From: Psychroflexus torquis ATCC 700755
GTDB lineage: Bacteria; Bacteroidota; Bacteroidia; Flavobacteriales; Flavobacteriaceae
NCBI RefSeq assembly: GCF_000153485.2
Contig: NC_018721.1
Coordinates: 1,426,001 to 1,490,000, forward strand
DNA: 64,000 nucleotides
Direction: 5' to 3'
In this document: positions 1 through 64,000 of the stretch, in pieces
Layout of the letters: each line of letters starts with the position of its first letter
Numbering within the stretch: position 1 is the first letter of the stretch
Notes under the pieces: model-generated
What the model saw: the letters and a program-made list of their open reading frames with translations, nothing else
What the model was told of the DNA's origin: nothing
Database searches by the model: none
Made by a program: the position numbers and the translations under genes

Positions 1-915
<915 letters not shown>

Positions 916-923
916 TTTTTTTA

Positions 924-1022
924 ATTTATATGTCCCTTGTCGGGCAGGAATTAGCACCTTTCAACACTTTGTTGAGGTTGCCGAGGGTCGCGGAGCCTGT
1001 CTCTCGCCTCTTCTTTATAAAT
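924..1022 (-). promoter_or_regulatory. SAM-I (S-box) riboswitch of metY
   Basis: On the - strand the conserved S-box blocks appear in order: AAGAAGAGGCGAGAGACAGG, CUCGGCAACCUC, then GGUGCUAAUUCCUGCCCGAC. P1 is formed by ATTTATA (1016-1022) and its complement TATAAAT (924-930). It binds S-adenosylmethionine and represses downstream Met/Cys genes when SAM is high. It lies about 240 nt before metY, with a leader ORF and hairpin in between. Confidence 0.92.
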
Positions 1023-1142
1023 CACACACCAGTTAGTGGTCAATGATATAGCAAATATAAAATAGGATTTTTGTTCTACCTATTCAAAAAAAGCCTAATA
1101 CGTTAAAAATAAGTTAATAATATTGCGGGGGTTTCTTCAATG

Positions 1143-1171
1143 AAAAAAGCCCTGAATTTCAGGGCTTTTTT
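1143..1171. terminator. Bidirectional Rho-independent terminator, no annotated gene ending at it
   Basis: Stem AAAAAAGCCCTGAA (1143-1156) pairs with TTCAGGGCTTTTTT (1158-1171), with A- and T-runs on both sides. The neighbours, metY and recA, are both transcribed away from it, so it must end some other transcript. The candidate is the structured RNA read on the - strand from about 1305. Confidence 0.8.
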
Positions 1172-1304
1172 AAAATGTTGTCAAAAACAACAAAGTTTGG
1201 CTAATTCGTTGTTATACATTTTTATAATAGTCAAAATATAACAACGTCAGCCCCCATCGATTTTACAACTACACACGGTGGTAAATGAGAATGATACCCC
1301 GTGT
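1143..1304 (-). ncRNA. Candidate small structured RNA between metY and recA
   Basis: Read on the - strand, three helices follow one another. The first is at 1273-1304 (ACACGG / CCGTGT arms). The second is at 1199-1252, with arms CGTTGTTATA (1207-1216) and TATAACAACG (1237-1246) plus an outer GGCT/AGCC pair. The third is the terminator at 1143-1171. No ORF explains this, and only a - strand transcript puts the terminator last. It starts GGGGGCTGA, recalling tmRNA, but it is far too short and lacks a tag. Family unknown. Confidence 0.35.
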
Positions 1305-1444
1305 ACATTAGTTATAGATGTTTTAATTAGAAATTTCAAATTCTATCTTTACCATTTAGATACACAATAAACGAATGGTTGCGTGAATAACAACAATATT
1401 AAAAAGAAATACTATTTTTACAAAAACGAATTCAAATAAAAAAC

Positions 1445-2467
1445 ATGGCAAAAGAGAATAGCGAGAAAGATGCAAAGTTGAAAGCCCTTCAATTGACTTT
1501 AGACAAGCTAGACAAGACTTACGGTAAGGGAACAGTGATGAAGATGAGTGACCAAGCTGTTCAAGATATAGAGGCGATTTCTTCCGGCTCTTTAGGTCTG
1601 AATTTGGCTTTGGGTGTTGGAGGTTATCCTAGGGGAAGAGTTGTTGAAATATATGGACCAGAATCATCAGGAAAAACAACTTTGGCACTGCACGCCATTG
1701 CAGAAGCTCAAAAAGCAGGAGGTATTGCTGCATTTATTGATGCAGAACATGCCTTTGACAGAACCTATGCAAAGAATTTAAACATTGATATTGATAACCT
1801 AATTATCTCTCAACCAGACCACGGTGAGCAAGCTTTAGAGATTACTGAAAACTTAATCCGTTCAGGAGCGATAGATATTATTGTTATTGACTCTGTTGCA
1901 GCTTTGACTCCAAAAAGTGAAATAGAAGGAGAGATGGGAGATTCCAAAATGGGCCTTCATGCAAGATTGATGTCTCAGGCATTAAGGAAAATGACCTCTA
2001 CAATTAGCAAAACCAATTGTACGGTGATCTTCATTAACCAATTGAGGGAGAAAATTGGGGTAATGTTTGGGAATCCAGAAACAACTACAGGGGGTAATGC
2101 ACTTAAATTTTATGCTTCTGTAAGGTTGGATATAAGACGATCTACTCAAATTAAAAATTCCAATAGTGATGTTTTGGGAAACAAAACCCGTGTGAAGGTG
2201 GTAAAAAACAAAGTGGCTCCACCTTTCAAAATGGCAGAATTTGATATCATGTATGGAACTGGGGTTTCAAAGATAGGTGAGATCATAGACATTGGTGTTG
2301 ATTATGAAATTATCAAGAAAGCGGGGTCTTGGTTTAGCTATGAAGAGACAAAGCTAGGGCAAGGTAGAGATGCAGTAAAAACATTACTTCTCGATAACCC
2401 TGAGCTTATGGAAGAATTAGAAGTGAAGATTATAAAAGCCATTAAGGTGGCCAAAGAAGTTAATTAA
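1445..2467 (+). CDS. recA: Recombinase RecA
   Basis: DNA-dependent ATPase that forms filaments on single-stranded DNA, catalyses strand exchange and stimulates LexA-type self-cleavage. It is 340 aa, normal length. Walker A is GPESSGKT at residues 71-78, preceded by the RecA block [19 protein letters not shown]. The loop-2 motif [20 protein letters not shown] is intact. The start is [16 protein letters not shown], usual for Bacteroidota RecA, and the C-terminal acidic tail is short. It is a single-gene unit with its own terminator just downstream. No SOS box can be recognised in front. Confidence 0.98.
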
Positions 2468-2494
2468 ATTCAAGCTTTGATAAAAAGATTTGTG

Positions 2495-2527
2495 AAAAAA
2501 CCGGGTTTTAAGCCTCGGTTTTTTTTG
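2495..2527 (+). terminator. Terminator of recA
   Basis: AAAAAACCG, a roughly 13 nt loop region, then CGGTTTTTTTT, 28 bases after the recA stop. A Rho-independent hairpin with a strong T-run. Confidence 0.8.
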
Positions 2528-2598
2528 TGCTATAAGTTTATTATATTTAACCACGCAACCTTTATGTAAATAGATCGTCTATTAATAAACAATTATTA

Positions 2599-3021
2599 AT
2601 GAAATTACAAAGCATAATTCTTATTGTCTTAATTTTTAGCACGGTTGTATTGATGGGCTGTGATGTAGAAGGTAATAGTTTTTTTCAAAGTACTCAAGTC
2701 TCTCCTGTTTTAAGTGTTAATGTACCCGACACGATGGTTATTGGGGAATCTTATTCTCTAGAGGTTACTTACCAAAAGGACTCTGACTGCCACATCTTTT
2801 CAAACTTTGAAGTTCAACCACAAGGGGATAGTTTGGTTTTCGTTAGAGCGATTACATTATTTACACAAGCCTCAAATTGTAGCCAAGATGCGTTAGCTGA
2901 ATTAAAAGGACTGGAATTTGACAATACATTTGAAACTAATTTCATTTTTAAATTTTTAAAGGATGTTGATAATGAGGGTGATCCTGTTTATATAGATAAA
3001 GAAGTTATTGTTATAGAATAA
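2599..3021 (+). CDS. Lipoprotein of unknown function, first gene of an ECF-sigma operon
   Basis: 140 aa. The N-terminus MKLQSIILIVLIFSTVVLMGC is a lipoprotein signal peptide with lipobox VLMGC (Cys21), so it should be lipidated and periplasmic or on the outer membrane. The mature part is acidic, with a predicted beta-rich Ig-like character (PDTMVIGESYSLEVTY) and two further cysteines. The stop codon is directly followed by the ATG of the sigma factor gene, so the two are cotranscribed. It may sense a surface or envelope signal for the sigma system, but that is only context. No family recognised. Confidence 0.85.
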   Translation: MKLQSIILIVLIFSTVVLMGCDVEGNSFFQSTQVSPVLSVNVPDTMVIGESYSLEVTYQKDSDCHIFSNFEVQPQGDSLVFVRAITLFTQASNCSQDALAELKGLEFDNTFETNFIFKFLKDVDNEGDPVYIDKEVIVIE

Positions 3022-3573
3022 ATGGAGTTAAAAAAACTAATAAAGCGCTGTAAAGAACAGGATATCTCGTCACAAAAACTTTTGTATGAGATGTTCTCAA
3101 GTGTGCTATTTAGTATTTCATTAAAATATTCAAGAAATTATGCAGAGGCAGAAGATAATCTTCAAGATGCCTTTATTCAAATTTTCGAAAAGATACATCA
3201 GTTTGAACATAAGGGATCCTTTGAAGGGTGGTTAAAACGGATTACGGTTAATATTTGCTTGCAACGCTATAGAAGTCAGAAGGTTTTTGAACTTGTAAAT
3301 GAGGATGCTTTACAAGCAGATGACGCTTATATAGTTGATGAAGACTACTCTCTATCTTTTCTGTTGAACTGTATCCAAAATTTACCAAACCGATATAGAC
3401 TTGTATTTAACCTATATGTCCTTGATGGATTTTCGCATAATGAAATTGCATTAAAACTCAAGATATCGGAAGGCACCTCAAAATCTAACCTTTCTAGAGC
3501 CAAAGATATTTTACGTAAAAAAATAAACGCAATCAACGAAGAAGGAATGTATTCTTATAAAATTGATAATTAA
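3022..3573 (+). CDS. ECF-type RNA polymerase sigma factor
   Basis: 183 aa. Sigma-70 region 2 is at about residues 20-88 (YAEAEDNLQDAFIQIFEKIHQF). Region 4 is at about 115-165 and has the helix-turn-helix GFSHNEIALKLKISEGTSKS. Region 3 is absent, as in extracytoplasmic-function sigma factors. It directs RNA polymerase to envelope-response promoters. It abuts the upstream lipoprotein gene and is 3 nt from the downstream membrane protein, which has the N-terminal layout of an anti-sigma partner. The target regulon is not visible. Confidence 0.95.
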   Translation: MELKKLIKRCKEQDISSQKLLYEMFSSVLFSISLKYSRNYAEAEDNLQDAFIQIFEKIHQFEHKGSFEGWLKRITVNICLQRYRSQKVFELVNEDALQADDAYIVDEDYSLSFLLNCIQNLPNRYRLVFNLYVLDGFSHNEIALKLKISEGTSKSNLSRAKDILRKKINAINEEGMYSYKIDN

Positions 3574-3576
3574 GTT

Positions 3577-4941
3577 ATGAGACCTTCAAAACATATCGAC
3601 CGACTGTTTCAAGAAAGTTTTAAAGACTTTCAAGAATCTCCTTCTCCAAAAGTTTGGAAGGGTATTGAGAAAAAACTGTCTGAAAAAAAACGCAGAAATA
3701 AAATTATTCCATTTTGGTGGAGAGCGGCTTCCATTGCAGCAATGCTTACTTTGTTTTTTTCGATAGGGTTTTTCTATCAGAATAAAATTAATACGCAAAA
3801 ACCTATTTTGACGACTAGATCGCTCGAAAATCTAAAGATAGGAGGAACAGGTTTGTTGGAAACTCTCACAAAACAGGAGTATGGTTTTAGCTCGGTCAAC
3901 AATCGGTTAACAAAATATGAGAATAATTTAGAATCACTTTTTACTTTCCAAACCATTATAGAAATTGAAGAAACGGTAAAAGAGGTTGAGCAAAACAAAT
4001 TGAATTCTTCAAGGTTGGCTCAAACTTCAGTTAATGCTAATAGTATGCCTTTTACATCGTTAGTATCTAATTCAATGTCAAATTTTGAAGTCTCTAAAAC
4101 CATAGCAAATGAGACGTTAAAGTCTGAAAATAGAAAGAAAAAGTCCATATTTGATGTCATAAAAGAGCAAAATAAAAACATTGTTATAGAAGAAACAAAA
4201 CTCCCTCATCAATGGGAGATTCAACCAAATATTGCTCCAGTATTCATGAATTCATTTAATGGAGGAAATGCTATAAATGAGGAGTTACAAGGAAAAACCA
4301 GCAGCAATGCAAATGTATCTTATGGTATAAACGTAGCTTATGCTATTAACAGAAAGGTTAAAATAAGAGCGGGAGTTAACCAAGTTGCCATGGGGTATAA
4401 TACTCAGAATGTTATTTTATCTACTACTTCCTCTTCCTTTAGAGATCAAGGGGTTCAGTCGGATAACTTTGTCTCTAAAGCTTCTATAGGGAATGTTTCG
4501 TTTATCAATGGAAATTCAAGAACTAATCCCTCAAACCAAGCGTCCTCTAACTTCCCAAGACCTTCTTCTGGATTCAGTTCGACTGGAAGACTAAGCCATG
4601 AGTTAGGGTTTTTAGAGGTTCCCTTAGAAATAGAATACGCCTTATTAGATTCAAAACTTGGGATTCATATTTTAGGAGGTGGTAGTACATTTCTGCTCAA
4701 TAACAATGAAATCTTTTTTGAAGAAGGTGGAACATCCTCAAACATCGGTGAAGCAGATAATCTTAACGACTTTAGTTTTAGTGCTAATTTTGGAATTGGG
4801 TTTGACTATTCTATTTCAAAAAAATTATCTCTCAATTTAGAACCAAAACTTATGTATCAGATCAACACCTTCCAAAGTAATACAACAGATTTTCAGCCTT
4901 ATTTTTTCGGAGTATATTCAGGCATAAAACTGAAGTTTTAA
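3577..4941 (+). CDS. Membrane-tethered porin-family-like protein, probable anti-sigma partner
   Basis: 454 aa. A basic cytoplasmic N-terminus of about 48 residues (HIDRLFQESFKDFQ...KVWKGIEKKL) is followed by one membrane segment (AASIAAMLTLFFSIGFFY, about 50-67). A long outer part ends in a beta-barrel-like region (INVAYAINRKVKIRAGVNQ ... ILGGGSTFLLNNNE ... FFGVYSGIKLKF). This layout is common next to ECF sigma genes in Bacteroidota: the N-terminus may hold the sigma factor and the outer region may sense the envelope. The anti-sigma role is inferred from position and topology; no zinc-binding motif is seen. Confidence 0.8.
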   Translation: MRPSKHIDRLFQESFKDFQESPSPKVWKGIEKKLSEKKRRNKIIPFWWRAASIAAMLTLFFSIGFFYQNKINTQKPILTTRSLENLKIGGTGLLETLTKQEYGFSSVNNRLTKYENNLESLFTFQTIIEIEETVKEVEQNKLNSSRLAQTSVNANSMPFTSLVSNSMSNFEVSKTIANETLKSENRKKKSIFDVIKEQNKNIVIEETKLPHQWEIQPNIAPVFMNSFNGGNAINEELQGKTSSNANVSYGINVAYAINRKVKIRAGVNQVAMGYNTQNVILSTTSSSFRDQGVQSDNFVSKASIGNVSFINGNSRTNPSNQASSNFPRPSSGFSSTGRLSHELGFLEVPLEIEYALLDSKLGIHILGGGSTFLLNNNEIFFEEGGTSSNIGEADNLNDFSFSANFGIGFDYSISKKLSLNLEPKLMYQINTFQSNTTDFQPYFFGVYSGIKLKF

Positions 4942-5003
4942 GTTAATAAAGCAGTCTTATTGGAAAACTTTTTAGAGCAATGTTAATTATGTTAGTAAAA
5001 AAA

Positions 5004-5011
5004 TTAACTTT
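5004..5011 (+). promoter_or_regulatory. Bacteroidota -7 box before the HU-SPOR gene
   Basis: TAACTTTG fits the TAnnTTTG consensus and lies only 6 bases before the ATG, implying a very short or nearly leaderless mRNA. The -33 element is not obvious. Confidence 0.5.
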
Positions 5012-5017
5012 GTTTAT

Positions 5018-5974
5018 ATGAAGGTTGAAAACTATATAAAGCAATTACTTTACAGGTACGAATGCGTTATTGTTCCTGGTTTCGGGGCGTTTGTAACTCA
5101 AAAGAGATCATCGGTTTACGATGACGAAGGGCATAGATTTACGCCTCCTTCCAATCATGTTACTTTTAATAAAGCTATACAGAACCAAGATGGGCTTTTA
5201 GCAGAAACAATTGCTAAAGCTGAATCTATGGACTTTGAGAGTGCAAAGTTTAAAATTAAGCTTTTTGTGGATGATTTTTTAACTGCTTTGTACCAAGACA
5301 AAACCCTTAAGCTATCTAAATTAGGGATATTTTCCTTAGACACAGAATTTAAGATTTCCTTCGAACCTGAGGAAACTGAAAATTATTTTGTAGACTCTTT
5401 TGGGTTGGAGGCTTTCGGTTTAATAGGCTTGGCAAAATCTGAATTAAGTTTAGATAAAGCTGAAAAAGAGGATCCTTCTGAACTCACGCTAGCAGAGTTA
5501 ACTTCAGAAGAAAAACACATTTCAAAAACAAAACTATATTTTAAGTATGCAGCCATAGGAATTCTAGCTATAGGCTTGGCGAGTTTTATTGGTTTGTACC
5601 AATACAACGACTATGTGATTTCGCATAACTATACCGAATCTCAAAAGGCTGAAACTCTCTTACAGGAAAGAATACAAGCCGCTGAATTTAATTTTACGCT
5701 TTCCAATTTAGACCTAGAAACCAATAGGGTAGAAACTATCTTACCCAAATACCATATCATAGCCGGAGCGTTTAGAGTTAAAGCTAATGCTGAACGGAAA
5801 GTTAAGCTTTTACAACAAGAAGGCTATTCTGCTACATTGATTGGTAAGAACGCTTATGGATTACATCAAGTGGCCTTTGCGAGTTATTCCGATCAGGAAT
5901 CGGCTTTAAATTCTCTTGAAAAGATAAAATCCATAGAGAATCCAAATGCTTGGCTATTTGTTAAGCAACTTTAA
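5018..5974 (+). CDS. HU-like / SPOR domain membrane protein
   Basis: 318 aa. The N-terminal ~110 residues (MKVENYIKQLLYRYECVIVPGFGAFVT) match the bacterial HU-CCDC81 DNA-binding fold. A membrane helix follows at about 172-193 (YAAIGILAIGLASFIGLY). The C-terminal 75 residues (YHIIAGAFRVKANAERKVKLLQQEGYSA) form a SPOR domain, which binds denuded peptidoglycan at the division septum. The protein may therefore link chromosome and cell wall at the septum; this is inferred from domain content. Both domains are complete. It is a monocistronic gene with its own -7 box. Confidence 0.9.
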   Translation: MKVENYIKQLLYRYECVIVPGFGAFVTQKRSSVYDDEGHRFTPPSNHVTFNKAIQNQDGLLAETIAKAESMDFESAKFKIKLFVDDFLTALYQDKTLKLSKLGIFSLDTEFKISFEPEETENYFVDSFGLEAFGLIGLAKSELSLDKAEKEDPSELTLAELTSEEKHISKTKLYFKYAAIGILAIGLASFIGLYQYNDYVISHNYTESQKAETLLQERIQAAEFNFTLSNLDLETNRVETILPKYHIIAGAFRVKANAERKVKLLQQEGYSATLIGKNAYGLHQVAFASYSDQESALNSLEKIKSIENPNAWLFVKQL

Positions 5975-5997
5975 GATTCCATTTACACTACAAACCT

Positions 5998-6005
5998 TAT
6001 CTTTG
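5998..6005 (+). promoter_or_regulatory. Bacteroidota -7 box before the thioesterase gene
   Basis: TATCTTTG matches TAnnTTTG, 13 bases before the ATG. An imperfect -33 region (ATTTACAC) lies about 15-20 bases upstream. Confidence 0.55.
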
Positions 6006-6018
6006 CAAAAAAGTAGTA

Positions 6019-6537
6019 ATGGAAGTTAAATATCCTGAAGATTCAAAGACTATACTAACCGATTTGGTTTTACCTAGTGAAACCAATCCACTCAACAACT
6101 TGTTTGGTGGAGAGTTGTTAGCTAGGATGGATCGAGCAGCAAGTATTGCGGCAAGGAGGCATTCTAGGCGTATAGTGGTGACAGCATCTGTTAATCACGT
6201 TGCATTTAACAAAGCCATTCCTTTAGGTAGTGTTGTGACTGTTGAAGCTAAAGTCACTAGAAGTTTCAAAACGTCTATGGAGATTTTTCTAGATGTATGG
6301 ATAGAAGATAGAGAAAGCGGTAAGCGCTCTAAAGCTAACGAAGCCATTTATACCTTTGTTGCTGTGGATGATACTGGCAACCCAGTTCAAGTCCCAAGGC
6401 TGGAGCCGCAAACAGAACTCGAAAAAGAGAGATATGATGCCGCCCTTAGGCGTAAACAACTTAGCTTAGTCCTAGCTGGTAAAATGAAACCAAAAGACGC
6501 TACCGAATTAAAAGCCTTATTTGAAAACGATAAATAA
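6019..6537 (+). CDS. Acyl-CoA thioesterase (hotdog fold, YciA-like)
   Basis: 172 aa. Hydrolyses acyl-CoA to free acid and CoA in the cytoplasm. The hotdog block NPLNNLFGGELLARMDRAAS contains the N...G-G-LL-D pattern, and VNHVAFNKAIPLGSVVTVEA follows. The family is usually 130-170 aa, and the C-terminus carries a charged tail (about 130-172). The chain length it prefers cannot be told. A 5 nt gap separates it from the next gene, suggesting cotranscription. Confidence 0.93.
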   Translation: MEVKYPEDSKTILTDLVLPSETNPLNNLFGGELLARMDRAASIAARRHSRRIVVTASVNHVAFNKAIPLGSVVTVEAKVTRSFKTSMEIFLDVWIEDRESGKRSKANEAIYTFVAVDDTGNPVQVPRLEPQTELEKERYDAALRRKQLSLVLAGKMKPKDATELKALFENDK

Positions 6538-6542
6538 ATAAT

Positions 6543-6980
6543 ATGTACCAAGCTTTACAAACTGTTCATTCATACTGGGCTTATCTAGTCCTTTTAGTAC
6601 TTACCCTCGCTACCTTCAACGCTATTATTAAGACGTTAGGGAAAAAATATTTTGGGCCTCCAGATTTTAGAATTTCACTTTTTACATTGATTGTGTCTCA
6701 CATTCAACTGCTTATAGGTCTTATAATTTATTTTGTAAGTCCTTACTTCTCCGCTTTTTCTGAAGTAGGTATGAAAGGGGTTATGGCAGATAGTGTGTTG
6801 AGATTGTATCTCATTGAGCACCCTTTAACTATGATAATTGCTATTATTCTTATAACAGCAGGCTATAGCAAACACAAAAAGAAATTAGCTTCCAATAAGA
6901 AATTTAGGACGATTGCAATTTTTTATGCCTTAGCCCTATTGTTGATACTTTCTAGGATACCCTGGAATGCTTGGTTCTAA
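6543..6980 (+). CDS. Conserved four-helix membrane protein (cytochrome b-like, unknown function)
   Basis: 145 aa with four hydrophobic segments (about 12-30, 45-66, 92-112, 123-141). Histidines are present in HSYWAYL, SHIQLLIG and EHPLTMI. Such proteins are often labelled cytochrome B in Bacteroidota, but haem binding is not shown here. It lies 5 nt after the thioesterase gene and is the last gene before a repeat-rich gap. Confidence 0.75.
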   Translation: MYQALQTVHSYWAYLVLLVLTLATFNAIIKTLGKKYFGPPDFRISLFTLIVSHIQLLIGLIIYFVSPYFSAFSEVGMKGVMADSVLRLYLIEHPLTMIIAIILITAGYSKHKKKLASNKKFRTIAIFYALALLLILSRIPWNAWF

Positions 6981-6993
6981 ACTTTACTAGTTA

Positions 6994-7179
6994 ATACCAA
7001 TTTATAATTCAAATGTCGTATAAAATTAGTTTCTTTTTCACTTACTAATCGTCATAAAATAGAACCGTAACTATTGCTATGCTTATATTTTTTCCCTCAA
7101 CTAAGTAAAAAACCTGTGCTGAGCTACGTCGTAGTATAATTCAAATCTTTAATGCATCCTTTAAAAACTAAATTGGTAT
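6994..7179. repeat. MITE copy 1
   Basis: About 186 bp, bounded by ATACCAATTTA and its complement TAAATTGGTAT. It contains the family block CTGTGCTGAGCTACGTCGTAG. It is related to copies at 7344, 54505, 56362 and 56911. It has no coding capacity and is diverged internally. Confidence 0.75.
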
Positions 7180-7343
7180 AAGTCGTATGTTTTATTAAAT
7201 AGGGCTTGCTGATTTTCTTATAATTATAATCTATTAAATTAAGCATCAGTGTTTTATACAATTGAACTTTTACTAGCAAAAGTTAGAAGGCTATTTTAAA
7301 AAAAAAGAATTATAAGTACAATTTAAATTAATGTTTTTAAATA

Positions 7344-7505
7344 ATACCAAATTATATTTATAATGCCGTATGAATAAATTGAATTATTTTTTGATTGATT
7401 GAAATCAAAAATAACTAGCATAGCCTTAGCTACGGTAATTATTTTTGATGAAAAGCAGGCGAAAAAGAAACGATTTATTGCGTCATTATAGGTCTAATTT
7501 GGTAT
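7344..7505. repeat. MITE copy 2
   Basis: 162 bp, starting ATACCAAATTATATTTATAA and ending CTAATTTGGTAT, so it has terminal inverted repeats. The core holds a long hairpin (AAAAATAACTAGCATAGC / GCTACGGTAATTATTTTT). It is nearly the reverse complement of the copy at 56362-56519. It sits in the gene-free stretch 6981-7530, where I see nothing else. Confidence 0.85.
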
Positions 7506-7530
7506 AAGTTAATGCTGATATATACATTAT

Positions 7531-7569
7531 AAAAAAAGCCCTTTAAATATGATTTAAAGGGCTTTTTTT
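7531..7569. terminator. Terminator after rpmA
   Basis: A perfect 18 bp stem (7531-7548 with 7552-7569) around GCCCTTTAAAT/ATTTAAAGGGC with A/T runs on both sides. It lies 19 bases past the rpmA stop on the - strand. Confidence 0.88.
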
Positions 7570-7587
7570 AATGAAATGATTACTTAG

Positions 7588-7848
7588 TTATGCTTCAAAC
7601 GGTTGAATATGAACAAAAGATTTATCATTTTTTGTTTTCTTGAAATGTACGATTCCATCAACTCTAGCATGTAATGTATGGTCTTTTCCAGCATATACAT
7701 TATCACCAGGATTATGAGCAGTACCTCTTTGTCTCAAGATAATATTACCTGAGATAGCAGGCTGTCCACCAAAAATCTTGACGCCTAGACGTTTTGATTG
7801 TGATTCTCTTCCGTTTTTTGAACTTCCAACACCTTTCTTATGTGCCAT
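7588..7848 (-). CDS. rpmA: 50S ribosomal protein L27
   Basis: 86 aa. Large-subunit protein near the peptidyl-transferase centre. It begins [20 protein letters not shown], without the cleavable N-terminal extension of Firmicutes L27, and continues [20 protein letters not shown]. It is the second gene of the rplU-rpmA operon, 23 nt after rplU, and ends at a strong terminator. Confidence 0.98.
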
Positions 7849-7871
7849 GATGTTTAATTTTTAAGTTTAAT

Positions 7872-8369
7872 TTACTTTTTACTTAATAACTCAATGAGTT
7901 CTGCTTTTTTCAAAGCAGAGTATCCTTCTAAGCCTTTTTCTTTAGCCATTTCTTTTAGTTCAGCAACAGTGTGCTCACTAAAGTCTGGATTAGCTTCATT
8001 GGCCTCAACTTTCTTCTCCTCTTTTTTAGGTGAAGCAGTGACATTCTTTTTTCCTCCAGAAACAGAAATACCTTCGATGTGAATTTCAGTAAGATACTGG
8101 CGATGGCCATTTTTCTTACGGTATCCTTTTCTTCTTTTCTTTTTAAAGACAATAACTTTGTCTCCTTTCAAGTGCTTGACGACTTTAGCGTCAACAGAAG
8201 CACCATCTATAGCTGGGGCGCCAAGAGTAATGTTGTCTCCGTCTGAATGTAAAAGAACTTTATCGAAAGATACGTTAGTACCTTCATCTTCTTTTAAACG
8301 GTGGACAAACACTTTCTGATCTTTCGCAACTTTAAATTGCTGCCCTGCTATCTCTACAATTGCATACAT
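7872..8369 (-). CDS. rplU: 50S ribosomal protein L21 with C-terminal extension
   Basis: 165 aa, against about 100-105 for standard L21. The L21 domain fills residues 1-105 ([16 protein letters not shown] ... [24 protein letters not shown]). The extra part has a Lys/Glu-rich linker ([19 protein letters not shown]) and a SAP/HeH-like helical end ([20 protein letters not shown]). Similar extensions occur in Bacteroidota L21. The Met at 8369 is chosen over an upstream one because the family's conserved N-terminus starts there and the -7 box lies just before it. Confidence 0.96.
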
Positions 8370-8405
8370 AGTGTTTATTTGTTTAGTTTTACTAAAAATA
8401 GTTTG

Positions 8406-8436
8406 CAAATATAGTACTTTAAAAATAAACGAGCAA
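8406..8436 (-). promoter_or_regulatory. Promoter of rplU-rpmA
   Basis: On the - strand a -33 TTGC (8433-8436) is followed after 19 bp by TATATTTG (8406-8413), a full match to the Bacteroidota -33/-7 pattern. It lies 37 bases before the rplU start. Confidence 0.75.
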
Positions 8437-8457
8437 TAAAAATAACCGAAGCCTTAA

Positions 8458-8898
8458 TTACTCTTTAATCTTGTTTTTAAAGAGTTGCATAAAGGAAAGA
8501 GTTAAGACTATAGTAGTTGCTAAGCCTGATAAAAGTACTGTAAAAGCAAAAACACCAACACCGGTATTGTAAGAATTAAAAAAATTCTCTGCAATTTTAC
8601 TTATAAAGTCAGGGTCAACTTCAGTAGCATAAACAGCCATAAAAAACGTAAAAATAATAGTCGCCAAAAACCCAGTGACAATCCCAGCTTGAAAACCAGT
8701 GGTGTAATTGTATTCGGATTTCTTCTCTATTCTTTTATAACGGATGGACTCAAAAATAGCAAAACCAGTAATAACTCCATTAAATATACTAAATAAAGGA
8801 TTAATATGGAGGTTGAACAATGACAGCACTAAGAAATAAGCAATTAATGACGAAGTCAACGCTATGCCAAATCTTACGGATAATACAAATCGATTCAT
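8458..8898 (-). CDS. DUF4199-like membrane protein
   Basis: 146 aa with four predicted membrane helices (about 10-27, 32-50, 71-91, 118-140). The motif YNYTTGFQAGIVTGFLATIIFTFFMA is typical of the DUF4199 family of Bacteroidota, often encoded near glycosyltransferases or undecaprenyl genes. Function unknown. It is separate from rplU (the intergenic region contains the rplU promoter). Confidence 0.75.
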   Translation of the reverse strand: MNRFVLSVRFGIALTSSLIAYFLVLSLFNLHINPLFSIFNGVITGFAIFESIRYKRIEKKSEYNYTTGFQAGIVTGFLATIIFTFFMAVYATEVDPDFISKIAENFFNSYNTGVGVFAFTVLLSGLATTIVLTLSFMQLFKNKIKE

Positions 8899-9059
8899 GA
8901 ATATGTTTTATCTGCTAATATATTAAAATTACTTGTAGATAGGAATTTACTGTTAAATTGATAAAGTCTTAAGGATTTATTAATTAGTTCATAAATCCTC
9001 AATGTTGTAACTTTTTGTCTATTTTTATACCAACTATTTATAACCAAAACAATAAAAAA

Positions 9060-10379
9060 ATGACTAAAACTATTATGTTATCTTTTTTTGTATTTTTCAT
9101 CACTTTAGCCCACGCACAAAAGGTTGAATTTACAGAATATGATTTAGACAACGGTTTAAATGTTATCTTACATCAAGATAATACCGCCCCAGTAGTAACC
9201 GTAGGAGTTATGTACCATGTGGGTGCAAAAGATGAGCAACCAGGTCGAACAGGATTCGCTCACTTTTTTGAACATTTACTTTTTGAGGGTACAGAAAATA
9301 TTGAGAGAGGAGAATGGTTTAATGTAGTTTCTGCCAATGGAGGCAGTAATAATGCCAACACTACTCAAGACAGAACTTATTACTACGAAACCTTTCCTTC
9401 TAATGCTTTGGAGCTTGGGTTATGGATGGAATCTGAACGCATGCTTCACCCTGTCATTAATAAAATAGGTGTAGATACTCAAAATGAAGTTGTAAAAGAG
9501 GAAAAAAGATCAAGAATTGATAACTCACCTTATGGAAGAGTTATTTACTCTACGGGAATCAATCCTTACATGTTCGATAAGCACCCTTATAAAAATTCAG
9601 TTATTGGAACGATGGAAGATCTTGATGCAGCCGAGCTTGACGAATTCAAAGCCTTTTTCAACAAATATTATAATCCAAATAATGCTACTTTAGTAGTCGC
9701 AGGAGACATAGATGTTCCTAAAACTAAAAAAATGATCGAAGATTACTTTCAAACTATTCCTTCTGGAGATGAGGTAGAGAGAGTGAACATAACAGAAGAT
9801 TTTATTGAAGAGAAAATAATAGCTACAGAGTACGATAGCAACATTCAGATTCCTTTAACCGCTTTGGTTTATAGAACTCCTTCTATGAAAAATAGAGAGG
9901 CATATGTGCTAGATATGATTTCATCTGTTTTAACAGACGGAAAAAGCTCAAGGATGTACAAAAGAATGGTAGATGAGGACAAAATTGCTCTCCAAGTTCT
10001 TGCTTTTGCTAGAAGCCAAGAAGATTATGGAACTTACCTAATAGGAGCTTTACCTCTAGGTGAAGTAGATTTATCTAAACTTAGGGATGTAATGGACGAA
10101 GAGATTGAGAAATTACAAACTGAATTAATTTCTAAAAGAGAGTATCAAAAACTTCAGAATAAATTTGAAAATAGATTTGTCAATTCTAATTCTAGTATCC
10201 AAGGTATAGCTTCTTCGTTAGCAACTTATCAAATGCTTTATGGAAATACTAATTTGATCAACGAAGAAATTGAAATTTATAGAAGTATTACCAGAGAGGA
10301 AATAAAAGAAGTGGCAAATAAATACTTGCAAGAAAACCAAAGACTTGAATTGGATTATTTACCAGAACCAACCGAATAA
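9060..10379 (+). CDS. M16 zinc metallopeptidase, catalytic member
   Basis: 439 aa from the ATG at 9060, which starts a clean signal peptide (MTKTIMLSFFVFFITLAHAQ). An upstream in-frame ATG at 9015 would bury it. The inverted zinc motif HFFEH is at residues 68-72, and the downstream glutamate lies in NEVVKEEKRSR. The C-terminal half is the usual inactive M16 domain. It is predicted to be a periplasmic peptidase working as a pair with the next gene (11 nt gap), which lacks the zinc motif, like mitochondrial processing peptidase alpha/beta. Confidence 0.93.
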   Translation: MTKTIMLSFFVFFITLAHAQKVEFTEYDLDNGLNVILHQDNTAPVVTVGVMYHVGAKDEQPGRTGFAHFFEHLLFEGTENIERGEWFNVVSANGGSNNANTTQDRTYYYETFPSNALELGLWMESERMLHPVINKIGVDTQNEVVKEEKRSRIDNSPYGRVIYSTGINPYMFDKHPYKNSVIGTMEDLDAAELDEFKAFFNKYYNPNNATLVVAGDIDVPKTKKMIEDYFQTIPSGDEVERVNITEDFIEEKIIATEYDSNIQIPLTALVYRTPSMKNREAYVLDMISSVLTDGKSSRMYKRMVDEDKIALQVLAFARSQEDYGTYLIGALPLGEVDLSKLRDVMDEEIEKLQTELISKREYQKLQNKFENRFVNSNSSIQGIASSLATYQMLYGNTNLINEEIEIYRSITREEIKEVANKYLQENQRLELDYLPEPTE

Positions 10380-10390
10380 AACACAAACAA

Positions 10391-12451
10391 ATGAAAAAGA
10401 TATTTGCATTATTAATAATATGCTTAGTAAGCACCAGTATAACTGCTCAAATTGACAGATCACAAATGCCTAAATCTGGACCTGCACCAACAGTAAATAT
10501 TGGTGAGCCAGAAACTTTCAGTTTAAGCAATGGCTTAAAAGTTCTAGTCGTTGAAAACGATAAGTTACCTCGGGTTTCCGCAAGCCTTATTATAGATAAT
10601 ACTCCTTTCACTGAAATGAAACCAGGAACTCAGGCTATGGTAGCCAGTTTGCTAGGAACAGGAACAGAGAAAACTAGCAAGGAAGAGTTTAATGAAGAAA
10701 TTGACTTTTTGGGAGCCAACATAAGCTTTGGTTCAGAAAGTGCAACAGCAAGCTCATTATCCAAATTTTTTCCACGAGTAATGGAATTAATGGCTGAAGG
10801 TGCTTTAATTCCAAACTTCACTGAAGAAGAATTCGAAAGTGAAAAAAATAAACTCATGGAAGGATTAAAATCTGGCCAAAAGGATGTGGGAACAATAGCG
10901 AATAGACTAAGTACTAGTTTATCTTATGGTTCTGATCATCCTTATGGACAATATGTTTCTGTAGAGTCTGTGGAGGGAATTGTTCTTAAAGATGTCAAAA
11001 ACGTCTATAGGAATTATTTTGTGCCAGAAAATGCTTATTTAGTCATCGTTGGGGATATTACCAAAAAGGATGCTAAAAAAATAGTAAAGAAAACGTTTGG
11101 TGATTGGAAAAAAGCTAAACCACCTAGTACTTCTATTCCTCCAGTAAAACCAGCACAGTATACTCAAATTGACTTTGTAGACATGCCCAATGCTGTACAA
11201 AGTGAGATTATAGCTCAAAATACAGTAGACCTAAAAAAGTCGGATCCAGACTATTTCCCAGTATTAGTTATGAATCAAATTTTAGGAGGAAGTTTTGGAA
11301 GTTACCTCAACATGAATTTAAGAGAAGACAAAGGCTATACTTATGGCGCAAGATCAAGCGTAGGCGCTAGTCGTTATGCTTCAAGATTCGTAGCCTCTGT
11401 AGGGGTCAGAAATGCTGTAACAGATTCTGCAGTTGTAGAAATCTTTAAAGAAGTAGACAGAATCAGAAATGAAGAAGTTGATGCAGGAAAGCTTGAGGAT
11501 ACAAAGAAAAAATTTGCAGGTTCTTTCGTTATGAGACTAGAGCAGCCCTCTACGGTTGCTAGTTATGCTTTGGATATTGAAACAGATAACTTGAGCAAAG
11601 ATTTTTATGAGACCTACTTAGAAAAAATCAACGCAGTGACTCAAGAAGACATCAAAAGAGTGGCTAACAAGTATCTGAAAACTGATCAAATGCAAGTCGT
11701 TATCGCTGGAAAAGGATCTGAGGTGGTTGAAAATCTGGAAAAAATAGAATATAAGGGTAAAATTATTCCTGTCCTTTACTTCAATAAAGAAACTGAAAGG
11801 GTTGAAAAACCTGAATTTAAGAAAGAATTGCCTGAAGGCGTCACTGTAAGTTCAGTTTACGACAGCTATATAAAAGCTATAGGAGGAAATGATGTTGTTT
11901 CTAAATTTAATGACATGATGATGAAAGGGAATGCCTCTGTGCAAGGGATGAGTATCTCTTTTACCCGAAAACTGACCAAGGATGGAAAGATGCTAGAGCT
12001 TGTTCAAATGAATGGAAATACATTATCAAAACAAGTTTTTGATGGTAAAAAAGGCTTTACTGCTGCTCAAGGTCAAAAAACAGACTATACAGAGCAACAA
12101 GTAAAAGATGCTAAAATCATGTCTGGCTTATTTTCTGAACAAAAAGTTTCAGAGTCTGCAGAGCTTACTGGCATAGAGTCTTTAAATGGTGAAGATGCTT
12201 ATGTAATCAGATTAACTGAAAACGTAAGAGAGTTTTACAGCGTAGATTCTGGGCTAAAACTAGCTACAGAAACTACAGCAGAACAGATGGGTCAAAAAAT
12301 GACGTCTAAACTTATGTATAGCGATTATACAGATAAAAACGGAGTTATGGTTCCTATGATGTTAAGTCAAGATTTAGGACCACAAACTATTGACATTAAA
12401 ATAGAAGAGGTGAAATTTAATGATGGAGTTACAGCTTCTGATTTCGAATAA
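10391..12451 (+). CDS. M16 family protein, non-catalytic partner
   Basis: 686 aa with signal peptide MKKIFALLIICLVSTSITAQ. The M16 fold covers about residues 35-460 (FSLSNGLKVLVVENDKLPRV ... GGSFGSYLNMNLREDKGYTYG), but where the active subunit has HxxEH this one reads QAMVASLLG, so no zinc site. The last ~200 residues (VTVSSVYDSYIKAIGGNDVV...) resemble an outer-membrane lipoprotein-sorting-like beta domain. It probably forms the substrate-binding half of a heterodimer with the upstream peptidase. Confidence 0.9.
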   Translation: MKKIFALLIICLVSTSITAQIDRSQMPKSGPAPTVNIGEPETFSLSNGLKVLVVENDKLPRVSASLIIDNTPFTEMKPGTQAMVASLLGTGTEKTSKEEFNEEIDFLGANISFGSESATASSLSKFFPRVMELMAEGALIPNFTEEEFESEKNKLMEGLKSGQKDVGTIANRLSTSLSYGSDHPYGQYVSVESVEGIVLKDVKNVYRNYFVPENAYLVIVGDITKKDAKKIVKKTFGDWKKAKPPSTSIPPVKPAQYTQIDFVDMPNAVQSEIIAQNTVDLKKSDPDYFPVLVMNQILGGSFGSYLNMNLREDKGYTYGARSSVGASRYASRFVASVGVRNAVTDSAVVEIFKEVDRIRNEEVDAGKLEDTKKKFAGSFVMRLEQPSTVASYALDIETDNLSKDFYETYLEKINAVTQEDIKRVANKYLKTDQMQVVIAGKGSEVVENLEKIEYKGKIIPVLYFNKETERVEKPEFKKELPEGVTVSSVYDSYIKAIGGNDVVSKFNDMMMKGNASVQGMSISFTRKLTKDGKMLELVQMNGNTLSKQVFDGKKGFTAAQGQKTDYTEQQVKDAKIMSGLFSEQKVSESAELTGIESLNGEDAYVIRLTENVREFYSVDSGLKLATETTAEQMGQKMTSKLMYSDYTDKNGVMVPMMLSQDLGPQTIDIKIEEVKFNDGVTASDFE

Positions 12452-12470
12452 CCTCTTATCTTTTAAAATT

Positions 12471-12496
12471 AAAATCCCGCCAAACAGCGGGATTTT
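12471..12496. terminator. Bidirectional terminator shared by the M16 genes and hemD
   Basis: AAAATCCCGC (12471-12480), a 6 nt loop, then GCGGGATTTT (12487-12496). It lies between two convergent genes, 20 bases after one stop and 5 bases after the other. Confidence 0.88.
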
Positions 12497-12500
12497 TTAG

Positions 12501-13151
12501 TTAAGATCGTAAAAGCTGAACAGCTTTTACGATAAGGCTTTCTACAGAGGTTTTACTCGAAACATAAACACGTTTGGAATGTTCTCTAGCCTGAGTTGCT
12601 GTCGTATTACCAATACAAATTAGATTAGAGTCTAATGAGGCATTCAACTTAAATAGGCTGTCTACACCAGAGGGACTAAAACATAAAACAGCATCAAAGG
12701 ATCTATTGAACTGCTTAGGAATTAAGTGTGTCTTATACACGAAAAATTCCTTGAGATCGATACCCGATTCTCGAAACATGTCTGAGAGTTCTGGTCTGCG
12801 CTGTTGACTTCCAAAAAAAGTGAAAGAGTTCTTGTGATAATTAGTGAGGATTTTCTCGGCAAGTTCTTTGGTGTTGTTGGCTTTGGCTTCAACTAAAAAG
12901 CCATAATTTTTAAGGCTTAAGGCTGTTTTATCTCCTACACAATAGCATTTCTCGATGGAAAAGTGTTTTATCAATTCTACCGCTTTTTGGCTAGTAACAA
13001 CAGCATGAGGATAGTGATATTTATACCTCTCCTGAGGAAGTTCCAATACTTCTATTTGGATAGCGTTATACTCAATAAGACTTAGGCCGGCATTAATTAA
13101 TAAATTCTTTTGGGGTGGAGTTAATATTTTAGTAGAAAGAACAGAAGGCAT
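12501..13151 (-). CDS. hemD: Uroporphyrinogen-III synthase
   Basis: 216 aa from MPSVLSTKILTPPQ. Converts hydroxymethylbilane to uroporphyrinogen III, closing and inverting ring D. Recognised by the two-lobed HemD pattern, with HYPHAVVTSQKAVELI in the first part and VLCFSPSGVDSLF plus CIGNTTATQA in the second. Sequence conservation of HemD is weak, but the position directly after hemC (1 nt gap) supports it. The Met at 13151 is preferred over one 15 bases earlier that would overlap hemC. Confidence 0.93.
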   Translation of the reverse strand: MPSVLSTKILTPPQKNLLINAGLSLIEYNAIQIEVLELPQERYKYHYPHAVVTSQKAVELIKHFSIEKCYCVGDKTALSLKNYGFLVEAKANNTKELAEKILTNYHKNSFTFFGSQQRRPELSDMFRESGIDLKEFFVYKTHLIPKQFNRSFDAVLCFSPSGVDSLFKLNASLDSNLICIGNTTATQAREHSKRVYVSSKTSVESLIVKAVQLLRS

Positions 13152-13152
13152 A

Positions 13153-14061
13153 TTATAAGATTTCACGAAGGCTTTTCATAAGTTTTCCCCCGCCTTGTTT
13201 TAAAACATGTTCTGCACAACGTTTACCAAAACCTTCAACATCGTCTATAGAGATCACTTCATGAATAGTAAACGTCTGCTTGCCGTCTAAGCTAAACAGC
13301 CCGGCTCGAAAATTAATTTCTCTATCTTTTATAGTGGCTAGAGCACCAATAGGAGCTGTACAACCTCCCTCGAGTGTTTTTAAAAATTCGCGTTCTACTC
13401 TTACAGCTAGGGCCGTATCTGTATGATTGAGTTTTTCTAAAGCTTTTCTACACACCGTATTATGTTCCATAGTAACGACAAGCATAGCCCCTTGAGCAGG
13501 GGCAGGAATCATCCAATCTAATTCTATGTGATTATCTGGCTTTAGATTAATACGCTCCAAACCTGCAGCTGCAAATATGGCTCCATTCCAATCGTGATTT
13601 TGAAGCTTTTGAAGGCGAGTATTTACATTACCTCGTAAATTTTCTACTTTGTGTTGAGGATATTTCCTCAGCCATTGTGCTTTTCTTCGTAAACTTCCGG
13701 TAGCAATAGTTCCTTTATTTTCCAAAAACGATAAGCCTTTGTGAAGAAGAATATCACTTGTATTGGCTCTTGGCAAAACAGCCCCCTGTACAACGCCTTT
13801 TGGAAGGGCTGTCGGTACATCTTTCATCGAGTGGACTGCTATGTCGATTTCTCCTTTTACAAGCGCTACATCAAGTGTTTTTGTAAAGATTCCAGTAATG
13901 CCCATTTCGTAAAGCGGTTGATCAAGATTGAGATCTCCAGTAGATTTTACGGGCTTAAGAATAGTGGAATATCCTTGATTTTCTAACAGTGTTTTAACTT
14001 TATGGGCTTGCCACATGGCTAACTCACTGTCGCGAGTACCTATAGATATAGTTTTTGACAT
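13153..14061 (-). CDS. hemC: Hydroxymethylbilane synthase (porphobilinogen deaminase)
   Basis: 302 aa. Polymerises four porphobilinogens to hydroxymethylbilane. SIGTRDSELAMWQA at the N-terminus and VHSMKDVPT (77-85) are conserved. The dipyrromethane-cofactor cysteine is Cys234 in EGGCTAPIGA. It is the middle gene of hemA-hemC-hemD, 40 nt after hemA. Confidence 0.97.
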   Translation of the reverse strand: MSKTISIGTRDSELAMWQAHKVKTLLENQGYSTILKPVKSTGDLNLDQPLYEMGITGIFTKTLDVALVKGEIDIAVHSMKDVPTALPKGVVQGAVLPRANTSDILLHKGLSFLENKGTIATGSLRRKAQWLRKYPQHKVENLRGNVNTRLQKLQNHDWNGAIFAAAGLERINLKPDNHIELDWMIPAPAQGAMLVVTMEHNTVCRKALEKLNHTDTALAVRVEREFLKTLEGGCTAPIGALATIKDREINFRAGLFSLDGKQTFTIHEVISIDDVEGFGKRCAEHVLKQGGGKLMKSLREIL

Positions 14062-14101
14062 GGTAGAGTTGAGTTATTTTGAATACGAAAGCAATAAAGA
14101 G

Positions 14102-15352
14102 TTAGTCGGAATCCAATTCAAATACTTTTTTAAGTAAAGCGATACTGTCTTCCGTGGAACCGTTAGCATTTCTGAGATGACTTGCAAAACTTCGAGTAAT
14201 CTTGTGTATAACACGATCACTGATAATTTCAGCCTGCTCTTTATCGAATTTTAAATTCTTTTTACTTTGGTAATCTAGTTCTTCTTCCTTAAAATTATTA
14301 AATTTTTCTTTCAGTGCTTTGATGGTAGGTGCAAACTTTCGAGTGTCGAGCCATTCATCAAATTCAAATCTCACTTCTTTTATAATCGCTTCAGCTTCTG
14401 GAATATATTGTTTCCTTTTAGAAAGTGTTTCATCCGTAATTTGAGACAGATAATCCAAGTGGAGTAATTTTACATTGTCCATGCCTTTAACGTCTTCAGC
14501 AACATTTTTAGGAATAGAAAGATCTAGAACAAGAAGTTCTTTTTTGGGGTAGATCAATTCCTTTGTAATTGTTGGAGTTTGAGCACCTGTGGCAACAATA
14601 AGGATATCTGTAGATCTTATTTCTGACTGTAATTCTGAAAAATCTTTAACAATAAGGTTGAATTTACCTGCGATTTCTTCAGCCTTATCTTTCGTCCTAT
14701 TAATTAAGGTGATATTCTTATTGCTGGTATGTTTAACTAGGTTTTCACACGTATTTCTACCGATTTTACCAGTCCCGAACAGCAATATCTTTTTGTCTGA
14801 AACACGACCAATATTGTCTAAAATATACTGTACTGAAGCAAAGGATACAGAAGTTGCTCCAGAGGATATTTTTGTTTCATTTTTGATTCTTCGACTTGCT
14901 TGTATGACTGAATTTACAAGACGCTCCATAAAATGGTTGACCATTCCTTGCTTTTTCGATAAAATAAAAGAAGATTTTATCTGACTTATAATTTCAAAAT
15001 CACCAAGAATTTGACTATCTAAACCACTTCCGACTTTAAACATATGGTCTATCGCCAATTCGTTTTCGAGCACATACCCATTTTCAGAAAATGTTTCTTG
15101 ATCCCCAAGGCTAAATTCACAAAGCAGATCGATCAAGATTTTTTCTTGATTTGCAAAGGCGTAGATCTCGGTTCTATTACAGGTGGATGAGGTGACTATA
15201 GATTCAAGACCAAGCGATTTAGCTTTGTGTAATAAAGCCTTTCTTTGATCTATATTGAGATTAAATTTTCCTCTAGTCTTAGCATCCGCTTTCTTATAGC
15301 TGATGCCTATGACATAAAAACTTATATGCTTAGAAACGTTGTATTTTTGCAT
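14102..15352 (-). CDS. hemA: Glutamyl-tRNA reductase
   Basis: 416 aa from MQKYNVSKHISFYVIG. Reduces Glu-tRNA to glutamate-1-semialdehyde, the first step of C5 haem synthesis. The catalytic cysteine is Cys58 in SSTCNRTEIY. The NADPH domain has LLFGTGKIGRNTCENL, and an alpha-helical dimerisation domain closes the protein. The start at 15352 fits the family better than the ATG 27 bases upstream. The upstream region carries two direct copies of ACAAAATTATGG, each giving a possible -7 box (TAATTTTG on the - strand). Confidence 0.97.
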   Translation of the reverse strand: MQKYNVSKHISFYVIGISYKKADAKTRGKFNLNIDQRKALLHKAKSLGLESIVTSSTCNRTEIYAFANQEKILIDLLCEFSLGDQETFSENGYVLENELAIDHMFKVGSGLDSQILGDFEIISQIKSSFILSKKQGMVNHFMERLVNSVIQASRRIKNETKISSGATSVSFASVQYILDNIGRVSDKKILLFGTGKIGRNTCENLVKHTSNKNITLINRTKDKAEEIAGKFNLIVKDFSELQSEIRSTDILIVATGAQTPTITKELIYPKKELLVLDLSIPKNVAEDVKGMDNVKLLHLDYLSQITDETLSKRKQYIPEAEAIIKEVRFEFDEWLDTRKFAPTIKALKEKFNNFKEEELDYQSKKNLKFDKEQAEIISDRVIHKITRSFASHLRNANGSTEDSIALLKKVFELDSD

Positions 15353-15549
15353 TCTTTGTTCCAAAATTATGGAATACAAAATTATGGCATAAGTCTAGTT
15401 AAAAATAACGCTCAAAGTTCCTTTTTTGTCGTTTAATGTATTTTTCTTTGAAAACTGATAATTATCAGCTTTATTCAGTATTTTTGTAATGAATATGATG
15501 AATTGGAGAGGTTTTAATTAGAACGATTCTAAATAGAAAACAGGAGATT

Positions 15550-16437
15550 ATGGCATTGACGTCAGAAAAAAATAACGCTAGAGGTTCAGAACAGTTTATA
15601 GAGATTGAAGAGGGAATATCTATCTTATCCATCAAAAATGAATCTGAAGTTGAAGAGTGTATCACCCATTATATTGGTGCGGATTTTATTCAGTTTCACT
15701 TTTGCGTAAAAGGGGAAATAAAATTCAATTTCAACGAGGGTAATTATGTTTTGAATATTAAGGAAGACTGTTCTTTGCTATTATATAATCCAGAGCGAGA
15801 TCTTCCCATCAACTTAGTGGCTTTTCCAGAATCTTGGTCGGTATCTATTTTAATTTCCATCCAGAAACTCCACACGTTATTCTCTACCGAGGCTAACTAT
15901 ATCGACTTTCTAACCGAAGATAATCGCGACAAAAAGTATTACAAGGAGGTGAGTGTTTCTCCGGCTATGGCTGTAATTCTAACTCAGATTTTGAATTTTA
16001 ATTTACATCCCTCAGTAAGAAAGATTTACTTAAAGGGAAAAGCCTATGAACTTATAGGGCTTTATTTTAACCGCCCTGCAGAAGCAGATATAGAACAATG
16101 TCCATTCTTAGATGATGAAGACAATGTGAAAAAAATAAAACTAGCCAAAAAAATTATTCTTCAGCGAATGGCAGAACCTCCAACACTTCGAGAACTTGCC
16201 GATGAGGTTGGTCTAAGTTTGAAAAAACTTAAAGAGGGGTTCAAAGAAATATACGGTGATAGTGTTTTTTCTTTCTTGTTCGATTATAAAATGGACTACG
16301 CTAGGAAGTTACTTGAAAAAGGACAGCATAACGTTAATGAAGTCGGGTTGCATATTGGTTATAGCACGGCAAGTCATTTTATAGCGGCTTTCAAAAAGAA
16401 GTTTGGAACTACACCAAAGAAGTATATACAAGGTTAA
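15550..16437 (+). CDS. AraC-family transcriptional regulator
   Basis: 295 aa. The N-terminal ~190 residues form a divergent sensor domain with cupin-like strands. The C-terminal ~100 residues (LRELADEVGLSLKKLKEGFKEIYGDSVFSFL ... VNEVGLHIGYSTASHFIAAFKKKFGTTPKKY) make the double helix-turn-helix of the AraC/XylS family. It is transcribed divergently from hemA with about 200 bp between, so it may control haem or iron genes; that is inferred from position. AACAGGAG just before the ATG could act as a ribosome-binding site. Confidence 0.93.
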   Translation: MALTSEKNNARGSEQFIEIEEGISILSIKNESEVEECITHYIGADFIQFHFCVKGEIKFNFNEGNYVLNIKEDCSLLLYNPERDLPINLVAFPESWSVSILISIQKLHTLFSTEANYIDFLTEDNRDKKYYKEVSVSPAMAVILTQILNFNLHPSVRKIYLKGKAYELIGLYFNRPAEADIEQCPFLDDEDNVKKIKLAKKIILQRMAEPPTLRELADEVGLSLKKLKEGFKEIYGDSVFSFLFDYKMDYARKLLEKGQHNVNEVGLHIGYSTASHFIAAFKKKFGTTPKKYIQG

Positions 16438-16440
16438 CTT

Positions 16441-17103
16441 TTATCTAAGGATGACTCGTTTGTTGATGATTTGAAACCCAATTAATATATCATGACAATA
16501 CCGATATCCTTCCAGATCAATAAAGTAAGTCTCCACAACAGTTCCTCTAAGGTCTTTTAAACTTCCCTGCAAAAGAAAATAAATGGTTGGGGAGGTATAT
16601 AGTGGAATTTCAGTTTCAGCTTTTGTATTGATGAATATATTGTAAGATTTGAAGTTGTGCTTTTTCGTGTTTCTTGGTTGGATTCTAATATGCTTAAGCT
16701 TTTTACCCTCAACCATAGTATCTTTTACTTTGTCTAAACGAAATTTCATTCTAGCTTCTAAAACTGATACAGCATCAAGGGGAACTCCGTTCATGGATCC
16801 CATTAGGACAACATTTGCTTCTATAAAAGCGGTTTTTTTAAACTCATTGAAAGCGATATAACTACCATATTTTGTAAAGTCCACATATAAAATATCACTT
16901 TCAGAATTGTAAAAATTCATAAATATAGTATTGTCAGTATTATTGCTGTAGAAGACTTTATCTTCAATAATGGTCCCAATAGCATGTTGACATTCTAGAT
17001 GTTCAAACTGATGTAGTCTATTAAAAAAGAACTTATCTTGACTATATAAAGAATCAACAGCAAACAGAAATAGAATTACAACGAATATTTTAAAAAGCTT
17101 CAT
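16441..17103 (-). CDS. Secreted protein of unknown function
   Basis: 220 aa with signal peptide MKLFKIFVVILFLFAVDSLYS. The mature protein is basic and predicted mostly beta, with TSPTIYFLLQGSLKDLRGTV near the end. No family recognised. It is convergent with the AraC gene (3 nt between stops) and follows the glycosylase gene on the same strand with a 5 nt gap, so the two may be cotranscribed. Confidence 0.75.
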   Translation of the reverse strand: MKLFKIFVVILFLFAVDSLYSQDKFFFNRLHQFEHLECQHAIGTIIEDKVFYSNNTDNTIFMNFYNSESDILYVDFTKYGSYIAFNEFKKTAFIEANVVLMGSMNGVPLDAVSVLEARMKFRLDKVKDTMVEGKKLKHIRIQPRNTKKHNFKSYNIFINTKAETEIPLYTSPTIYFLLQGSLKDLRGTVVETYFIDLEGYRYCHDILIGFQIINKRVILR

Positions 17104-17108
17104 GAGTC

Positions 17109-17705
17109 TTATTTAACTGAAATATATTTTGAATCTTGTTTATAAAATCTCCAAGGGAGGCTTGCATCCTCTTCTGCATAATCAATGCCAATTCTTGTGG
17201 TCTCGACAATAGATTCTACTTTAACTCCAGGGTTGTCTATCCAGATGTCTTGGCCAAGGACACTTTTAGCATTATGAGATTTTGTAATCCCTAAAGCTTT
17301 TGTCACATTACCAGGGCCGGAGGTTAAGCTTTTTTCAAGTTTTTTTTTATTCCTGCGCTCTAGCATTTTTTGGAGGCCTTGTTTAGGTTCAATCGCTCTA
17401 ATTAAAATAGCATCGGCATTACCGCTCGTGTTGGTTACAATATTAAAAAGATGATGAATACCATAGCATAAATAAACATAAGCAATACCTCCGGACTCGT
17501 ACATCACTTGAGTTCGCTTTGTAAATCTACCCAAATGCGCGTGGCATGCTTTATCACCTTGCCCAGCATAAGCTTCTGTCTCTGTAATAATACCTGAAGT
17601 TAATACTCCATCAATAGTGGTGGTTAGCTCTTTTCCAATTAAGTCTTTAGCAAGAGCTACTACATCAGGATTTTCAAAATAATTTTTTGAAAGAGGTTGA
17701 TTCAT
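17109..17705 (-). CDS. 3-methyladenine DNA glycosylase (AAG/MPG family)
   Basis: 198 aa. Removes alkylated and deaminated purines in base-excision repair. Family blocks are EAYAGQGDKACHAHLGRFTKRT, MYESGGIAYVYLCYGIHHLFNIV and TSGPGNVTKALGI. Length is normal for the bacterial AAG family. It overlaps the divergent CIA30 gene's upstream region. Confidence 0.95.
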   Translation of the reverse strand: MNQPLSKNYFENPDVVALAKDLIGKELTTTIDGVLTSGIITETEAYAGQGDKACHAHLGRFTKRTQVMYESGGIAYVYLCYGIHHLFNIVTNTSGNADAILIRAIEPKQGLQKMLERRNKKKLEKSLTSGPGNVTKALGITKSHNAKSVLGQDIWIDNPGVKVESIVETTRIGIDYAEEDASLPWRFYKQDSKYISVK

Positions 17706-17759
17706 TATGCTGCATTTTATCTCAAAATAGTTAAATTTAGGGTCAAACTTAATTTTTCT

Positions 17760-18296
17760 ATGAAAACTTTAATTTTATGTTTGATAATTTCAACCTGTAT
17801 GGCACAAGAACAACTGATTTACGATTTTAAATCCAGTGAAAATTCAAAGGATTGGACCATTGTGAATGATGGAGTCATGGGAGGATTATCTTCAAGTTCA
17901 ATGAATTTAAATGCAGAAGGCCATGCTGTTTTTACAGGTAATATCTCTTTAAAAAACAATGGAGGCTTTTCCTCCGTAAGGCATTTCACCAACATTAGTG
18001 AAGTAGGACGTTATAAGTACATCAATTTAAAGGTGAGGGGAAATCCTTCAACTTACCAATTCAGATTAAAGAAAAAAAGGGGGGATTACTACTCCTATGT
18101 GAACACTTTTGAAGTGACTCCCACTTGGAAAACAATGAAGTTAGAAATTTCAGAATTTTATCCAACTTATAGAGGAAGAAGCTTAGATTTACCCAACTTT
18201 GAAGCTACGTCCATAGAAGAAGTCACCTTTTTAATAGGGAACAAAGTTATAGAAGAATTTAAATTAGAAATCGATAAGATCTTCTTATCCAATTGA
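17760..18296 (+). CDS. CIA30-like (complex I intermediate-associated) secreted protein
   Basis: 178 aa from the ATG at 17760, which begins the signal peptide MKTLILCLIISTCMA. An ATG 63 bases upstream would overlap the divergent glycosylase gene. The CIA30/galactose-binding beta-sandwich is seen in WTIVNDGVMGGLSSSSMNL and FSSVRHFTNISEVGRYKYI. In bacteria the family's role is unclear; assembly or carbohydrate binding are suggested. It sits 6 nt before a small membrane protein gene. Confidence 0.85.
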   Translation: MKTLILCLIISTCMAQEQLIYDFKSSENSKDWTIVNDGVMGGLSSSSMNLNAEGHAVFTGNISLKNNGGFSSVRHFTNISEVGRYKYINLKVRGNPSTYQFRLKKKRGDYYSYVNTFEVTPTWKTMKLEISEFYPTYRGRSLDLPNFEATSIEEVTFLIGNKVIEEFKLEIDKIFLSN

Positions 18297-18302
18297 TGAT
18301 AC

Positions 18303-18575
18303 ATGAAAGAGTCTGACAAGAAATTTGTTGAAAACTGGGAACGAATAAAAACGCAAGGAAAAGGAAAATATATTACCAAGCACGGAGTTGGTTTTGGAGT
18401 TATTGTATTTGCTTTAAATACGGTATTAACTTATTGGGGAAACTGGGGACAAATGTCAAATGCAGACTTTTTTGTACAACTCTTTATCTCCATTGTTGTT
18501 GGCGGAGGCATTTACGGAGCATTTTCTTGGTTTTTAAATGATTTTATTTACCGTAAAAAACTAAAAGAAGGATAG
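18303..18575 (+). CDS. Small two-helix membrane protein
   Basis: 90 aa. A charged N-terminus (KESDKKFVENWERIKTQGKGKY) is followed by two membrane helices (about 30-48 and 60-80). Similar small proteins are widespread in Flavobacteriia without known function. It is probably cotranscribed with the CIA30-like gene. Confidence 0.7.
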   Translation: MKESDKKFVENWERIKTQGKGKYITKHGVGFGVIVFALNTVLTYWGNWGQMSNADFFVQLFISIVVGGGIYGAFSWFLNDFIYRKKLKEG

Positions 18576-18578
18576 CCT

Positions 18579-20174
18579 CTAATCTGGAATCATAGCTTTT
18601 AAGTCACTTAAGGTATTGGCATCTTCAATCTTTTTGTCCTGTCTCCAGCGTAATATTCTAGGGAATCTTGTTGCCATCCCACTTTTGTGGCGTTTGGATT
18701 CCGCAATGCCTTCAAAGGCAATTTCGAAAACATGCTCATATTCTACACTTCTTACGGGACCAAAACGCTCAATGGTGTTTTTCTTTATCCACGCATCTAC
18801 TTTTTTAAACTCTTTATCTGTAAGTCCCGAATAGGCTTTTGCAAAAGTGATCAACTCAGATCTATCGTCATTCCATAATGCAAAAGTATAATCTGTAAAT
18901 AAATTGCTACGCCTTCCATGGCCTCTCATAGCATAAGTTAGTACCGCATCAATACTAAACGGATCTGACTTCCATTTCCACCAATCTCCTTTCTTTCTCC
19001 CAACCCCATAGGTAGAATCTGCACGTTTTATCATGAGTCCTTCAGATTTAATATCTCTAGCTTTTTCACGCTCTTTAGCCATATCTTCCCAAGATGTAAA
19101 ACGCATAGTTTCAGATAGGTGAAAGGGTATAATGTCTTTGGAATATTTTCTAAAAAGATCCTCTAAGACCTCACGTCTTTTTTCAAAAGGTGTGGAACGA
19201 ATATCCTCTCCTTTGTATTCCAAAATATCATAAGCTTTTAAGATAACAGGAAGTTTTTTCAGTAGTGCCTTGCTTACATTTTTTCGCCCTATTCTAGTTT
19301 GTAAGTCTTTAAAATCTCCAATGCTATCGTTAGGATAAGGCAATATCTCCCCGTCCAACACCGTTCCATCTGGAAGAATTTCAGTGAATATCTCAAATTC
19401 TGGATATTTATCGGTGACTAATTCTTCACCACGGCTCCAGACAAAGAGCTGTCCTTTCCTTACAATAAGTTGAGCTCGTATACCATCCCATTTATGTTCT
19501 GCTAGCCAATCTTTAGGCTGCCCAAGTTCAGAAGCATCCTCTGCGATGGCATAGGCTAAGTAAAAAGGATAAGGCTTAGAGAGGTAATCCGCTTCATTTT
19601 TTTCGAGAATTAATTCAGAATAGGATATTTTATTTGGATCCCAGTTCCCCATAAGTTTAAAGGCCAAAATATCTTCATCTATACCTGTTGCTTTAGATAG
19701 AGCTCTGGTCATTAATTTCTGACTAACGCCAATTCTGAATCCTCCTGTCATTAATTTTGTAAACACAAACCGTTCATAATAATCGAGTTGGCTCCAGTTT
19801 TTGATGAGGTATTCTTTTTTTTCTTCTTCTGATTTTGGTTTCAGTTGGAGGATTTCTTGTAAGAATTGAGTGAGGCTCTTTTCAGTAGTTTTAGTTTTAT
19901 TAGGAACTACAAGCGCTATGGTTTCTGCCAAATCTCCAACTATATGATAGGATTCTTCAAAAAGCCATAGCGGAATTTCTGCTAATTCTGAAGCATACCC
20001 TCTTATTAATGTACTATTAACTGGTCTTGGTGGTCGTCTATGGGAAAGAATAGCAATGGTCCAAACTTTGTCTGGGTTGGAAGCGATTTTGAAATAGTTG
20101 GATAAAGCTTCAACCTTTTGATTGGTTTTGTTGGTGCTATCGATGGTTTTTACCAAGTGAGCAAAATCCTTCAT
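18579..20174 (-). CDS. ATP-dependent DNA ligase
   Basis: 531 aa. Seals nicks using ATP through a ligase-AMP intermediate. The N-terminal DNA-binding region (about 1-200) is followed by the adenylation domain with the nucleophile Lys228 in motif I (EHKWDGIRAQ), VLDGEILPY, EGLMIKRADSTYGVGRKKGDW and the OB domain ending GMATRFPRILRWR. This type is usually coded together with a ligase-associated exonuclease and Lhr-type helicase. Neither is adjacent, but a dead helicase fragment lies at 51.7-52.5 kb. It is 7 nt after the S41 gene. Confidence 0.96.
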   Translation of the reverse strand: MKDFAHLVKTIDSTNKTNQKVEALSNYFKIASNPDKVWTIAILSHRRPPRPVNSTLIRGYASELAEIPLWLFEESYHIVGDLAETIALVVPNKTKTTEKSLTQFLQEILQLKPKSEEEKKEYLIKNWSQLDYYERFVFTKLMTGGFRIGVSQKLMTRALSKATGIDEDILAFKLMGNWDPNKISYSELILEKNEADYLSKPYPFYLAYAIAEDASELGQPKDWLAEHKWDGIRAQLIVRKGQLFVWSRGEELVTDKYPEFEIFTEILPDGTVLDGEILPYPNDSIGDFKDLQTRIGRKNVSKALLKKLPVILKAYDILEYKGEDIRSTPFEKRREVLEDLFRKYSKDIIPFHLSETMRFTSWEDMAKEREKARDIKSEGLMIKRADSTYGVGRKKGDWWKWKSDPFSIDAVLTYAMRGHGRRSNLFTDYTFALWNDDRSELITFAKAYSGLTDKEFKKVDAWIKKNTIERFGPVRSVEYEHVFEIAFEGIAESKRHKSGMATRFPRILRWRQDKKIEDANTLSDLKAMIPD

Positions 20175-20180
20175 GATGGC

Positions 20181-21779
20181 CTATTCTTTTAGCTTTTCTT
20201 TAGAAGAAAGATTAAGAACTTTGGTAATATAGGGATCGTTCTCATGGGCGATTTTTTCAGCAAGATCGATGTCAAATAGCTGTTTTGCTATTGTTGCTTT
20301 GAGGTATTTTTCTAAAATAAGACTTGTACTTCCAAAGTTGTAATTCATATTAAAATCACCGAGGTATCTCGTGAATTTTTTCACAACCTCTTCCGTAATT
20401 AATGTCCTTGCTAAAAAATCATCTTTGGACAAGGAATTATAAAATTTCCTTTTTTCATCCAATAAGTCGAATATAAATCTATCCATAACTCCGCCTTCAT
20501 ACATAAATTGGATGTCTTGTATGGCTTGAGAAGCGTCTCTAGGTACAAATATGTCGGGTATAATACCACCTCCACCATAAACGATTTTACCCTCTGGAGT
20601 TTTATATTTTAGGGCATCATCTACATTGATGCTATCTTTGCTTAAGAGCTCACCATTGGTGTAGCGCTCCATATAATCTGAATAATACGCATCGCTATTT
20701 CCATTTTCATAAGGCCGTTGGATAGACCGACCTGTTGGCGTGTAATATCTAGCCACCGTTAACCTTACAGCACTTCCATCCCCTAGATTCATTTCTCTTT
20801 GAACAAGACCTTTCCCGAAAGATCGACGTCCAATAATTGTTCCTCTATCATTATCTTGTATTGCTCCAGCGACTATTTCACTTGCAGAAGCAGATTTCTC
20901 GTCGATGAGCACGTAAAGCTTCTTGTCTTCATAGTCTCCAAGATTGGTGGAATACGTCTCGTTAATGTCTCCATTTTTGTTTTTGGTAAATAACAAGAGT
21001 TTCCCGTCTGCAATAAATTCATCTAAAATTGTAGTGGCCTGTTTTAAAAATCCTCCTCCATTATTTCTCAAGTCAAGCACAACACTATTGAGTTGTGGTG
21101 TGGCAAACTCTCTCATCTTTAGTTTAAACTCCTCATAAGTGGATTCAGCAAATCGGTTTATCTTGATATAGCCCAAGGTATCATTAACCATATATCCGGT
21201 GTCGACACTTATTAAGGGAACCACGTCCCTATTGATTTCAAAATCCAATAAATTGTTTTCTCCAAAGCGTTTCACCTTCAAGTTTACTTTAGAATTAGCT
21301 GGCCCTTTCAAGATTTTAGTCAGAGAATCATTGGTCATACTGTTCCCGAAAAGTGGTATTGCATCTGCATATAGAATGCGGTCTCCAGCCTCCAAGCCGG
21401 CTTGTTCTCCAGGACCCTTCGAGAGGGTACGAATCACAGCAATAGTGTCTTTAATATTGTAAAAGCTTATACCAATACCTACAAAATCTCCACGCATATT
21501 ATCTTGTACAAAGTCATATTCTTTATTGGAGATATACACAGAATGTGGGTCTAGATTATCCAAAATTGAATTTACAGTGACATCTACAATGCTATCTGTA
21601 TTCACATCATCTACATATTCTTTATCTATATAGTTGATGAGTCTATTGAGTTTTTGACGTTTGGAAGAGGAATTAGCTAAAGAGCTATCTTGAAAATCTA
21701 AAAGATTACCCAATAAAATGCCTGTTACGAAGACAACCGCAAGGAGTAAAGGCAATAAAATTTTCATCCATCTCTTCAT
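20181..21779 (-). CDS. S41 family carboxy-terminal processing peptidase
   Basis: 532 aa with an N-terminal membrane anchor (ILLPLLLAVVFVTGILLG). A PDZ domain is at about 95-180 (GDFVGIGISF ... GPGEQAGLEAGDRIL). The S41 catalytic region has the serine block SASASE at 296-301 and Lys323 in FGKGLVQ. It cleaves proteins near the C-terminus in the periplasm. Its start overlaps the stop of the dCMP deaminase gene by 4 nt (ATGA), indicating translational coupling. Confidence 0.95.
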   Translation of the reverse strand: MKRWMKILLPLLLAVVFVTGILLGNLLDFQDSSLANSSSKRQKLNRLINYIDKEYVDDVNTDSIVDVTVNSILDNLDPHSVYISNKEYDFVQDNMRGDFVGIGISFYNIKDTIAVIRTLSKGPGEQAGLEAGDRILYADAIPLFGNSMTNDSLTKILKGPANSKVNLKVKRFGENNLLDFEINRDVVPLISVDTGYMVNDTLGYIKINRFAESTYEEFKLKMREFATPQLNSVVLDLRNNGGGFLKQATTILDEFIADGKLLLFTKNKNGDINETYSTNLGDYEDKKLYVLIDEKSASASEIVAGAIQDNDRGTIIGRRSFGKGLVQREMNLGDGSAVRLTVARYYTPTGRSIQRPYENGNSDAYYSDYMERYTNGELLSKDSINVDDALKYKTPEGKIVYGGGGIIPDIFVPRDASQAIQDIQFMYEGGVMDRFIFDLLDEKRKFYNSLSKDDFLARTLITEEVVKKFTRYLGDFNMNYNFGSTSLILEKYLKATIAKQLFDIDLAEKIAHENDPYITKVLNLSSKEKLKE

Positions 21780-22213
21780 TCTTCTAAATTTTCAATATGT
21801 TGGAGATCTACTCCAGCTTTTTCTAAAAAATCCAACCCAGCATTATCTTTGTAGCGATGTTGGTAAACCACACGTATAATTCCTGCTTGGTGAATTAACT
21901 TACTGCATTCCTTACAAGGGGATAAATTGATGTAAAGCGTTGCATTTTTTGAAGATTGTGTGGAAGCCGCAACTTTTAAGATCGCATTAGCCTCAGCATG
22001 GAGTACATACCACTTCGTTAAGCCTTCTTTATCTTCACAGGCATTATTAAAGCCGCTGGGAGTCCCATTAAACCCATCCGAAATAATCATTCTATCTTTC
22101 ACGATAATAGCTCCAACTTGCTTGCGCTGGCAGTGCGATAACTTACCCCACTCTCTCGCCATTCTCAGATAGGCTTTGTCAAATTTTAATTGCTTTTCTA
22201 TGGTCATCTTCAA
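21776..22213 (-). CDS. dCMP deaminase family protein
   Basis: 145 aa. Zinc hydrolase that deaminates deoxycytidylate to dUMP for thymidylate supply. Zinc ligands are His72 in HAEANAIL (with catalytic Glu74) and Cys100/Cys103 in PCKEC. A start at the third residue is equally possible. Cotranscribed with the S41 peptidase and the ligase. Confidence 0.94.
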   Translation of the reverse strand: MKMTIEKQLKFDKAYLRMAREWGKLSHCQRKQVGAIIVKDRMIISDGFNGTPSGFNNACEDKEGLTKWYVLHAEANAILKVAASTQSSKNATLYINLSPCKECSKLIHQAGIIRVVYQHRYKDNAGLDFLEKAGVDLQHIENLEE

Positions 22214-22306
22214 AATAAATTCGAATATAAAACTAATGCGCTTTTACAAGCGTTAAGAACCTGCCTAAATTTACTAAAACTCTAGTAAACCTGATTCTGT
22301 TTACAT

Positions 22307-22885
22307 TTAAAATATCCAATTTCCAACAAGAATGGGGATAGTCATTCCCAGCACTAACGAGGAGATTACTAAAATCCAATCTCTTTTTGAAAATCTAAAA
22401 ATATTTTGCACAATAAGGCCTAGGAGTAACACTATAAAAACAACTATTATTTGAGCTAGTTCAATTCCTAAAGCAAACTCAACCAGCATAAACAGGGGGT
22501 TGTCATTTCCTTGGGCAAGCATATTAAAATAGTTAGAAAAGCCAAACCCATGCACTAGTCCAAAGAAAAAAGTTATAAAATACAGTAGATTAATTTTGCC
22601 CTTGGGTTTTCCTGACGTGAAAATACTGTAAACTGCAGTAAAAATAATACTTACAGGAATCAGGAATTCAATAATTGAACTTTCGACTCGAATTAGACCG
22701 AAAGCAGAAACGGCTAAGGATACTAAATGTCCAATGGTAAATAAAGTGACTAGCCAAATTACTTTTTTGCTCTGCTGAAATGTATACGAAGCCACTAAAG
22801 CCGTCAGAAAAAGAACATGATCATAAGCATTCCAATCTAAGACATGATCGAAACCAAGCTTGAGATATAACCAAAAATCTTCCAT
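22307..22885 (-). CDS. HupE/UreJ-like membrane protein
   Basis: 192 aa with about six membrane helices. The sequence FDHVLDWNAYDHVLFLTAL at the N-terminus and FGLVHGFGFSNY in the middle match the HupE/UreJ_2 group, which has histidine/aspartate metal-ligand-like motifs and is linked to nickel or other metal handling. No hydrogenase or urease genes are nearby, so its substrate is unknown. Confidence 0.85.
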   Translation of the reverse strand: MEDFWLYLKLGFDHVLDWNAYDHVLFLTALVASYTFQQSKKVIWLVTLFTIGHLVSLAVSAFGLIRVESSIIEFLIPVSIIFTAVYSIFTSGKPKGKINLLYFITFFFGLVHGFGFSNYFNMLAQGNDNPLFMLVEFALGIELAQIIVVFIVLLLGLIVQNIFRFSKRDWILVISSLVLGMTIPILVGNWIF

Positions 22886-23008
22886 ACGCTACCCTGTTTG
22901 TCTTAATTGACAAATTTAACTAAATATTGCTTTTAAAAAGAGGTTTACCCCTATAAACACAAAAATAGTTGAAGTATGATTTTACCAAGGCCCATTTTTG
23001 TTTTGTAA

Positions 23009-23094
23009 GGCGGAATTAGTCCAGTTGGAAAGAGCGCCAAGCTGGCAGCGTGGAGGCCATCGGTTCTCCCAAAGCATCGGGACGATATTCTCCA
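23009..23094 (+). pseudogene. Damaged copy of tRNA-Ala(GGC)
   Basis: It shares the D-arm and anticodon arm and most of the variable region with the intact tRNA 180 bp downstream (CTGGCAGCGTGGAGGCCATC is identical), and it ends in GATATTCTCCA. The T-arm is destroyed by extra bases (TCCCAAAGCATCGGGA). It may be a scar of element integration at the tRNA or a decayed tandem duplicate. Confidence 0.75.
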
Positions 23095-23143
23095 TCTTCC
23101 ACTTATCAAAATATATTTTTCAACACATAGTATGAAAATAAAA

Positions 23144-23172
23144 TTGGTACGAATTTTTTTCAATTATATTTG
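23144..23172 (+). promoter_or_regulatory. Promoter of tRNA-Ala
   Basis: TTGG (23144-23147), a 17 bp spacer, then TATATTTG (23165-23172), matching the Bacteroidota -33/-7 pattern 16 bases before the tRNA 5' end. Confidence 0.65.
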
Positions 23173-23188
23173 CACGTAATTATAAAGA

Positions 23189-23262
23189 GGGGGATTAGCT
23201 CAGTTGGCTAGAGCGCCACGCTGGCAGCGTGGAGGCCATCGGTTCGAGTCCGATATTCTCCA
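23189..23262 (+). tRNA. tRNA-Ala (anticodon GGC)
   Basis: 74 nt cloverleaf. The acceptor stem pairs GGGGGAT with ATTCTCC, the D-arm is GCTC/GAGC, the anticodon stem is CCACG/CGTGG with loop CTGGCAG (anticodon GGC), and the T-arm is ATCGG-TTCGAGT-CCGAT. It decodes GCC/GCU alanine codons. The accessory cassette region begins right after its terminator. Confidence 0.97.
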
Positions 23263-23268
23263 CTCTTA

Positions 23269-23306
23269 AAATCCCTGAAGCCTTTGGACAAAGACTTCAG
23301 GGATTT
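23269..23306 (+). terminator. Terminator of tRNA-Ala
   Basis: AAATCCCTGAAG (23269-23280) pairs with CTTCAGGGATTT (23295-23306), a perfect 12 bp stem followed by a short T-rich run. Confidence 0.8.
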
Positions 23307-23339
23307 CTTATTTACTGATTTGTACGATTTTTGTATAGT

Positions 23340-24286
23340 TGTTTGTCCTAAGTAAAGAATTCTTTGCTTTGTATCCCTTTTTATTCAGTTGCTTTTTTTG
23401 TGTGAGAATCTGCTGTTTTTTATCATTTTCCTTTAATTTAGGCAATACTCAGCTAAGGTTCTTTTTAGAACCGTTTTTAATGTTTGTATTCTAGTTTATC
23501 CTTTATAATTTGTTTGTAATCCTTGGGCGACCAGCGACTGTCATAGGTAAAAAGTGTGATTAAGGTTTCCTTTTTACAACTCGGACAACAGCGATGTAAG
23601 GACTTCTCTTGAGTGGCAAAGGTTAATATGTGTGCCAAGTTTTTATCTCTTAATTGCAATTGTAATAGCGGTAACTTCTCTTTTTTCCAACTGCTACTCA
23701 AAAACCCGTAATGCCTTATTCGAGTAAAGCCTTTGGAAAGAATATGAAATTGAAAACGCTGTATAAACTCTTTAGTGGAGAGTGTTAGTGTGGTTTTTTT
23801 AATAATCTTACAGCAATCATCAGTCGACGGATTACTAAGCAAATTTTGCATTTATTTTTACAACATCTCAACGAGGACATAACTTTAAGCTATCCGTTCT
23901 TAACGGTTAAATACCTTTAAATGATTAAAAAAGTAGTTTTTAAAAGTCTGTTTTAACTAATTTAGGAGACCAAGGCATAATTAATTTATAGCTTAAAATA
24001 ACAAAGCATCTAAAGCTTTAAAAACACCAAGACTAAGCCTTGGAGCATCCCACTCACTTTACCCTATGGAACGGGGAACAAGCTTATAGACATATCCGGG
24101 CTGATTTAGGTCATAATAGCTCCAAAGCGACAGAAATTTATGCTTGAGTTTTAGCGATTAATAACAAAACGCAAAAATTATATTAGATATTATACAAAAA
24201 AGTGTTAATTTAGTTTGTAATATGAAATAACACTTAATAGATATATGCTCTATACTGAAGATTTGAATAGGGTTTATACGGATGTT
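23340..24286 (+). mobile_element. Recombinase-remnant module, copy A (long form)
   Basis: A decayed mobile unit in four copies (here, 25474, 30115, 35264). It contains an IS91-type transposase fragment on the - strand (23477-23851) and then, on the + strand from 24066, the tail of a tyrosine recombinase (MERGTSL, then a frameshift, then LGHNSSKA-type sequence). It ends in the conserved AATAGGGTTTATACGGATGTT at 24266-24286, after which the first cargo begins. The segment 23852-24065 between the two fragments holds no gene. Confidence 0.75.
23477..23851 (-). pseudogene. IS91-family transposase, C-terminal fragment
   Basis: 124 codons open. STKEFIQRFQFHILSKGFTRIRHYGFLSSS is the conserved C-terminal block of IS91/IS801 Y2 rolling-circle transposases, followed by a CCPSCKKETL zinc pair. 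The catalytic Tyr region is missing, so it cannot transpose. A more decayed copy of the same fragment lies at about 30325-30760. Confidence 0.85.
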
Positions 24287-24305
24287 GTGAGTAATAGTAA
24301 AAACT

Positions 24306-25481
24306 ATGGAAGATAGTAAACAAGAAAAATCCAATTCTGATCAAGTTGAGCAAATTAACTTACTTCAAAAACAAATTGACCAAATTCAATTGAAGGTTTT
24401 TAGTGAACAAAAATCAAAATGGTATAAGAGCCCATCGCTTATTTTAAGCATCATAGCCCTATCAAGCTCATTATATTTTACTACTAAATCAATCATTGAG
24501 AATAAAGACACAAAGCAGCAGCAAACAGAGTCTGCAATAATCCAATCAATTAAGCAGTCGATAACTAATCTCTTAATTGAAGAAGAAAAACTTATTGCTG
24601 CCCAGTCAAACCAATATACTGAACTTAACGCCAAGAATAGCGCGTATATGATTTTTCAGGCAAAATCCGGCCCATTAATTGATAAAATATCTATTTCACT
24701 AAACGATAAAAGAATAGATAAAATTGAACCTAGTCTTCTTATTAATTATGGAAGATTCCTCACTGGTCAAGGAGATTTCTCTAAAGCTCATTGGGCTTTT
24801 GAAAATTCTCTTAAAGCAACGACTAACACTATGACTATGTTGCTTTGCTATAGATATTTAGCAAACATTATTGCCAATCCATCTTATGAAAATTTTGATT
24901 CATTAAAAAGTCGAGATTATAGATGGAAAACAGTACAACTCGCAAAAAGATTTTCTGGAGAATTAAAAAATGATTATCTATCTCGATCATATGAGCTTTG
25001 GGCTATAGATGAATATTACTTTTTTAAAAATAAACAAGAAGGGAATAGGCTTATTGACAGCTCAAAATTGTATGTTCAAAAATTTCAAGACTTGAATACG
25101 AGTAAAGTAGTTATAATGAATCGACTGATAGAGACTTATAACTACTATAACGAAATATTAGTAACCAACAACCTAGCAGGGGTATATTCTTTTTATTCAA
25201 GTGACAAGAAAAATGGAAAGGCTTACATCTCCACCAATAATATGGGTGGCTATATAACGCTGGATTTAATAAAGGATCGAAAACTTAATGGTAGAATATC
25301 GGGATCTGGAAACTTAATAAGTATAAAAGATTTGAAATTTGAGGTTAGTATTGTTAGTCAATCTAGCGACGCAAATGGTGGGACACTAATACTAAGCACC
25401 AGTGAAAACCGTAAACTTATAGGTTACTTATATGAATTTGGCAAAGAACCGGTAAAATACTATTTGACCAAAAGGAGATAA
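24306..25481 (+). CDS. Membrane-anchored protein with TPR-like region, unknown function (first cassette cargo)
   Basis: 391 aa. The N-terminal ~35 residues are a coiled coil (EQINLLQKQIDQIQLKVF). One membrane helix follows (SLILSIIALSSSLYFTTKSI, about 46-66), then a helical repeat region (about 95-280, with ARFLTGQGDFSKAHWAFENSLKA-like TPR spacing) and a beta-rich end of about 90 residues. No family recognised. It lies between recombinase-remnant modules A and B, begins just after GGATGTTGTGAG, and is AT-rich like other cargo. Confidence 0.75.
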   Translation: MEDSKQEKSNSDQVEQINLLQKQIDQIQLKVFSEQKSKWYKSPSLILSIIALSSSLYFTTKSIIENKDTKQQQTESAIIQSIKQSITNLLIEEEKLIAAQSNQYTELNAKNSAYMIFQAKSGPLIDKISISLNDKRIDKIEPSLLINYGRFLTGQGDFSKAHWAFENSLKATTNTMTMLLCYRYLANIIANPSYENFDSLKSRDYRWKTVQLAKRFSGELKNDYLSRSYELWAIDEYYFFKNKQEGNRLIDSSKLYVQKFQDLNTSKVVIMNRLIETYNYYNEILVTNNLAGVYSFYSSDKKNGKAYISTNNMGGYITLDLIKDRKLNGRISGSGNLISIKDLKFEVSIVSQSSDANGGTLILSTSENRKLIGYLYEFGKEPVKYYLTKRR

Positions 25482-25881
25482 CTAAGCATATGGCGTGCCG
25501 ATAGGCCAAAGCTATAGGATTTGATGACTGATCCAGGATTGCTGGTAAGGGGGAATTCGATGAGTTGGCAAGACCCTTACAACAGGAGAAGGGTGTTTTT
25601 AGAGTGCTTTGTATCCCTTTTTATTCAGTTGCTTATCTAAATAAGGTACTTTTTAGGGAGATCACCCTTTTATGAAACGGGGAACAAGCTTAAGACATAT
25701 CCGGGCTGCTTTAGGTCATAATTGCTCCAAAGCGGCAGAAATTTATACTAGAGTTTTATTGATGAATACAAAGTCTGTTGGATACTATATATAAAAGTGT
25801 TAGCTTAGATGAAAATAAAACAACGTCCAAAATAGATATATACCCTTTACTAAAGTTTTGAATAGGGTTTATACGGATGTT
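25474..25881 (+). mobile_element. Recombinase-remnant module, copy B (short form) with attC-like start
   Basis: Begins with a degenerate attC-like site (AGATAACTAAGCATATGGC ... GCTATAGGATTTGATGAC, 25474-25530). It continues with a ~140 bp spacer shared with copies C and D, then an intact 40-codon tail of a tyrosine recombinase (25672-25794, MKRGTSLRHIRAALGH with nucleophile Tyr in EIYTRV). It ends with a palindrome AACGTCC ... GGATGTT (about 25828-25881). The IS91 fragment found in copies A and C is absent. Confidence 0.8.
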
Positions 25882-25898
25882 ACCTGCAAGCGCAAAAA

Positions 25899-26405
25899 AT
25901 GAGAATACTGAATCTAAACATATTAGTAATACTTATAGCCAAATTGAGTTTCGCTCAAACTGTGGACTTTGATTTAATCAAATATAACGGACTGAATTTC
26001 TATTCTACTAAATCGGAAATAATAAGAAAACTTGGCAAACCGAAAAAGACATTTGACCCAAACTATGAATGTGGATTTTTATCAACAGAATCTCAAGACG
26101 GAGAATATTTAACTCTTGATTATGGAAAAATAAAATTCACTGGAAATAATAAAGAATTGTATGTTTTAGAACAGGTTGATTTTGAAAACGACAATTCAAT
26201 TGTTGTAAAGTATGGAAATCGGAATTTAACTTGTGAAACTAGTTTATTTGAATTAAAAGAAATATTTGGAAAGGTATTTTCTGAACATTTTGAAAATAAA
26301 TTAAGCGGAGCAATAGTCATTTATCAAGAAAAATCCGACGACGGAATACGAATTTGGATAAAAAATGGAAAGTTAGCTCAATTTGAATATTGGTCGCCGT
26401 GTTGA
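25899..26405 (+). CDS. Small secreted protein, unknown function (cassette cargo)
   Basis: 168 aa with signal peptide MRILNLNILVILIAKLSFAQ and two cysteines (Cys52 region, C-terminal SPC). No family recognised. The cassette holding it starts GTTACCTGC (25879-25887) and its attC-like R'' reads GCAGGTAAC (26415-26423), exactly complementary, which is the integron-cassette signature. Confidence 0.75.
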   Translation: MRILNLNILVILIAKLSFAQTVDFDLIKYNGLNFYSTKSEIIRKLGKPKKTFDPNYECGFLSTESQDGEYLTLDYGKIKFTGNNKELYVLEQVDFENDNSIVVKYGNRNLTCETSLFELKEIFGKVFSEHFENKLSGAIVIYQEKSDDGIRIWIKNGKLAQFEYWSPC

Positions 26406-26414
26406 AAAAAGCCT

Positions 26415-26551
26415 GCAGGTAACACTGTATAAAATTAATTGCTGGTTTTAGCCAACTTACGAAAGTCCAAACGGACTTTCTTGGTTCTTGTTTTATTTAC
26501 TAAATTAGTGGCTTAAAATACGCAACTAACATTATACCAAACGTTGGCAAC
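26415..26551 (+). repeat. attC-like recombination site s1
   Basis: 137 bp imperfect palindrome. R'' is GCAGGTAAC, L'' is TGTATAA, then a long inner stem with GAAAGTCC-AAAC-GGACTTTC, L' is TTATAC, and R' is GTTGGCAAC (26543-26551). The size is in the range of Vibrio VCR sites. It separates the secreted-protein cassette from the Shedu-like cassette. Confidence 0.7.
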
Positions 26552-26581
26552 AAGTAAAACAACAAACCTCTGAAATAATCA

Positions 26582-27751
26582 ATGACAATTCTTTTTATTT
26601 CTAATCAATCTAATTTAACGAAAGAGGAAGCCTTAAAAATATTTCAACCCTACACAGAAGAAAAGGACTTTCACTATTTTAAATCTTTATCAAAGGCAAA
26701 AGACTTCCTGACGAACAAACTAATTGAAAAAGACAAGCACCTTGATTTTATAATATCTGATTGGAAATTTCAGAATGATAATTCTAAAACTATTTTAAAT
26801 TGGATTAGAAATTCGTTAGAAAACTATTCTTCTAATAATTTTCAATTAAAATCTATACCTTTTTTACTTATAGAAGACCGAGAAAATCAATCTGCTACAA
26901 TATCAGACGGATTTGATGCTGTTATCGAAAATTTTCCGAATAACTATATAAATTTAAAACACAACATTACGAGTTCAATTAGAAAATGGAGAACTTCATT
27001 TGCGGATGATTTAGAACTCATAGGACTTGACCCAAAAAATAAGACAAACTATTCCAATCATCGTAAAACTTTTATTGCTTATTATAAGCTTAAAGTTTTA
27101 TCTAAAACATTTGTAGATAAAAAATCTAATTCTCTAAATTATATTTGGACAGATTTTGACTACACAAATCTTGTGGACTCAAATGAGCGCTTTGAAAAAA
27201 AGATGAAACAAACTTTAATTAAGCCAACAAAATATCTGGAAAAAGAGTTTCACGATTTTCTTCGAGATAATCCGACTTTTGTTAAAGGCGAAAACTTCAA
27301 TAAATTACTTTACGAAAAGCATCTTTATATAAATAATACTCGAAGATATAACGAACCAGATTTTATTAATAAACCTTTTGATTATGCGATTAGATATCCT
27401 GAAATTTTTGAGGTCAAACGACAATCCCAAAGACTCTTTTGGAAAAATAAAGACAAACTTTTATCAAAAGCTAAAAAAGGATTTGAACAAGTTGTTCGCT
27501 ATAAAAAATATATGGAATCCAAAAATGAAGCAAACGAATATTTTATTAAAAAATATTTAGACAAGGTTTATAATCAATATGAATATACGCTCTTGATGGG
27601 TTCGTCTGAAGAAAAAAGATATAATGAAAATCTAATTGAAGAGTTAAAAACTGATTTTAATTTTACAGAAGTAAATTTAGTAACCTATGAAGATTTATTA
27701 CATAAACACATTCGGCTTTGTGAGAGGCTAAATGAATTCAATATATTTTAA
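26582..27751 (+). CDS. Shedu-type (SduA, DUF4263) nuclease with receiver-like N-terminus
   Basis: 389 aa. Residues 1-135 look like a response-regulator receiver fold (MTILFISNQSNLTKEEALKI, DFIISDWKFQND with the phospho-acceptor-like Asp), but the lysine end is not clear. Residues ~215-389 carry the Shedu/DUF4263 nuclease pattern: EKEFHDFLRDNPTFV, Asp260 in EPDFIN, and Glu277-Val-Lys279 in FEVKRQ, a PD-(D/E)XK site. Shedu proteins protect against phages. It is a single-gene cassette bounded by attC-like sites s1 and s2. Confidence 0.8.
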   Translation: MTILFISNQSNLTKEEALKIFQPYTEEKDFHYFKSLSKAKDFLTNKLIEKDKHLDFIISDWKFQNDNSKTILNWIRNSLENYSSNNFQLKSIPFLLIEDRENQSATISDGFDAVIENFPNNYINLKHNITSSIRKWRTSFADDLELIGLDPKNKTNYSNHRKTFIAYYKLKVLSKTFVDKKSNSLNYIWTDFDYTNLVDSNERFEKKMKQTLIKPTKYLEKEFHDFLRDNPTFVKGENFNKLLYEKHLYINNTRRYNEPDFINKPFDYAIRYPEIFEVKRQSQRLFWKNKDKLLSKAKKGFEQVVRYKKYMESKNEANEYFIKKYLDKVYNQYEYTLLMGSSEEKRYNENLIEELKTDFNFTEVNLVTYEDLLHKHIRLCERLNEFNIF

Positions 27752-27770
27752 CATCGGAAAGAAAAACCCA

Positions 27771-27906
27771 GTTGTCAACACCGTATATAATTAATTGCTG
27801 GTTTTAGCCAATTTACTAAAGTCCTCGCGCACTTTCTATCTGTGGTTTATTTACTAACTTTAGTGCTTAAAACACGCAGCTAATCATACACAACAACGTT
27901 AGCAAC
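27771..27906 (+). repeat. attC-like recombination site s2
   Basis: 136 bp. R'' is GTTGTCAAC (27771-27779), differing at one base from the complement of its own cassette start GTTGGCAAC. L'' is CGTATATAA, R' is GTTAGCAAC (27898-27906). The inner sequence is closely related to s1 (TTAATTGCTGGTTTTAGCCA, TTTATTTACTAA). Confidence 0.7.
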
Positions 27907-27949
27907 AATGTAAGGCTAAAACCTAAAAATAGTAATTACAAATTAAAAT

Positions 27950-30106
27950 ATGTTAGTCAAAGAAGTCTTTAGTGAACTTTATAATGAATCTGTAACAACT
28001 AAAAATCCTACTTGGGAATTAGAATGTAATTGTGAGGATAAAACTACAATACAACTAGTTGAAACTCTTTTTCAATCAGAATTAATGGATTTATTCCAAA
28101 CAAGGAAAGCTTCTGAAAAAGTAATTCCAGTTATACATCGTCACTTCGACCAAATCATTAAACGAAAGAATAATAGCAAATCATATAAACATAAAGAAAT
28201 ATTTTCATACTTGCAATTAACTTGGGGAATATCAGCAACAACTCAATTAAATTGGGATGGAGAATTTGTTTATTGCTATGAAATATTTATGAAATCCGTT
28301 TTTGATAAAGTCTTCAAAAATGGAGAAACTTATGACTTAAAGGAAGTGTCAGTTTATAAATACCTTGAATCAAAAAACAAATATCTTTCACAATCGAAGG
28401 ATATTATTGAACAATGGTTTAGTCAGCTATATTATTATTCAAAATCATTTTCTGGTTTAAACGAATGGTGTGAATACTTTTTTGAAGAGGTCTATTATTA
28501 TTTAAACGAAGATTTTCAAATTGAATCATATCACCCACAATTATTATCTAACTTACTTTCTTGGTGTGAAGTGAATTTTAATTCTAAAGGCAGCAGAGTA
28601 ATAAGGAATATCATAGAAAGGGAATATCAGCAAATTAGATGGTCTGATACAGTAGAAAAAGTGACTATGAAAAGCTCATTAGGTCTTCAATTGCTTCTGT
28701 GTCAGAATTACAAAAACAATGAGAAAAAAAAATTGTTTACTGAGTTAGATAGCAATTTTAATTTCCATCCATTATCAAGAATGCAAGGCTTAATTGCATT
28801 ATGCATTGATGAAGAAAACTTAAATAACAACTATGACTTTCTAATAGATTCCATTAAGACTTATAATACGTTTTTGAACAAACAAAACCTCAATACTTTT
28901 GACTACATCTATCAAAGAGCAAGAGTATTTAAAAATCTGCTAAACGCCACAATATCAATTGCTATAGAAATAGGAAAAGGCGAATTAATTGATGACTTAC
29001 TTATAACATATTACGACATTAAAAATCCTCAAATAAAAGGATCCAACGCTTATATTGTACCTAATCAAAAAAATAATGTCGCTTATTGTTTAGCAAAACA
29101 AACAATTTTTGACGAAAAAGAATCACAGAAATTATTAATACAAATAGTCGATATTGAAAATAAGGCTTTTAACACATTTAGATTGCTTAAAGGAGGTATT
29201 AAACAAAAAATAACGCCAACCAATCAACCTATTGGATTACCAGTTCCTAAACTAGCAAAAGAATATGAAACTAAGCTTTTTGAACTTTATGATTTCAGTA
29301 AGTTAAATAATGAATTGCAACACCTAAACTCATTAAGTCAATTTGATTTTAATTCATTCCCTCTGCAAGCTCTTATGATTAGGTCTATTGAAAAAACTTT
29401 GCCTATTAACCTAAGTTTATCAGAAAAATTAGAGTTCTCTAGAGTACAAAAAATATTATTTTGGTCTGGTTTTAGTCAAACATCCGAAATCGAGATGGAA
29501 GCACTTAAAGAGATATTTGATTCTAAAAAAGTAACATTTGAAATTCACAATGAAGAAAACAGCGATTTAATAAGATTCCAAAGCAGAATAGATGAACTCG
29601 ATCCAGAAATAATTTGGATTTCCTCACATGGAGAATATAAACATTATGAACCAAATGTTTCTGAAATTAAACTATCTGAAAAAGAATCAATTGCCATTAG
29701 AGATTTCGAATTGCTAGTCAATAATAGTGACAAAAGACGTCTGTTATTTTTAAATATTTGTGAAGGAGGAGTTCACTCTCAAACAGGAGAATTTAAAAAT
29801 TTAGGATTCCCAAATTTATTAACTTCTGATAATCAAGATGTAATATCACATTTATGGATGGCTGAACCTCGCTTTGCATATGTCTTCGGAGTATTCTTTG
29901 CTTTAGGTATAACACATTTACAAAAAAACTTTTTTGACGCATTTCAATATTCGCTATTAAAAGTATTAAGCAATAAAACCTCTATCCTTGATGAATTGGA
30001 AAAACTTCCATTAGAATTAATTAACTTGAAAGAAAGAATAACTAATAATGATGGAACTGAATGGGGAAACATAATAACAACTGGAAGTCCTGTTTATAAC
30101 ATTTAA
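27950..30106 (+). CDS. CHAT-domain protease-like protein with long helical N-terminus
   Basis: 718 aa. The C-terminal ~200 residues form a CHAT (caspase-like) domain with the catalytic pair His560 (WISSHGEYKH) and Cys604 (LFLNICEGG), plus SHLWMAEPRFAYVFGVFF, typical of CHAT. The first ~480 residues are helical without a named domain. CHAT proteases act in effector and anti-phage systems such as type III-E CRISPR and gasdermin systems. No partner gene is next to it, so activation and target are unknown. The active-site pair is intact. Confidence 0.78.
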   Translation: MLVKEVFSELYNESVTTKNPTWELECNCEDKTTIQLVETLFQSELMDLFQTRKASEKVIPVIHRHFDQIIKRKNNSKSYKHKEIFSYLQLTWGISATTQLNWDGEFVYCYEIFMKSVFDKVFKNGETYDLKEVSVYKYLESKNKYLSQSKDIIEQWFSQLYYYSKSFSGLNEWCEYFFEEVYYYLNEDFQIESYHPQLLSNLLSWCEVNFNSKGSRVIRNIIEREYQQIRWSDTVEKVTMKSSLGLQLLLCQNYKNNEKKKLFTELDSNFNFHPLSRMQGLIALCIDEENLNNNYDFLIDSIKTYNTFLNKQNLNTFDYIYQRARVFKNLLNATISIAIEIGKGELIDDLLITYYDIKNPQIKGSNAYIVPNQKNNVAYCLAKQTIFDEKESQKLLIQIVDIENKAFNTFRLLKGGIKQKITPTNQPIGLPVPKLAKEYETKLFELYDFSKLNNELQHLNSLSQFDFNSFPLQALMIRSIEKTLPINLSLSEKLEFSRVQKILFWSGFSQTSEIEMEALKEIFDSKKVTFEIHNEENSDLIRFQSRIDELDPEIIWISSHGEYKHYEPNVSEIKLSEKESIAIRDFELLVNNSDKRRLLFLNICEGGVHSQTGEFKNLGFPNLLTSDNQDVISHLWMAEPRFAYVFGVFFALGITHLQKNFFDAFQYSLLKVLSNKTSILDELEKLPLELINLKERITNNDGTEWGNIITTGSPVYNI

Positions 30107-30114
30107 AAAAACTG

Positions 30115-31193
30115 CTTAGAATAACTAAGCATATGGCTTGCCGATAGGCCAAAGCTATATGATTTGTTGACTGACCCGGAATTGCTGGTAAGGGGAATTC
30201 GTCGATTAAGTATAGACCTTACAAGAGGAGAAGGTGGTTTTTAGAGTGCTTTGCATCCCTTTTTATTCAGTTGCTTATTTAAATAAGGTGTTTTTTAGTG
30301 AGATCATGCTTTTTTTGTGTGAGAATCTGCTGTTTTTTATCATTTTCCTTCAGTTTAGACAATATTCTGCTAAGGCTCTTTTTAGAACTATTTTTAATTT
30401 TTGCATTCTAATGTATCCTTTATAATTTGTTTGTAACCCTTTGGTGGAACGCGACTGTTAAAGGTGAAAAGTGTGATCAAGGTTTGCTTTTACAGACAGG
30501 ACAACAGCGATGTAAGGATTTCTCTTGAGCGGCAAAGGTTATGATGTGTGCCAAGTTTTTATCTCTTAATTGCAATTGTAATAACGGTAACTTCTCTTTT
30601 TTCCAACTGCTACTCAAGACCCGTAATGCCTTTGGAAAGAATATGAAGTTGGAAAATGCTGTATAAACTCTTTAGTGGAGAGTGTTAGTGTGGTTTTTTT
30701 AATAATCTTACAGCAATCATCAGTCGACGGACTACTAAGCAAAGTTTACATTTATTTTTACAACAGCTCTACGAGGACATAACTTTAGGCTATCCGTTCT
30801 TAACGGTTAAATGCCTTTAAATGATTAAAAAATAGTTTTAAAATGTCTGTTTTAACTAATTTAGGTGACCAAGACATAATTAATTTATAGCTTAAAATAA
30901 CAAAGCATCTAAAGATCAAGGTATCTCGCAAAGCTTTAAAAACACCAAGACTAAGCCTTGGAGCATCCCACACACATTATACCCTATGGAACGGGGAACA
31001 ATCTTAAGACATATCCGTGCTGCTTTATGTTATATAGCTCCAAAGCGGCAGAAATTTAAACTAGAGTTTTAGCGATGAATACAATGTCTGTTGGATAATA
31101 TATATGAAAGTGTTAGCTTACATGAAATAAAATAATGTCCTAAATAGATATATACCCTATAATGAAGTTTTGAATAGGGTTTATACGGATGTT
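30115..31193 (+). mobile_element. Recombinase-remnant module, copy C (long form) with attC-like start
   Basis: Starts with an attC-like site (30115-30174: AATAACTAAGCATATGGC, loop, GCTATATGATTTGTTGAC). It continues with the shared spacer, a decayed - strand IS91-transposase fragment (about 30325-30760) and the recombinase tail from 30986 (MERGTILRHIRAAL, then a 1-base frameshift). It closes with the palindrome AATGTCC ... CCCTAT ... ATAGGG ... GGATGTT ending at 31193. No complete gene lies inside. Confidence 0.8.
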
Positions 31194-31227
31194 GGGGCAC
31201 ATAAAGACGAGTATTAACTTTTAAATT

Positions 31228-31620
31228 ATGCCAAACGTAGTATTTTTCAGTTTTACAGAACCTGATAGAGGAGTAGTTCTAACAATTAAAGGGAGAGCCG
31301 TCAATTCGAAGTATACAAATTTAAATTTCAGAGTGAAAGATCTTTTAAAAAGATGGGACACTGAAGATGATGCAGTTATTAAACAAGCAATCACTAAAGC
31401 AATGACAGGAACTTCTAGAACTATTGTATTTGTTGGAGAAAAGACGCATAGAAGTAAATGGGTGAAAAAAGAAGTCAACATGACATTAGAAAATAACAAA
31501 CCTGTTTATGCGATTAGATTAAAAGAAACAAATGGTAAGACTCCCAAAGTTCTAGAGGATAATGGTATTTTTCTCTATTCATGGAGTGAAGAACGTTTAC
31601 AAGAATTGGCGACAAAATGA
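31228..31620 (+). CDS. TIR-like (ThsB/MTH538-type) domain protein
   Basis: 130 aa. It looks like a single TIR-like domain of the PF08937 type: an N-terminal strand with VVFFSFTEPDRG, a helix with LLKRWDTEDDAVIKQAITKAMTG, then SRTIVFVGEKTHRSKWVKKEVNMTL, which parallels Thoeris ThsB (IGxxT...WVxxE). Such domains make or degrade NAD-derived signals. Its stop overlaps the next gene's start by 4 nt, so the pair acts as a unit. Whether it is an enzyme is not shown. Confidence 0.78.
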   Translation: MPNVVFFSFTEPDRGVVLTIKGRAVNSKYTNLNFRVKDLLKRWDTEDDAVIKQAITKAMTGTSRTIVFVGEKTHRSKWVKKEVNMTLENNKPVYAIRLKETNGKTPKVLEDNGIFLYSWSEERLQELATK

Positions 31621-32945
31621 AACCTTACTGTTTTATATTAATGCCGTTTGGAACTAAAACGGATGAAGGTGGAAAGACGGTAGAGTTTGATGAAATATAT
31701 AAGAAGATAATAAACCCTGCTGTAGTCAATGCTGGTTTAACTCCGATAAGAGCAGATGAAGAGATTGTGGGTGGAATAATCCATAAACCAATGTTCGAGC
31801 GATTGATGCTATGTGACTATGCAATTGCAGATTTAACGACTGCTAACGCTAATGTCTTTTATGAGTTAGGTGTACGTCATGGAATCCGTCCGCATAGCAC
31901 AATACTCACGTTTGCGGAAGGTATGCGGCTACCTTTTGATGTCGCCCCTTTAAGAGGATTACCCTATAAAATTGATGAGAATGGATTGCCATTGGATATT
32001 GATGATGCTATTGCAAACATTACGAAACGATTGGATGATTGTAGAACACCAATTGACGATAGTCCGGTCTATCAATTAATTTCTGATATGCCAAGAATGG
32101 AAATCGCTAGTTTAAAGACGGATACTTTTAGAGATTCAATCGAATATTCTAATTTATATAAGGAGAAACTAGAAAGTGCTCGAAAAATTGATAAAAAAGC
32201 GATATCTTCTATTGAAGCTGAGTTGGGTAGTATAATTGATGTTGACCCTGCAATTATTATTGATTTATTTCTTTCATATCGGTCAGTAGAAGATTGGACT
32301 TCAATGATAAATTTAGCTAATAAAATGACCCCTATTTTGGCTCAAGTGGTTTTAGTTCAAGAACAAATAGGATTTGCTTATAATCGTCTTGGAAATCACG
32401 AAAAGGCAGAATCTATTCTTAGTGAGGTAATTAAAAAATACGGTATAAGTAGTGAAACAAATGGCATTCTTGGTAGAGTTTATAAGGATTTATGGAAAAA
32501 ACACGAAGAAAAAGGAGAAAATGTCAGGGCAAGAGGCTTTTTAAAAAAATCAATTAAATGTTACTTGGAGGGCTTCCAATCCGACTGGCGTGATGCTTAC
32601 CCAGGAATTAATGCTGTAACGCTTATGGAAATGACAGAGCCTTTAGATAAACGTCAATCTAAATTATTACCTGTTGTACTATATTCTGTTGAAAGAAGAA
32701 TTTCAACAAAACACTCAGATTATTGGGATCATGCTACATTACTAGAACTGAATATTTTATCCAATGACTCTGAGAATGCAATAAATTCTCTTGAAAATGC
32801 TGTTACATTTATAAGAGAAAAATGGGAACCAAAAACTACTGCTAACAATATCAAATTAATTATTGAAGTAAGGCAAAAGAGGGGATATAAAACTAAATGG
32901 ATAGAAGATATATATAACGAATTAATAAAAGCAGGTGAAAACTAA
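31617..32945 (+). CDS. Nucleoside-deoxyribosyltransferase/TIR-like plus TPR protein (TRAFs-binding/DUF4071-like)
   Basis: 442 aa. Residues 1-145 have the pattern FILMPFG, CDYAIADLTTANANVFYELGVRHGI, common to NDT/TIR-related domains thought to act on nucleotides. Residues ~160-440 are TPR-like helices resembling the DUF4071 (MAP3K TRAFs-binding) region, for example AFNRLGNHEKAESILSEVIKKYG-type spacing. It is coupled by ATGA overlap to the TIR-like gene, so sensor-effector signalling is likely. The DUF4071 assignment is tentative. Confidence 0.72.
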   Translation: MKPYCFILMPFGTKTDEGGKTVEFDEIYKKIINPAVVNAGLTPIRADEEIVGGIIHKPMFERLMLCDYAIADLTTANANVFYELGVRHGIRPHSTILTFAEGMRLPFDVAPLRGLPYKIDENGLPLDIDDAIANITKRLDDCRTPIDDSPVYQLISDMPRMEIASLKTDTFRDSIEYSNLYKEKLESARKIDKKAISSIEAELGSIIDVDPAIIIDLFLSYRSVEDWTSMINLANKMTPILAQVVLVQEQIGFAYNRLGNHEKAESILSEVIKKYGISSETNGILGRVYKDLWKKHEEKGENVRARGFLKKSIKCYLEGFQSDWRDAYPGINAVTLMEMTEPLDKRQSKLLPVVLYSVERRISTKHSDYWDHATLLELNILSNDSENAINSLENAVTFIREKWEPKTTANNIKLIIEVRQKRGYKTKWIEDIYNELIKAGEN

Positions 32946-32950
32946 TATCT

Positions 32951-33082
32951 GCATATAACAATGTATGTAGTTTATGGCTAGTAAGTGTCAATAATCAAGT
33001 TTATAGCATTAAGTAAATTCATCTAAAATTGAAAGTTTGGTGCTCCAAAAACCGCCAAAAAACCATATACTTAACGTTGTGC
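32951..33082 (+). repeat. attC-like recombination site s3
   Basis: 132 bp. R'' is GCATATAAC (32951-32959), L'' is GTATG, L' is CATATAC, R' is GTTGTGC (33076-33082). The interior differs from s1/s2. It ends the TIR/TPR cassette. Confidence 0.6.
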
Positions 33083-34020
33083 AATATATACAAAAACAAC
33101 CCAAATAAATGATTAAAAGAATATTTCATCCTATTGGACAAGGAGCATTTTACTCTGAAAGACACGAAAATTTTAATGTCGTTTTTGACTGTGGAAATTG
33201 GAAAAAAACCAAACAATCTGAAATGTTAGTAAAGCAAAGTTTCAAAAAAGAAGATGTAATAGACATTCTATTCATTTCACATTTTGACAGCGACCACGTT
33301 AATAGAATTGAAGTTCTCAAAAATCATTGTGCTAACATAAAAATGGTAGTCTTACCTCTATTAAATCCGGAGGAAATACTCTTGTTATCGAATTTCTATA
33401 GAAATATAGACAATAGCATTGTTCCGTTAATTACCGAACCTAATCAGTTTTTTGGAGAAAACACCAAAATAATTTATGTACAGCCTTCAGAAAACGAAGA
33501 AACAAACAATGATTTAAATTTAGAACAAGAAACTCTTGAAAATAATCAATCCATAGAAAGCGGAACTAAAATTAGCAAAGGTTCTAATTGGATTTTTATT
33601 CCATATAATTATGAATATAAAACAAGGAACCAAGAATTATTAGACCTATTAAAAGAGCATTCAATCGATGTATCCAAATTAAAAAAGGATTTATCATATT
33701 CAATTGCAAATAGAACAAAATTACGTTTAATTCATAACAAATTAAGTGGTAAAATAAACCAAAATTCAATGTTTTTATATTCTGGACCATTAGAACAAAA
33801 AAACAATAACTTATCTATTCAAAGACATATAAAACCTTTTTGTCCAATTCCTTTTCCATTTTCAATTTTGAGAGAACATAACAATAGAGTTTCTTGTGTT
33901 TATACTGGAGATGGCGACTTAAATAAGGTTAGAATAAACATTGTTTATAGAAAATATTGGAATTTAGTTGGTACAATTCAAATTCCTCATCACGGAGATA
34001 TAAAAACTTATAAATCGACT

Positions 34021-35084
34021 CACTAGCATCCGAAAGTTTTTAGAAAGAAGTAAGAAACATGTTTCTACCCCAATGTTTACATTAAAAAGCTCACTTTACC
34101 CAGAAAATAAGTCCCTCTCTAACACTAATACTTTTTGTGGTGAAATTGTCACTTTACGAACACCTTCTCTGACTTCATTGCACACATAGTCTAGTGATAA
34201 GTAGTGATATAAGCAAAATCTCACTTTTTCTGACAAATTAGAAAAAGCAACTGCTTTTTTGGAAATAGTTCGCTTTATAAGCTCTAAAAGTAGATAATTT
34301 ATCAGCGCTACATATATTTGCGATTTTACTGCATTCTCACTGGTTCCCCAGAAGGTTTTTACTTGTAGGTTTTGTTTTAAAGCTTTAAAAAACAATTCAA
34401 TATCCCAACGTTTCTTATATAATGCTGCAATGGTATTGTATTCCCAATCAAGTTGGTTGGTAATAATGGCAATTACTTTGTTTTCATCTTCTTTATAAAC
34501 ATGTACCAATCTTAGTTTATGCTTTGAAATACCCGTTTCTATCGCCCTACCTGATGTAAGTTGTATTATTTCATCTTTAAGAATATGTTGGTCAACATCA
34601 TCAGCAAGCTCCAGCTCCTCTATCGTTTCATACAAAGTGTTGGACTTAATTCTAGTAACAAATACATTTTCTGCTTTTATTCTATTGAGCATTAATTCAA
34701 AATCGAAATAAGCTCTGTCTTCAACTATAATAGTGTCTTTAGGGAAAATCAGTTGCTTTAATCCATATCTGTCATGAACCTTTGCTTCTGTTATATTTAC
34801 TACATCAGGTATCATTAAATTATAATCCCAGCTAGTGTGCAATTTAATACCTCCTTTAGCTGTCCGAAACTCTGCCCAATCAAACATAGCCAGACACAAG
34901 GAAATCGTTGAGCTATCTATTAGTTTAACTACCTTGCCCTTAATCTCTTCTATAATATGGGTGTTATGATGCTGTTTTAGCACCGATTTATAGTGACTTA
35001 ATAAACGATAATACAAGCTCTCAAACACCTGCCAGTCACGCTTTTTATTGCCATCGCTCATTGTAGAACGAGCAGGGCTTTGGG
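34021..35084 (-). mobile_element. IS4-family insertion sequence with 9 bp target duplication
   Basis: About 1064 bp between direct repeats AAATCGACT (34012-34020 and 35085-35093), inside an MBL-fold gene. Its ends (CACTAGCATCCGAAAG left, CCCAAAGCCCTGCTCG right) match only weakly as inverted repeats, so it may be an atypical or end-damaged copy. It carries one transposase gene. Confidence 0.75.
34096..35061 (-). CDS. IS4-family transposase (short N-terminus)
   Basis: 321 aa from ATG 35061 (MSDGNKKRDWQVFESLYYRLL). The DDE core is visible: VKLIDSSTISL (first Asp), VEDRAYFDF (second Asp) and the YREK signature YKKRWDIELFFKALKQ. Compared with the usual ~380-400 aa, the N-terminal ~75 residues are missing. 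An upstream in-frame extension only reads into the host gene beyond the target duplication, so it is probably not part of the IS. Activity is doubtful. Confidence 0.8.
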   Translation of the reverse strand: MSDGNKKRDWQVFESLYYRLLSHYKSVLKQHHNTHIIEEIKGKVVKLIDSSTISLCLAMFDWAEFRTAKGGIKLHTSWDYNLMIPDVVNITEAKVHDRYGLKQLIFPKDTIIVEDRAYFDFELMLNRIKAENVFVTRIKSNTLYETIEELELADDVDQHILKDEIIQLTSGRAIETGISKHKLRLVHVYKEDENKVIAIITNQLDWEYNTIAALYKKRWDIELFFKALKQNLQVKTFWGTSENAVKSQIYVALINYLLLELIKRTISKKAVAFSNLSEKVRFCLYHYLSLDYVCNEVREGVRKVTISPQKVLVLERDLFSG

Positions 35085-35263
35085 AAATCGACTGATATAT
35101 CTGATAAAAATTATTTTTGTCCAATATCAGTAGGACTGAATAATACTTATGGTCATCCTTCAACAACTGTAATTGCAGATTTAAATGGGAATAAAAATAT
35201 TCCAATTCAAGTAACAGAAGACATAAATGATTTATACTTTGAAATTATTAAATGAAATACGAG

Positions 35264-35672
35264 GCATAATAACTAAGCATATGGCTTGCCGATAGGCCAA
35301 AGCTATATGATTTGTTGACTGATCTGGGATTGCTGGTAAGAGGGGAATTCGATGAGTTGGCAAGATCCTTACACGAGGAGAAGGTTGTTTTTAGAATGCT
35401 TTGCATCCCTTTTTATTCAGTTGCTTATCTAAATAAGGTACTTTTTATGGAGATCACGCTTTTATGGAACGGGGAACAAGCTTAAGACATATCTGGACTG
35501 CTTTAGGTCATAATAGCTCCAAAGCGGCAGAAATTTATACTAGAGTTTTAGTGATGAATACAAAGACCGTTGGATAATATATATGAAAGTGTTAGCTTAG
35601 ATGAAAATAAAATAACATCCTAAATAGATATATACCTATAATAAAGATTTGAATAGGGTTTATATAGATGTT
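35264..35672 (+). mobile_element. Recombinase-remnant module, copy D (short form) with attC-like start
   Basis: Starts with the clearest short attC-like site of the set (35264-35320: R'' GCATAATAAC, L'' CATATGGC, L' GCTATATG, R' GTTGACT). It holds a 37-codon recombinase tail at 35464-35577 (MERGTSLRHIWTALGH, LGHNSSKAAEIYTRV). It ends with palindrome arms AACATCC ... AGATGTT at about 35672. Length matches copy B (about 409 bp). Confidence 0.82.
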
Positions 35673-35690
35673 ACATGTAATTAAATTAGA

Positions 35691-36221
35691 ATGACAGTTT
35701 TCATCATATTCATTGGTCTTTTTTTTGCTGCAACAGGCGGATATGCGATCATTCATAGCATTCAAAAACTTGGGAACGACAAATCTGACTCAAGCCTTGA
35801 TATTAAGGGCTTTAAAATAAGTGCCCCAGCAGGTTTTATTTATGGAATTGCTTCGTTCGTAATAGTTGTTCTACTAATAAAATTCAATTCTGATATTGTT
35901 CCTTCATCAAATTCAATGGATAGTGGTTTTTATGAGCTGACTTTTAACGATGATTCCACTTTAATGAATGTAAAGTTTGATTCTCAAAGACCTGCATCAA
36001 TATTTAATGGGAAAGTCTTGATTCAAAAAGATGGGTGGAATATTCAATTCGATGGAGTTTTGAGCGTTTCTGAAAATAGAATAGTTCCTAATTTTATGAA
36101 AAAATCAATCGAATTTAACAAAGGAGCTAAATTTTATATCATCACAAAAGACTCCACAACTTGGGGTGTCAATGTGATTAGAACTCGTAGTCCAATTGAA
36201 CTTGAAATTTATAAAGAATAA
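35691..36221 (+). CDS. Two-helix membrane protein, unknown function (cassette cargo)
   Basis: 176 aa. A membrane helix at the N-terminus (VFIIFIGLFFAATGGYAIIH), a second at about 55-70 (FIYGIASFVIVVLLIKF), then an outer beta-rich domain of about 100 residues. No family recognised. The cassette starts GTTACATGT (35670) and its R'' reads ACACCTAAC, complementary at 7 of 9 bases. Confidence 0.7.
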   Translation: MTVFIIFIGLFFAATGGYAIIHSIQKLGNDKSDSSLDIKGFKISAPAGFIYGIASFVIVVLLIKFNSDIVPSSNSMDSGFYELTFNDDSTLMNVKFDSQRPASIFNGKVLIQKDGWNIQFDGVLSVSENRIVPNFMKKSIEFNKGAKFYIITKDSTTWGVNVIRTRSPIELEIYKE

Positions 36222-36225
36222 AGAA

Positions 36226-36284
36226 ACACCTAACACTGAATATAAAACAGCAAAAAAGCCATTTCATACTCTTAACGTTGGCAG
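36226..36284 (+). repeat. attC-like recombination site s4
   Basis: About 59 bp. R'' is ACACCTAAC (36226-36234) and R' is GTTGGCAGT (36277-36285). The inner arms are weak. Size matches short integron attC sites. Confidence 0.5.
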
Positions 36285-36296
36285 TAAGCCCTAAAA

Positions 36297-37085
36297 ATGA
36301 ATTTAGTCAAATACAATCTTTTAAATTATATCCCAGAGCTCATTAACTTTATCGGAGAAGAAAAATTTCCATGGGACGATGTTGAGAAAAAGTTTAATCG
36401 AAAAATTAATCAAAGAGTTTCTAAGAAAAATGGAGATTCAATTGTAATCGAAGCTTCAATTTTTGACCAAATTATATCTATAAAAAAAGGTGATTCCGAT
36501 TATATAGGAATGATTGACTTTTATAACAAATTATTCTATCAATTAAAATTGCTATTAAATCAAGAAGAAAAGAAGTTAATACTTAGAACAATTAAGAATT
36601 TACTCGTTTCATTCGACTCAAAATATCTAAATTATTTAGGTGAACTTTCAGCATTATATCAATTAAAAAGAACCAACAATTTTATTTTGTTAGAAGTTGA
36701 AAAAAATTTGCCAAATGGTAAATCGATTGACTTTGATATGACGATTCAAGATCCGAAAATGAGAGTGTTGATTGAGGTTATAAACATTCAAATAAATCCT
36801 AAAAAGGTTGAAAATAATGCAAATAGTATTAGAAGATTCATCAACGGCAGATTAGAAAAAAAAATAACTGACAAAAAAAAGAATTTAATTGACAACTGGA
36901 ATATTCATTTGGTTCCTGTAATCTGGGGAGGAAATGAACAACTTGAAATTTACCACGAATATTTTAAAACAAATTCACCTGATCTGCCACTAAGTTATGT
37001 ACCATTAGCGTTTTTAACTTATTATGATCAAAATGGTAATTATTTTCCAAAATTTGGTTCTATAAGTACATTATTTGACTCATAA
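36297..37085 (+). CDS. PD-(D/E)XK-like protein, unknown function (cassette cargo)
   Basis: 262 aa. The first ~120 residues are helical. YLGELSALYQLKRTNNFILLEVEKNL, KSIDFDMTIQDPKMRVLIEVINIQI and PVIWGG follow in a restriction-endonuclease-like alpha/beta order, with the acidic DFD and IEV residues placed as in PD-(D/E)XK nucleases, although the lysine after the Glu is not present as ExK. It may be an inactive or divergent member. Single-gene cassette. Confidence 0.6.
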   Translation: MNLVKYNLLNYIPELINFIGEEKFPWDDVEKKFNRKINQRVSKKNGDSIVIEASIFDQIISIKKGDSDYIGMIDFYNKLFYQLKLLLNQEEKKLILRTIKNLLVSFDSKYLNYLGELSALYQLKRTNNFILLEVEKNLPNGKSIDFDMTIQDPKMRVLIEVINIQINPKKVENNANSIRRFINGRLEKKITDKKKNLIDNWNIHLVPVIWGGNEQLEIYHEYFKTNSPDLPLSYVPLAFLTYYDQNGNYFPKFGSISTLFDS

Positions 37086-37093
37086 AAAGGCCT

Positions 37094-37276
37094 ACTTCCA
37101 ATAACGTGCATAAAACACAGATAGTAAAGATTTATTTATCTTTACAAAAACCGCCAAATTTTTAAATTTGGCTTTAAAATAAAAAGATAAAACAAAATAA
37201 AAAGTTTTGGCTAATTGCTTAATCGGAAGTTTATTATTTTTAATTCCCGAATTAACCATAACCGAGACGTTGGCAA
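37094..37276 (+). repeat. attC-like recombination site s5
   Basis: About 183 bp. R'' region ACTTCCAATAAC (37094-37105) and R' GTTGGCAAA (37269-37277). An inner hairpin CCAAATTTTTAAATTTGG is seen. It is the least regular site of the series. Confidence 0.45.
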
Positions 37277-37294
37277 AATTAAAAGCAGACAATT

Positions 37295-37552
37295 ATGAAA
37301 CAACAAGACATCGACCAGTTTTTACTTGAACATCCAATCACATACGATTCTGTTCGGGTGGACTTTGTTGACAGCTCTTTCAAAGTTGGGTTCTTCGAGA
37401 ATCTCGTTGGTGACTTTGACGACCTAAGACGAAAAAATCAATGGCGGTTCATTGAAAAAAACTACTCTGTGGCATACAGGGACAGTGACAATGACCCAAA
37501 ACACACGACAATCATCAACGGAGACACCGTTGACAAACTGACAATTTTGTAA
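37295..37552 (+). CDS. Small protein of unknown function (cassette cargo)
   Basis: 85 aa, acidic, starting MKQQDIDQFLLEHPITYDSV. No signal peptide, no recognised family. It occupies its own short cassette between sites s5 and s6, which supports that it is a real gene. Confidence 0.55.
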   Translation: MKQQDIDQFLLEHPITYDSVRVDFVDSSFKVGFFENLVGDFDDLRRKNQWRFIEKNYSVAYRDSDNDPKHTTIINGDTVDKLTIL

Positions 37553-37582
37553 AAACCTAAAAGGACATAAAATGAAAAAACG

Positions 37583-37653
37583 TTGCACAACAAAACCTAT
37601 AAGCAATATCGCCCTACGGGTCGCTATTGCTCATAGCTAAACCGTTAGTAAAC
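37583..37653 (+). repeat. attC-like recombination site s6
   Basis: About 70 bp and the clearest stem-loop: R'' TTGCACAAC (37583-37591), L'' CTATAAGCAATATCG, a 10 nt loop, L' CGCTATTGCTCATAG (13 of 15 pairs), R' GTTAGTAAA (37644-37652). Confidence 0.7.
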
Positions 37654-37667
37654 ATTGAAAAGAACAC

Positions 37668-38577
37668 ATGCGAGAAACTAAACCTACACTTTTACTATTT
37701 GATGATTTAATTGAAACAATTGAAATTGCATTAAAAGAACTTGGTTCAATTTATTCTAAGCTTAATTCTTTTGATAAAGAGGAATATATATTAAAAGGAA
37801 CGTTTGTTTATTTAATATCTCTTTTTGAATCATCAATTACAGAATGTTTAAAACGATATTTAATAGCCTTCCCAAGTGAGATAACAGATGGTCAAGTAAC
37901 TGGAAAGTAAATATGTGATAGACACTGTTTTTGCATCCGATGTTATAGAATTTATTATTGATGATTTTATTCAAAAATACACTTATGAAAGTGTTAATGA
38001 AATAATGTCTCGGACATTTAAATTATTAGGAATCGATTCGAATAAAATTAAGTTTGATAATAAAGGTTTAATTGAAAAGAAAGAACGTCGTAATATACTT
38101 GTTCACAATAATTTGAAAATAGACAAGAAGTATATCCGAATTACTAAATGTGAACCCAACAGAATAAGAAAACAACTTGAAATTAGTAACGATTACATTA
38201 TTGAAACTATTGAGTTAATTCAAGGTATTTTGAGTCAATTTAAAAATGAACTTTCGATAAAATATTCTCAATACAATAGGTCTCAGTTATTGAGGAGTGT
38301 CTGGGGCTATGTTTTTGACTCAGAACTTTTAAAATATGATGACTATTGGAATGAAAGTAGCTCGTTCATTTTTGAGAACAAAAAGAAATTTGATATTAAC
38401 TGGTTGTCTTCAGGCGAAAAAACAATGTTAGCATATTGGATTCAGCATTATTCCACTGGAATAGTTGATCGCTATTTTAAATTTGAAGATATGAATATGG
38501 CTGTTTACAGTATGAAACATATGAATTTTCTAGTTGAATTTTTCAATAAGTATCCTTTTATATTAAAGCATGGCTAA
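37668..38577 (+). pseudogene. HEPN-like (MAE_28990/MAE_18760-type) gene with a frameshift
   Basis: Two consecutive open frames, 37668-37910 (80 codons) and 37915-38577 (220 codons), are offset by one base near 37900-37915. Joined, they give about 300 aa: a helical start (FDDLIETIEIALKELGSIYS), ILKGTFVYLISLFESSITE, then ERRNILVHNNLKIDKKY, which fits the HEPN RxxxxH motif (R-N-I-L-V-H). HEPN proteins are often RNases in defence or toxin systems. The cassette start GTTAGTAAA and R'' TTTGCTAAC match at 8 of 9 bases. The frameshift could be a real mutation or a sequencing error. Confidence 0.65.
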
Positions 38578-38583
38578 ACAACA

Positions 38584-38627
38584 TTTGCTAACAATAGCTC
38601 ATAAAGCATAGGCTTGCCGTTATGGGT
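38584..38627 (+). repeat. attC-like recombination site s7
   Basis: About 45 bp. R'' TTTGCTAAC (38584-38592), short inner arms AATAGC / GCATAGGC, R' GTTATGGG (38619-38626). Confidence 0.5.
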
Positions 38628-38649
38628 TATTAAAAAATTTCTGCAGAAA

Positions 38650-39576
38650 ATGAATTGGCAAGAATATGAAAAATATGTATTTGAAAATATAAAAGACAGT
38701 TTTCCAAATGCTGTTTGCATATTTAATAGTAAAATATTAGGAAAGTATTCCAAAGGCACTAGACAATGTGACGTCCTTGTAAAACAAAATATAAAAGGTA
38801 AAGAACATCTAATTTTAATTGACGCTAAATATTATTCAAAAAAAATTGATGTAAAAAGTGTAGAAGATTTTATTGGAATGTCAAATGACGTAAACGCAGA
38901 TGAGGGTATTCTCGTAACACCACACGGATATACTAAACTTGCATATTATCGAGCCGAAAATGACCCAAGTCAAATTTTACTTGACATATTGACATTAGAG
39001 CAATTAAAAAACTATCAAGGATATTGCGCTATTCCTTATGCTGGAAATCACGCAGTATTATTATCTCCTGCTTTTGGTTGGGTGATTGATGGAAGACAGA
39101 TGTTTGGAAGTTTAGCTTTAAGTTACAGAAAAGGGTTTGATTTCGACAAAGCGTTTGCCGAAAAAGAATTAATCTACTTTAACATATGGAATACCAAAGA
39201 AGATAAGTTAACAGTTGTAAAATTATTTGAAAATCAAATAGAATTGCTTTCAGAAAGTTCAAATGTTTTAGAGTCTAATATTGAGAATGTGGAAGTTAAT
39301 GGAAAGAAATTAACAACACGTAAGACCATAATTGAAAATTACATATCTCCTGAATATGCATGTGCCATTGAATACCCAAATTTTATTTTCTTTGGAGTGT
39401 TATTGTCCGAGAATAATAGAGAAAGTGTAAATTTCAATAAATTAAAGCAAATGATTTCCAAAACACTCCCTATAAAAGTTAAACATTCAAAAAAAACAAC
39501 ACACAACAAAGTACTGTGGCTAAAAACAAGTAAAAACTTATTAATTTTTCACTTGTTTTTATATTCTTTATCATAA
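38650..39576 (+). CDS. Mrr-like restriction endonuclease (cassette cargo)
   Basis: 308 aa from MNWQEYEKYVFENI. An upstream in-frame ATG at 38614 lies inside the attC-like site, so it is not used here. The N-terminal ~105 residues show the Mrr_cat nuclease order: RQCDVLVKQNIKG with Asp, LILIDAKYYSKKIDVKSVEDFIG with D-A-K, then DEGILVTPHGYTKLA. The C-terminal ~190 residues are not assigned. It is expected to cut foreign, perhaps modified, DNA. Single-gene cassette; the attC expected after it is not seen. Confidence 0.75.
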   Translation: MNWQEYEKYVFENIKDSFPNAVCIFNSKILGKYSKGTRQCDVLVKQNIKGKEHLILIDAKYYSKKIDVKSVEDFIGMSNDVNADEGILVTPHGYTKLAYYRAENDPSQILLDILTLEQLKNYQGYCAIPYAGNHAVLLSPAFGWVIDGRQMFGSLALSYRKGFDFDKAFAEKELIYFNIWNTKEDKLTVVKLFENQIELLSESSNVLESNIENVEVNGKKLTTRKTIIENYISPEYACAIEYPNFIFFGVLLSENNRESVNFNKLKQMISKTLPIKVKHSKKTTHNKVLWLKTSKNLLIFHLFLYSLS

Positions 39577-39640
39577 ATCAACCCTGATTTTGCAATGGCA
39601 AAGGCTTATTTTAAGAGGGTATTGCAGACCGCAATTAATG

Positions 39641-40159
39641 CTAGTTTCTACTCTTTCCTTTGGCTACTATCCGCTCGTAAAGATCTCTACAAGCCTTGTT
39701 GTACCTGCACATAAATAATAAATTACGAAGTTTTTGATTGCCCATTTTACTAATTCGAGGTTGGTCTTTTACACTGCTACCACTTTGCCTAATCACTGGT
39801 GTTAGACCAGCATAACTGCATAGTTCTGCTGCACTTGTAAACCGATCAAAACCACCTGTTAAAACCACTAACATAATTGATGTTTTAGGTATAACACCTG
39901 GACTAGTTTTTAAACGAGTTAATAGGTCTTGATGTGATTGTTTTACTAAAACTAACAACTTATCCTCTAAGGTTTTCATCTCTTTTTTAAGTTGTGTTAA
40001 ACTCCGTTTTAAGGACCTTACAACTGCTTTACTTGGCTCTCCCAAAACAGCTTCTCCATGTAATTTGTTTTTTAACATGGTGCTCTGCTTTGTATATACA
40101 GATAGTGCTCTGGTGATTTGAAGACATTCCATCTCATCCTTTGTGTTACCATTCCACAT
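39641..40159 (-). pseudogene. IS110-family transposase remnant
   Basis: 172 codons. RLKTSPGVIPKTSIMLVVLTGG, YAGLTPVIRQSGSSVKDQPR and KMGNQKLRNLLFMCRYNK are the IS116/IS110/IS902 C-terminal domain. The N-terminal DEDD catalytic domain and the last ~40 residues are missing, so it is dead. It marks the right edge of the cassette region. Confidence 0.88.
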
Positions 40160-40290
40160 ACATTACGCTTCCCTCCTATACCTTGGATTAACTCAGGACA
40201 GGCTAGCTTCAGGCAAAACGTATTTGCCTACACTCATTTCTTTGAAAAATAAAAGATCATGAGCTCCTTGGGGGTTTTCATTCACATTAT

Positions 40291-40480
40291 AAAAAGAAAC
40301 TTTTAAAATAAATTTTTCAGAGAAACTGTAATAACAACTTTCGCTTTTACCAAATCGAATTCCGAGATTCATAGATACCCAAAAATTATAACGCCTGAGT
40401 AAGGCTCAAGTAATCCTGCAGTATAAATGCGGGAAAGTCGCCACTCAAACTAGTATAGTATATTTTAATCAGGGAATATA
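40291..40480 (+). repeat. Direct repeat, copy 1, left of the methyltransferase gene
   Basis: It shares with 42447-42620 the ordered blocks AAGAAACTTTTA, TTTACCAAATCGA-type sequence, CATAGATACCCAAAA, AAGTAATCC, ATAAATGCGGGA and AGTATAGTATATTTT. The two copies are in the same orientation about 2.15 kb apart and differ by small changes. The rest of the gap 40160-40528 holds no gene. Confidence 0.65.
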
Positions 40481-40528
40481 TTGTTACTGTGGATGTAACC
40501 AAAATTTAGGTATTCACAAGTTGTGTGT

Positions 40529-42148
40529 CTATGGATTCGATTTAAATAAGCCTATTGAAACAGTGGCCAAATCTGAGTTTGGAAATTTTCTAATTCCGTA
40601 TTCTTCTGAGCTTAACCCAGCTTCTCGAATCACTTTTTCAAACTCATCAACTTCAAGGATATACTGGTCTGAATACCCATGTGTTAAATCATAAGCTGTT
40701 GCCGCTGTTTTGCCAATATTTTTCGCAATAAGCTCGGGGTTTACCGTGTGCAGCTCAATCAGCAATAAACCAAATTTTTGAACATACGGAGTCCATTTTT
40801 TAATATGTTGTTTTAAAGATTCTGAAACTAAATTATTGTCTAATCTTTTGCCTTCAAAAGTATAGGCGCCGGATGAAGAACTCACTCTTAAGTTTTTGTT
40901 TTCAGCAGGGGTTTTCCAAATTCTATTATGATCTAAAAAAGTACGTACATTAAGTAAATTTTTTAAATCAATATCATATTTTTCCTGTAAATCTTGAGCC
41001 AAAAGATCGGGGTCTCCAATATCTCCCCAAATAATCTTTGCCCATATGTCCGCCTGAATTAAATTTGCTCTAGATGCCTTTAAAGCAGCTTCATTATAAT
41101 CTACACCAATTATTTTTAAGGGGTGTTCTTCTAAGACAGTACCTCGATAGGTTTGATTTTCGATAACAGTAAATAAATGCTTTAGAAAGGCGCCATTTCC
41201 ACATCCTAAATCTAGAATTCCATTAGGTTGTTCTTGAATTGGTTTATTGAAAAGATCAATAACAATTTCATCAACCACTTTAAAGTAGGCGGCATGTGCA
41301 CCGCCACTTCCCCAAACATTCATTTCTCTATCAACGTGTTTTTCTTCTTTTTCATTGACAGATTTTTTAAGCACTAATGGGTTTCCAAAGATAAGATCGT
41401 CCAATTTTCTGAGTGTTGGAATGTAAGAAACGGTCACGCCATAAGCACTTGCTCTTTTCGCAAAAAACAATCCATATTCAGTAAATTCATAAGAGTCATT
41501 GATAATATTAAACCAACCAAAATCAGCTAAAATATCGAGAAATCGTTCAAAGTTTATGTGATTCTGATGAAATTCTTCAGGTTTAAACCTAGTTTCCATA
41601 AAATACTTGTGAAACATCCCGCTGATTCCTAAATGAACAATGGTTGGCCCCACAATAATTCCTTCGATGTGAGTAAGAATCTGTTCTTGTATCGTTCTCT
41701 TTAATTTGTTCTCTGACAACTCAAATCCGAAGTTTTTTTTATGTTTTTTATAAATACTTTCCAGCTTCAAAAAAGGAGCCATCATAAATTTTATAGGATG
41801 ATAATTTTCAGACAGATGCAAAAGATCTAGAGCTTCTTCGTAGAGGAAAAAATGATTAAAAGCGATTTCTGATGTATCATTTATTTCAAAAGTGATGTTG
41901 TTTTTCTGATTATCCACATGTTGATTTAACCAGCCTTGTGAGCACAAACCTCTTAAAGCAACATTTAAATACCCTTCATTTGCATTGAATTTTGCAGCTA
42001 ATGTTGTAAGGTCTACCTTTTTATGCAATAATAGATACTCTATAATACCGTGTTTTTTTAAGGAATAAGCAGTTGGGGTAATAACAATGCCATCAAGATG
42101 ACGAAACAATTTGCTGCGTAATAAAACTGACTTTTCTTTAGAAATCAT
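40529..42148 (-). CDS. Class I SAM-dependent methyltransferase with winged-helix repeats
   Basis: 539 aa. The N-terminal ~260 residues contain two similar winged-helix-like halves (RHLDGIVITPTAYSLKKHGI and HIEGIIVGPTIVHLGISGMF). The Rossmann methyltransferase has motif I GILDLGCGNGAFLKHL at about 310-325, and KIIGVDYNEAALKASRANLIQADIWA. Substrate unknown; it may be an O- or C-methyltransferase of secondary metabolism (AprA-like families have this shape). It lies alone, bounded by direct repeats, which suggests transfer. Confidence 0.8.
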   Translation of the reverse strand: MISKEKSVLLRSKLFRHLDGIVITPTAYSLKKHGIIEYLLLHKKVDLTTLAAKFNANEGYLNVALRGLCSQGWLNQHVDNQKNNITFEINDTSEIAFNHFFLYEEALDLLHLSENYHPIKFMMAPFLKLESIYKKHKKNFGFELSENKLKRTIQEQILTHIEGIIVGPTIVHLGISGMFHKYFMETRFKPEEFHQNHINFERFLDILADFGWFNIINDSYEFTEYGLFFAKRASAYGVTVSYIPTLRKLDDLIFGNPLVLKKSVNEKEEKHVDREMNVWGSGGAHAAYFKVVDEIVIDLFNKPIQEQPNGILDLGCGNGAFLKHLFTVIENQTYRGTVLEEHPLKIIGVDYNEAALKASRANLIQADIWAKIIWGDIGDPDLLAQDLQEKYDIDLKNLLNVRTFLDHNRIWKTPAENKNLRVSSSSGAYTFEGKRLDNNLVSESLKQHIKKWTPYVQKFGLLLIELHTVNPELIAKNIGKTAATAYDLTHGYSDQYILEVDEFEKVIREAGLSSEEYGIRKFPNSDLATVSIGLFKSNP

Positions 42149-42760
42149 AAAGTTGCTATTTATTTATAAAGTATAAAGCTAGCGTATAATTTGTTTGAAT
42201 CATACTATTATTAGCTGTTATAGCACTAGGTTGGTTAATTATATTTTGAGTTCAATTATATGTATCAATATTTTAGAGTAAATTTTGTAGGAATTGTTTT
42301 GAAGGAAAATCCTAATTTTTTATATATGAATCCATTTAAATTCAAGCCATACACATTGTCGCTTCGTAAAAATCGTGTTTACTCGCACCACTTCTATTTA
42401 ATAGAATAGGAGTTCGTGAACCGCAAGCGGTTTCTTCAACAGAGTAGAAGAAACTTTTAGAATAAATTAAAAAAACTGCACTAACAGCTTTCACTTTTAA
42501 CCAAATCGAGTTTCATAAATACCCAAAATAGTAAAGCATGAGTAAAGCAAAGTAATCCCGCATTAAAAATGCGTGACGGGCACCACGCAGTATAGTATAT
42601 TTTCAATTAGGGATTATCCAGTGGATGATTCATCATTAAAAGCAATTTAGCAGAATCACATATTTAGTAATTACTCGGTTTTTATTTAAATACAAAAGTG
42701 TGATTCCTACATAATCAATGTATTATCATCCTTTATATCCTATTCTTTTACATGTATTTA
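42149..42760. other. Gene-free stretch
   Basis: No ORF that I would call and no RNA gene seen. It contains direct-repeat copy 2 (42447-42620) and a short hairpin AACCGCAAGCGGTT at about 42418-42431. Confidence 0.6.
42447..42620 (+). repeat. Direct repeat, copy 2, right of the methyltransferase gene
   Basis: Partner of 40291-40480 in the same orientation: AAGAAACTTTTAG, TTTAACCAAATCGAGTTTCA, AAGTAATCCCGCAT and GTATAGTATATTTTCAAT are shared with small differences. Confidence 0.65.
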
Positions 42761-45470
42761 TCAAAAAATATTTTTAACCTCATCACTATTCTTTCTATTA
42801 TTATCAGAATCCGTATCGATTAACTTACTATAAGGGTCTACTCCTACTTCGGTTGGTTTCTGATTTACAATAATGGTAACTGTATTGTGTATCGCCGTAA
42901 TTTTGTGCTTTTGTAAATACAATTCGACATCCTTCTTTTCACCATCAATTTCTTCTTCTCCAAAAATACCGATATCAATATAATCGGCTAATGGGAGTGA
43001 ACTTATCTGGCCGCCAGAATTAGTTTGATACGTTAAAGATTGGATGCTGTCATCACTAAAAGTTTTCTTTCCTTTTGCATCACTTCTATACTTACTAACA
43101 TTGAATTCTATATCTACTCGATAGGTTCCATTGTCTAATTTTGTAGTTTTATAATCAACTACATTGTTTTCATAAAGGGTAATGGTCTCGAACATGTCTT
43201 TAATAACGTACTGTAGCGAGTCTGGCGTAACTTCTCTTATATAGTCAACCAATTCTATTGAAGTGGTATAAGGAGGGCCTTGAAACTTATTTTTTTCTAC
43301 TAACTTACGTAATGCGCTATTCACGTTTTCTTCCCCTATATAATCACTCAAAGCATAAAAAACTAAGGCTCCTTTGGAATAGTTTATATAATGCTGACCT
43401 GTGTTATACATCAACGGAGATTCACCAGAAATTTCATCACCTCTTTCAGACAAATAATGATCCAGGGCATACTTTAAGAATTGGCGCATCTCCGATTTTC
43501 CATATCGTTGCTCCAACGCCTTTAGTCTCACATAATCAGATATACTTTCCGTAAGCACTCTCGCTCCTAACACATAGGCTCCCATCACTTGATGTGCCCA
43601 CCATTGGTGTGCCACTTCATGTACTGTCACTGCAAAAGGGTAATCGATTCCTCCTTCCTCAGTATCAACCACATCAGCTATAAATCCATGGCTTTCGGAA
43701 AATGGAATGGTATTGGCAAATGCACTGGCGCCACCAGCTATTGTAGCTGGATATTCAATGATTCGAACTTGCTTATGTTGGTAGGTACCAAAATTTGTAG
43801 AATTGTACTCTAGTGAAGCTTTCATTCCAGCCATCATTCGATCCAAGTTATATTCATGGCCTTTATGATAGTATATTTCTAAGTTAACTCCATTCCAAGT
43901 ATCTTTTTTGATCTCATATCTTCCTGAATTAAAGGAATAGATGTTTAGTATCTTACTGTCCATTTTATAATGAAAATAACGACGTTCACCTTCAAACCAT
44001 TCTTTTTGCAAATATCCTGGGGCAATGGCTATTTGATCTTTCGCTGTACTTATAGTCGCTTCAAAATCTATCCAATCTGCATCGTTGGAAATCATATTGT
44101 TTCCTAATGCAGTTGTATCTGAAGGGTGTCTCATAATGTCGATAGGAGTCAATCCTTTTTGTCTTCTAATAGTGGAATCTTTTATACTTGAATGACGATA
44201 ACCAATCGTTGGCAATAATTTTGATTTGGAAATGTATGTGCCATTTCCAAGAACAAGAGGATTACCATGCAACATAGTGTTTGGCTTGTTTTTAATTGTA
44301 AAACGTAATTCCAAACTATCCCCAGGCTGTAGAGATTCTTTTAATTGATAAATATCAAACCTATGCTCTGTATCTTTAGAAACAAGGGTATGCGGTCTAT
44401 TAAACTTAAAAGTACTTGGGTAATCTTTATATTTCAAGAAGACACTATCTATTGCTACTTCCGACTTGTTTACCAGAGTATATGTACCAACAAGGTCAAA
44501 ATTTAATGTCTTAGGAAAAATATTGAAATTTACATTTACAGAAACAATTCTTGGCTGTTTATAGGCTTGATACTTTTGATACCTTTTCTCCCATTGTACA
44601 TTGTGTTCAAATTGCTCTATTTCTGAACCCGTTGTGTTAAGCGTATTGTTCTCATAATAAATGCGAGATCCCATACTTAAAAATCCTATGAGAAGTAACC
44701 CAAACCCTATCATAGTTTTTCGCTTAAAGCGAAATTTTGCAATGGATACCCTTTGACGAAAAGAATGTGGTAATCCTCTCACCAAAAATAACCCTGTTAT
44801 AATTAAAAGAAGCATGCCTGCCAATAGCCAATAGACTCTATATATAAAATAACGCGATAGATAATCCCCATATCCATTCATATCTGAATAACTATACCAA
44901 GATCCTGCAGTATACTTAAAAACAGATTGTTCAATACCTATTAAGTTTGTTAATGGTGTGCTTAGGATTAGAAAGGATATGATTAATAAAAATAATCCGA
45001 TGTAAAGGTTTCTTACTAATGTTTGCACGAACATGGCTAAAAATGCCCACAACATATAGTAACTGAAATTTAAGACAAATAAGTCAAAAACATAATGTAA
45101 CAATTCGAAATGAGTGTAACCCTTGTACATTTGATAAGAAATCCCCACAATCATAATAACTGCTAGCATTACTAATTGCATTTTTAATAAGGCCAATAAC
45201 TTAGATACCAACAAAGTCCATTTTGGAACTGGTGTTGAGTCAACAAGTTCATTAATAGTAGCGGTTTTAGTTCTATGATTAAGTATTCCTGCATATAAGA
45301 ATGTACAGATTATGATGGCTAACATGTACCCCTCGCTATATTCCAGCATTTTCCAAGTCGTTGGATATCTAAAAGTACCGCGAAAACTCCCAGAGCCTAT
45401 ATATTCCATCAACAAAACAATTATTCCGATAATTAGGATAGCGCTAAAAGAAATACTTTTAGTAATGTAT

Positions 45471-46551
45471 GGCTCTAGTTTAGGTCTGCGTTGATATTAA
45501 GTTTTCATATCTAGATTCGATTTGATTATACCGTTTCAATGTACCTAGAGCAATTGTTTCTTCCACAAAGGCGTTGGCTCTATCGCTTCTAGACTTTATA
45601 TTTTCCTTTATTCGATACCAATTCATATATTGTTGTAGATATTTTGTTGATACTCCCCAAAAGGTATTTTCAATCCATTTTTTAACTCTATTGTGAGTAG
45701 AATTAACGTGTTGTATGTGATACTTTCCTTTTACTCTTTCTCCTTTTGATGCATTTACGATGTGGAACTCTGTTTCGCTATCTTTGGCAAACCCTTTATA
45801 ACTGTGATGGGCATCGCTACACAATATGGTTATATCCTTTATAACACGTTTACCGATAGCATTTTCTATATCTACTTTTCCTATTCGACCGAGTTTAGCC
45901 ACGCTAAGGTCTAATGTTGATTTTCTATCCTGTGTTACAATTACCGCAACTTGATCTTTACTTATACCTCTCTTTTTAGACTTACCGCCTCTTTTTCTTG
46001 ATTCCCTATCTTTTACCTCCATACCTTTTTCTGATCTTAGGAAAAAGGTTTCGTCACTCTCTGTAATACCTGTAAAGTTGTCTTGGTCATCGTCATTTTT
46101 AGTATCGAATGAAGCTAATATCTTATGACGCCAATCAAAGGCTGTCTTTTTATTGATGCCTAATTCTGAACTTATTTTATCTAAACTTTTTTCTTGAACC
46201 ATAAGACTTAAATAAGATGAAATCATATCCTTTCTTTGAAGTCCCGCCATCCAAGTGCCAGTATATTCAGTAAAGCTTCTATTGCAAGACTTGCACTTAT
46301 AGCGCTGCGAGCCTTTGTCAACTCCAAAACGAACATATTTTTCATGTAAACAATGTGGGCATCCGCCCATTTTATTATCTAAAATATGGCGACGGGAAGC
46401 CCGCTCAACCAATTGATTATGCTCAAGTGAATCTGTAATATCCTTTAACAGATTATCACGATCTAGAGTGGATAGTGATAGTATTTCCTCTTTTAGATTA
46501 TCTATGTTCATAATCTAAATATACATATAATAGCTGTATTAAACTAGAGCC
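45471..46551 (-). mobile_element. IS1595-family insertion sequence
   Basis: 1081 bp with perfect 12 bp terminal inverted repeats GGCTCTAGTTTA (45471-45482) and TAAACTAGAGCC (46540-46551). The flanks TAATGTAT and TTATTTTT are AT-rich but not identical, so a clean 8 bp target duplication is not seen. It interrupts a permease/peptidase gene. Confidence 0.88.
45480..46511 (-). CDS. IS1595-family transposase
   Basis: 343 aa. The N-terminal zinc ribbon CPHC-(~18)-CKSC (about residues 51-76) is followed by FTEYTGTWMAG. The ISXO2-like DDE domain has FTGITESDETFFLRSEKG and VNSTHNRVKKWIENTFWGVSTKYLQQYMNW. It looks complete and may be active. The stop lies in the left inverted repeat. Confidence 0.93.
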   Translation of the reverse strand: MNIDNLKEEILSLSTLDRDNLLKDITDSLEHNQLVERASRRHILDNKMGGCPHCLHEKYVRFGVDKGSQRYKCKSCNRSFTEYTGTWMAGLQRKDMISSYLSLMVQEKSLDKISSELGINKKTAFDWRHKILASFDTKNDDDQDNFTGITESDETFFLRSEKGMEVKDRESRKRGGKSKKRGISKDQVAVIVTQDRKSTLDLSVAKLGRIGKVDIENAIGKRVIKDITILCSDAHHSYKGFAKDSETEFHIVNASKGERVKGKYHIQHVNSTHNRVKKWIENTFWGVSTKYLQQYMNWYRIKENIKSRSDRANAFVEETIALGTLKRYNQIESRYENLISTQT

Positions 46552-47563
46552 TTATTTTTTTAAAATTGACATTAGATAGCTTCCATGTTGTTTTAAGGTT
46601 ATGAATAAAAGAAAAATTTAGTTTTACTTCTGATAATTCCACTTTGGTAAGACTGCCGAAATTACTTTTAGTTGACCTCTTTCCTTTTAGTTTTCTTTTA
46701 AATGAAAAGAATACAGGTTGCTGACTAAAAGAAAAAAACCTGAAAGATATCCCAAAAACTAAAGTAGCAACCATTAACCATAGCAGTCTGTTATAAATAA
46801 TGAATCCTTCAAATGGCAAATCCAAATTATTTTGCTCTGCCACTGTCCAATATTTTGTATAATAATTAACTGCAGATGCTCCAGTTGGGTTTAACAATGC
46901 AGAAAAGGATTCATAATTTGGATTTGTTAGCAAGGTCGCCATTATAATTTGCAATATTAAAAGCACTATAAAGGCAATAAAACCTGCTGTAATATTTCTT
47001 GTGTACGATACAACCGCAAATACAATAGCACCATACAATAAAATATTAGGAAGTAAATACACTAGATAGGTTTTCAAATAGGTCATAAAATTAAAAGCCC
47101 CAACTAGATCTGGATCAATGCCAGGTAGATTAAACCCTATGATTATTCCAATACCAATTATGAAAACGATGCTTGTAACAATGGCGATACCACTAAAAAA
47201 TTTCGCAAATAAATAATTAGCCTTCGTAAATGGATACGAATATAAAAGTTCATGCATTTCACTCTTAAAATCCTTATAAATGGTTACACCGATTATAGAA
47301 GGGAATAAAAAGAATATTAATACTGTTAATGTGTTGTATATGTTATAAACACCTAGTGGAGAATTTACCAATTTTGGTAGACTGCTAGTGACATCAAGAT
47401 TATTGAAAAACCCAGCAATACCTGAGGCTATTCCTATTGAAGCAATAAAAAATATAGTTAAGTAAATATAAAATGAAGGCTTTTTAAACCAGTAGTTTAA
47501 TTCGTATTTGAAAATTGTAGAGAACATGGTCTTATTTTAAAGTATTAAGAAAAAATAGTTGGA

Positions 47564-48451
47564 TTAATCAAGAATGAGTTCATCTTGCTTCAATGCCATA
47601 AAATATACGTCATCTAACTGTGGCTCAGATTCTTTAAAATCGTCACCCGGTTTTTCTGAAGCATATACTCTTACATTGAGGGTATTATCTTGATTATAAT
47701 TTGAGGATAAGACATTGTACATCGTTTCTATTTTCTCTAATTCATCACGTTCAATAATTTTTGTCCAAATCTGACCTCTAATTTCATCAGTAGCTTTTTC
47801 AGGAGTCGTATGTTTTAGAATTCTTCCACCATTTAAAATGGCCATTTCATTGCACAGCTCTTTAACATCTTCAACAATATGCGTAGAGAAAATAACGGTG
47901 CTATTGGTGCCAATTTCACGCAATATGTTTAAAAACCGATGTCTTTCCGCAGGGTCTAATCCGGCTGTAGGTTCATCTACAATTATTAACTTTGGATTGT
48001 TTAATAGCAGCTGTGCGATACCAAAACGTTGTTTCATCCCTCCTGAATAGCCTGCAACATACTTTTTACGCACGTCATACAGATTGGTGATTTCTAGTAC
48101 TTCTTTTACTAATTTTTGCCTGTCTAATTTCGAACTGACTCCTTTTAAAGTTGCAAAATAATCCAGTAAAGCTTCCGCAGACATTTTTGGATAGACACCA
48201 AATGATTGGGGCAAATAGCCTAATATTTTCCGTAGAGATAGATGCTCTTTTAAAACATTAATATCTCCAAAAGTTATTGATCCAGCATCAGGGCTTTGCA
48301 AGGTTGCAATGGTTCTCATTAGGGATGATTTTCCCGCACCATTTGGCCCTAAAAGTCCAAACATTCCCGAACCAATTTTAAGGTTTATATCGTCAATGGC
48401 TTTTACTCCATTTTTATAGGTTTTTGATAAGTTATTAATGACTAATTCCAT
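47564..48451 (-). CDS. ABC transporter ATP-binding protein
   Basis: 295 aa. Walker A GPNGAGKS, signature YSGGMKQR, Walker B LIIVDEPTAG, H-loop STHIVED. It should power the permease/M1 protein just downstream (36 nt), which is now split by an IS. The C-terminal ~80 residues resemble the regulatory part of ABC-2 exporters (NatA type). Confidence 0.93.
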   Translation of the reverse strand: MELVINNLSKTYKNGVKAIDDINLKIGSGMFGLLGPNGAGKSSLMRTIATLQSPDAGSITFGDINVLKEHLSLRKILGYLPQSFGVYPKMSAEALLDYFATLKGVSSKLDRQKLVKEVLEITNLYDVRKKYVAGYSGGMKQRFGIAQLLLNNPKLIIVDEPTAGLDPAERHRFLNILREIGTNSTVIFSTHIVEDVKELCNEMAILNGGRILKHTTPEKATDEIRGQIWTKIIERDELEKIETMYNVLSSNYNQDNTLNVRVYASEKPGDDFKESEPQLDDVYFMALKQDELILD

Positions 48452-48506
48452 GAGTATTCGTTTTTATATTGATGACTATTATAAATAGAGAAGGCGCTAA
48501 TAATTA

Positions 48507-48830
48507 CTACTTTAGAGTAGTTAGTTTCACCGCAGTTCCATAAGCAAGAATTTCCGATGCTGTGTCCATTACAGATGACGTTGTCAATCGTACATTGACA
48601 ATGGCATCGGCTCCTTTTCTTTGCGCATATATGATCATTCTATCTATAGCTTGTTCGCGCGCTTCATTTAGCAAAGATGTATAGGCTTCAAGTTCTCCTC
48701 CCACTATACTTTTTAGTCCTGAGAAAATGTCCTGCCCAAGGTGTTTCGCTCTTACGGTACTCCTTTTTGCAATACCTAGTATTGTAGTAATCTCTTTATT
48801 TGATATTTTATCTGTTGTTGAAATAATCAT
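48507..48830 (-). CDS. YbjQ-family (UPF0145) protein
   Basis: 107 aa. TTDKISNKEITTILGIAKRSTVRAKH at the start, ARLTTSSVMDTASEILAYGTAV-like end. The YbjQ family forms pentamers and has an unclear role, sometimes called heavy-metal-binding. It lies between the two ABC clusters on the same strand. Confidence 0.9.
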   Translation of the reverse strand: MIISTTDKISNKEITTILGIAKRSTVRAKHLGQDIFSGLKSIVGGELEAYTSLLNEAREQAIDRMIIYAQRKGADAIVNVRLTTSSVMDTASEILAYGTAVKLTTLK

Positions 48831-48907
48831 AATTTTAAATGTATAGGTTTAAATTTTTAGACAAGGCTTCGCCAATAGCAGACCAATTTTTTGTGTTTAA
48901 TCACCTT

Positions 48908-49549
48908 TTATAGATCCTTCTTTCGGAAATGTGCTATTGAATGGAAAAATGAAAATGAAAATAGAGTCAGCGCTATTATAGATAGGCCAAGAGGCTGGTT
49001 AAAATCTTCAATGACAAAACCCATAGTACGTTGTAATATCGTTTGAAGAAGCTGGGGAAATAATATCGAAAAGAGATAAAACCCCATAGCTACCATAAAG
49101 CTGAAACGAAAATAGGCAAAGTAAAAAAGAGCCAGGCCAATCAACAGATTCATCCAAGCAAAAACAATTATGTCTATGCTCAATGCATACTTTGGGTCGG
49201 CATCTAGACTAGTCAATAACAGATGATAAACAATAATATATATCAATAAATTGATCGTTATAATAGCTATAGAAATTAGAAATCGAGCGATCACCATCTC
49301 TTTTCTTGTAAGGGGTAAACTAGCTGTATGATTTCTTACTGCCTTATTTTTAAGTTCAGGCAAAAACGGTACAATTACCGTAAGAATGATAAAGGAGGTA
49401 ACCCCTGAGGTAAACATTCGTGACAAGTTGGTATTGATGAAAATCATAAACATTCCCATGGTCAATGCCATAAGAGAAACTCCTAATATACGTGTACGGT
49501 ATACCCTAAAATCTCTTGAAACCAGCTTTAAAATTATTTGAAGGTTCAT
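48908..49549 (-). CDS. ABC-2 type permease, small subunit B
   Basis: 213 aa with six membrane helices. It begins MNLQIILKLVSRDFRVYRTR and has ASLPLTRKEMVIARFL, the intracellular coupling segment of ABC-2 permeases. Its start overlaps the stop of the previous gene by 4 nt. It is the last gene of the GntR/ABC operon. Confidence 0.85.
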   Translation of the reverse strand: MNLQIILKLVSRDFRVYRTRILGVSLMALTMGMFMIFINTNLSRMFTSGVTSFIILTVIVPFLPELKNKAVRNHTASLPLTRKEMVIARFLISIAIITINLLIYIIVYHLLLTSLDADPKYALSIDIIVFAWMNLLIGLALFYFAYFRFSFMVAMGFYLFSILFPQLLQTILQRTMGFVIEDFNQPLGLSIIALTLFSFSFFHSIAHFRKKDL

Positions 49550-50241
49550 ATATCTTTCTTTTTAAAAATTTTGGTAGATAAAACTGTTGACCCTTTCATC
49601 ATCAAGATAGTGAAAGCTGTAACTACAATTAATAAGGCCCACTTATTTTGATTTAATATCCAAGATATTCCTTCTGGATACCCATTCCATGAATGGTTGT
49701 AGTTGGCCATTAATACTACAAAAATCACGAATAGAATAAACTGTAATACACTATGAATAGCAACTCCTTTCATCAAACCAAACTTAAAGTAAATCGGGTA
49801 CGAGTAGCTTTTGAACAGTAATAGTATCATAAATGCAGATATCCATATGATTGGGTTATTGATGATTTCCAATTCAGGATTTCCTAATCCTCCATGGAAA
49901 TACACCACAACTTGGACGCCAAGAAAATGTAGAACTAATGCAAGTGCCAATTGCACAATAGAGCTTGTATACTTGGCTACTACAATCTGATTTCTTGTGA
50001 CTGGCAGACTGATACAAAATTCATTCATTTTGTACATTTCATCAATCATCATAAACACTAAGGATACAGCACTACTGCTCAATAGTACTACAACAAAATA
50101 AATGACCAGCTCAGGATCTGCGCTACCATTTTCTTCAATCATATGGTATATAAACAACAGGCTTATGCAAAAAAGGATTGCTAAACTAACTAATTGATAT
50201 AACCAATTTGCCCGAAAATCTTTAAGGATTAGCTGTAGCAT
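49546..50241 (-). CDS. ABC-2 type permease, small subunit A
   Basis: 231 aa with six membrane helices; it contains FCISLPVTRNQIVVAKY, like the partner permease. It follows the ATPase gene by 1 nt, and the next permease overlaps it by 4 nt. Substrate unknown; related YtrABC systems respond to cell-wall antibiotics. Confidence 0.85.
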   Translation of the reverse strand: MLQLILKDFRANWLYQLVSLAILFCISLLFIYHMIEENGSADPELVIYFVVVLLSSSAVSLVFMMIDEMYKMNEFCISLPVTRNQIVVAKYTSSIVQLALALVLHFLGVQVVVYFHGGLGNPELEIINNPIIWISAFMILLLFKSYSYPIYFKFGLMKGVAIHSVLQFILFVIFVVLMANYNHSWNGYPEGISWILNQNKWALLIVVTAFTILMMKGSTVLSTKIFKKKDI

Positions 50242-50242
50242 T

Positions 50243-51112
50243 TTATGAATTCTTTTTTAGTTCTAAATTGGTATAAAACATAATATCTTCTAAACTAGCT
50301 TTCTCATAGAGTACCTTCTTTTCAAATATGCGCTCTGTAAGCACTCTATTTCGGCTAAGCGCTTCAAAGCCATATGCTCCTGTTCTAATGCCAACAAAAC
50401 TCTTTCTAGTTTCATCGTCTAACAAATCATTGTCGCCTTTTACAATAACATACTGCTCAAAGACATCATCCTTCGTTTTAGAAAAAACTAGCTTTCCGTC
50501 ATGGATATAGGTTATAAAATCGGCCACTTGTTCTATATCTGTTGTAATATGCGATGAAAATAAAATCGACTTATTTTCATCTTGCATTAGTTCCCTTAAA
50601 AAATCAAGTAGCTCTCTCCTCACCACAGGATCCAAACTAGAAGTAGGCTCATCCATTATAATAAAGTCGGCGTTATGGGATAATGCAATTGCTATGGAGC
50701 TTTTCATCGCCATTCCTTTTGAAAATTTCTTTAATTTTTTGTTTAGAGGTAGGTTGAAACGATGCACAAGATCTTTGAATGCTGCCTCGTCCCAGTTTTC
50801 ATAAAAAGGGGCCACTGTATTTTTGAATTGCTTTAAATTGAGGTGTTCATAATGAATAGGAGTATCATAGACGAAACCTATTCTTTTCTTTATTTCTACT
50901 TCAAATTTTTGATGGTCTTTCTCAAAAATTTTAATCTCACCATGTTCCTTCATTACAAGATTCATAATCATCTTTATGATGGTGGTTTTCCCAGCACCAT
51001 TTGGTCCGATTAGGCCCATTATATATCCTGTAGGTAATGAAAAGGACACGTCATCTAAGCAGAAATCGCCATAATCTTTAGATACTCCCGATACTTCTAA
51101 TATATTACTCAT
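50243..51112 (-). CDS. ABC transporter ATP-binding protein (YtrB-like)
   Basis: 289 aa. Walker A GPNGAGKT, signature FSKGMAMKS (degenerate LSGGQ, typical of this subgroup), Walker B FIIMDEPTSSLDP, H-loop SSHITTDIEQ. It is encoded 15 nt after the GntR regulator and 1 nt before the first permease. Confidence 0.93.
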   Translation of the reverse strand: MSNILEVSGVSKDYGDFCLDDVSFSLPTGYIMGLIGPNGAGKTTIIKMIMNLVMKEHGEIKIFEKDHQKFEVEIKKRIGFVYDTPIHYEHLNLKQFKNTVAPFYENWDEAAFKDLVHRFNLPLNKKLKKFSKGMAMKSSIAIALSHNADFIIMDEPTSSLDPVVRRELLDFLRELMQDENKSILFSSHITTDIEQVADFITYIHDGKLVFSKTKDDVFEQYVIVKGDNDLLDDETRKSFVGIRTGAYGFEALSRNRVLTERIFEKKVLYEKASLEDIMFYTNLELKKNS

Positions 51113-51127
51113 TGTAATTGTGTTCTA

Positions 51128-51508
51128 TTATTCATTATTATCATGATAAAGGATGGATAACATTTCCTGAAGTTCTGCAAAGGTAATCCCCAATTTCAGT
51201 GCTTCTGTAACTGTTTCTTCCATCATATCTTCAATGGATTTCATTTTCTTCTCTCTCAGTAATTCTTTGTTTTGGATGGCGACAAAAGTTCCTTTTCCGC
51301 CTACCACATCTATAAACCCTTCTTTTTCCAACTCTTCGTAAGTGCGCTTGGTCGTAATTACGCTTATATGAAGTTCTTTAGCCAACTTTCGAATGGACGG
51401 TAAACCATCTCCCTCTTTCAAATCACCTGCTATTATTTGGGCTTTTATCTGCTGACCTATCTGTTGATAAATCGGTTGAGATGATGCATTTGAAATTATT
51501 ATTTTCAT
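51128..51508 (-). CDS. GntR-family regulator (YtrA type)
   Basis: 126 aa. The winged helix at about 10-75 (PIYQQIGQQIKAQIIAGDLKEGDGLPSIRKLAKELHIS) is followed by a short helical dimer domain, as in YtrA-type GntR proteins. It is the first gene of the operon with the YtrB-like ATPase and two permeases and probably represses it. An AT-rich inverted-repeat-like region (ACAGTTAATAGTGTATATACTGT, about 51545-51567) just upstream could be its operator. Confidence 0.92.
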   Translation of the reverse strand: MKIIISNASSQPIYQQIGQQIKAQIIAGDLKEGDGLPSIRKLAKELHISVITTKRTYEELEKEGFIDVVGGKGTFVAIQNKELLREKKMKSIEDMMEETVTEALKLGITFAELQEMLSILYHDNNE

Positions 51509-51699
51509 TTATCTACTGTTACTTTATCAATATAATTGTTAATACAGTTAATAGTGTATATACTGTACATATACAAATATATAAAATTATTTGAATTATT
51601 GATGTTTAAAATAAAAAAAAGCAGGGGGAAAACCAAAAAAGCTTGCTATAAACATCGTTAGAAATAAGATTTTATCAGTCAGCTGTCGCAAGATGATGT

Positions 51700-52538
51700 G
51701 TTTGTTTTGTAGGACTTTAGAATTTGTGCGTCTTAAAGGAATGATCACACAAGTAGGCAACTCTTCCAGAAAAAATAGGGTAACAAGCTGGATGGGAAGC
51801 CGCATGCCGCTTACTTCTCAATGAGGTGAGTTGCTGCCTGAAGTCAAGTCCTTAAAAGATGTTAAAGCAAGGCAACATCAAGAAAATATCGTACCTCAAA
51901 ATCATGAATTCTTAATAGAGACTTTCGAAACCCGAGGATATCATTTGGTATTTTATCCTTTTAAAGGAAGATTGGTCCACATGGCAATGGCTGGACTAAT
52001 TGCTTACCGCATTAGTTTATTGCAACCTATACGCTTCTCACTGGCCTATAACAATTATGATTTTGAGATTTTAAGCAATTAAGAATTTGACATGCAAAAT
52101 GTGCTGGACAATAACCTCATTACTGCAGATATGATTTTGGAAGATCTAGAAACCAGTGTCAAGGCTACAGAGCTCGCCAAAATAAAATTTAGGGATATCT
52201 CTATTATCGCAGGACTGGTCTTTGGAGGTTATGCCAACAAAGCGATCCAGATAAAACACCTACAAAGCAGCAGTGAGTTATTATTTGAGGTCTTTAGAGA
52301 TAATGAACCAGATATTCTGCTTTTTAGACAGGCCTATATAGAAACCTACGAACAAGAAATTGAGAAATACCGATTGCGAGAAGCTTTTGAACGTATAGAA
52401 AATCAAACCATCGTCTGGAAAGCCTGCAAACAACCTATACCTTTTTCTTTTTCTTTCCCTATCTTCACTGACCTCTTGCGCGAAAAATTAAGCAGTGAAA
52501 AACTAACCGATCGCATCAAAAGGATGAAATCAATTTAG
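51700..52538 (+). pseudogene. C-terminal fragment of a ligase-associated Lhr-type DNA helicase
   Basis: One frame reads LEFVRLKGMITQV, then SWMGSRMPLTSQ and a stop (51822-51824), then LPEVKSL ... FLIETFETRGYHLVFYPFKGRLVHM, AYNNYDFEILSN and a stop (52080-52082), then LEDLETSVKATELAKIKFRDI up to RLREAFERI and LREKLSSEKLTDRIKRM. These are the last ~280 residues of the ~800 aa DEXH helicase that normally accompanies the ATP-dependent ligase. The helicase motor domains are missing and two stops break the rest. Confidence 0.85.
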
Positions 52539-52600
52539 GAATAATTGTTGTTACCATGATTTACATTCCTTAAGTTTGTTACAAAAATAAAATATACGTC

Positions 52601-54145
52601 ATGTTTTTAAATTATAATATTGTGAAATTACTATTTATGTTATTATTCACCGCATTTGCAACTGCGCAGACTTATGACACAGTAAATTTCCAAAACCCTA
52701 CAGGACGTCAAAATATTGATTATAATAATGAGATGCAAAAAGGAATGCGTGTTTTAAAAAGAACAGATGGATCCCTTATTCTAGGTGGTCGTAGCGGATC
52801 CAACGCAAACATTATGAATGACTTTTTGCTTATTTGTGTCAATCAAGATGGTACTAGATGTTCCGATTTTGGAATAAACGGTGTTCAAGATGATTCAGGT
52901 TTTTTCATTTCTACTGTATATGACTATGCGATCCAAAATGACGACAAAATTATTATATCGTCTAACTTTAATAGTGATTTAAATGTGATACGTTTGAATA
53001 GTGATGGCAGCAGGGATGTTACCTACGGCAACAACGGAATAGTAACGATACCAACTCCTTCAGACGCGATAGGTTTTGCTGGAAATGGAAAAATTTTTAC
53101 TTTAAATGATGATAAAGTTATCGCAGTGTTGAACTACAGGTTTTCGGTTTCTCCCTCTCGATACAAAACTGCAGTCTATAAAATAAACACGACAGGTGTT
53201 GTAGATAACTCCTTTGGTACATCTGGCATGCTCAGTTTAGATTACGGTGGTTTCTCAAGCTTTTGCAGTGATCTATTTCAATCGGGAACATCTCTACATT
53301 TACTTTCGGGAGGTATCCCTAGCGTTGGAACAGGTAGAGTAACACATCTACAAAAAATAGACTTAAATGGAGTACCTGATAGCACTTTTGGTATGAATAG
53401 TATTCTTGAAATCTCAAACGTAAACTTGAGTGCTGCAATTGACATTAAAGGCTCGACAATCGCTCTTTGTGGTTTAGGTTTAACTGTGGGACTCTTCGAT
53501 AGTACAGGCAGCCCTATTTCATCGTTTGGTGCCGAAGGAGTCGAAGTTTATAATATCACAAACGGGCAAGATTTTGGGCGAGATATAATCATACAGCCTG
53601 ATGGTAAATTATTAGTTTTATTTAGAGGAAGAATGGGAACTGTAGGAGAAGACGGATTATTAATGCGTTTACTTGCCGATGGCACTTTAGATACTAGTTT
53701 TAATGATCCTATTAGTAGCACTGAACCAGGAGTGTTCTCCATGAGCATAGGATTAGGGAATAATTCACAAGATAACATGTTGTTAACAGACGATGGAACC
53801 TTATTTGTTATAGGATATGCTAACTTTTTTAACCCTACTGGATTTGATATAATAATTAGTAAATTACTAATTCTAGACGGTACTTTGAGCACAACGGACG
53901 TTTTAAGTAATAAAGTTAGGATATATCCCAATCCTGTAAATGACCTATTAAATTATGAAGGTATTGAGGACATTAGTAAAATTAACATATTTGACTTGAC
54001 CGGTAGAAAATTACTTACTTCTATTCCTAATCAACAACAGTTTATAAATCTAACTTCCTTAGCTATTAAAAATGGCTTGTATATAATCCAATTCGAAACA
54101 TTAAAAGGCTTTATTACTAAGAAATTTTTAAAATCTAATTTATAA
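52601..54145 (+). CDS. Secreted beta-propeller-like protein with T9SS sorting domain
   Basis: 514 aa. Signal peptide ends ...LFTAFATAQ. The middle part has repeated blocks like DGSRDVTYGNNGIVTIPTP, VDNSFGTSGMLSLDYGG and PDSTFGMNSIL, the delta-60 repeat type of beta-propeller. The C-terminal ~75 residues (VRIYPNPVNDLLNYEG, INIFDLTGRKLL, LKNGLYIIQF-like end, KKFLKSN) are a type A sorting domain for type IX secretion. It would be surface-bound or released. No partner genes are nearby. Confidence 0.92.
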   Translation: MFLNYNIVKLLFMLLFTAFATAQTYDTVNFQNPTGRQNIDYNNEMQKGMRVLKRTDGSLILGGRSGSNANIMNDFLLICVNQDGTRCSDFGINGVQDDSGFFISTVYDYAIQNDDKIIISSNFNSDLNVIRLNSDGSRDVTYGNNGIVTIPTPSDAIGFAGNGKIFTLNDDKVIAVLNYRFSVSPSRYKTAVYKINTTGVVDNSFGTSGMLSLDYGGFSSFCSDLFQSGTSLHLLSGGIPSVGTGRVTHLQKIDLNGVPDSTFGMNSILEISNVNLSAAIDIKGSTIALCGLGLTVGLFDSTGSPISSFGAEGVEVYNITNGQDFGRDIIIQPDGKLLVLFRGRMGTVGEDGLLMRLLADGTLDTSFNDPISSTEPGVFSMSIGLGNNSQDNMLLTDDGTLFVIGYANFFNPTGFDIIISKLLILDGTLSTTDVLSNKVRIYPNPVNDLLNYEGIEDISKINIFDLTGRKLLTSIPNQQQFINLTSLAIKNGLYIIQFETLKGFITKKFLKSNL

Positions 54146-54504
54146 GTAAGCTTTCTCTGTATGTAGACAGGCATTCATTTTGGTAAAGTCTAATTTATAT
54201 TCTGATATCTCTTATTGATTAAAATTTAAACTTTCTTCACTTGTATAAATAGACATTTATACAAGTCTATGCCCTTTTCTAGTCTTCACACCTATCCATC
54301 ATATTTCTTCTTTGAACCGCTACTTGACTTCTAAAACTCATCCTGTTTTCATGTGCTTTGTTACTTATGCGTCCATATCTGGTGATGATATCAAATCTAT
54401 CTACTGCGATCTCCCAAAACTTATTACTAGCACCTTATGCAAATTCGTGGCGTTTGAAAGAAAAGTAATTGGTAGTTTTAGGACTCTCTACCCCCACAAG
54501 TTTA
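54146..54504. other. Gene-free stretch
   Basis: No ORF or RNA I can support. It contains a perfect 12 bp inverted repeat with a 4 nt loop (ACTTGTATAAAT at 54239-54250, AGAC, ATTTATACAAGT at 54255-54266), about 95 bases after the T9SS gene, with no following T-run; it could be a weak terminator or operator. Confidence 0.5.
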
Positions 54505-54712
54505 ATACCGATTTGAACCTATAATGTCACCACGAATCGTTTTACCGATACAAATTCGGCACAGGCTTTTTCGCCTGGTTTTTATCAAAAATAATCGCTG
54601 TAGCTAAGGCAATACTAATTATTTTTAACTTGAATCAATCAAAAGACCTGTGCTGAACTACGTCGTAGTATAACTCAATTTATATATATGCCTTATAAAT
54701 TTAATTTGGTAT
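54505..54712. repeat. MITE copy 3
   Basis: 208 bp, diverged: ATACCGATTTGAACCTATAA at the left, TTTAATTTGGTAT at the right. It contains CCTGTGCTGAACTACGTCGT and the AAAATAATCGCTGTAGCTAAGG hairpin arm. Confidence 0.78.
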
Positions 54713-54824
54713 TAGTTGATAACTAGTAGAACAACCCATACATAAAAAACTACAGTTCGGAAATTAAAAATATGCTAAAGGAGCTTTTTCCCCTAGTTTT
54801 GAACAACTTAATTAAACTTGAAAA

Positions 54825-55466
54825 ATGGAAAACACGATACAGGTTTTAATTTATATTCATGCAACATTTGGCGGGGTTGCTTTGCTTGCTGGTTTAGTAT
54901 CTACAATTGCAAAAAAAGGGAAAACAATTCATAGGAAATTTGGATTAATTTTCTTCTATTCCATGATGTTATCTGGAATAATAGCTATGATAGTCGCTGT
55001 TTTGCCCAATCACGAAAGTCCATTTTTATTTGCTGTCGGAATTTTTAGTTTATATTTTGTTTTAACGGGGAATAGAGCTTTGAAATTCAAAAGAAGAAAT
55101 CCTGATTTGAAGATTGATAAATGGATATCCATCAGTATGATTATAACTGGATTTTTAATGATTACACTACCTATTATACTTACAAATAGTATACATATAG
55201 TTTTGGTAGTATTTGGAATAGTTGGGATGATTTTTTCAATTAAAGATTTAGTATTGTATAAAAATCCTGATCGATTGAGAAAAGGATGGTTAAAAATGCA
55301 TTTAGGTAAAATGCTAGGGGGGTATATTGCTGCAACGACGGCATTTGTTGTAGTGAATCAATTTTTTCCGAGTTTTTATGGTTGGTTTATTCCTGGGGTT
55401 ATTGGTGGACTTGTAATAGCATACTGGTCTAGAAAAATAAATAAAAAAACAGTTTCTAGAGAATAA
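54825..55466 (+). CDS. Membrane protein (DUF2306-like)
   Basis: 213 aa with about seven hydrophobic segments. ATFGGVALLAGLVSTIAKKGKTIHRKFG at the N-terminus, with a histidine at HRKFG, and LRKGWLKMHLGKMLGGYIAATTAF later, match the DUF2306-like group. Function unknown. Sequence just after its stop (AATAACTCAGCATATCGCC ... GGCTATATAG) resembles a degenerate short attC-like site. Confidence 0.7.
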   Translation: MENTIQVLIYIHATFGGVALLAGLVSTIAKKGKTIHRKFGLIFFYSMMLSGIIAMIVAVLPNHESPFLFAVGIFSLYFVLTGNRALKFKRRNPDLKIDKWISISMIITGFLMITLPIILTNSIHIVLVVFGIVGMIFSIKDLVLYKNPDRLRKGWLKMHLGKMLGGYIAATTAFVVVNQFFPSFYGWFIPGVIGGLVIAYWSRKINKKTVSRE

Positions 55467-55646
55467 CTCAGCATATCGCCAGCCAGCAGTGTGCTACCTT
55501 TTCTGTATGATCCAAGGCTATATAGTATCTAATCGGAAATTAAAAACTCTTAAAAATTTTCTTAAAATCGTTTTCTTTTATTTTAGTTTGTGAGTTTTTG
55601 TCTGTATGCAGCAGCAATTATACATTCACAGAACAAGCAATTAAAA

Positions 55647-56210
55647 ATGAGAGATTACTTAAAATCATTTAACATACTTACAGATGAAGACATTGATGTG
55701 TTCGAAAGCAAAGTAATTCGCAAAACATTAAAAAAAGGCGATTATTTTGTCCAGGAGGGAAGGACTTCTAAAGAAGTAGCCTTTGTTGTTTCTGGGTTAT
55801 TTAGATCCTTTTATTATTCATCTGCAGAAGAAGAAGTCACCTATTGTTTTACGTTTTCTAATACATTTGTTAGTGCCTATTCTTCATTTTTATCACAAAC
55901 CAAAACGGTAGAGAATATTCAAGCCCTTACAGATATTGAGTTGTTTAGTATTTCAAGAGATGAGATTTTAAAGTTAGAGAAATCAAGTACCAATTGGCTT
56001 CGATTCTTCAAATTCATCGCTGAACAAGAATATATAAAAATGGAAAAAAGAATCTTCATATTGCAAAAAGAAAGTGCTGAAAAGCGGTATGAAGACTTAC
56101 TTAAAAACCAACCTCAATATCTACAATTAATCCCTCTGAATTATTTATCCTCTTATTTAGGAATTACCCAGCGGCATTTAAGTCGCATCAGAAAGTCGAT
56201 TTCGAATTAG
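55647..56210 (+). CDS. Crp/Fnr-family transcriptional regulator
   Basis: 187 aa from ATG 55647 (MRDYLKSFNILTDEDI); an upstream in-frame ATG exists, but the family begins here. The cyclic-nucleotide-binding beta-barrel is at about 20-125 (LKKGDYFVQEGRTSKEVAFVVSGLFRSFYY). The C-terminal helix-turn-helix is short (NYLSSYLGITQRHLSRIRKSI). It sits directly before the broken oxidoreductase gene, which it may once have controlled. Confidence 0.9.
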   Translation: MRDYLKSFNILTDEDIDVFESKVIRKTLKKGDYFVQEGRTSKEVAFVVSGLFRSFYYSSAEEEVTYCFTFSNTFVSAYSSFLSQTKTVENIQALTDIELFSISRDEILKLEKSSTNWLRFFKFIAEQEYIKMEKRIFILQKESAEKRYEDLLKNQPQYLQLIPLNYLSSYLGITQRHLSRIRKSISN

Positions 56211-56361
56211 ACATATGTCCTTTTAAAGGAGTTACATCCTTGCGTTCTTTGTGTAGAAATAAAGACAAATTATGAAACAAGTTTTAATCATTAATGGACA
56301 TCCCGACAAGCAGAGTTATAATTATGCACTAACGGAAGCTTATTTAAAAGGGGCCAATAAA

Positions 56362-56519
56362 ACCAAATTAGACCTATAATGACGCAATAAATCGTTTCTT
56401 TTTCGCCTGCTTTTCATCAAAAATAATTACCGTAGCTAAGGCTATGCTAGTTATTTTTTATTTCAATCAATCAAAGAATAATTCAATTTATTCATACGGC
56501 ATTATAAATATAATTTGGT
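56362..56519. repeat. MITE copy 4, inside the oxidoreductase gene
   Basis: 158 bp from ACCAAATTAGACCTATAATG to ATATAATTTGGT. It is flanked by direct repeats ATAAA (56357-56361 and 56520-56524), which look like a 5 bp target duplication. It is nearly identical in reverse to copy 2. Confidence 0.88.
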
Positions 56520-56910
56520 ATAAAACCAATGCCATTCTGACTCAAATTAACATTGCAGACTTGGATTTTAATCCTAATCTGGAGTTTGGGTAAAGAAAAA
56601 GAACAGAACTAGAACTGGATTTACTTGAGGCTATAGAAAAAATTAAAAAAGCAGACCATAGTGTTTGGGTGTTTCCGATGTGGTGGTATGGATATCCCGC
56701 ATTGATGAAAGGATTTATCGACCGTACATTTTTACCAGAAATCACCTTTCAACCTATCCAAGGAAAAGCACTGCCAAAAAAATTATTGAAAGGAAAAACA
56801 GCAAGATTCATTATAACAGCTGACACCCCTAAATGGTATAATTTCCTATTTATGAAAAGCCCTGCTATCAATCAATTCAAAAAAGGGACTCTAGAGTTTT
56901 GTGGGAGTAT

Positions 56911-57092
56911 ACCAAATTAGACCTATAATAACGCAATAAATCGTTTCTTTTTCGCCTGCTTTTCATCAAAAATAATTACCGTAGCTAAGGCTATGCTAGT
57001 TATTTTTTATTTCAATCAATCAAAAAACCTGTGCTGAGCTACGCCGTAGTATAATTCAATTTATTCATACGGCATTATAAATATAATTTGGT
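56911..57092. repeat. MITE copy 5, inside the oxidoreductase gene
   Basis: 182 bp from ACCAAATTAGACCTATAATA to ATATAATTTGGT, flanked by AT on both sides. Compared with copy 4 it carries an extra block AAACCTGTGCTGAGCTACGC. Removing it and one AT restores the frame GSISPVKV. Confidence 0.88.
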
Positions 57093-57263
57093 ATTAGTCC
57101 TGTTAAAGTGACCTATATTTCAACGGTTAAAAATTCAAAAACTGACTACAGGGAAAAGTGGTTAAAGAAAATAGCCTTTTTAGGTGAAAAATTAAAATAG
57201 ATGTTATTGGTAAATAATCAAAATACAAAGTGTGGTATTTTTTAAAATTTATAGTTTGGTGTA

Positions 57264-57308
57264 ATTTTATCAGATCTTTAAATTCAAGATTTAAAGATCT
57301 GATAAAAT
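57264..57308. other. Perfect 20 bp palindrome with 5 nt loop
   Basis: ATTTTATCAGATCTTTAAAT (57264-57283), loop TCAAG, then the exact reverse complement (57289-57308). It lies in the 256 bp gap between the broken oxidoreductase and the GNAT gene. There is no T-run after it on the + strand. It could be a terminator for either direction or a transposon end. Confidence 0.7.
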
Positions 57309-57455
57309 ACAAAATGATAAGAAAGGCTTAAAAATTTGACTTTTTTTTAAATCAAAATGAGTTACATTTATGACTTAAATCCCCCTATTTTTAATACCCT
57401 TCATTTCAAATTCAAGCATGACATTTGAGAAAAATAAATTCTTCAAAAGAATAAA

Positions 57456-58352
57456 GTGGAAAAAATAAAACTAGATACCACCATTTATGGTTTTGATAAT
57501 GACTACAAGCATAACAAAGACATTAGAGCAAGTTTCAATATACTGACAGAGATTACATTTGGTTTCAGTATGGAAGAATGGTATTTAAATGGATATTGGA
57601 GTGATAAATATATTCCTTATTCATTGTTGCATGAAGATAAGATTATATCTAATGTGTCCGTTAACATAATTGAGTTTATTATTGAAGAAGAGAAGAAGAT
57701 AGGTGTTCAAATTGGAACTGTAATGACTAAAAAAGAATACCAAAATCGAGGACTTAATAGATTTCTTTTGGAAAAAGTAGTAGATGAATGGAAAGAAAAG
57801 TCAGACTTTATATATCTTTTTGCAAATGAAAGTGTTCTTGAATTTTATCCTAAATTTAATTTTGAGATAGTAAATGAATATCAATATTCAATATCAGTTA
57901 ACGATAATGGAAGTAGTTCATCAATAAAAAGGCTTAATATAGAAGATGCCATAGAGAAAGAGTTTCTAGAAGAAACTTTAAAAATGTCAGTCCCGATTTC
58001 AAAGGTATCTATGCATGACAATGCCTCTTTAATAATGTTTTATTGTTTATCTATTAAGAAAAACAGCATTTACTATATTGATGAACTTAAAGCAATCGTT
58101 ATTGCTAACTTTGAAGGTGATACGCTTTATCTAAATGATGCATTTTGTGTAGAATATTTGAATTTAGGTGATGTCATTCAAGCCATGTCTGGTAAAGATG
58201 TAAAAAAAGTAGTTTTAGGATTTACTCCTTTAAACGAAACGAGTTATGATAGAAGTTTATTAAAAGCAGATGATACACTGTTTATGTTAAAGGACAAGGT
58301 TGGTTATTTCAAAGACAAACATTCGATGTTTCCGGTTTTATCCCATGCTTGA
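57456..58352 (+). CDS. GNAT-family N-acetyltransferase
   Basis: 298 aa. The acetyl-CoA pyrophosphate loop is QNRGLNRFLLEK at about 91-102 (Q/R-x-x-G-x-A/G like), preceded by IGTVMTKKEY. The C-terminal half (about 150-298) is a second, unassigned domain. The start is GTG at 57456 (GTGGAAAAAATAAAAC); there is no good ATG. Substrate unknown. Confidence 0.82.
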   Translation: MEKIKLDTTIYGFDNDYKHNKDIRASFNILTEITFGFSMEEWYLNGYWSDKYIPYSLLHEDKIISNVSVNIIEFIIEEEKKIGVQIGTVMTKKEYQNRGLNRFLLEKVVDEWKEKSDFIYLFANESVLEFYPKFNFEIVNEYQYSISVNDNGSSSSIKRLNIEDAIEKEFLEETLKMSVPISKVSMHDNASLIMFYCLSIKKNSIYYIDELKAIVIANFEGDTLYLNDAFCVEYLNLGDVIQAMSGKDVKKVVLGFTPLNETSYDRSLLKADDTLFMLKDKVGYFKDKHSMFPVLSHA

Positions 58353-58611
58353 ATAAAAACTATTAGTTTAATGAAAAGAGAAGAAATAGCATCTTCCAAC
58401 ATTTTATATAAGTAATACTAGCTACGAAGTTGATGCGTTTTCATCATAAAGTCTCCTCAATTCCCAGATAACAAAGCCGTGTTGGAATAGCCTATTTTAA
58501 GCCGCTGTCAAAAGCTATTATGCCTACTGAATTTTTTATTATTCAAAAATATAAGACTCAAAAACCAACAATGGCATTTAATGGGCAGAAATCAGACTGT
58601 TGAAAAAAAAG
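58353..58611. other. Intergenic stretch
   Basis: No ORF or RNA seen. Leads into the attC-like remnant at 58612. Confidence 0.5.
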
Positions 58612-58760
58612 ATTTGCCATCACCGTGTAAATTAATTATCAGTTTTAATTTACTTACTAATCCCAAAGCGTCAGGACTTTTGGACTATCTTAGTTTGTGT
58701 TTTATGTATTAACTTTAGTGCTTAACCACAGTAACTAATCTTGTACGACAGCCTCAAGTG
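58612..58760 (+). repeat. Degenerate attC-like site s8
   Basis: CACCGTGTAAATTAATTATC ... CTAATCCCAAAGCGTCAGGA ... TTTATGTATTAACTTTAGTGC ... CTAATCTTGTACGACAGCC follows the order of s1, s2 and s9 but has lost clear R''/R' cores. It stands just upstream of the serine hydrolase gene, as a cassette boundary would. Confidence 0.45.
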
Positions 58761-58784
58761 GACATCACGCCAACTTTAAACAGT

Positions 58785-59987
58785 ATGATAAAAATTAAAA
58801 CAGCACTAGTTTTACTGATATTTGGAGTAAACCTTCAAGTTTGTATCTCTCAAGATATTAATTTTTCAACACTTGATAATTATTTTATTGAGAATGTTGA
58901 TAACGGAAAAATAGCGGGTGCAATCACCTTAATTGCAAAGAGTGACGAAATTCTACATTTAAAATCTTACGGATACAGTGATATTGAAAACGCTGTTTCA
59001 ATAAACACTGAAACACTAATTCCGATTGCCTCCATGACAAAGATTATGACTACAATCGCTATCCTACAACTTTATGAGAAAGGTGAGTTTTTGTTGGATG
59101 ATCCAATTGAGAACTATATTCCGGAATTCAAGAAAGTAAGAGTCCTGACCAAGCCTGACTCTTCCTCTTCCGAAGCGTTGACCATAAAACCGACAATTCG
59201 GGACTTCTTACGTCATACTTCTGGGATAGTTTATAGTGATGGAGAGAGCTACACCGACAAACTATATCTAAAGGCTGGTTTTAGACAATGGAATAAACCT
59301 CTTGAAGACTTTATATCCGCAATAACCGAAATTCCTCTTGCGTTCCAACCAAATAAAAAATGGAATTATGGGTACTCCCATGATGTTTTGGGCTTTTTAG
59401 TTGAAAAAGTGACTGGAACACCTTTGAACCAGTATTTCAAAAGCACTATTTTCAACCCCTTAAACATGAAAAACACAGATTTTTATGTCCCCAAAAACAA
59501 ATCGAATAAGCTTTCAAACTTATACAGATACGAAAAAGGTAAATTAATTGTTGAAGACCATCGAGATTCTTCAATTTATAATACACTTCCAAGCGCAATA
59601 TCGGGAGGTGGCGGATGGTGGAGTCCTTATGGAGGGGTGGTTACATCAATCGATGATTTTTATATCTTGGCAAAGATGTTACTTAACTTCGGGAGTTATA
59701 ATAACACTGCGATTCTTAAGCCCGAAACGGTAAGATTAATGATTGCAAATCAAATTGGAGGTTTGGACGCTTATGGAAATAAATACGGATTGGGGGTTGG
59801 TGTTGAAATAACGGACAACGGCGATACAAAAGAGATATTTTGGGCGGGTGGTCCATATAATTCTTACTTTTGGATTGATTATGAAAAAGAAATAATTGGA
59901 ATCATGTATACAAACACAGCTCCACTCGGACATTTAGGAATGATGAATACCTATAAAGAATTAGCAGAAGATGCATTAAATAACTAA
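58785..59987 (+). CDS. Serine hydrolase of the beta-lactamase (class C/penicillin-binding-like) family
   Basis: 400 aa from ATG 58785 (signal peptide MIKIKTALVLLIFGVNLQVC); a GTG 27 bases upstream is less likely. The SxxK nucleophile motif is S83-M-T-K86 in PIASMTKIMTT, the second motif is YGYSH at about 210, and the third region is FWAGGPYN. Probably an esterase or D-amino-peptide hydrolase outside the inner membrane rather than an antibiotic-resistance enzyme. The leader (QVC) could also be a lipobox variant. Confidence 0.9.
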   Translation: MIKIKTALVLLIFGVNLQVCISQDINFSTLDNYFIENVDNGKIAGAITLIAKSDEILHLKSYGYSDIENAVSINTETLIPIASMTKIMTTIAILQLYEKGEFLLDDPIENYIPEFKKVRVLTKPDSSSSEALTIKPTIRDFLRHTSGIVYSDGESYTDKLYLKAGFRQWNKPLEDFISAITEIPLAFQPNKKWNYGYSHDVLGFLVEKVTGTPLNQYFKSTIFNPLNMKNTDFYVPKNKSNKLSNLYRYEKGKLIVEDHRDSSIYNTLPSAISGGGGWWSPYGGVVTSIDDFYILAKMLLNFGSYNNTAILKPETVRLMIANQIGGLDAYGNKYGLGVGVEITDNGDTKEIFWAGGPYNSYFWIDYEKEIIGIMYTNTAPLGHLGMMNTYKELAEDALNN

Positions 59988-60153
59988 ACAGCGGCGACTA
60001 ACATGGTGTATTAGAAATGATAGGAAAAGTCTTATAGCCCATTCAAATTGAGGAGCAACTTGAATGGGCGAATGCTACGAAATTTATCACTACTCTTTCA
60101 GCTTAGCCTTACCTGCAAGCTGAAAAATCTAGCCTAATACTTAATACTATGAA

Positions 60154-61026
60154 ATGAAAATTAAGGCATATATAAAGCAGGCTTATCCGTTTTATTATGA
60201 AGACTATAAAAAAGTTTTTATACTTCTTTTTGGTGTGGCCATTATAAGCTTTCTGTTTAGCTATTTGTTTGAGCCATTTGATGTTAACCAGGCTGAGCAG
60301 AAAATAAGCAGTTTATGGATTGTAATAGTGCATGCGTTTATGCCGATACCCATTGCTATAGCTTATCTCATTATACTAAATAAAACAGTAAAGGATACAA
60401 GTCAGTGGACGATAGGCAAGGAATTTTTACAGCTAGCACTTCTGCTCTTTTTAATTGGTCTTTCCAGTTTTTTCCTTCGGGATTTTATTTATACGAATCC
60501 CGATAACTGGTCATTTCGGTATTTGTGGGAGGAAATTCGGAACACTTTTTTGGTAGGCAGCTTAATTTTAATGATCATTTTACCTCTAAACCTTGAACGA
60601 TTATTGAATAGTAACTTTAACTTTTTAAAACAAATAGGGACTCCATCATCAATTATAATGAGCAGCAACTCTGTACACATAGTTACACCCATCCCTGGAG
60701 AGCAATTTGAAATAAACATGGAGACATTTCTTTTTGCAAAAGTAGAGAGTAACTATATCGAAATTGTTTACAGCAGTGTGACCGGATTTGGAAAATTGTT
60801 AAAGCGAATGACTTTAAAAGAATTTGAAGAACAGTTAAACCCCTTTCCTTATGTGTTTAAAGTGCATCGCTCTTACCTTGTAAATCTTCAGACTATTAAA
60901 TCTATTTCAGGCAATGCTCAAGGTTATGTGCTTCGCTTAAAAAACTTTTCTGAAGCTACTATTCCAGTATCCCGATCTAAGATTCAAGAATTTAATCGTG
61001 TTTTTACTAATTGCAATAAAAAGTAG
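60154..61026 (+). CDS. LytTR-domain transcriptional regulator with membrane N-terminus
   Basis: 290 aa. The N-terminal ~155 residues contain four membrane helices (about 21-40, 50-72, 88-109, 128-147). The C-terminal ~100 residues are a LytTR DNA-binding domain (FLFAKVESNYIEIVY ... FPYVFKVHRSYLVNLQTIKSISGNAQGYVL). There is no receiver domain, so the membrane part may sense the signal. It lies 93 nt before the acyltransferase gene and probably controls it. Confidence 0.92.
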   Translation: MKIKAYIKQAYPFYYEDYKKVFILLFGVAIISFLFSYLFEPFDVNQAEQKISSLWIVIVHAFMPIPIAIAYLIILNKTVKDTSQWTIGKEFLQLALLLFLIGLSSFFLRDFIYTNPDNWSFRYLWEEIRNTFLVGSLILMIILPLNLERLLNSNFNFLKQIGTPSSIIMSSNSVHIVTPIPGEQFEINMETFLFAKVESNYIEIVYSSVTGFGKLLKRMTLKEFEEQLNPFPYVFKVHRSYLVNLQTIKSISGNAQGYVLRLKNFSEATIPVSRSKIQEFNRVFTNCNKK

Positions 61027-61119
61027 GTTTGTATTTCGTCACTTTGGGTTGTCATTTGTCACTTAGCCTAAGCCATCATTGACATTGTTTTTATATTTGC
61101 CATCAAAAAAACAAGATCA

Positions 61120-62274
61120 ATGGATACTACAACAAGAAGATACGATTTAGATTGGTTACGTGTTATTGCCATTTTAGCTGTTTATTTCCATCACCTAGGT
61201 ATGCCTTTTAATGGCGACGATTTTCACATTATGAATTCAGAATCTAGTAAGTTATTGGACGACATTATGGTCTATTTTGAACAATTTAGACTGCCGTTAC
61301 TCTTTTTAATATCTGGCACTGGAACCGTCCTTGCTTTTTCTAAAAGGACTTGGAAGCAATTTTCTAAAGAGCGCACAGGCAGACTTTTAATTCCACTCAT
61401 TTTTGGTATACTATTTATTGTGCCACCACAAACTTATTTTCAATACATCAATGAATATAGCTCTTACTGGCAGCTATACAAGAGCGGAAGATTTGAAACA
61501 AACCACCTTTGGTTTATAGAAAATCTTTTTATTATTTCTTTACTTGTGATTCCACTAATTATTTTTCTTAAATCTCAAAAGTCTCAAGGTTTTAAGACTT
61601 GGTTTGAAAGAATATCTTCTCATAAAATGGGTCTATTGTTAGGGGGATTACCCTTAATAATTTTAACAATAATCCTTAAAAGGTATTACCCGACTGACTC
61701 ATCTTCTCTAACCAATCTTTCGGAAACCTTCTTTTATACCTACTTCTTTATTACAGGAATTTTATTTGCGAGCTCACAACTGTTCTGGGAAAACCTAAAA
61801 AAATACAGACGCTTTCACCTTATTGTTTTTACAATTAGTACTGTATTGTTTTACGGTTATTATTTCGTGCCCAATGGTTCTATTGAACCCTATTTAAGCA
61901 CTTCCGTTCGTTGGGATATTTGGTATGGCTTATGTTGTTTGTTGGGATGGTGCTTTGTTTTGACCTTGTTGGGATATGTACAAGTTTATCTCAACAAACC
62001 TAGTCTTTGGCTCAAAAGGATGAACGAGGCAATTTACCCATTTTATATATTACATCAGACAGTACTAGTAATTTTTGGATACTATATTATTCAGCTGAAT
62101 GTAAATATCCCTCTTAAAATGATACTGCTTTTTATAAGCTCATTTTTGGTCATTGTACTCTTATATCGTTTATTCATTTATCCTTTTAAAGTTACTCGAG
62201 TGCTCTTTGGAATGAAAAAGAAGAATGAAAAACGCAAAAACATCACAGCTATTAGAACAAAGAAATTAGTCTAA
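61120..62274 (+). CDS. Acyltransferase family 3 membrane protein
   Basis: 384 aa with about ten membrane helices. It begins RYDLDWLRVIAILAVYFHHLG, the family's conserved helix with the catalytic-type His (FHH), and has LWFIENLFIISLLVIPLI. Family 3 acyltransferases modify surface sugars, lipids or peptides. A basic C-terminal tail (GMKKKNEKRKN) is cytoplasmic. Likely partner of the upstream LytTR regulator. Confidence 0.92.
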   Translation: MDTTTRRYDLDWLRVIAILAVYFHHLGMPFNGDDFHIMNSESSKLLDDIMVYFEQFRLPLLFLISGTGTVLAFSKRTWKQFSKERTGRLLIPLIFGILFIVPPQTYFQYINEYSSYWQLYKSGRFETNHLWFIENLFIISLLVIPLIIFLKSQKSQGFKTWFERISSHKMGLLLGGLPLIILTIILKRYYPTDSSSLTNLSETFFYTYFFITGILFASSQLFWENLKKYRRFHLIVFTISTVLFYGYYFVPNGSIEPYLSTSVRWDIWYGLCCLLGWCFVLTLLGYVQVYLNKPSLWLKRMNEAIYPFYILHQTVLVIFGYYIIQLNVNIPLKMILLFISSFLVIVLLYRLFIYPFKVTRVLFGMKKKNEKRKNITAIRTKKLV

Positions 62275-62330
62275 TTAAAAAACTCATTGTCAATGGTTTG
62301 TACTAATGCAAATCACAATTAAAAAAGCCA

Positions 62331-62479
62331 GCAGGTAACACCGTATAAAATTAATTGCTGGTTTTTGTTAATTTACGAATCCCGAAGCGTAGGGACTCAC
62401 AGATTTTCTTGGTTAGTTTTTATTTACTAAATTATTCGCTTAAAACACGCAACTAACTTTATACAAACCCATTGCCTGC
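62331..62479 (+). repeat. attC-like recombination site s9 (single site outside the main array)
   Basis: 149 bp. R'' is GCAGGTAAC (identical to s1), L'' CGTATAAAATTAATTGCTGG, inner CGAATCCCGAAGCGTAGGGA, L' TTTATACAAA, R' ATTGCCTGC (62471-62479, complementary to R'' at 7 of 9). It lies between the acyltransferase and DUF998-like genes. Confidence 0.6.
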
Positions 62480-62497
62480 AATTTAAAAAAACAATTA

Positions 62498-63136
62498 ATG
62501 AATAGTAAAACAATCTTTTTAGTAGGAGTAATTGGTGTAATTTTATTTGTAATTAGCTGTGTTATCGGTGGGCTTTTAATCGATAATTATAGCATAACTG
62601 GTCAATATATTAGCGAAACTTATGCAATAGATACTGAATACGGAATCGTATTAAGAGTCTTTGGGCATATTCCAAGTGGAATTTTATTTACAATTTTTAG
62701 CATTCTTGGATACAAGTATTTTCCTTATTCTAATTTAACTAAAATCGGGTTTTATGGACTTGGTCTATTCTATGGTATCGGAACTATTGTGGTTTCAATA
62801 TTTCCATGCGATAGTGGTTGTAATACCGAATTTATCGACCCAAGTATTTCACAAGTGATTCATAATTTAGCAGCTTTATTAATATATACTTTTGTACCTA
62901 TCAGTATTATCCTAACTGGTATTGGATTAAAGAAATTCTCAAATTATAGAAGCCTTTCAATTATAGCTTTAGTTCTAGGAGTACTAAGTATTCTGTTTGT
63001 CTATATATTGATTTCCGAACTCAATCCAGAATTTGTAGGTCTTTATCAACGAATTATTGAGTCTTTGATTTTAATTTGGATAATTGCTTGTGCTTTAAAA
63101 ATAAAAAGAACATCAGGTAACAAAGAACTGAGGTAA
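62498..63136 (+). CDS. DUF998-like membrane protein
   Basis: 212 aa with six membrane helices, beginning MNSKTIFLVGVIGVILFVISCVIGGLL. YISETYAIDTEYGIVLRVFGHIPSGILF and FPCDSGCNTEFIDPSISQVIHNLAALLIYTFVP show the DUF998 pattern (paired cysteines and HNLAAL). Function unknown. Confidence 0.8.
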   Translation: MNSKTIFLVGVIGVILFVISCVIGGLLIDNYSITGQYISETYAIDTEYGIVLRVFGHIPSGILFTIFSILGYKYFPYSNLTKIGFYGLGLFYGIGTIVVSIFPCDSGCNTEFIDPSISQVIHNLAALLIYTFVPISIILTGIGLKKFSNYRSLSIIALVLGVLSILFVYILISELNPEFVGLYQRIIESLILIWIIACALKIKRTSGNKELR

Positions 63137-63339
63137 AAAATAACTCTTTTCTACTTTAATTTGAAACACTAGCAGTCTAGGCTCATGAATTCATAAAACT
63201 GATTCTTTGAGCTTTTTAAATTTATTTTTCTCTATTTATTAAGGCAAAACAAAAACCTAACTTTTATCATATGGCCTGCCTGATTTTGAGATGGTAAAAC
63301 AGTGCTTGAGTAGCTTGATGACCAAGGCGATTAAGGCTA

Positions 63340-63743
63340 GCTTTTTACTCTTGCCTTTGTTAACAATCTAGTAATAATAGGTGTATTCTCTCTTTTAGGA
63401 ACCGACTTATCAAGCATCTCGATTATTGATTTTTTACTACTGTCGTTGACAATGCTTTCGGTTGGATTTGTAGAAGAGTTTATTTTTAGAGGTATTCTTC
63501 AATCTGTATTTTTAAAGCACAAGCAATTTTATTAAAGACCAATAAGTTAATCTCTTTGGCTATACTACATGGTCTTATCAATACCATCTTTAGCATCAAC
63601 ACATTATTAGACGATAGTGCAGTAATCGGAGAAATTGAACAGCAAGATATCGGATAGGTTCTATGGTGGTGGTTTTGCCATTATTTATTGCTGGTTTATG
63701 TATCTTACGTGAAATTAACATTGGAAGTATTCAAGAAAAGTAG
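63340..63743 (+). pseudogene. CPBP-family intramembrane protease, broken
   Basis: Pieces in two frames: FVNNLVIIGVFSLLGTDLSS, then SVGFVEEFIFRGILQSVFLK with the EExxxR catalytic motif and a stop, then LAILHGLINTIFSINTLL with the second-motif His, another stop and, one frame over, VLPLFIAGLCILREI to 63743. Several frameshifts and stops make it non-functional. The 200 bp before it hold no gene. Confidence 0.8.
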
Positions 63744-63776
63744 TTCTATCTAACAAGAATAAAATATTGTAATGCG

Positions 63777-64000
63777 ATGAATTTAAAAGAAAAACTATCA
63801 GAAATTACAGACTATTATGCTCCTAAAATAGTAGGCGAAGTAAATGACGTTTTCATCAAATTAGTGAAGATAAATGGTAACAAAGTACCTTGGCACATTC
63901 ATGAAAATGAAGACGAATTATTCTATGTTCTAAGTGGAAGTCTTCTTTTTGAAGTTGAAAATCGCGAGCCTTTTACGATGAACAATGGAGATCTATTCAT
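63777..64000 (+). CDS. Cupin-domain protein, N-terminal part (runs off the window)
   Basis: 74 codons are visible. GNKVPWHIHENEDELFYVLSG carries the cupin motif 1 pattern H-x-H-x(3,4)-E, and the sequence continues SLLFEVENREPFTMNNGDLFI. Small cupins of this type bind a metal ion; function unknown. The rest lies outside the window. Confidence 0.88.
   Translation, partial: MNLKEKLSEITDYYAPKIVGEVNDVFIKLVKINGNKVPWHIHENEDELFYVLSGSLLFEVENREPFTMNNGDLF

Follow-up and report, generated by a model that had tools for sequence, protein, structure and literature searches.

The DNA that we analysed (the window, a 64,000-nucleotide stretch of the sea-ice bacterium Psychroflexus torquis ATCC 700755) very probably carries an array of gene cassettes belonging to an integron-like system found in the class Bacteroidia, in which an integrase of ~380 residues without the IntI-specific (I2) domain would insert cassettes at attI, and which would have been multiplied here beside IS91-family elements. 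The sequence evidence consists of cassette boundaries, R'' cores that complement their own cassette's start, covariation in the hairpin, the linkage and orientation of sites, co-occurrence of sites and integrase, and the missing domain. About 11 cassettes on the + strand lie head to tail at 23365-39576, with attC-like sites between them (Table 1), and several of their genes are likely phage-defence genes. An array of cassettes with an integron-like layout had been proposed in the initial annotation, and own-start complementarity, attC-like sites and shuffle controls strongly back its reality.

Table 1. Features of the cassette array and its neighbours (window positions; CM, covariance model).
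Feature	Position	Strand	Description
tRNA-Ala (GGC)	23189-23263	+	Left neighbour of array; ARAGORN; Rfam tRNA 64.7 bits
Head R1	23365..24286	+	attI and a decayed integrase that keeps a promoter-like and a C-terminal part and has an internal deletion; crossover G|TT 24284-24286
IS91 transposase fragment in head R1	23480-23851	-	Y2_Tnp 39.8 bits
Cassette A0	24284..25476	+	Gene 24306-25481, 391 aa, no family match
Composite R2	25477..25881	+	Terminal array site, IS91-flank, integrase 3' end (RHIRAALGHNCSKAAEIYTRVL), attI, crossover 25879-25881
Cassette A	25879..26542	+	Gene 25899-26405, 168 aa, no family match
attC A	26409..26558	+	R'' AAC 26421-26423, R' GTT 26543-26545; CM R1 121.8 bits; among the model's 30 building sites
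Cassette B	26543..27897	+	Gene 26582-27751, 389 aa, no family match
attC B	27765..27913	+	R'' AAC 27777-27779, R' GTT 27898-27900; CM R1 114.5 bits
Cassette C	27898..30120	+	Gene 27950-30106, 718 aa; PADLOC BovA 5.8e-97; CHAT below cut-off
Composite R3	30121..31193	+	Terminal site (R' GTTGACTGA at 30166), IS91 remnant, decayed integrase, attI, crossover 31191-31193
Cassette D	31191..33075	+	Two genes
Cassette D gene 1	31228-31620	+	ThsB-type TIR (Pfam/PADLOC)
Cassette D gene 2	31617-32945	+	MAP3K_TRAF_bd and TPR-S domains; weak TIR-effector match (Pfam/PADLOC)
attC D	32945..33091	+	R'' AAC 32957-32959, R' GTT 33076-33078; CM R1 66.2 bits
Cassette E	33076..35268	+	Metallo-beta-lactamase-fold gene 33109-34026 (weak LmuA-like match); IS-interrupted
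DDE transposase within cassette E	34096..35205	-	DDE_Tnp_1 66.6 bits
Composite R4	35269..35672	+	Terminal site (R' GTTGACTGA at 35314), integrase 3' end, attI, crossover 35670-35672
Cassette F	35670..36276	+	Gene 35691-36221, 176 aa; short site R'' AAC 36232-36234, R' GTT 36277-36279
Cassette G	36277..37268	+	Gene 36297-37085, 262 aa; site R'' AAC 37103-37105, R' GTT 37269-37271
Cassette H	37269..37643	+	Gene 37295-37552, 85 aa; site 37577-37659, CM R1 35.3 bits
Cassette I	37644..38618	+	Genes 37668-37910 and 37915-38577; site R'' AAC 38590-38592, R' GTT 38619-38621
Cassette J	38619..39640	+	Mrr-like restriction endonuclease gene (in frame 38650-39576); Mrr_cat 40.4 bits
Cassette J site			R'' AAC 39505-39507 by eye; no recognisable right core
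IS110-type transposase	39641-40159	-	Right neighbour of array

We propose that an Xer/IntI-related tyrosine recombinase, with an extra N-terminal domain, would catalyse the insertion of circular cassettes at attI, 33-148 bases past its own stop codon and on the same strand where measured. Each cassette would begin at G|TT and end in an attC composed of an R'' complementary to its own start, an L''/L' stem and a final G, and this attC presumably acts as a folded single strand. The platform seems to have been multiplied to 17 heads in P. torquis, often beside IS91-family elements; the lone intact integrase could serve all of them in trans, and the window array would be four short arrays joined head to tail.

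Sites were searched for with a covariance model (R1) built from 30 sites, which included attC A and several more from the same genome. At E<=0.1 over 318,512 bases, the model matched four sites of the array and missed the shorter sites of cassettes F, G and I that had been recognised by eye; Rfam at gathering scores gave no match at the window's attC-like sites. In 16 loci of relatives, a strict regular expression found 22 forward sites, none in reverse and 0.15 on average in shuffles. A looser detector gave a real but noisy signal in 23 loci (52 forward, 10 reverse, 10 shuffled), and the strict expression and the covariance model were used instead.

The left core R'' complements the start of its own cassette, not that of the next cassette, as is known for integrons. 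Over 38 rows, the own start matched at 4.8 of 8 bases on average and the next start at 2.7 (permutation maximum 3.34), the own start being better in 25 rows, equal in 2 and worse in 11. In 57 cassettes from 14 loci that were found only by the covariance model and lay outside model building, the averages were 5.9 vs 2.5 of 8, with the own start better in 52, equal in 2 and worse in 3. At least 6 of 8 bases matched the own start in 48 of these 57 cassettes, and the next start in none. Within the window the match is clear for cassettes A (own start GTTACCTGCAAG vs the reverse complement of R'' GTTACCTGCAGG), B, I and J, and inspection by eye gives a partial match for F, G and H; the remaining 4 of 11 (A0, C, D and E) have no own-start match to R''. 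Cassettes A0, C and E end at the common terminal site, and E is cut by an insertion sequence.

Thermodynamic folding was convincing for L075 (z -4.73) and L069 (z -2.61). Since it was weak or absent for the three window sites folded (z -1.88, -0.80 and +0.64), we turned to covariation. Across 30 sites and 17 pairs, the hairpin had a covariation score of 0.336 vs 0.099 in shuffles, 95.4% of its cells were paired, and 66 cells had changed on both sides vs 23.1 in shuffles and 3-17 when slid, although kinship among sites can inflate these three of the five measures. The other two were not clearly above shuffles: 8 pairs changed on both sides vs 6.4 (reached by 33/500 shuffles), and 16 further pair types vs 13.8 (reached by 61/500). 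In the inner stem, six of the seven pairs showed compensatory changes. In this respect the sites resemble canonical attC, whose R and L boxes pair in a conserved hairpin.

Sites, attI and integrase are also linked by position. The genome holds 17 attI heads, of which four lie in the window array, each with a 3' fragment of a tyrosine recombinase gene; head R1 was read from a repeat search and by-eye comparison with the intact head. By eye, all 17 heads carry GATGTT at the attI end (16 in register, one after a deletion), followed by 17 different sequences. When cassette starts were predicted from the first attC, they fell 33-148 bases past the integrase stop codon in 11 of the 13 loci tried. 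In relatives, integrases point toward the cassettes with attI just downstream, and attI was recognised by eye in 23 of the 25 examined and not seen in the other two (L084 and L094). Among the matches listed, which include 18 integrases, all 27 sites that lay no more than 20 kb from an integrase were downstream of it and on its strand.

These observations bear on how the recombinase might act. Xer recombinases work on double-stranded sites at dif or in pdif modules, and the system could be real with a recombinase of this habit and a merely incidental palindrome. According to excerpts of PMC4792948, I2 is the proposed handler of folded single-stranded attC, and XerCD, although it has no I2, is able to integrate a phage genome in folded form; the absence of I2 here would suit double-stranded sites. 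The compensatory changes in the inner stem, the one-way orientation of sites near integrases and the own-start imprint in R'' all fit a folded attC better, and we regard double-stranded action as unlikely.

The initial annotation had found no intact integrase. This holds within the array, which contains four truncated copies, but not genome-wide: an intact gene (C1:3774739-3775878, - strand) sits at 1 of the 17 heads. Its product scored 187.7 bits, in two pieces, against the integron-integrase model TIGR02249 (cut-off 265), and its alignment to IntI4 (PDB 2a3v) splits in two around the I2 region. Catalytic landmarks are 71-96 residues apart in 44 of 49 relatives vs 131 in 20 of 28 canonical IntI (medians 89 and 131). 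Judged from the alignment and the landmark distances, the intact integrase and the relatives measured lack the I2 domain. A structure model (mean pLDDT 78.4, pTM 0.50; best PDB matches XerA and IntI4) was left out of this claim. In that model the extra N-terminal domain spans residues ~9-75 and is a candidate for the part that would replace I2; the catalytic tyrosine is Y348. The best NCBIfam match, NF040815 ('site-specific tyrosine recombinase/integron integrase', a name that alone shows no function), reached 194 bits of its 220-bit cut-off, and was matched at E<=1e-20 by 17/17 members of group A1. A plasmid search returned 336 records at E<=1e-30, and in 3 of them a single place matches over 80% of the query length. 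A 119-aa ORF upstream of the intact integrase was ruled out by BLASTP as a piece of an IS91 transposase.

The array had also been read as a CALIN, that is, at least two attC sites within 4 kb and no integrase nearby in the definition given in PMC9668308 and PMC8618304. The window sites cluster without an intact integrase in the array, as found with the covariance model built in this analysis. Core and arm layout, cassette polarity and defence cargo would agree with a remnant of a canonical integron whose IntI has the additional domain, and excerpts of the same two papers list Bacteroidota among phyla with integrons. We nevertheless consider such a remnant very improbable, since the array's integrase fragments match the family without the domain, none of the 7 own-genome candidates scored (39 in all) passed TIGR02249, and model R1, itself built on the present kind of site, was blank at 30 canonical IntI loci, with ~3.7 kb searched at each. 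Canonical IntI passes the cut-off in 1 of 73 class members. The R' core points the same way: it reads GTTRNNNNNMA in this system, and the canonical consensus GTTRRRY fits only 5 of 59 distinct cassette starts.

The system resembles canonical integrons (class 1 and the sedentary integrons of Vibrio) in having an integrase, attI, attC at the cassette 3' end with R and L boxes, an inferred G|TT crossover, own-start complementarity, cassette polarity, and defence and toxin-antitoxin cargo. It differs in its core, in the missing IntI-specific domain and extra N-terminal domain of the integrase, in the orientation of the integrase toward the cassettes, and in the tree, where the relatives form a group apart from IntI. 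Spirochaete integrons carry intI in 'reverse orientation' (PMC9668308). In these integrons, compared here by description, intI faces the cassettes, as the integrase does in the present system, and the IntI has the additional domain. Within the 'Integron-like' subgroup of tyrosine recombinases, the insertion is called essential for integron function in excerpts of Smyshlyaev et al. (2021), where no cassette array is ascribed to members without it; the system here has arrays.

At 11 of 13 distinct places, a terminal site is followed after 277-545 bases by Y2_Tnp genes or fragments (positions compared by eye), heads and tails are multiplied in the genome (composite R2 alone has 45 related matches), and many heads share a breakpoint. 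In two adjoining ORFs of locus L006, PF04986 and PF14319 together make up a Y2 transposase with a Zn-binding domain, of the IS91 family; within the window array only a fragment of such a transposase remains. The Y2 transposase beside integron parts and the multiplied platform fragments parallel ISCR elements in complex class 1 integrons, from which the present system differs in integrase and sites. An IS91/ISCR-type rolling-circle element with cargo, whose ends would be the palindromes and which would involve no cassette recombination, could account for the multiplied heads and tails but not for own-start complementarity in the arrays of other genomes, and is highly unlikely.

Window cassette DNA matched 131 of 199 genomes of the family, and the best matches listed span the AAC of R'' to the GTT of R'. 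Among the matches listed outside the own genome, all lie in attC stretches, some extending tens of bases past them, and none covers a cassette gene. The attC bodies (that of attC B among those found in other genera) are up to 94% alike in many genera beside non-matching genes, as scattered REP- or MITE-like selfish palindromes between genes by chance would be, but a self-moving palindrome would pair with the neighbouring R' rather than with a cassette start lying 0.17-2.5 kb upstream, nor would it keep to the integrase's strand at 27/27 sites, which makes this explanation scarcely credible.

The array had been thought an undescribed or little-studied flavobacterial version. That it is little studied is strongly supported, but R1-type sites extend beyond flavobacteria across the class, occurring in 145 of 295 Bacteroidia genomes. 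Site and strong integrase co-occurred in 109 genomes, with site only in 36, integrase only in 44 and neither in 106 (Fisher p 1.3e-15, uncorrected for relatedness; the threshold for 'strong' was chosen after two modes appeared in the E-values). Our literature search, with most subscription journals and all preprints outside it, found no description of Bacteroidia cassette arrays with an integrase without I2. According to the IntegronFinder 2.0 survey (PMC9024848), Bacteroidetes had earlier yielded only integrases without arrays, followed by a single complete integron from Salinibacter ruber.

On balance, we think it probable that this is a second class of integron across Bacteroidia, mostly overlooked by software that relies on the IntI-specific domain, whose integrase would handle folded attC without I2 and, in Psychroflexus, would serve ~17 dispersed attI from one intact copy; it might be a sister lineage in which I2 was never present, or cassette capture might have been invented here independently. 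If so, about half of the sampled Bacteroidia genomes would carry cassette sites of another type, the class would offer a reservoir of defence and toxin-antitoxin genes, and P. torquis would be a natural example of many attI sites served by one integrase. Excerpts of Escudero et al. (PMC4792948) describe I2 as co-evolved with extrahelical attC bases and as blocking the second cleavage; the system would test this model, raising the question of how, in the absence of I2, the strand is chosen and cleavage kept to a single one, and would bear on the form of the first integrons.

In a comparison with the nearest relative, P. gondwanensis, window positions 22603-23370 are colinear, and ~8.5 kb beyond the colinear part P. 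gondwanensis has a short array with two other cassettes, none of the window's cassette genes being found in those 20 kb (blastn 1e-10). Outside the array, the window contains a lone R1 site at 62325-62486 (98.4 bits).

The cassette array beside tRNA-Ala is real, and the finding as a whole is larger than had been described. The initial annotation had counted about ten plus-strand cassettes; approximately eleven (A0 and A to J), each with one or two genes, lie between tRNA-Ala and an IS110-type transposase in this genome of one contig (4,321,832 bases; the window is C1:1426001-1490000). Four composite modules, labelled R1 to R4, supply the longest direct repeats of the region. At its end each module has the 3' portion of a tyrosine recombinase gene, then ~100 bases and then GGGTTTATACGGATGTT or a near variant, directly after which the next cassette starts. 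We noted further copies of the IS110-type transposase at several places in the same genome and in P. gondwanensis. A 55-base copy (89%) of part of the tRNA-Ala gene (window 23012-23066) lies 179 bases upstream of that gene, and pieces of window 23053-23094 are present several times in another genome, G740.

Features of the window and the intact integrase gene
Feature	Position	Strand	Remark
SAM riboswitch	window 923-1023	-	side observation
tRNA-Ala	window 23189-23263		left flank of array
IS110-type transposase	window 39641-40159	-	right end of array
Lone attC-like site	window 62325-62486		98.4 bits; between acyltransferase-like and small membrane-protein genes (both named by eye)
Intact integrase gene	C1:3774739-3775878	-	379 residues; sole intact one among 17 heads

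The composite repeat gave 45 matches across the genome. By eye, 17 of these are heads, with an integrase 3' end and its attI, and 27 are tails, with a terminal array site. The claim that an intact integrase is lacking holds for the window array, where R1 to R4 contain truncated copies, but not for the genome. The 3' end of the intact gene points to its own cassettes, an IrrE-type gene and a DUF4411 (PIN-like) gene, then others, and its product is 97% identical to a Psychroflexus gondwanensis integrase. A passage of PMC8389477 names Psychroflexus torquis as the sole complete Psychroflexus genome, at 4.32 Mbp.

The initial annotation had proposed to look for a tyrosine recombinase with the IntI domain; the intact integrase lacks that domain. 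TIGR02249, the integron-integrase model, matched it in two pieces with 187.7 bits, below its cut-off of 265. Alignment with IntI4 (PDB 2a3v) falls into two parts, on either side of the region where the additional domain lies. The span from the first catalytic arginine to the HxLRH motif, measured in 49 relatives and 28 canonical IntI, was 71-96 residues in 44 of the 49, with a median of 89, and 131 in each of 20 of the 28, so that the relatives fall 35-60 residues short of IntI. It was 96 in the single measurable one of three other recombinases of the same genome. In a quick maximum-likelihood tree of these 80 proteins, the 49 relatives were split off by one branch (SH-aLRT 91) and the 28 IntI by another (100), with the three other recombinases on long branches and unsurely placed. 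Among the matches listed from a plasmid collection, Acinetobacter-plasmid recombinases and TnpF of FJ012881 (uncultured-bacterium plasmid) each showed ~49% identity over integrase residues 122-366.

In an integron, the excised circle brings the start of a cassette and its attC together, hence R'' is expected to pair with its own cassette start. A first test took 38 rows, whose sites had been found by regular expression in the window, in arrays of its own genome and in named relatives. Of 8 bases, the reverse complement of R'' matched 4.8 at the own start versus 2.7 at the next; the own start was better in 25 rows, equal in 2 and worse in 11 (Wilcoxon p = 5.5e-5; maximum of 10,000 permutations 3.34), and 7 of the 11 failing rows are longer than 2 kb, where a missed site is possible. 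The second test used 98 of 100 covariance-model sites (one left out was cut off, the other an opposite-strand double; five lacked a clear core) in 20 stretches of other genomes, chosen for holding sites or integrases, 0/20 having been used in model building. For 57 consecutive cassettes under 2.5 kb (14 loci), matches were 5.9 of 8 at the own start versus 2.5 at the next (permutation maximum 3.32), with the own start better in 52, equal in 2 and worse in 3; six or more matches occurred at 48 own starts and 0 next starts.

The covariance model (also labelled R1, distinct from the module) was built from 30 attC-like sites, in whose alignment the AAC, TATA, TAC and CGTT parts are almost invariant. 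The 17-pair consensus structure had 95.4% of cells paired versus 81.3% in column shuffles, and is favoured most on pairing because it was derived from these very sequences. Cells with both sides changed numbered 66, versus 23.1 in shuffles and 3-17 when slid one to three columns, and six of seven inner-helix pairs carry compensatory changes. Pairs with any both-side change (8 versus 6.4 in shuffles, reached in 33/500) and further pair types (16 versus 13.8, reached in 61/500) were not clearly higher. In the array of the intact integrase (L038), a group II intron D1-D4 match (13154-13271, minus strand, 101.9 bits) separates two halves of an attC, on the same strand as the cassettes; a section of PMC7923331 describes IIC-attC introns in opposite orientation.

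By eye, an attI-like site ending in GTT, at most 170 bases past the integrase match and followed by unlike sequence, was seen in 23 of 25 named relatives and not found in the other two (L084, L094). We also predicted the cassette start from the first attC and sought it at every GTT within 1.5 kb of the integrase stop in 13 of the 20 other-genome stretches, those prepared by hand. It was found 33-148 bases from the stop with 9 or 10 of 11 matches in 11/13, and at 638 bases with 9 of 11 in L250; the best in L237 was only 7 of 11. GATGTT is present in all 17 P. torquis heads, in register in 16 of them and following a deletion in the other, and the sequence after it differs in all 17. A near-perfect palindrome is often present in attI, as in L234, L235, L238 and L240, and its end lies a few bases short of GTT; by eye, the palindrome arms of P. 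torquis and Aequorivita look like the L boxes of attC. What emerges is an integron-like system in Bacteroidia, with an integrase that is missing the defining domain of IntI; judged from sequence, it appears to work like an integron, and by the usual definition it is not one. We infer that this integrase is the catalyst and that folded single strands are used.

The suggestion of a flavobacterial version proved too narrow. In the window's class, Bacteroidia by GTDB naming, at least 145 of 295 genomes have a site at E ≤ 0.001, a lower bound because filters were strict and at most ten candidates were scored per genome. Integrase matches at E ≤ 1e-40 occurred in 212/295 (at most six scored per genome); E-values were bimodal, and the 153 genomes whose best E-value was about 3e-54 or lower were counted positive. 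Both were present in 109 genomes, sites only in 36, integrase only in 44 and neither in 106 (odds ratio 7.3, p = 1.3e-15, kinship among genomes ignored). Comparing ~138 of ~150 listed site rows, without those of the own genome and of G053, with 70 of ~150 listed integrase rows, all 27 sites within 20 kb of an integrase (18 integrases) lay downstream on the same strand. Canonical IntI exceeded the cut-off in 84/296 genomes of the phylum, but by our count in only 1 of the 73 class members among them. Model R1 found no site in the surroundings of 30 canonical IntI (110 kb); it may miss other site kinds because it was built on the present one.

Among the matches listed, relatives share the sites and not the genes. 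Of 199 Flavobacteriaceae genomes, one per genus, 131 gave a DNA match to window 25860-30140, which spans cassettes A to C. Among the matches listed outside the own genome, attC stretches were covered, some with tens of bases beyond; the best, at query 1917-2041 and 562-687, started with AAC of R'' and finished with GTT of R', and identity reached 94%. At the orthologous tRNA-Ala locus of P. gondwanensis, colinearity of the flank extends to window 23370; none of the window cassette genes was found in the next 20 kb, and a short array of two other cassettes lies further along.

The reading of the cargo as immune and conflict genes holds in part. BovA (718 aa), a ThsB-type TIR protein with a TPR-S partner, a metallo-beta-lactamase-fold protein weakly similar to LmuA and an Mrr-like nuclease were matched, and Pfam gave nothing for the remaining cassette proteins of the window array. 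Only some of the window cassettes are therefore likely to serve in defence. A DDE transposase (34096-35205) splits the metallo-beta-lactamase cassette.

The 15 genome matches to Y2_Tnp genes or fragments represent, by eye, 13 distinct places, and at 11 of them a tail lies 277-545 bases from the nearer end. One breakpoint within the integrase gene (query position about 195) is common to many heads. We infer that truncated platforms multiplied with the help of IS91-family elements. In 21 of 22 tails with the junction shown, variable cassette sequence stops at the A before ATAACTAAG; compared by eye with the own start in L038 only, the junction would reflect either three inserted bases or attC bodies that were exchanged at the core. 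The lone attC-like site of the window looks decayed, since its right core reads CATTGCC instead of the expected GTT.
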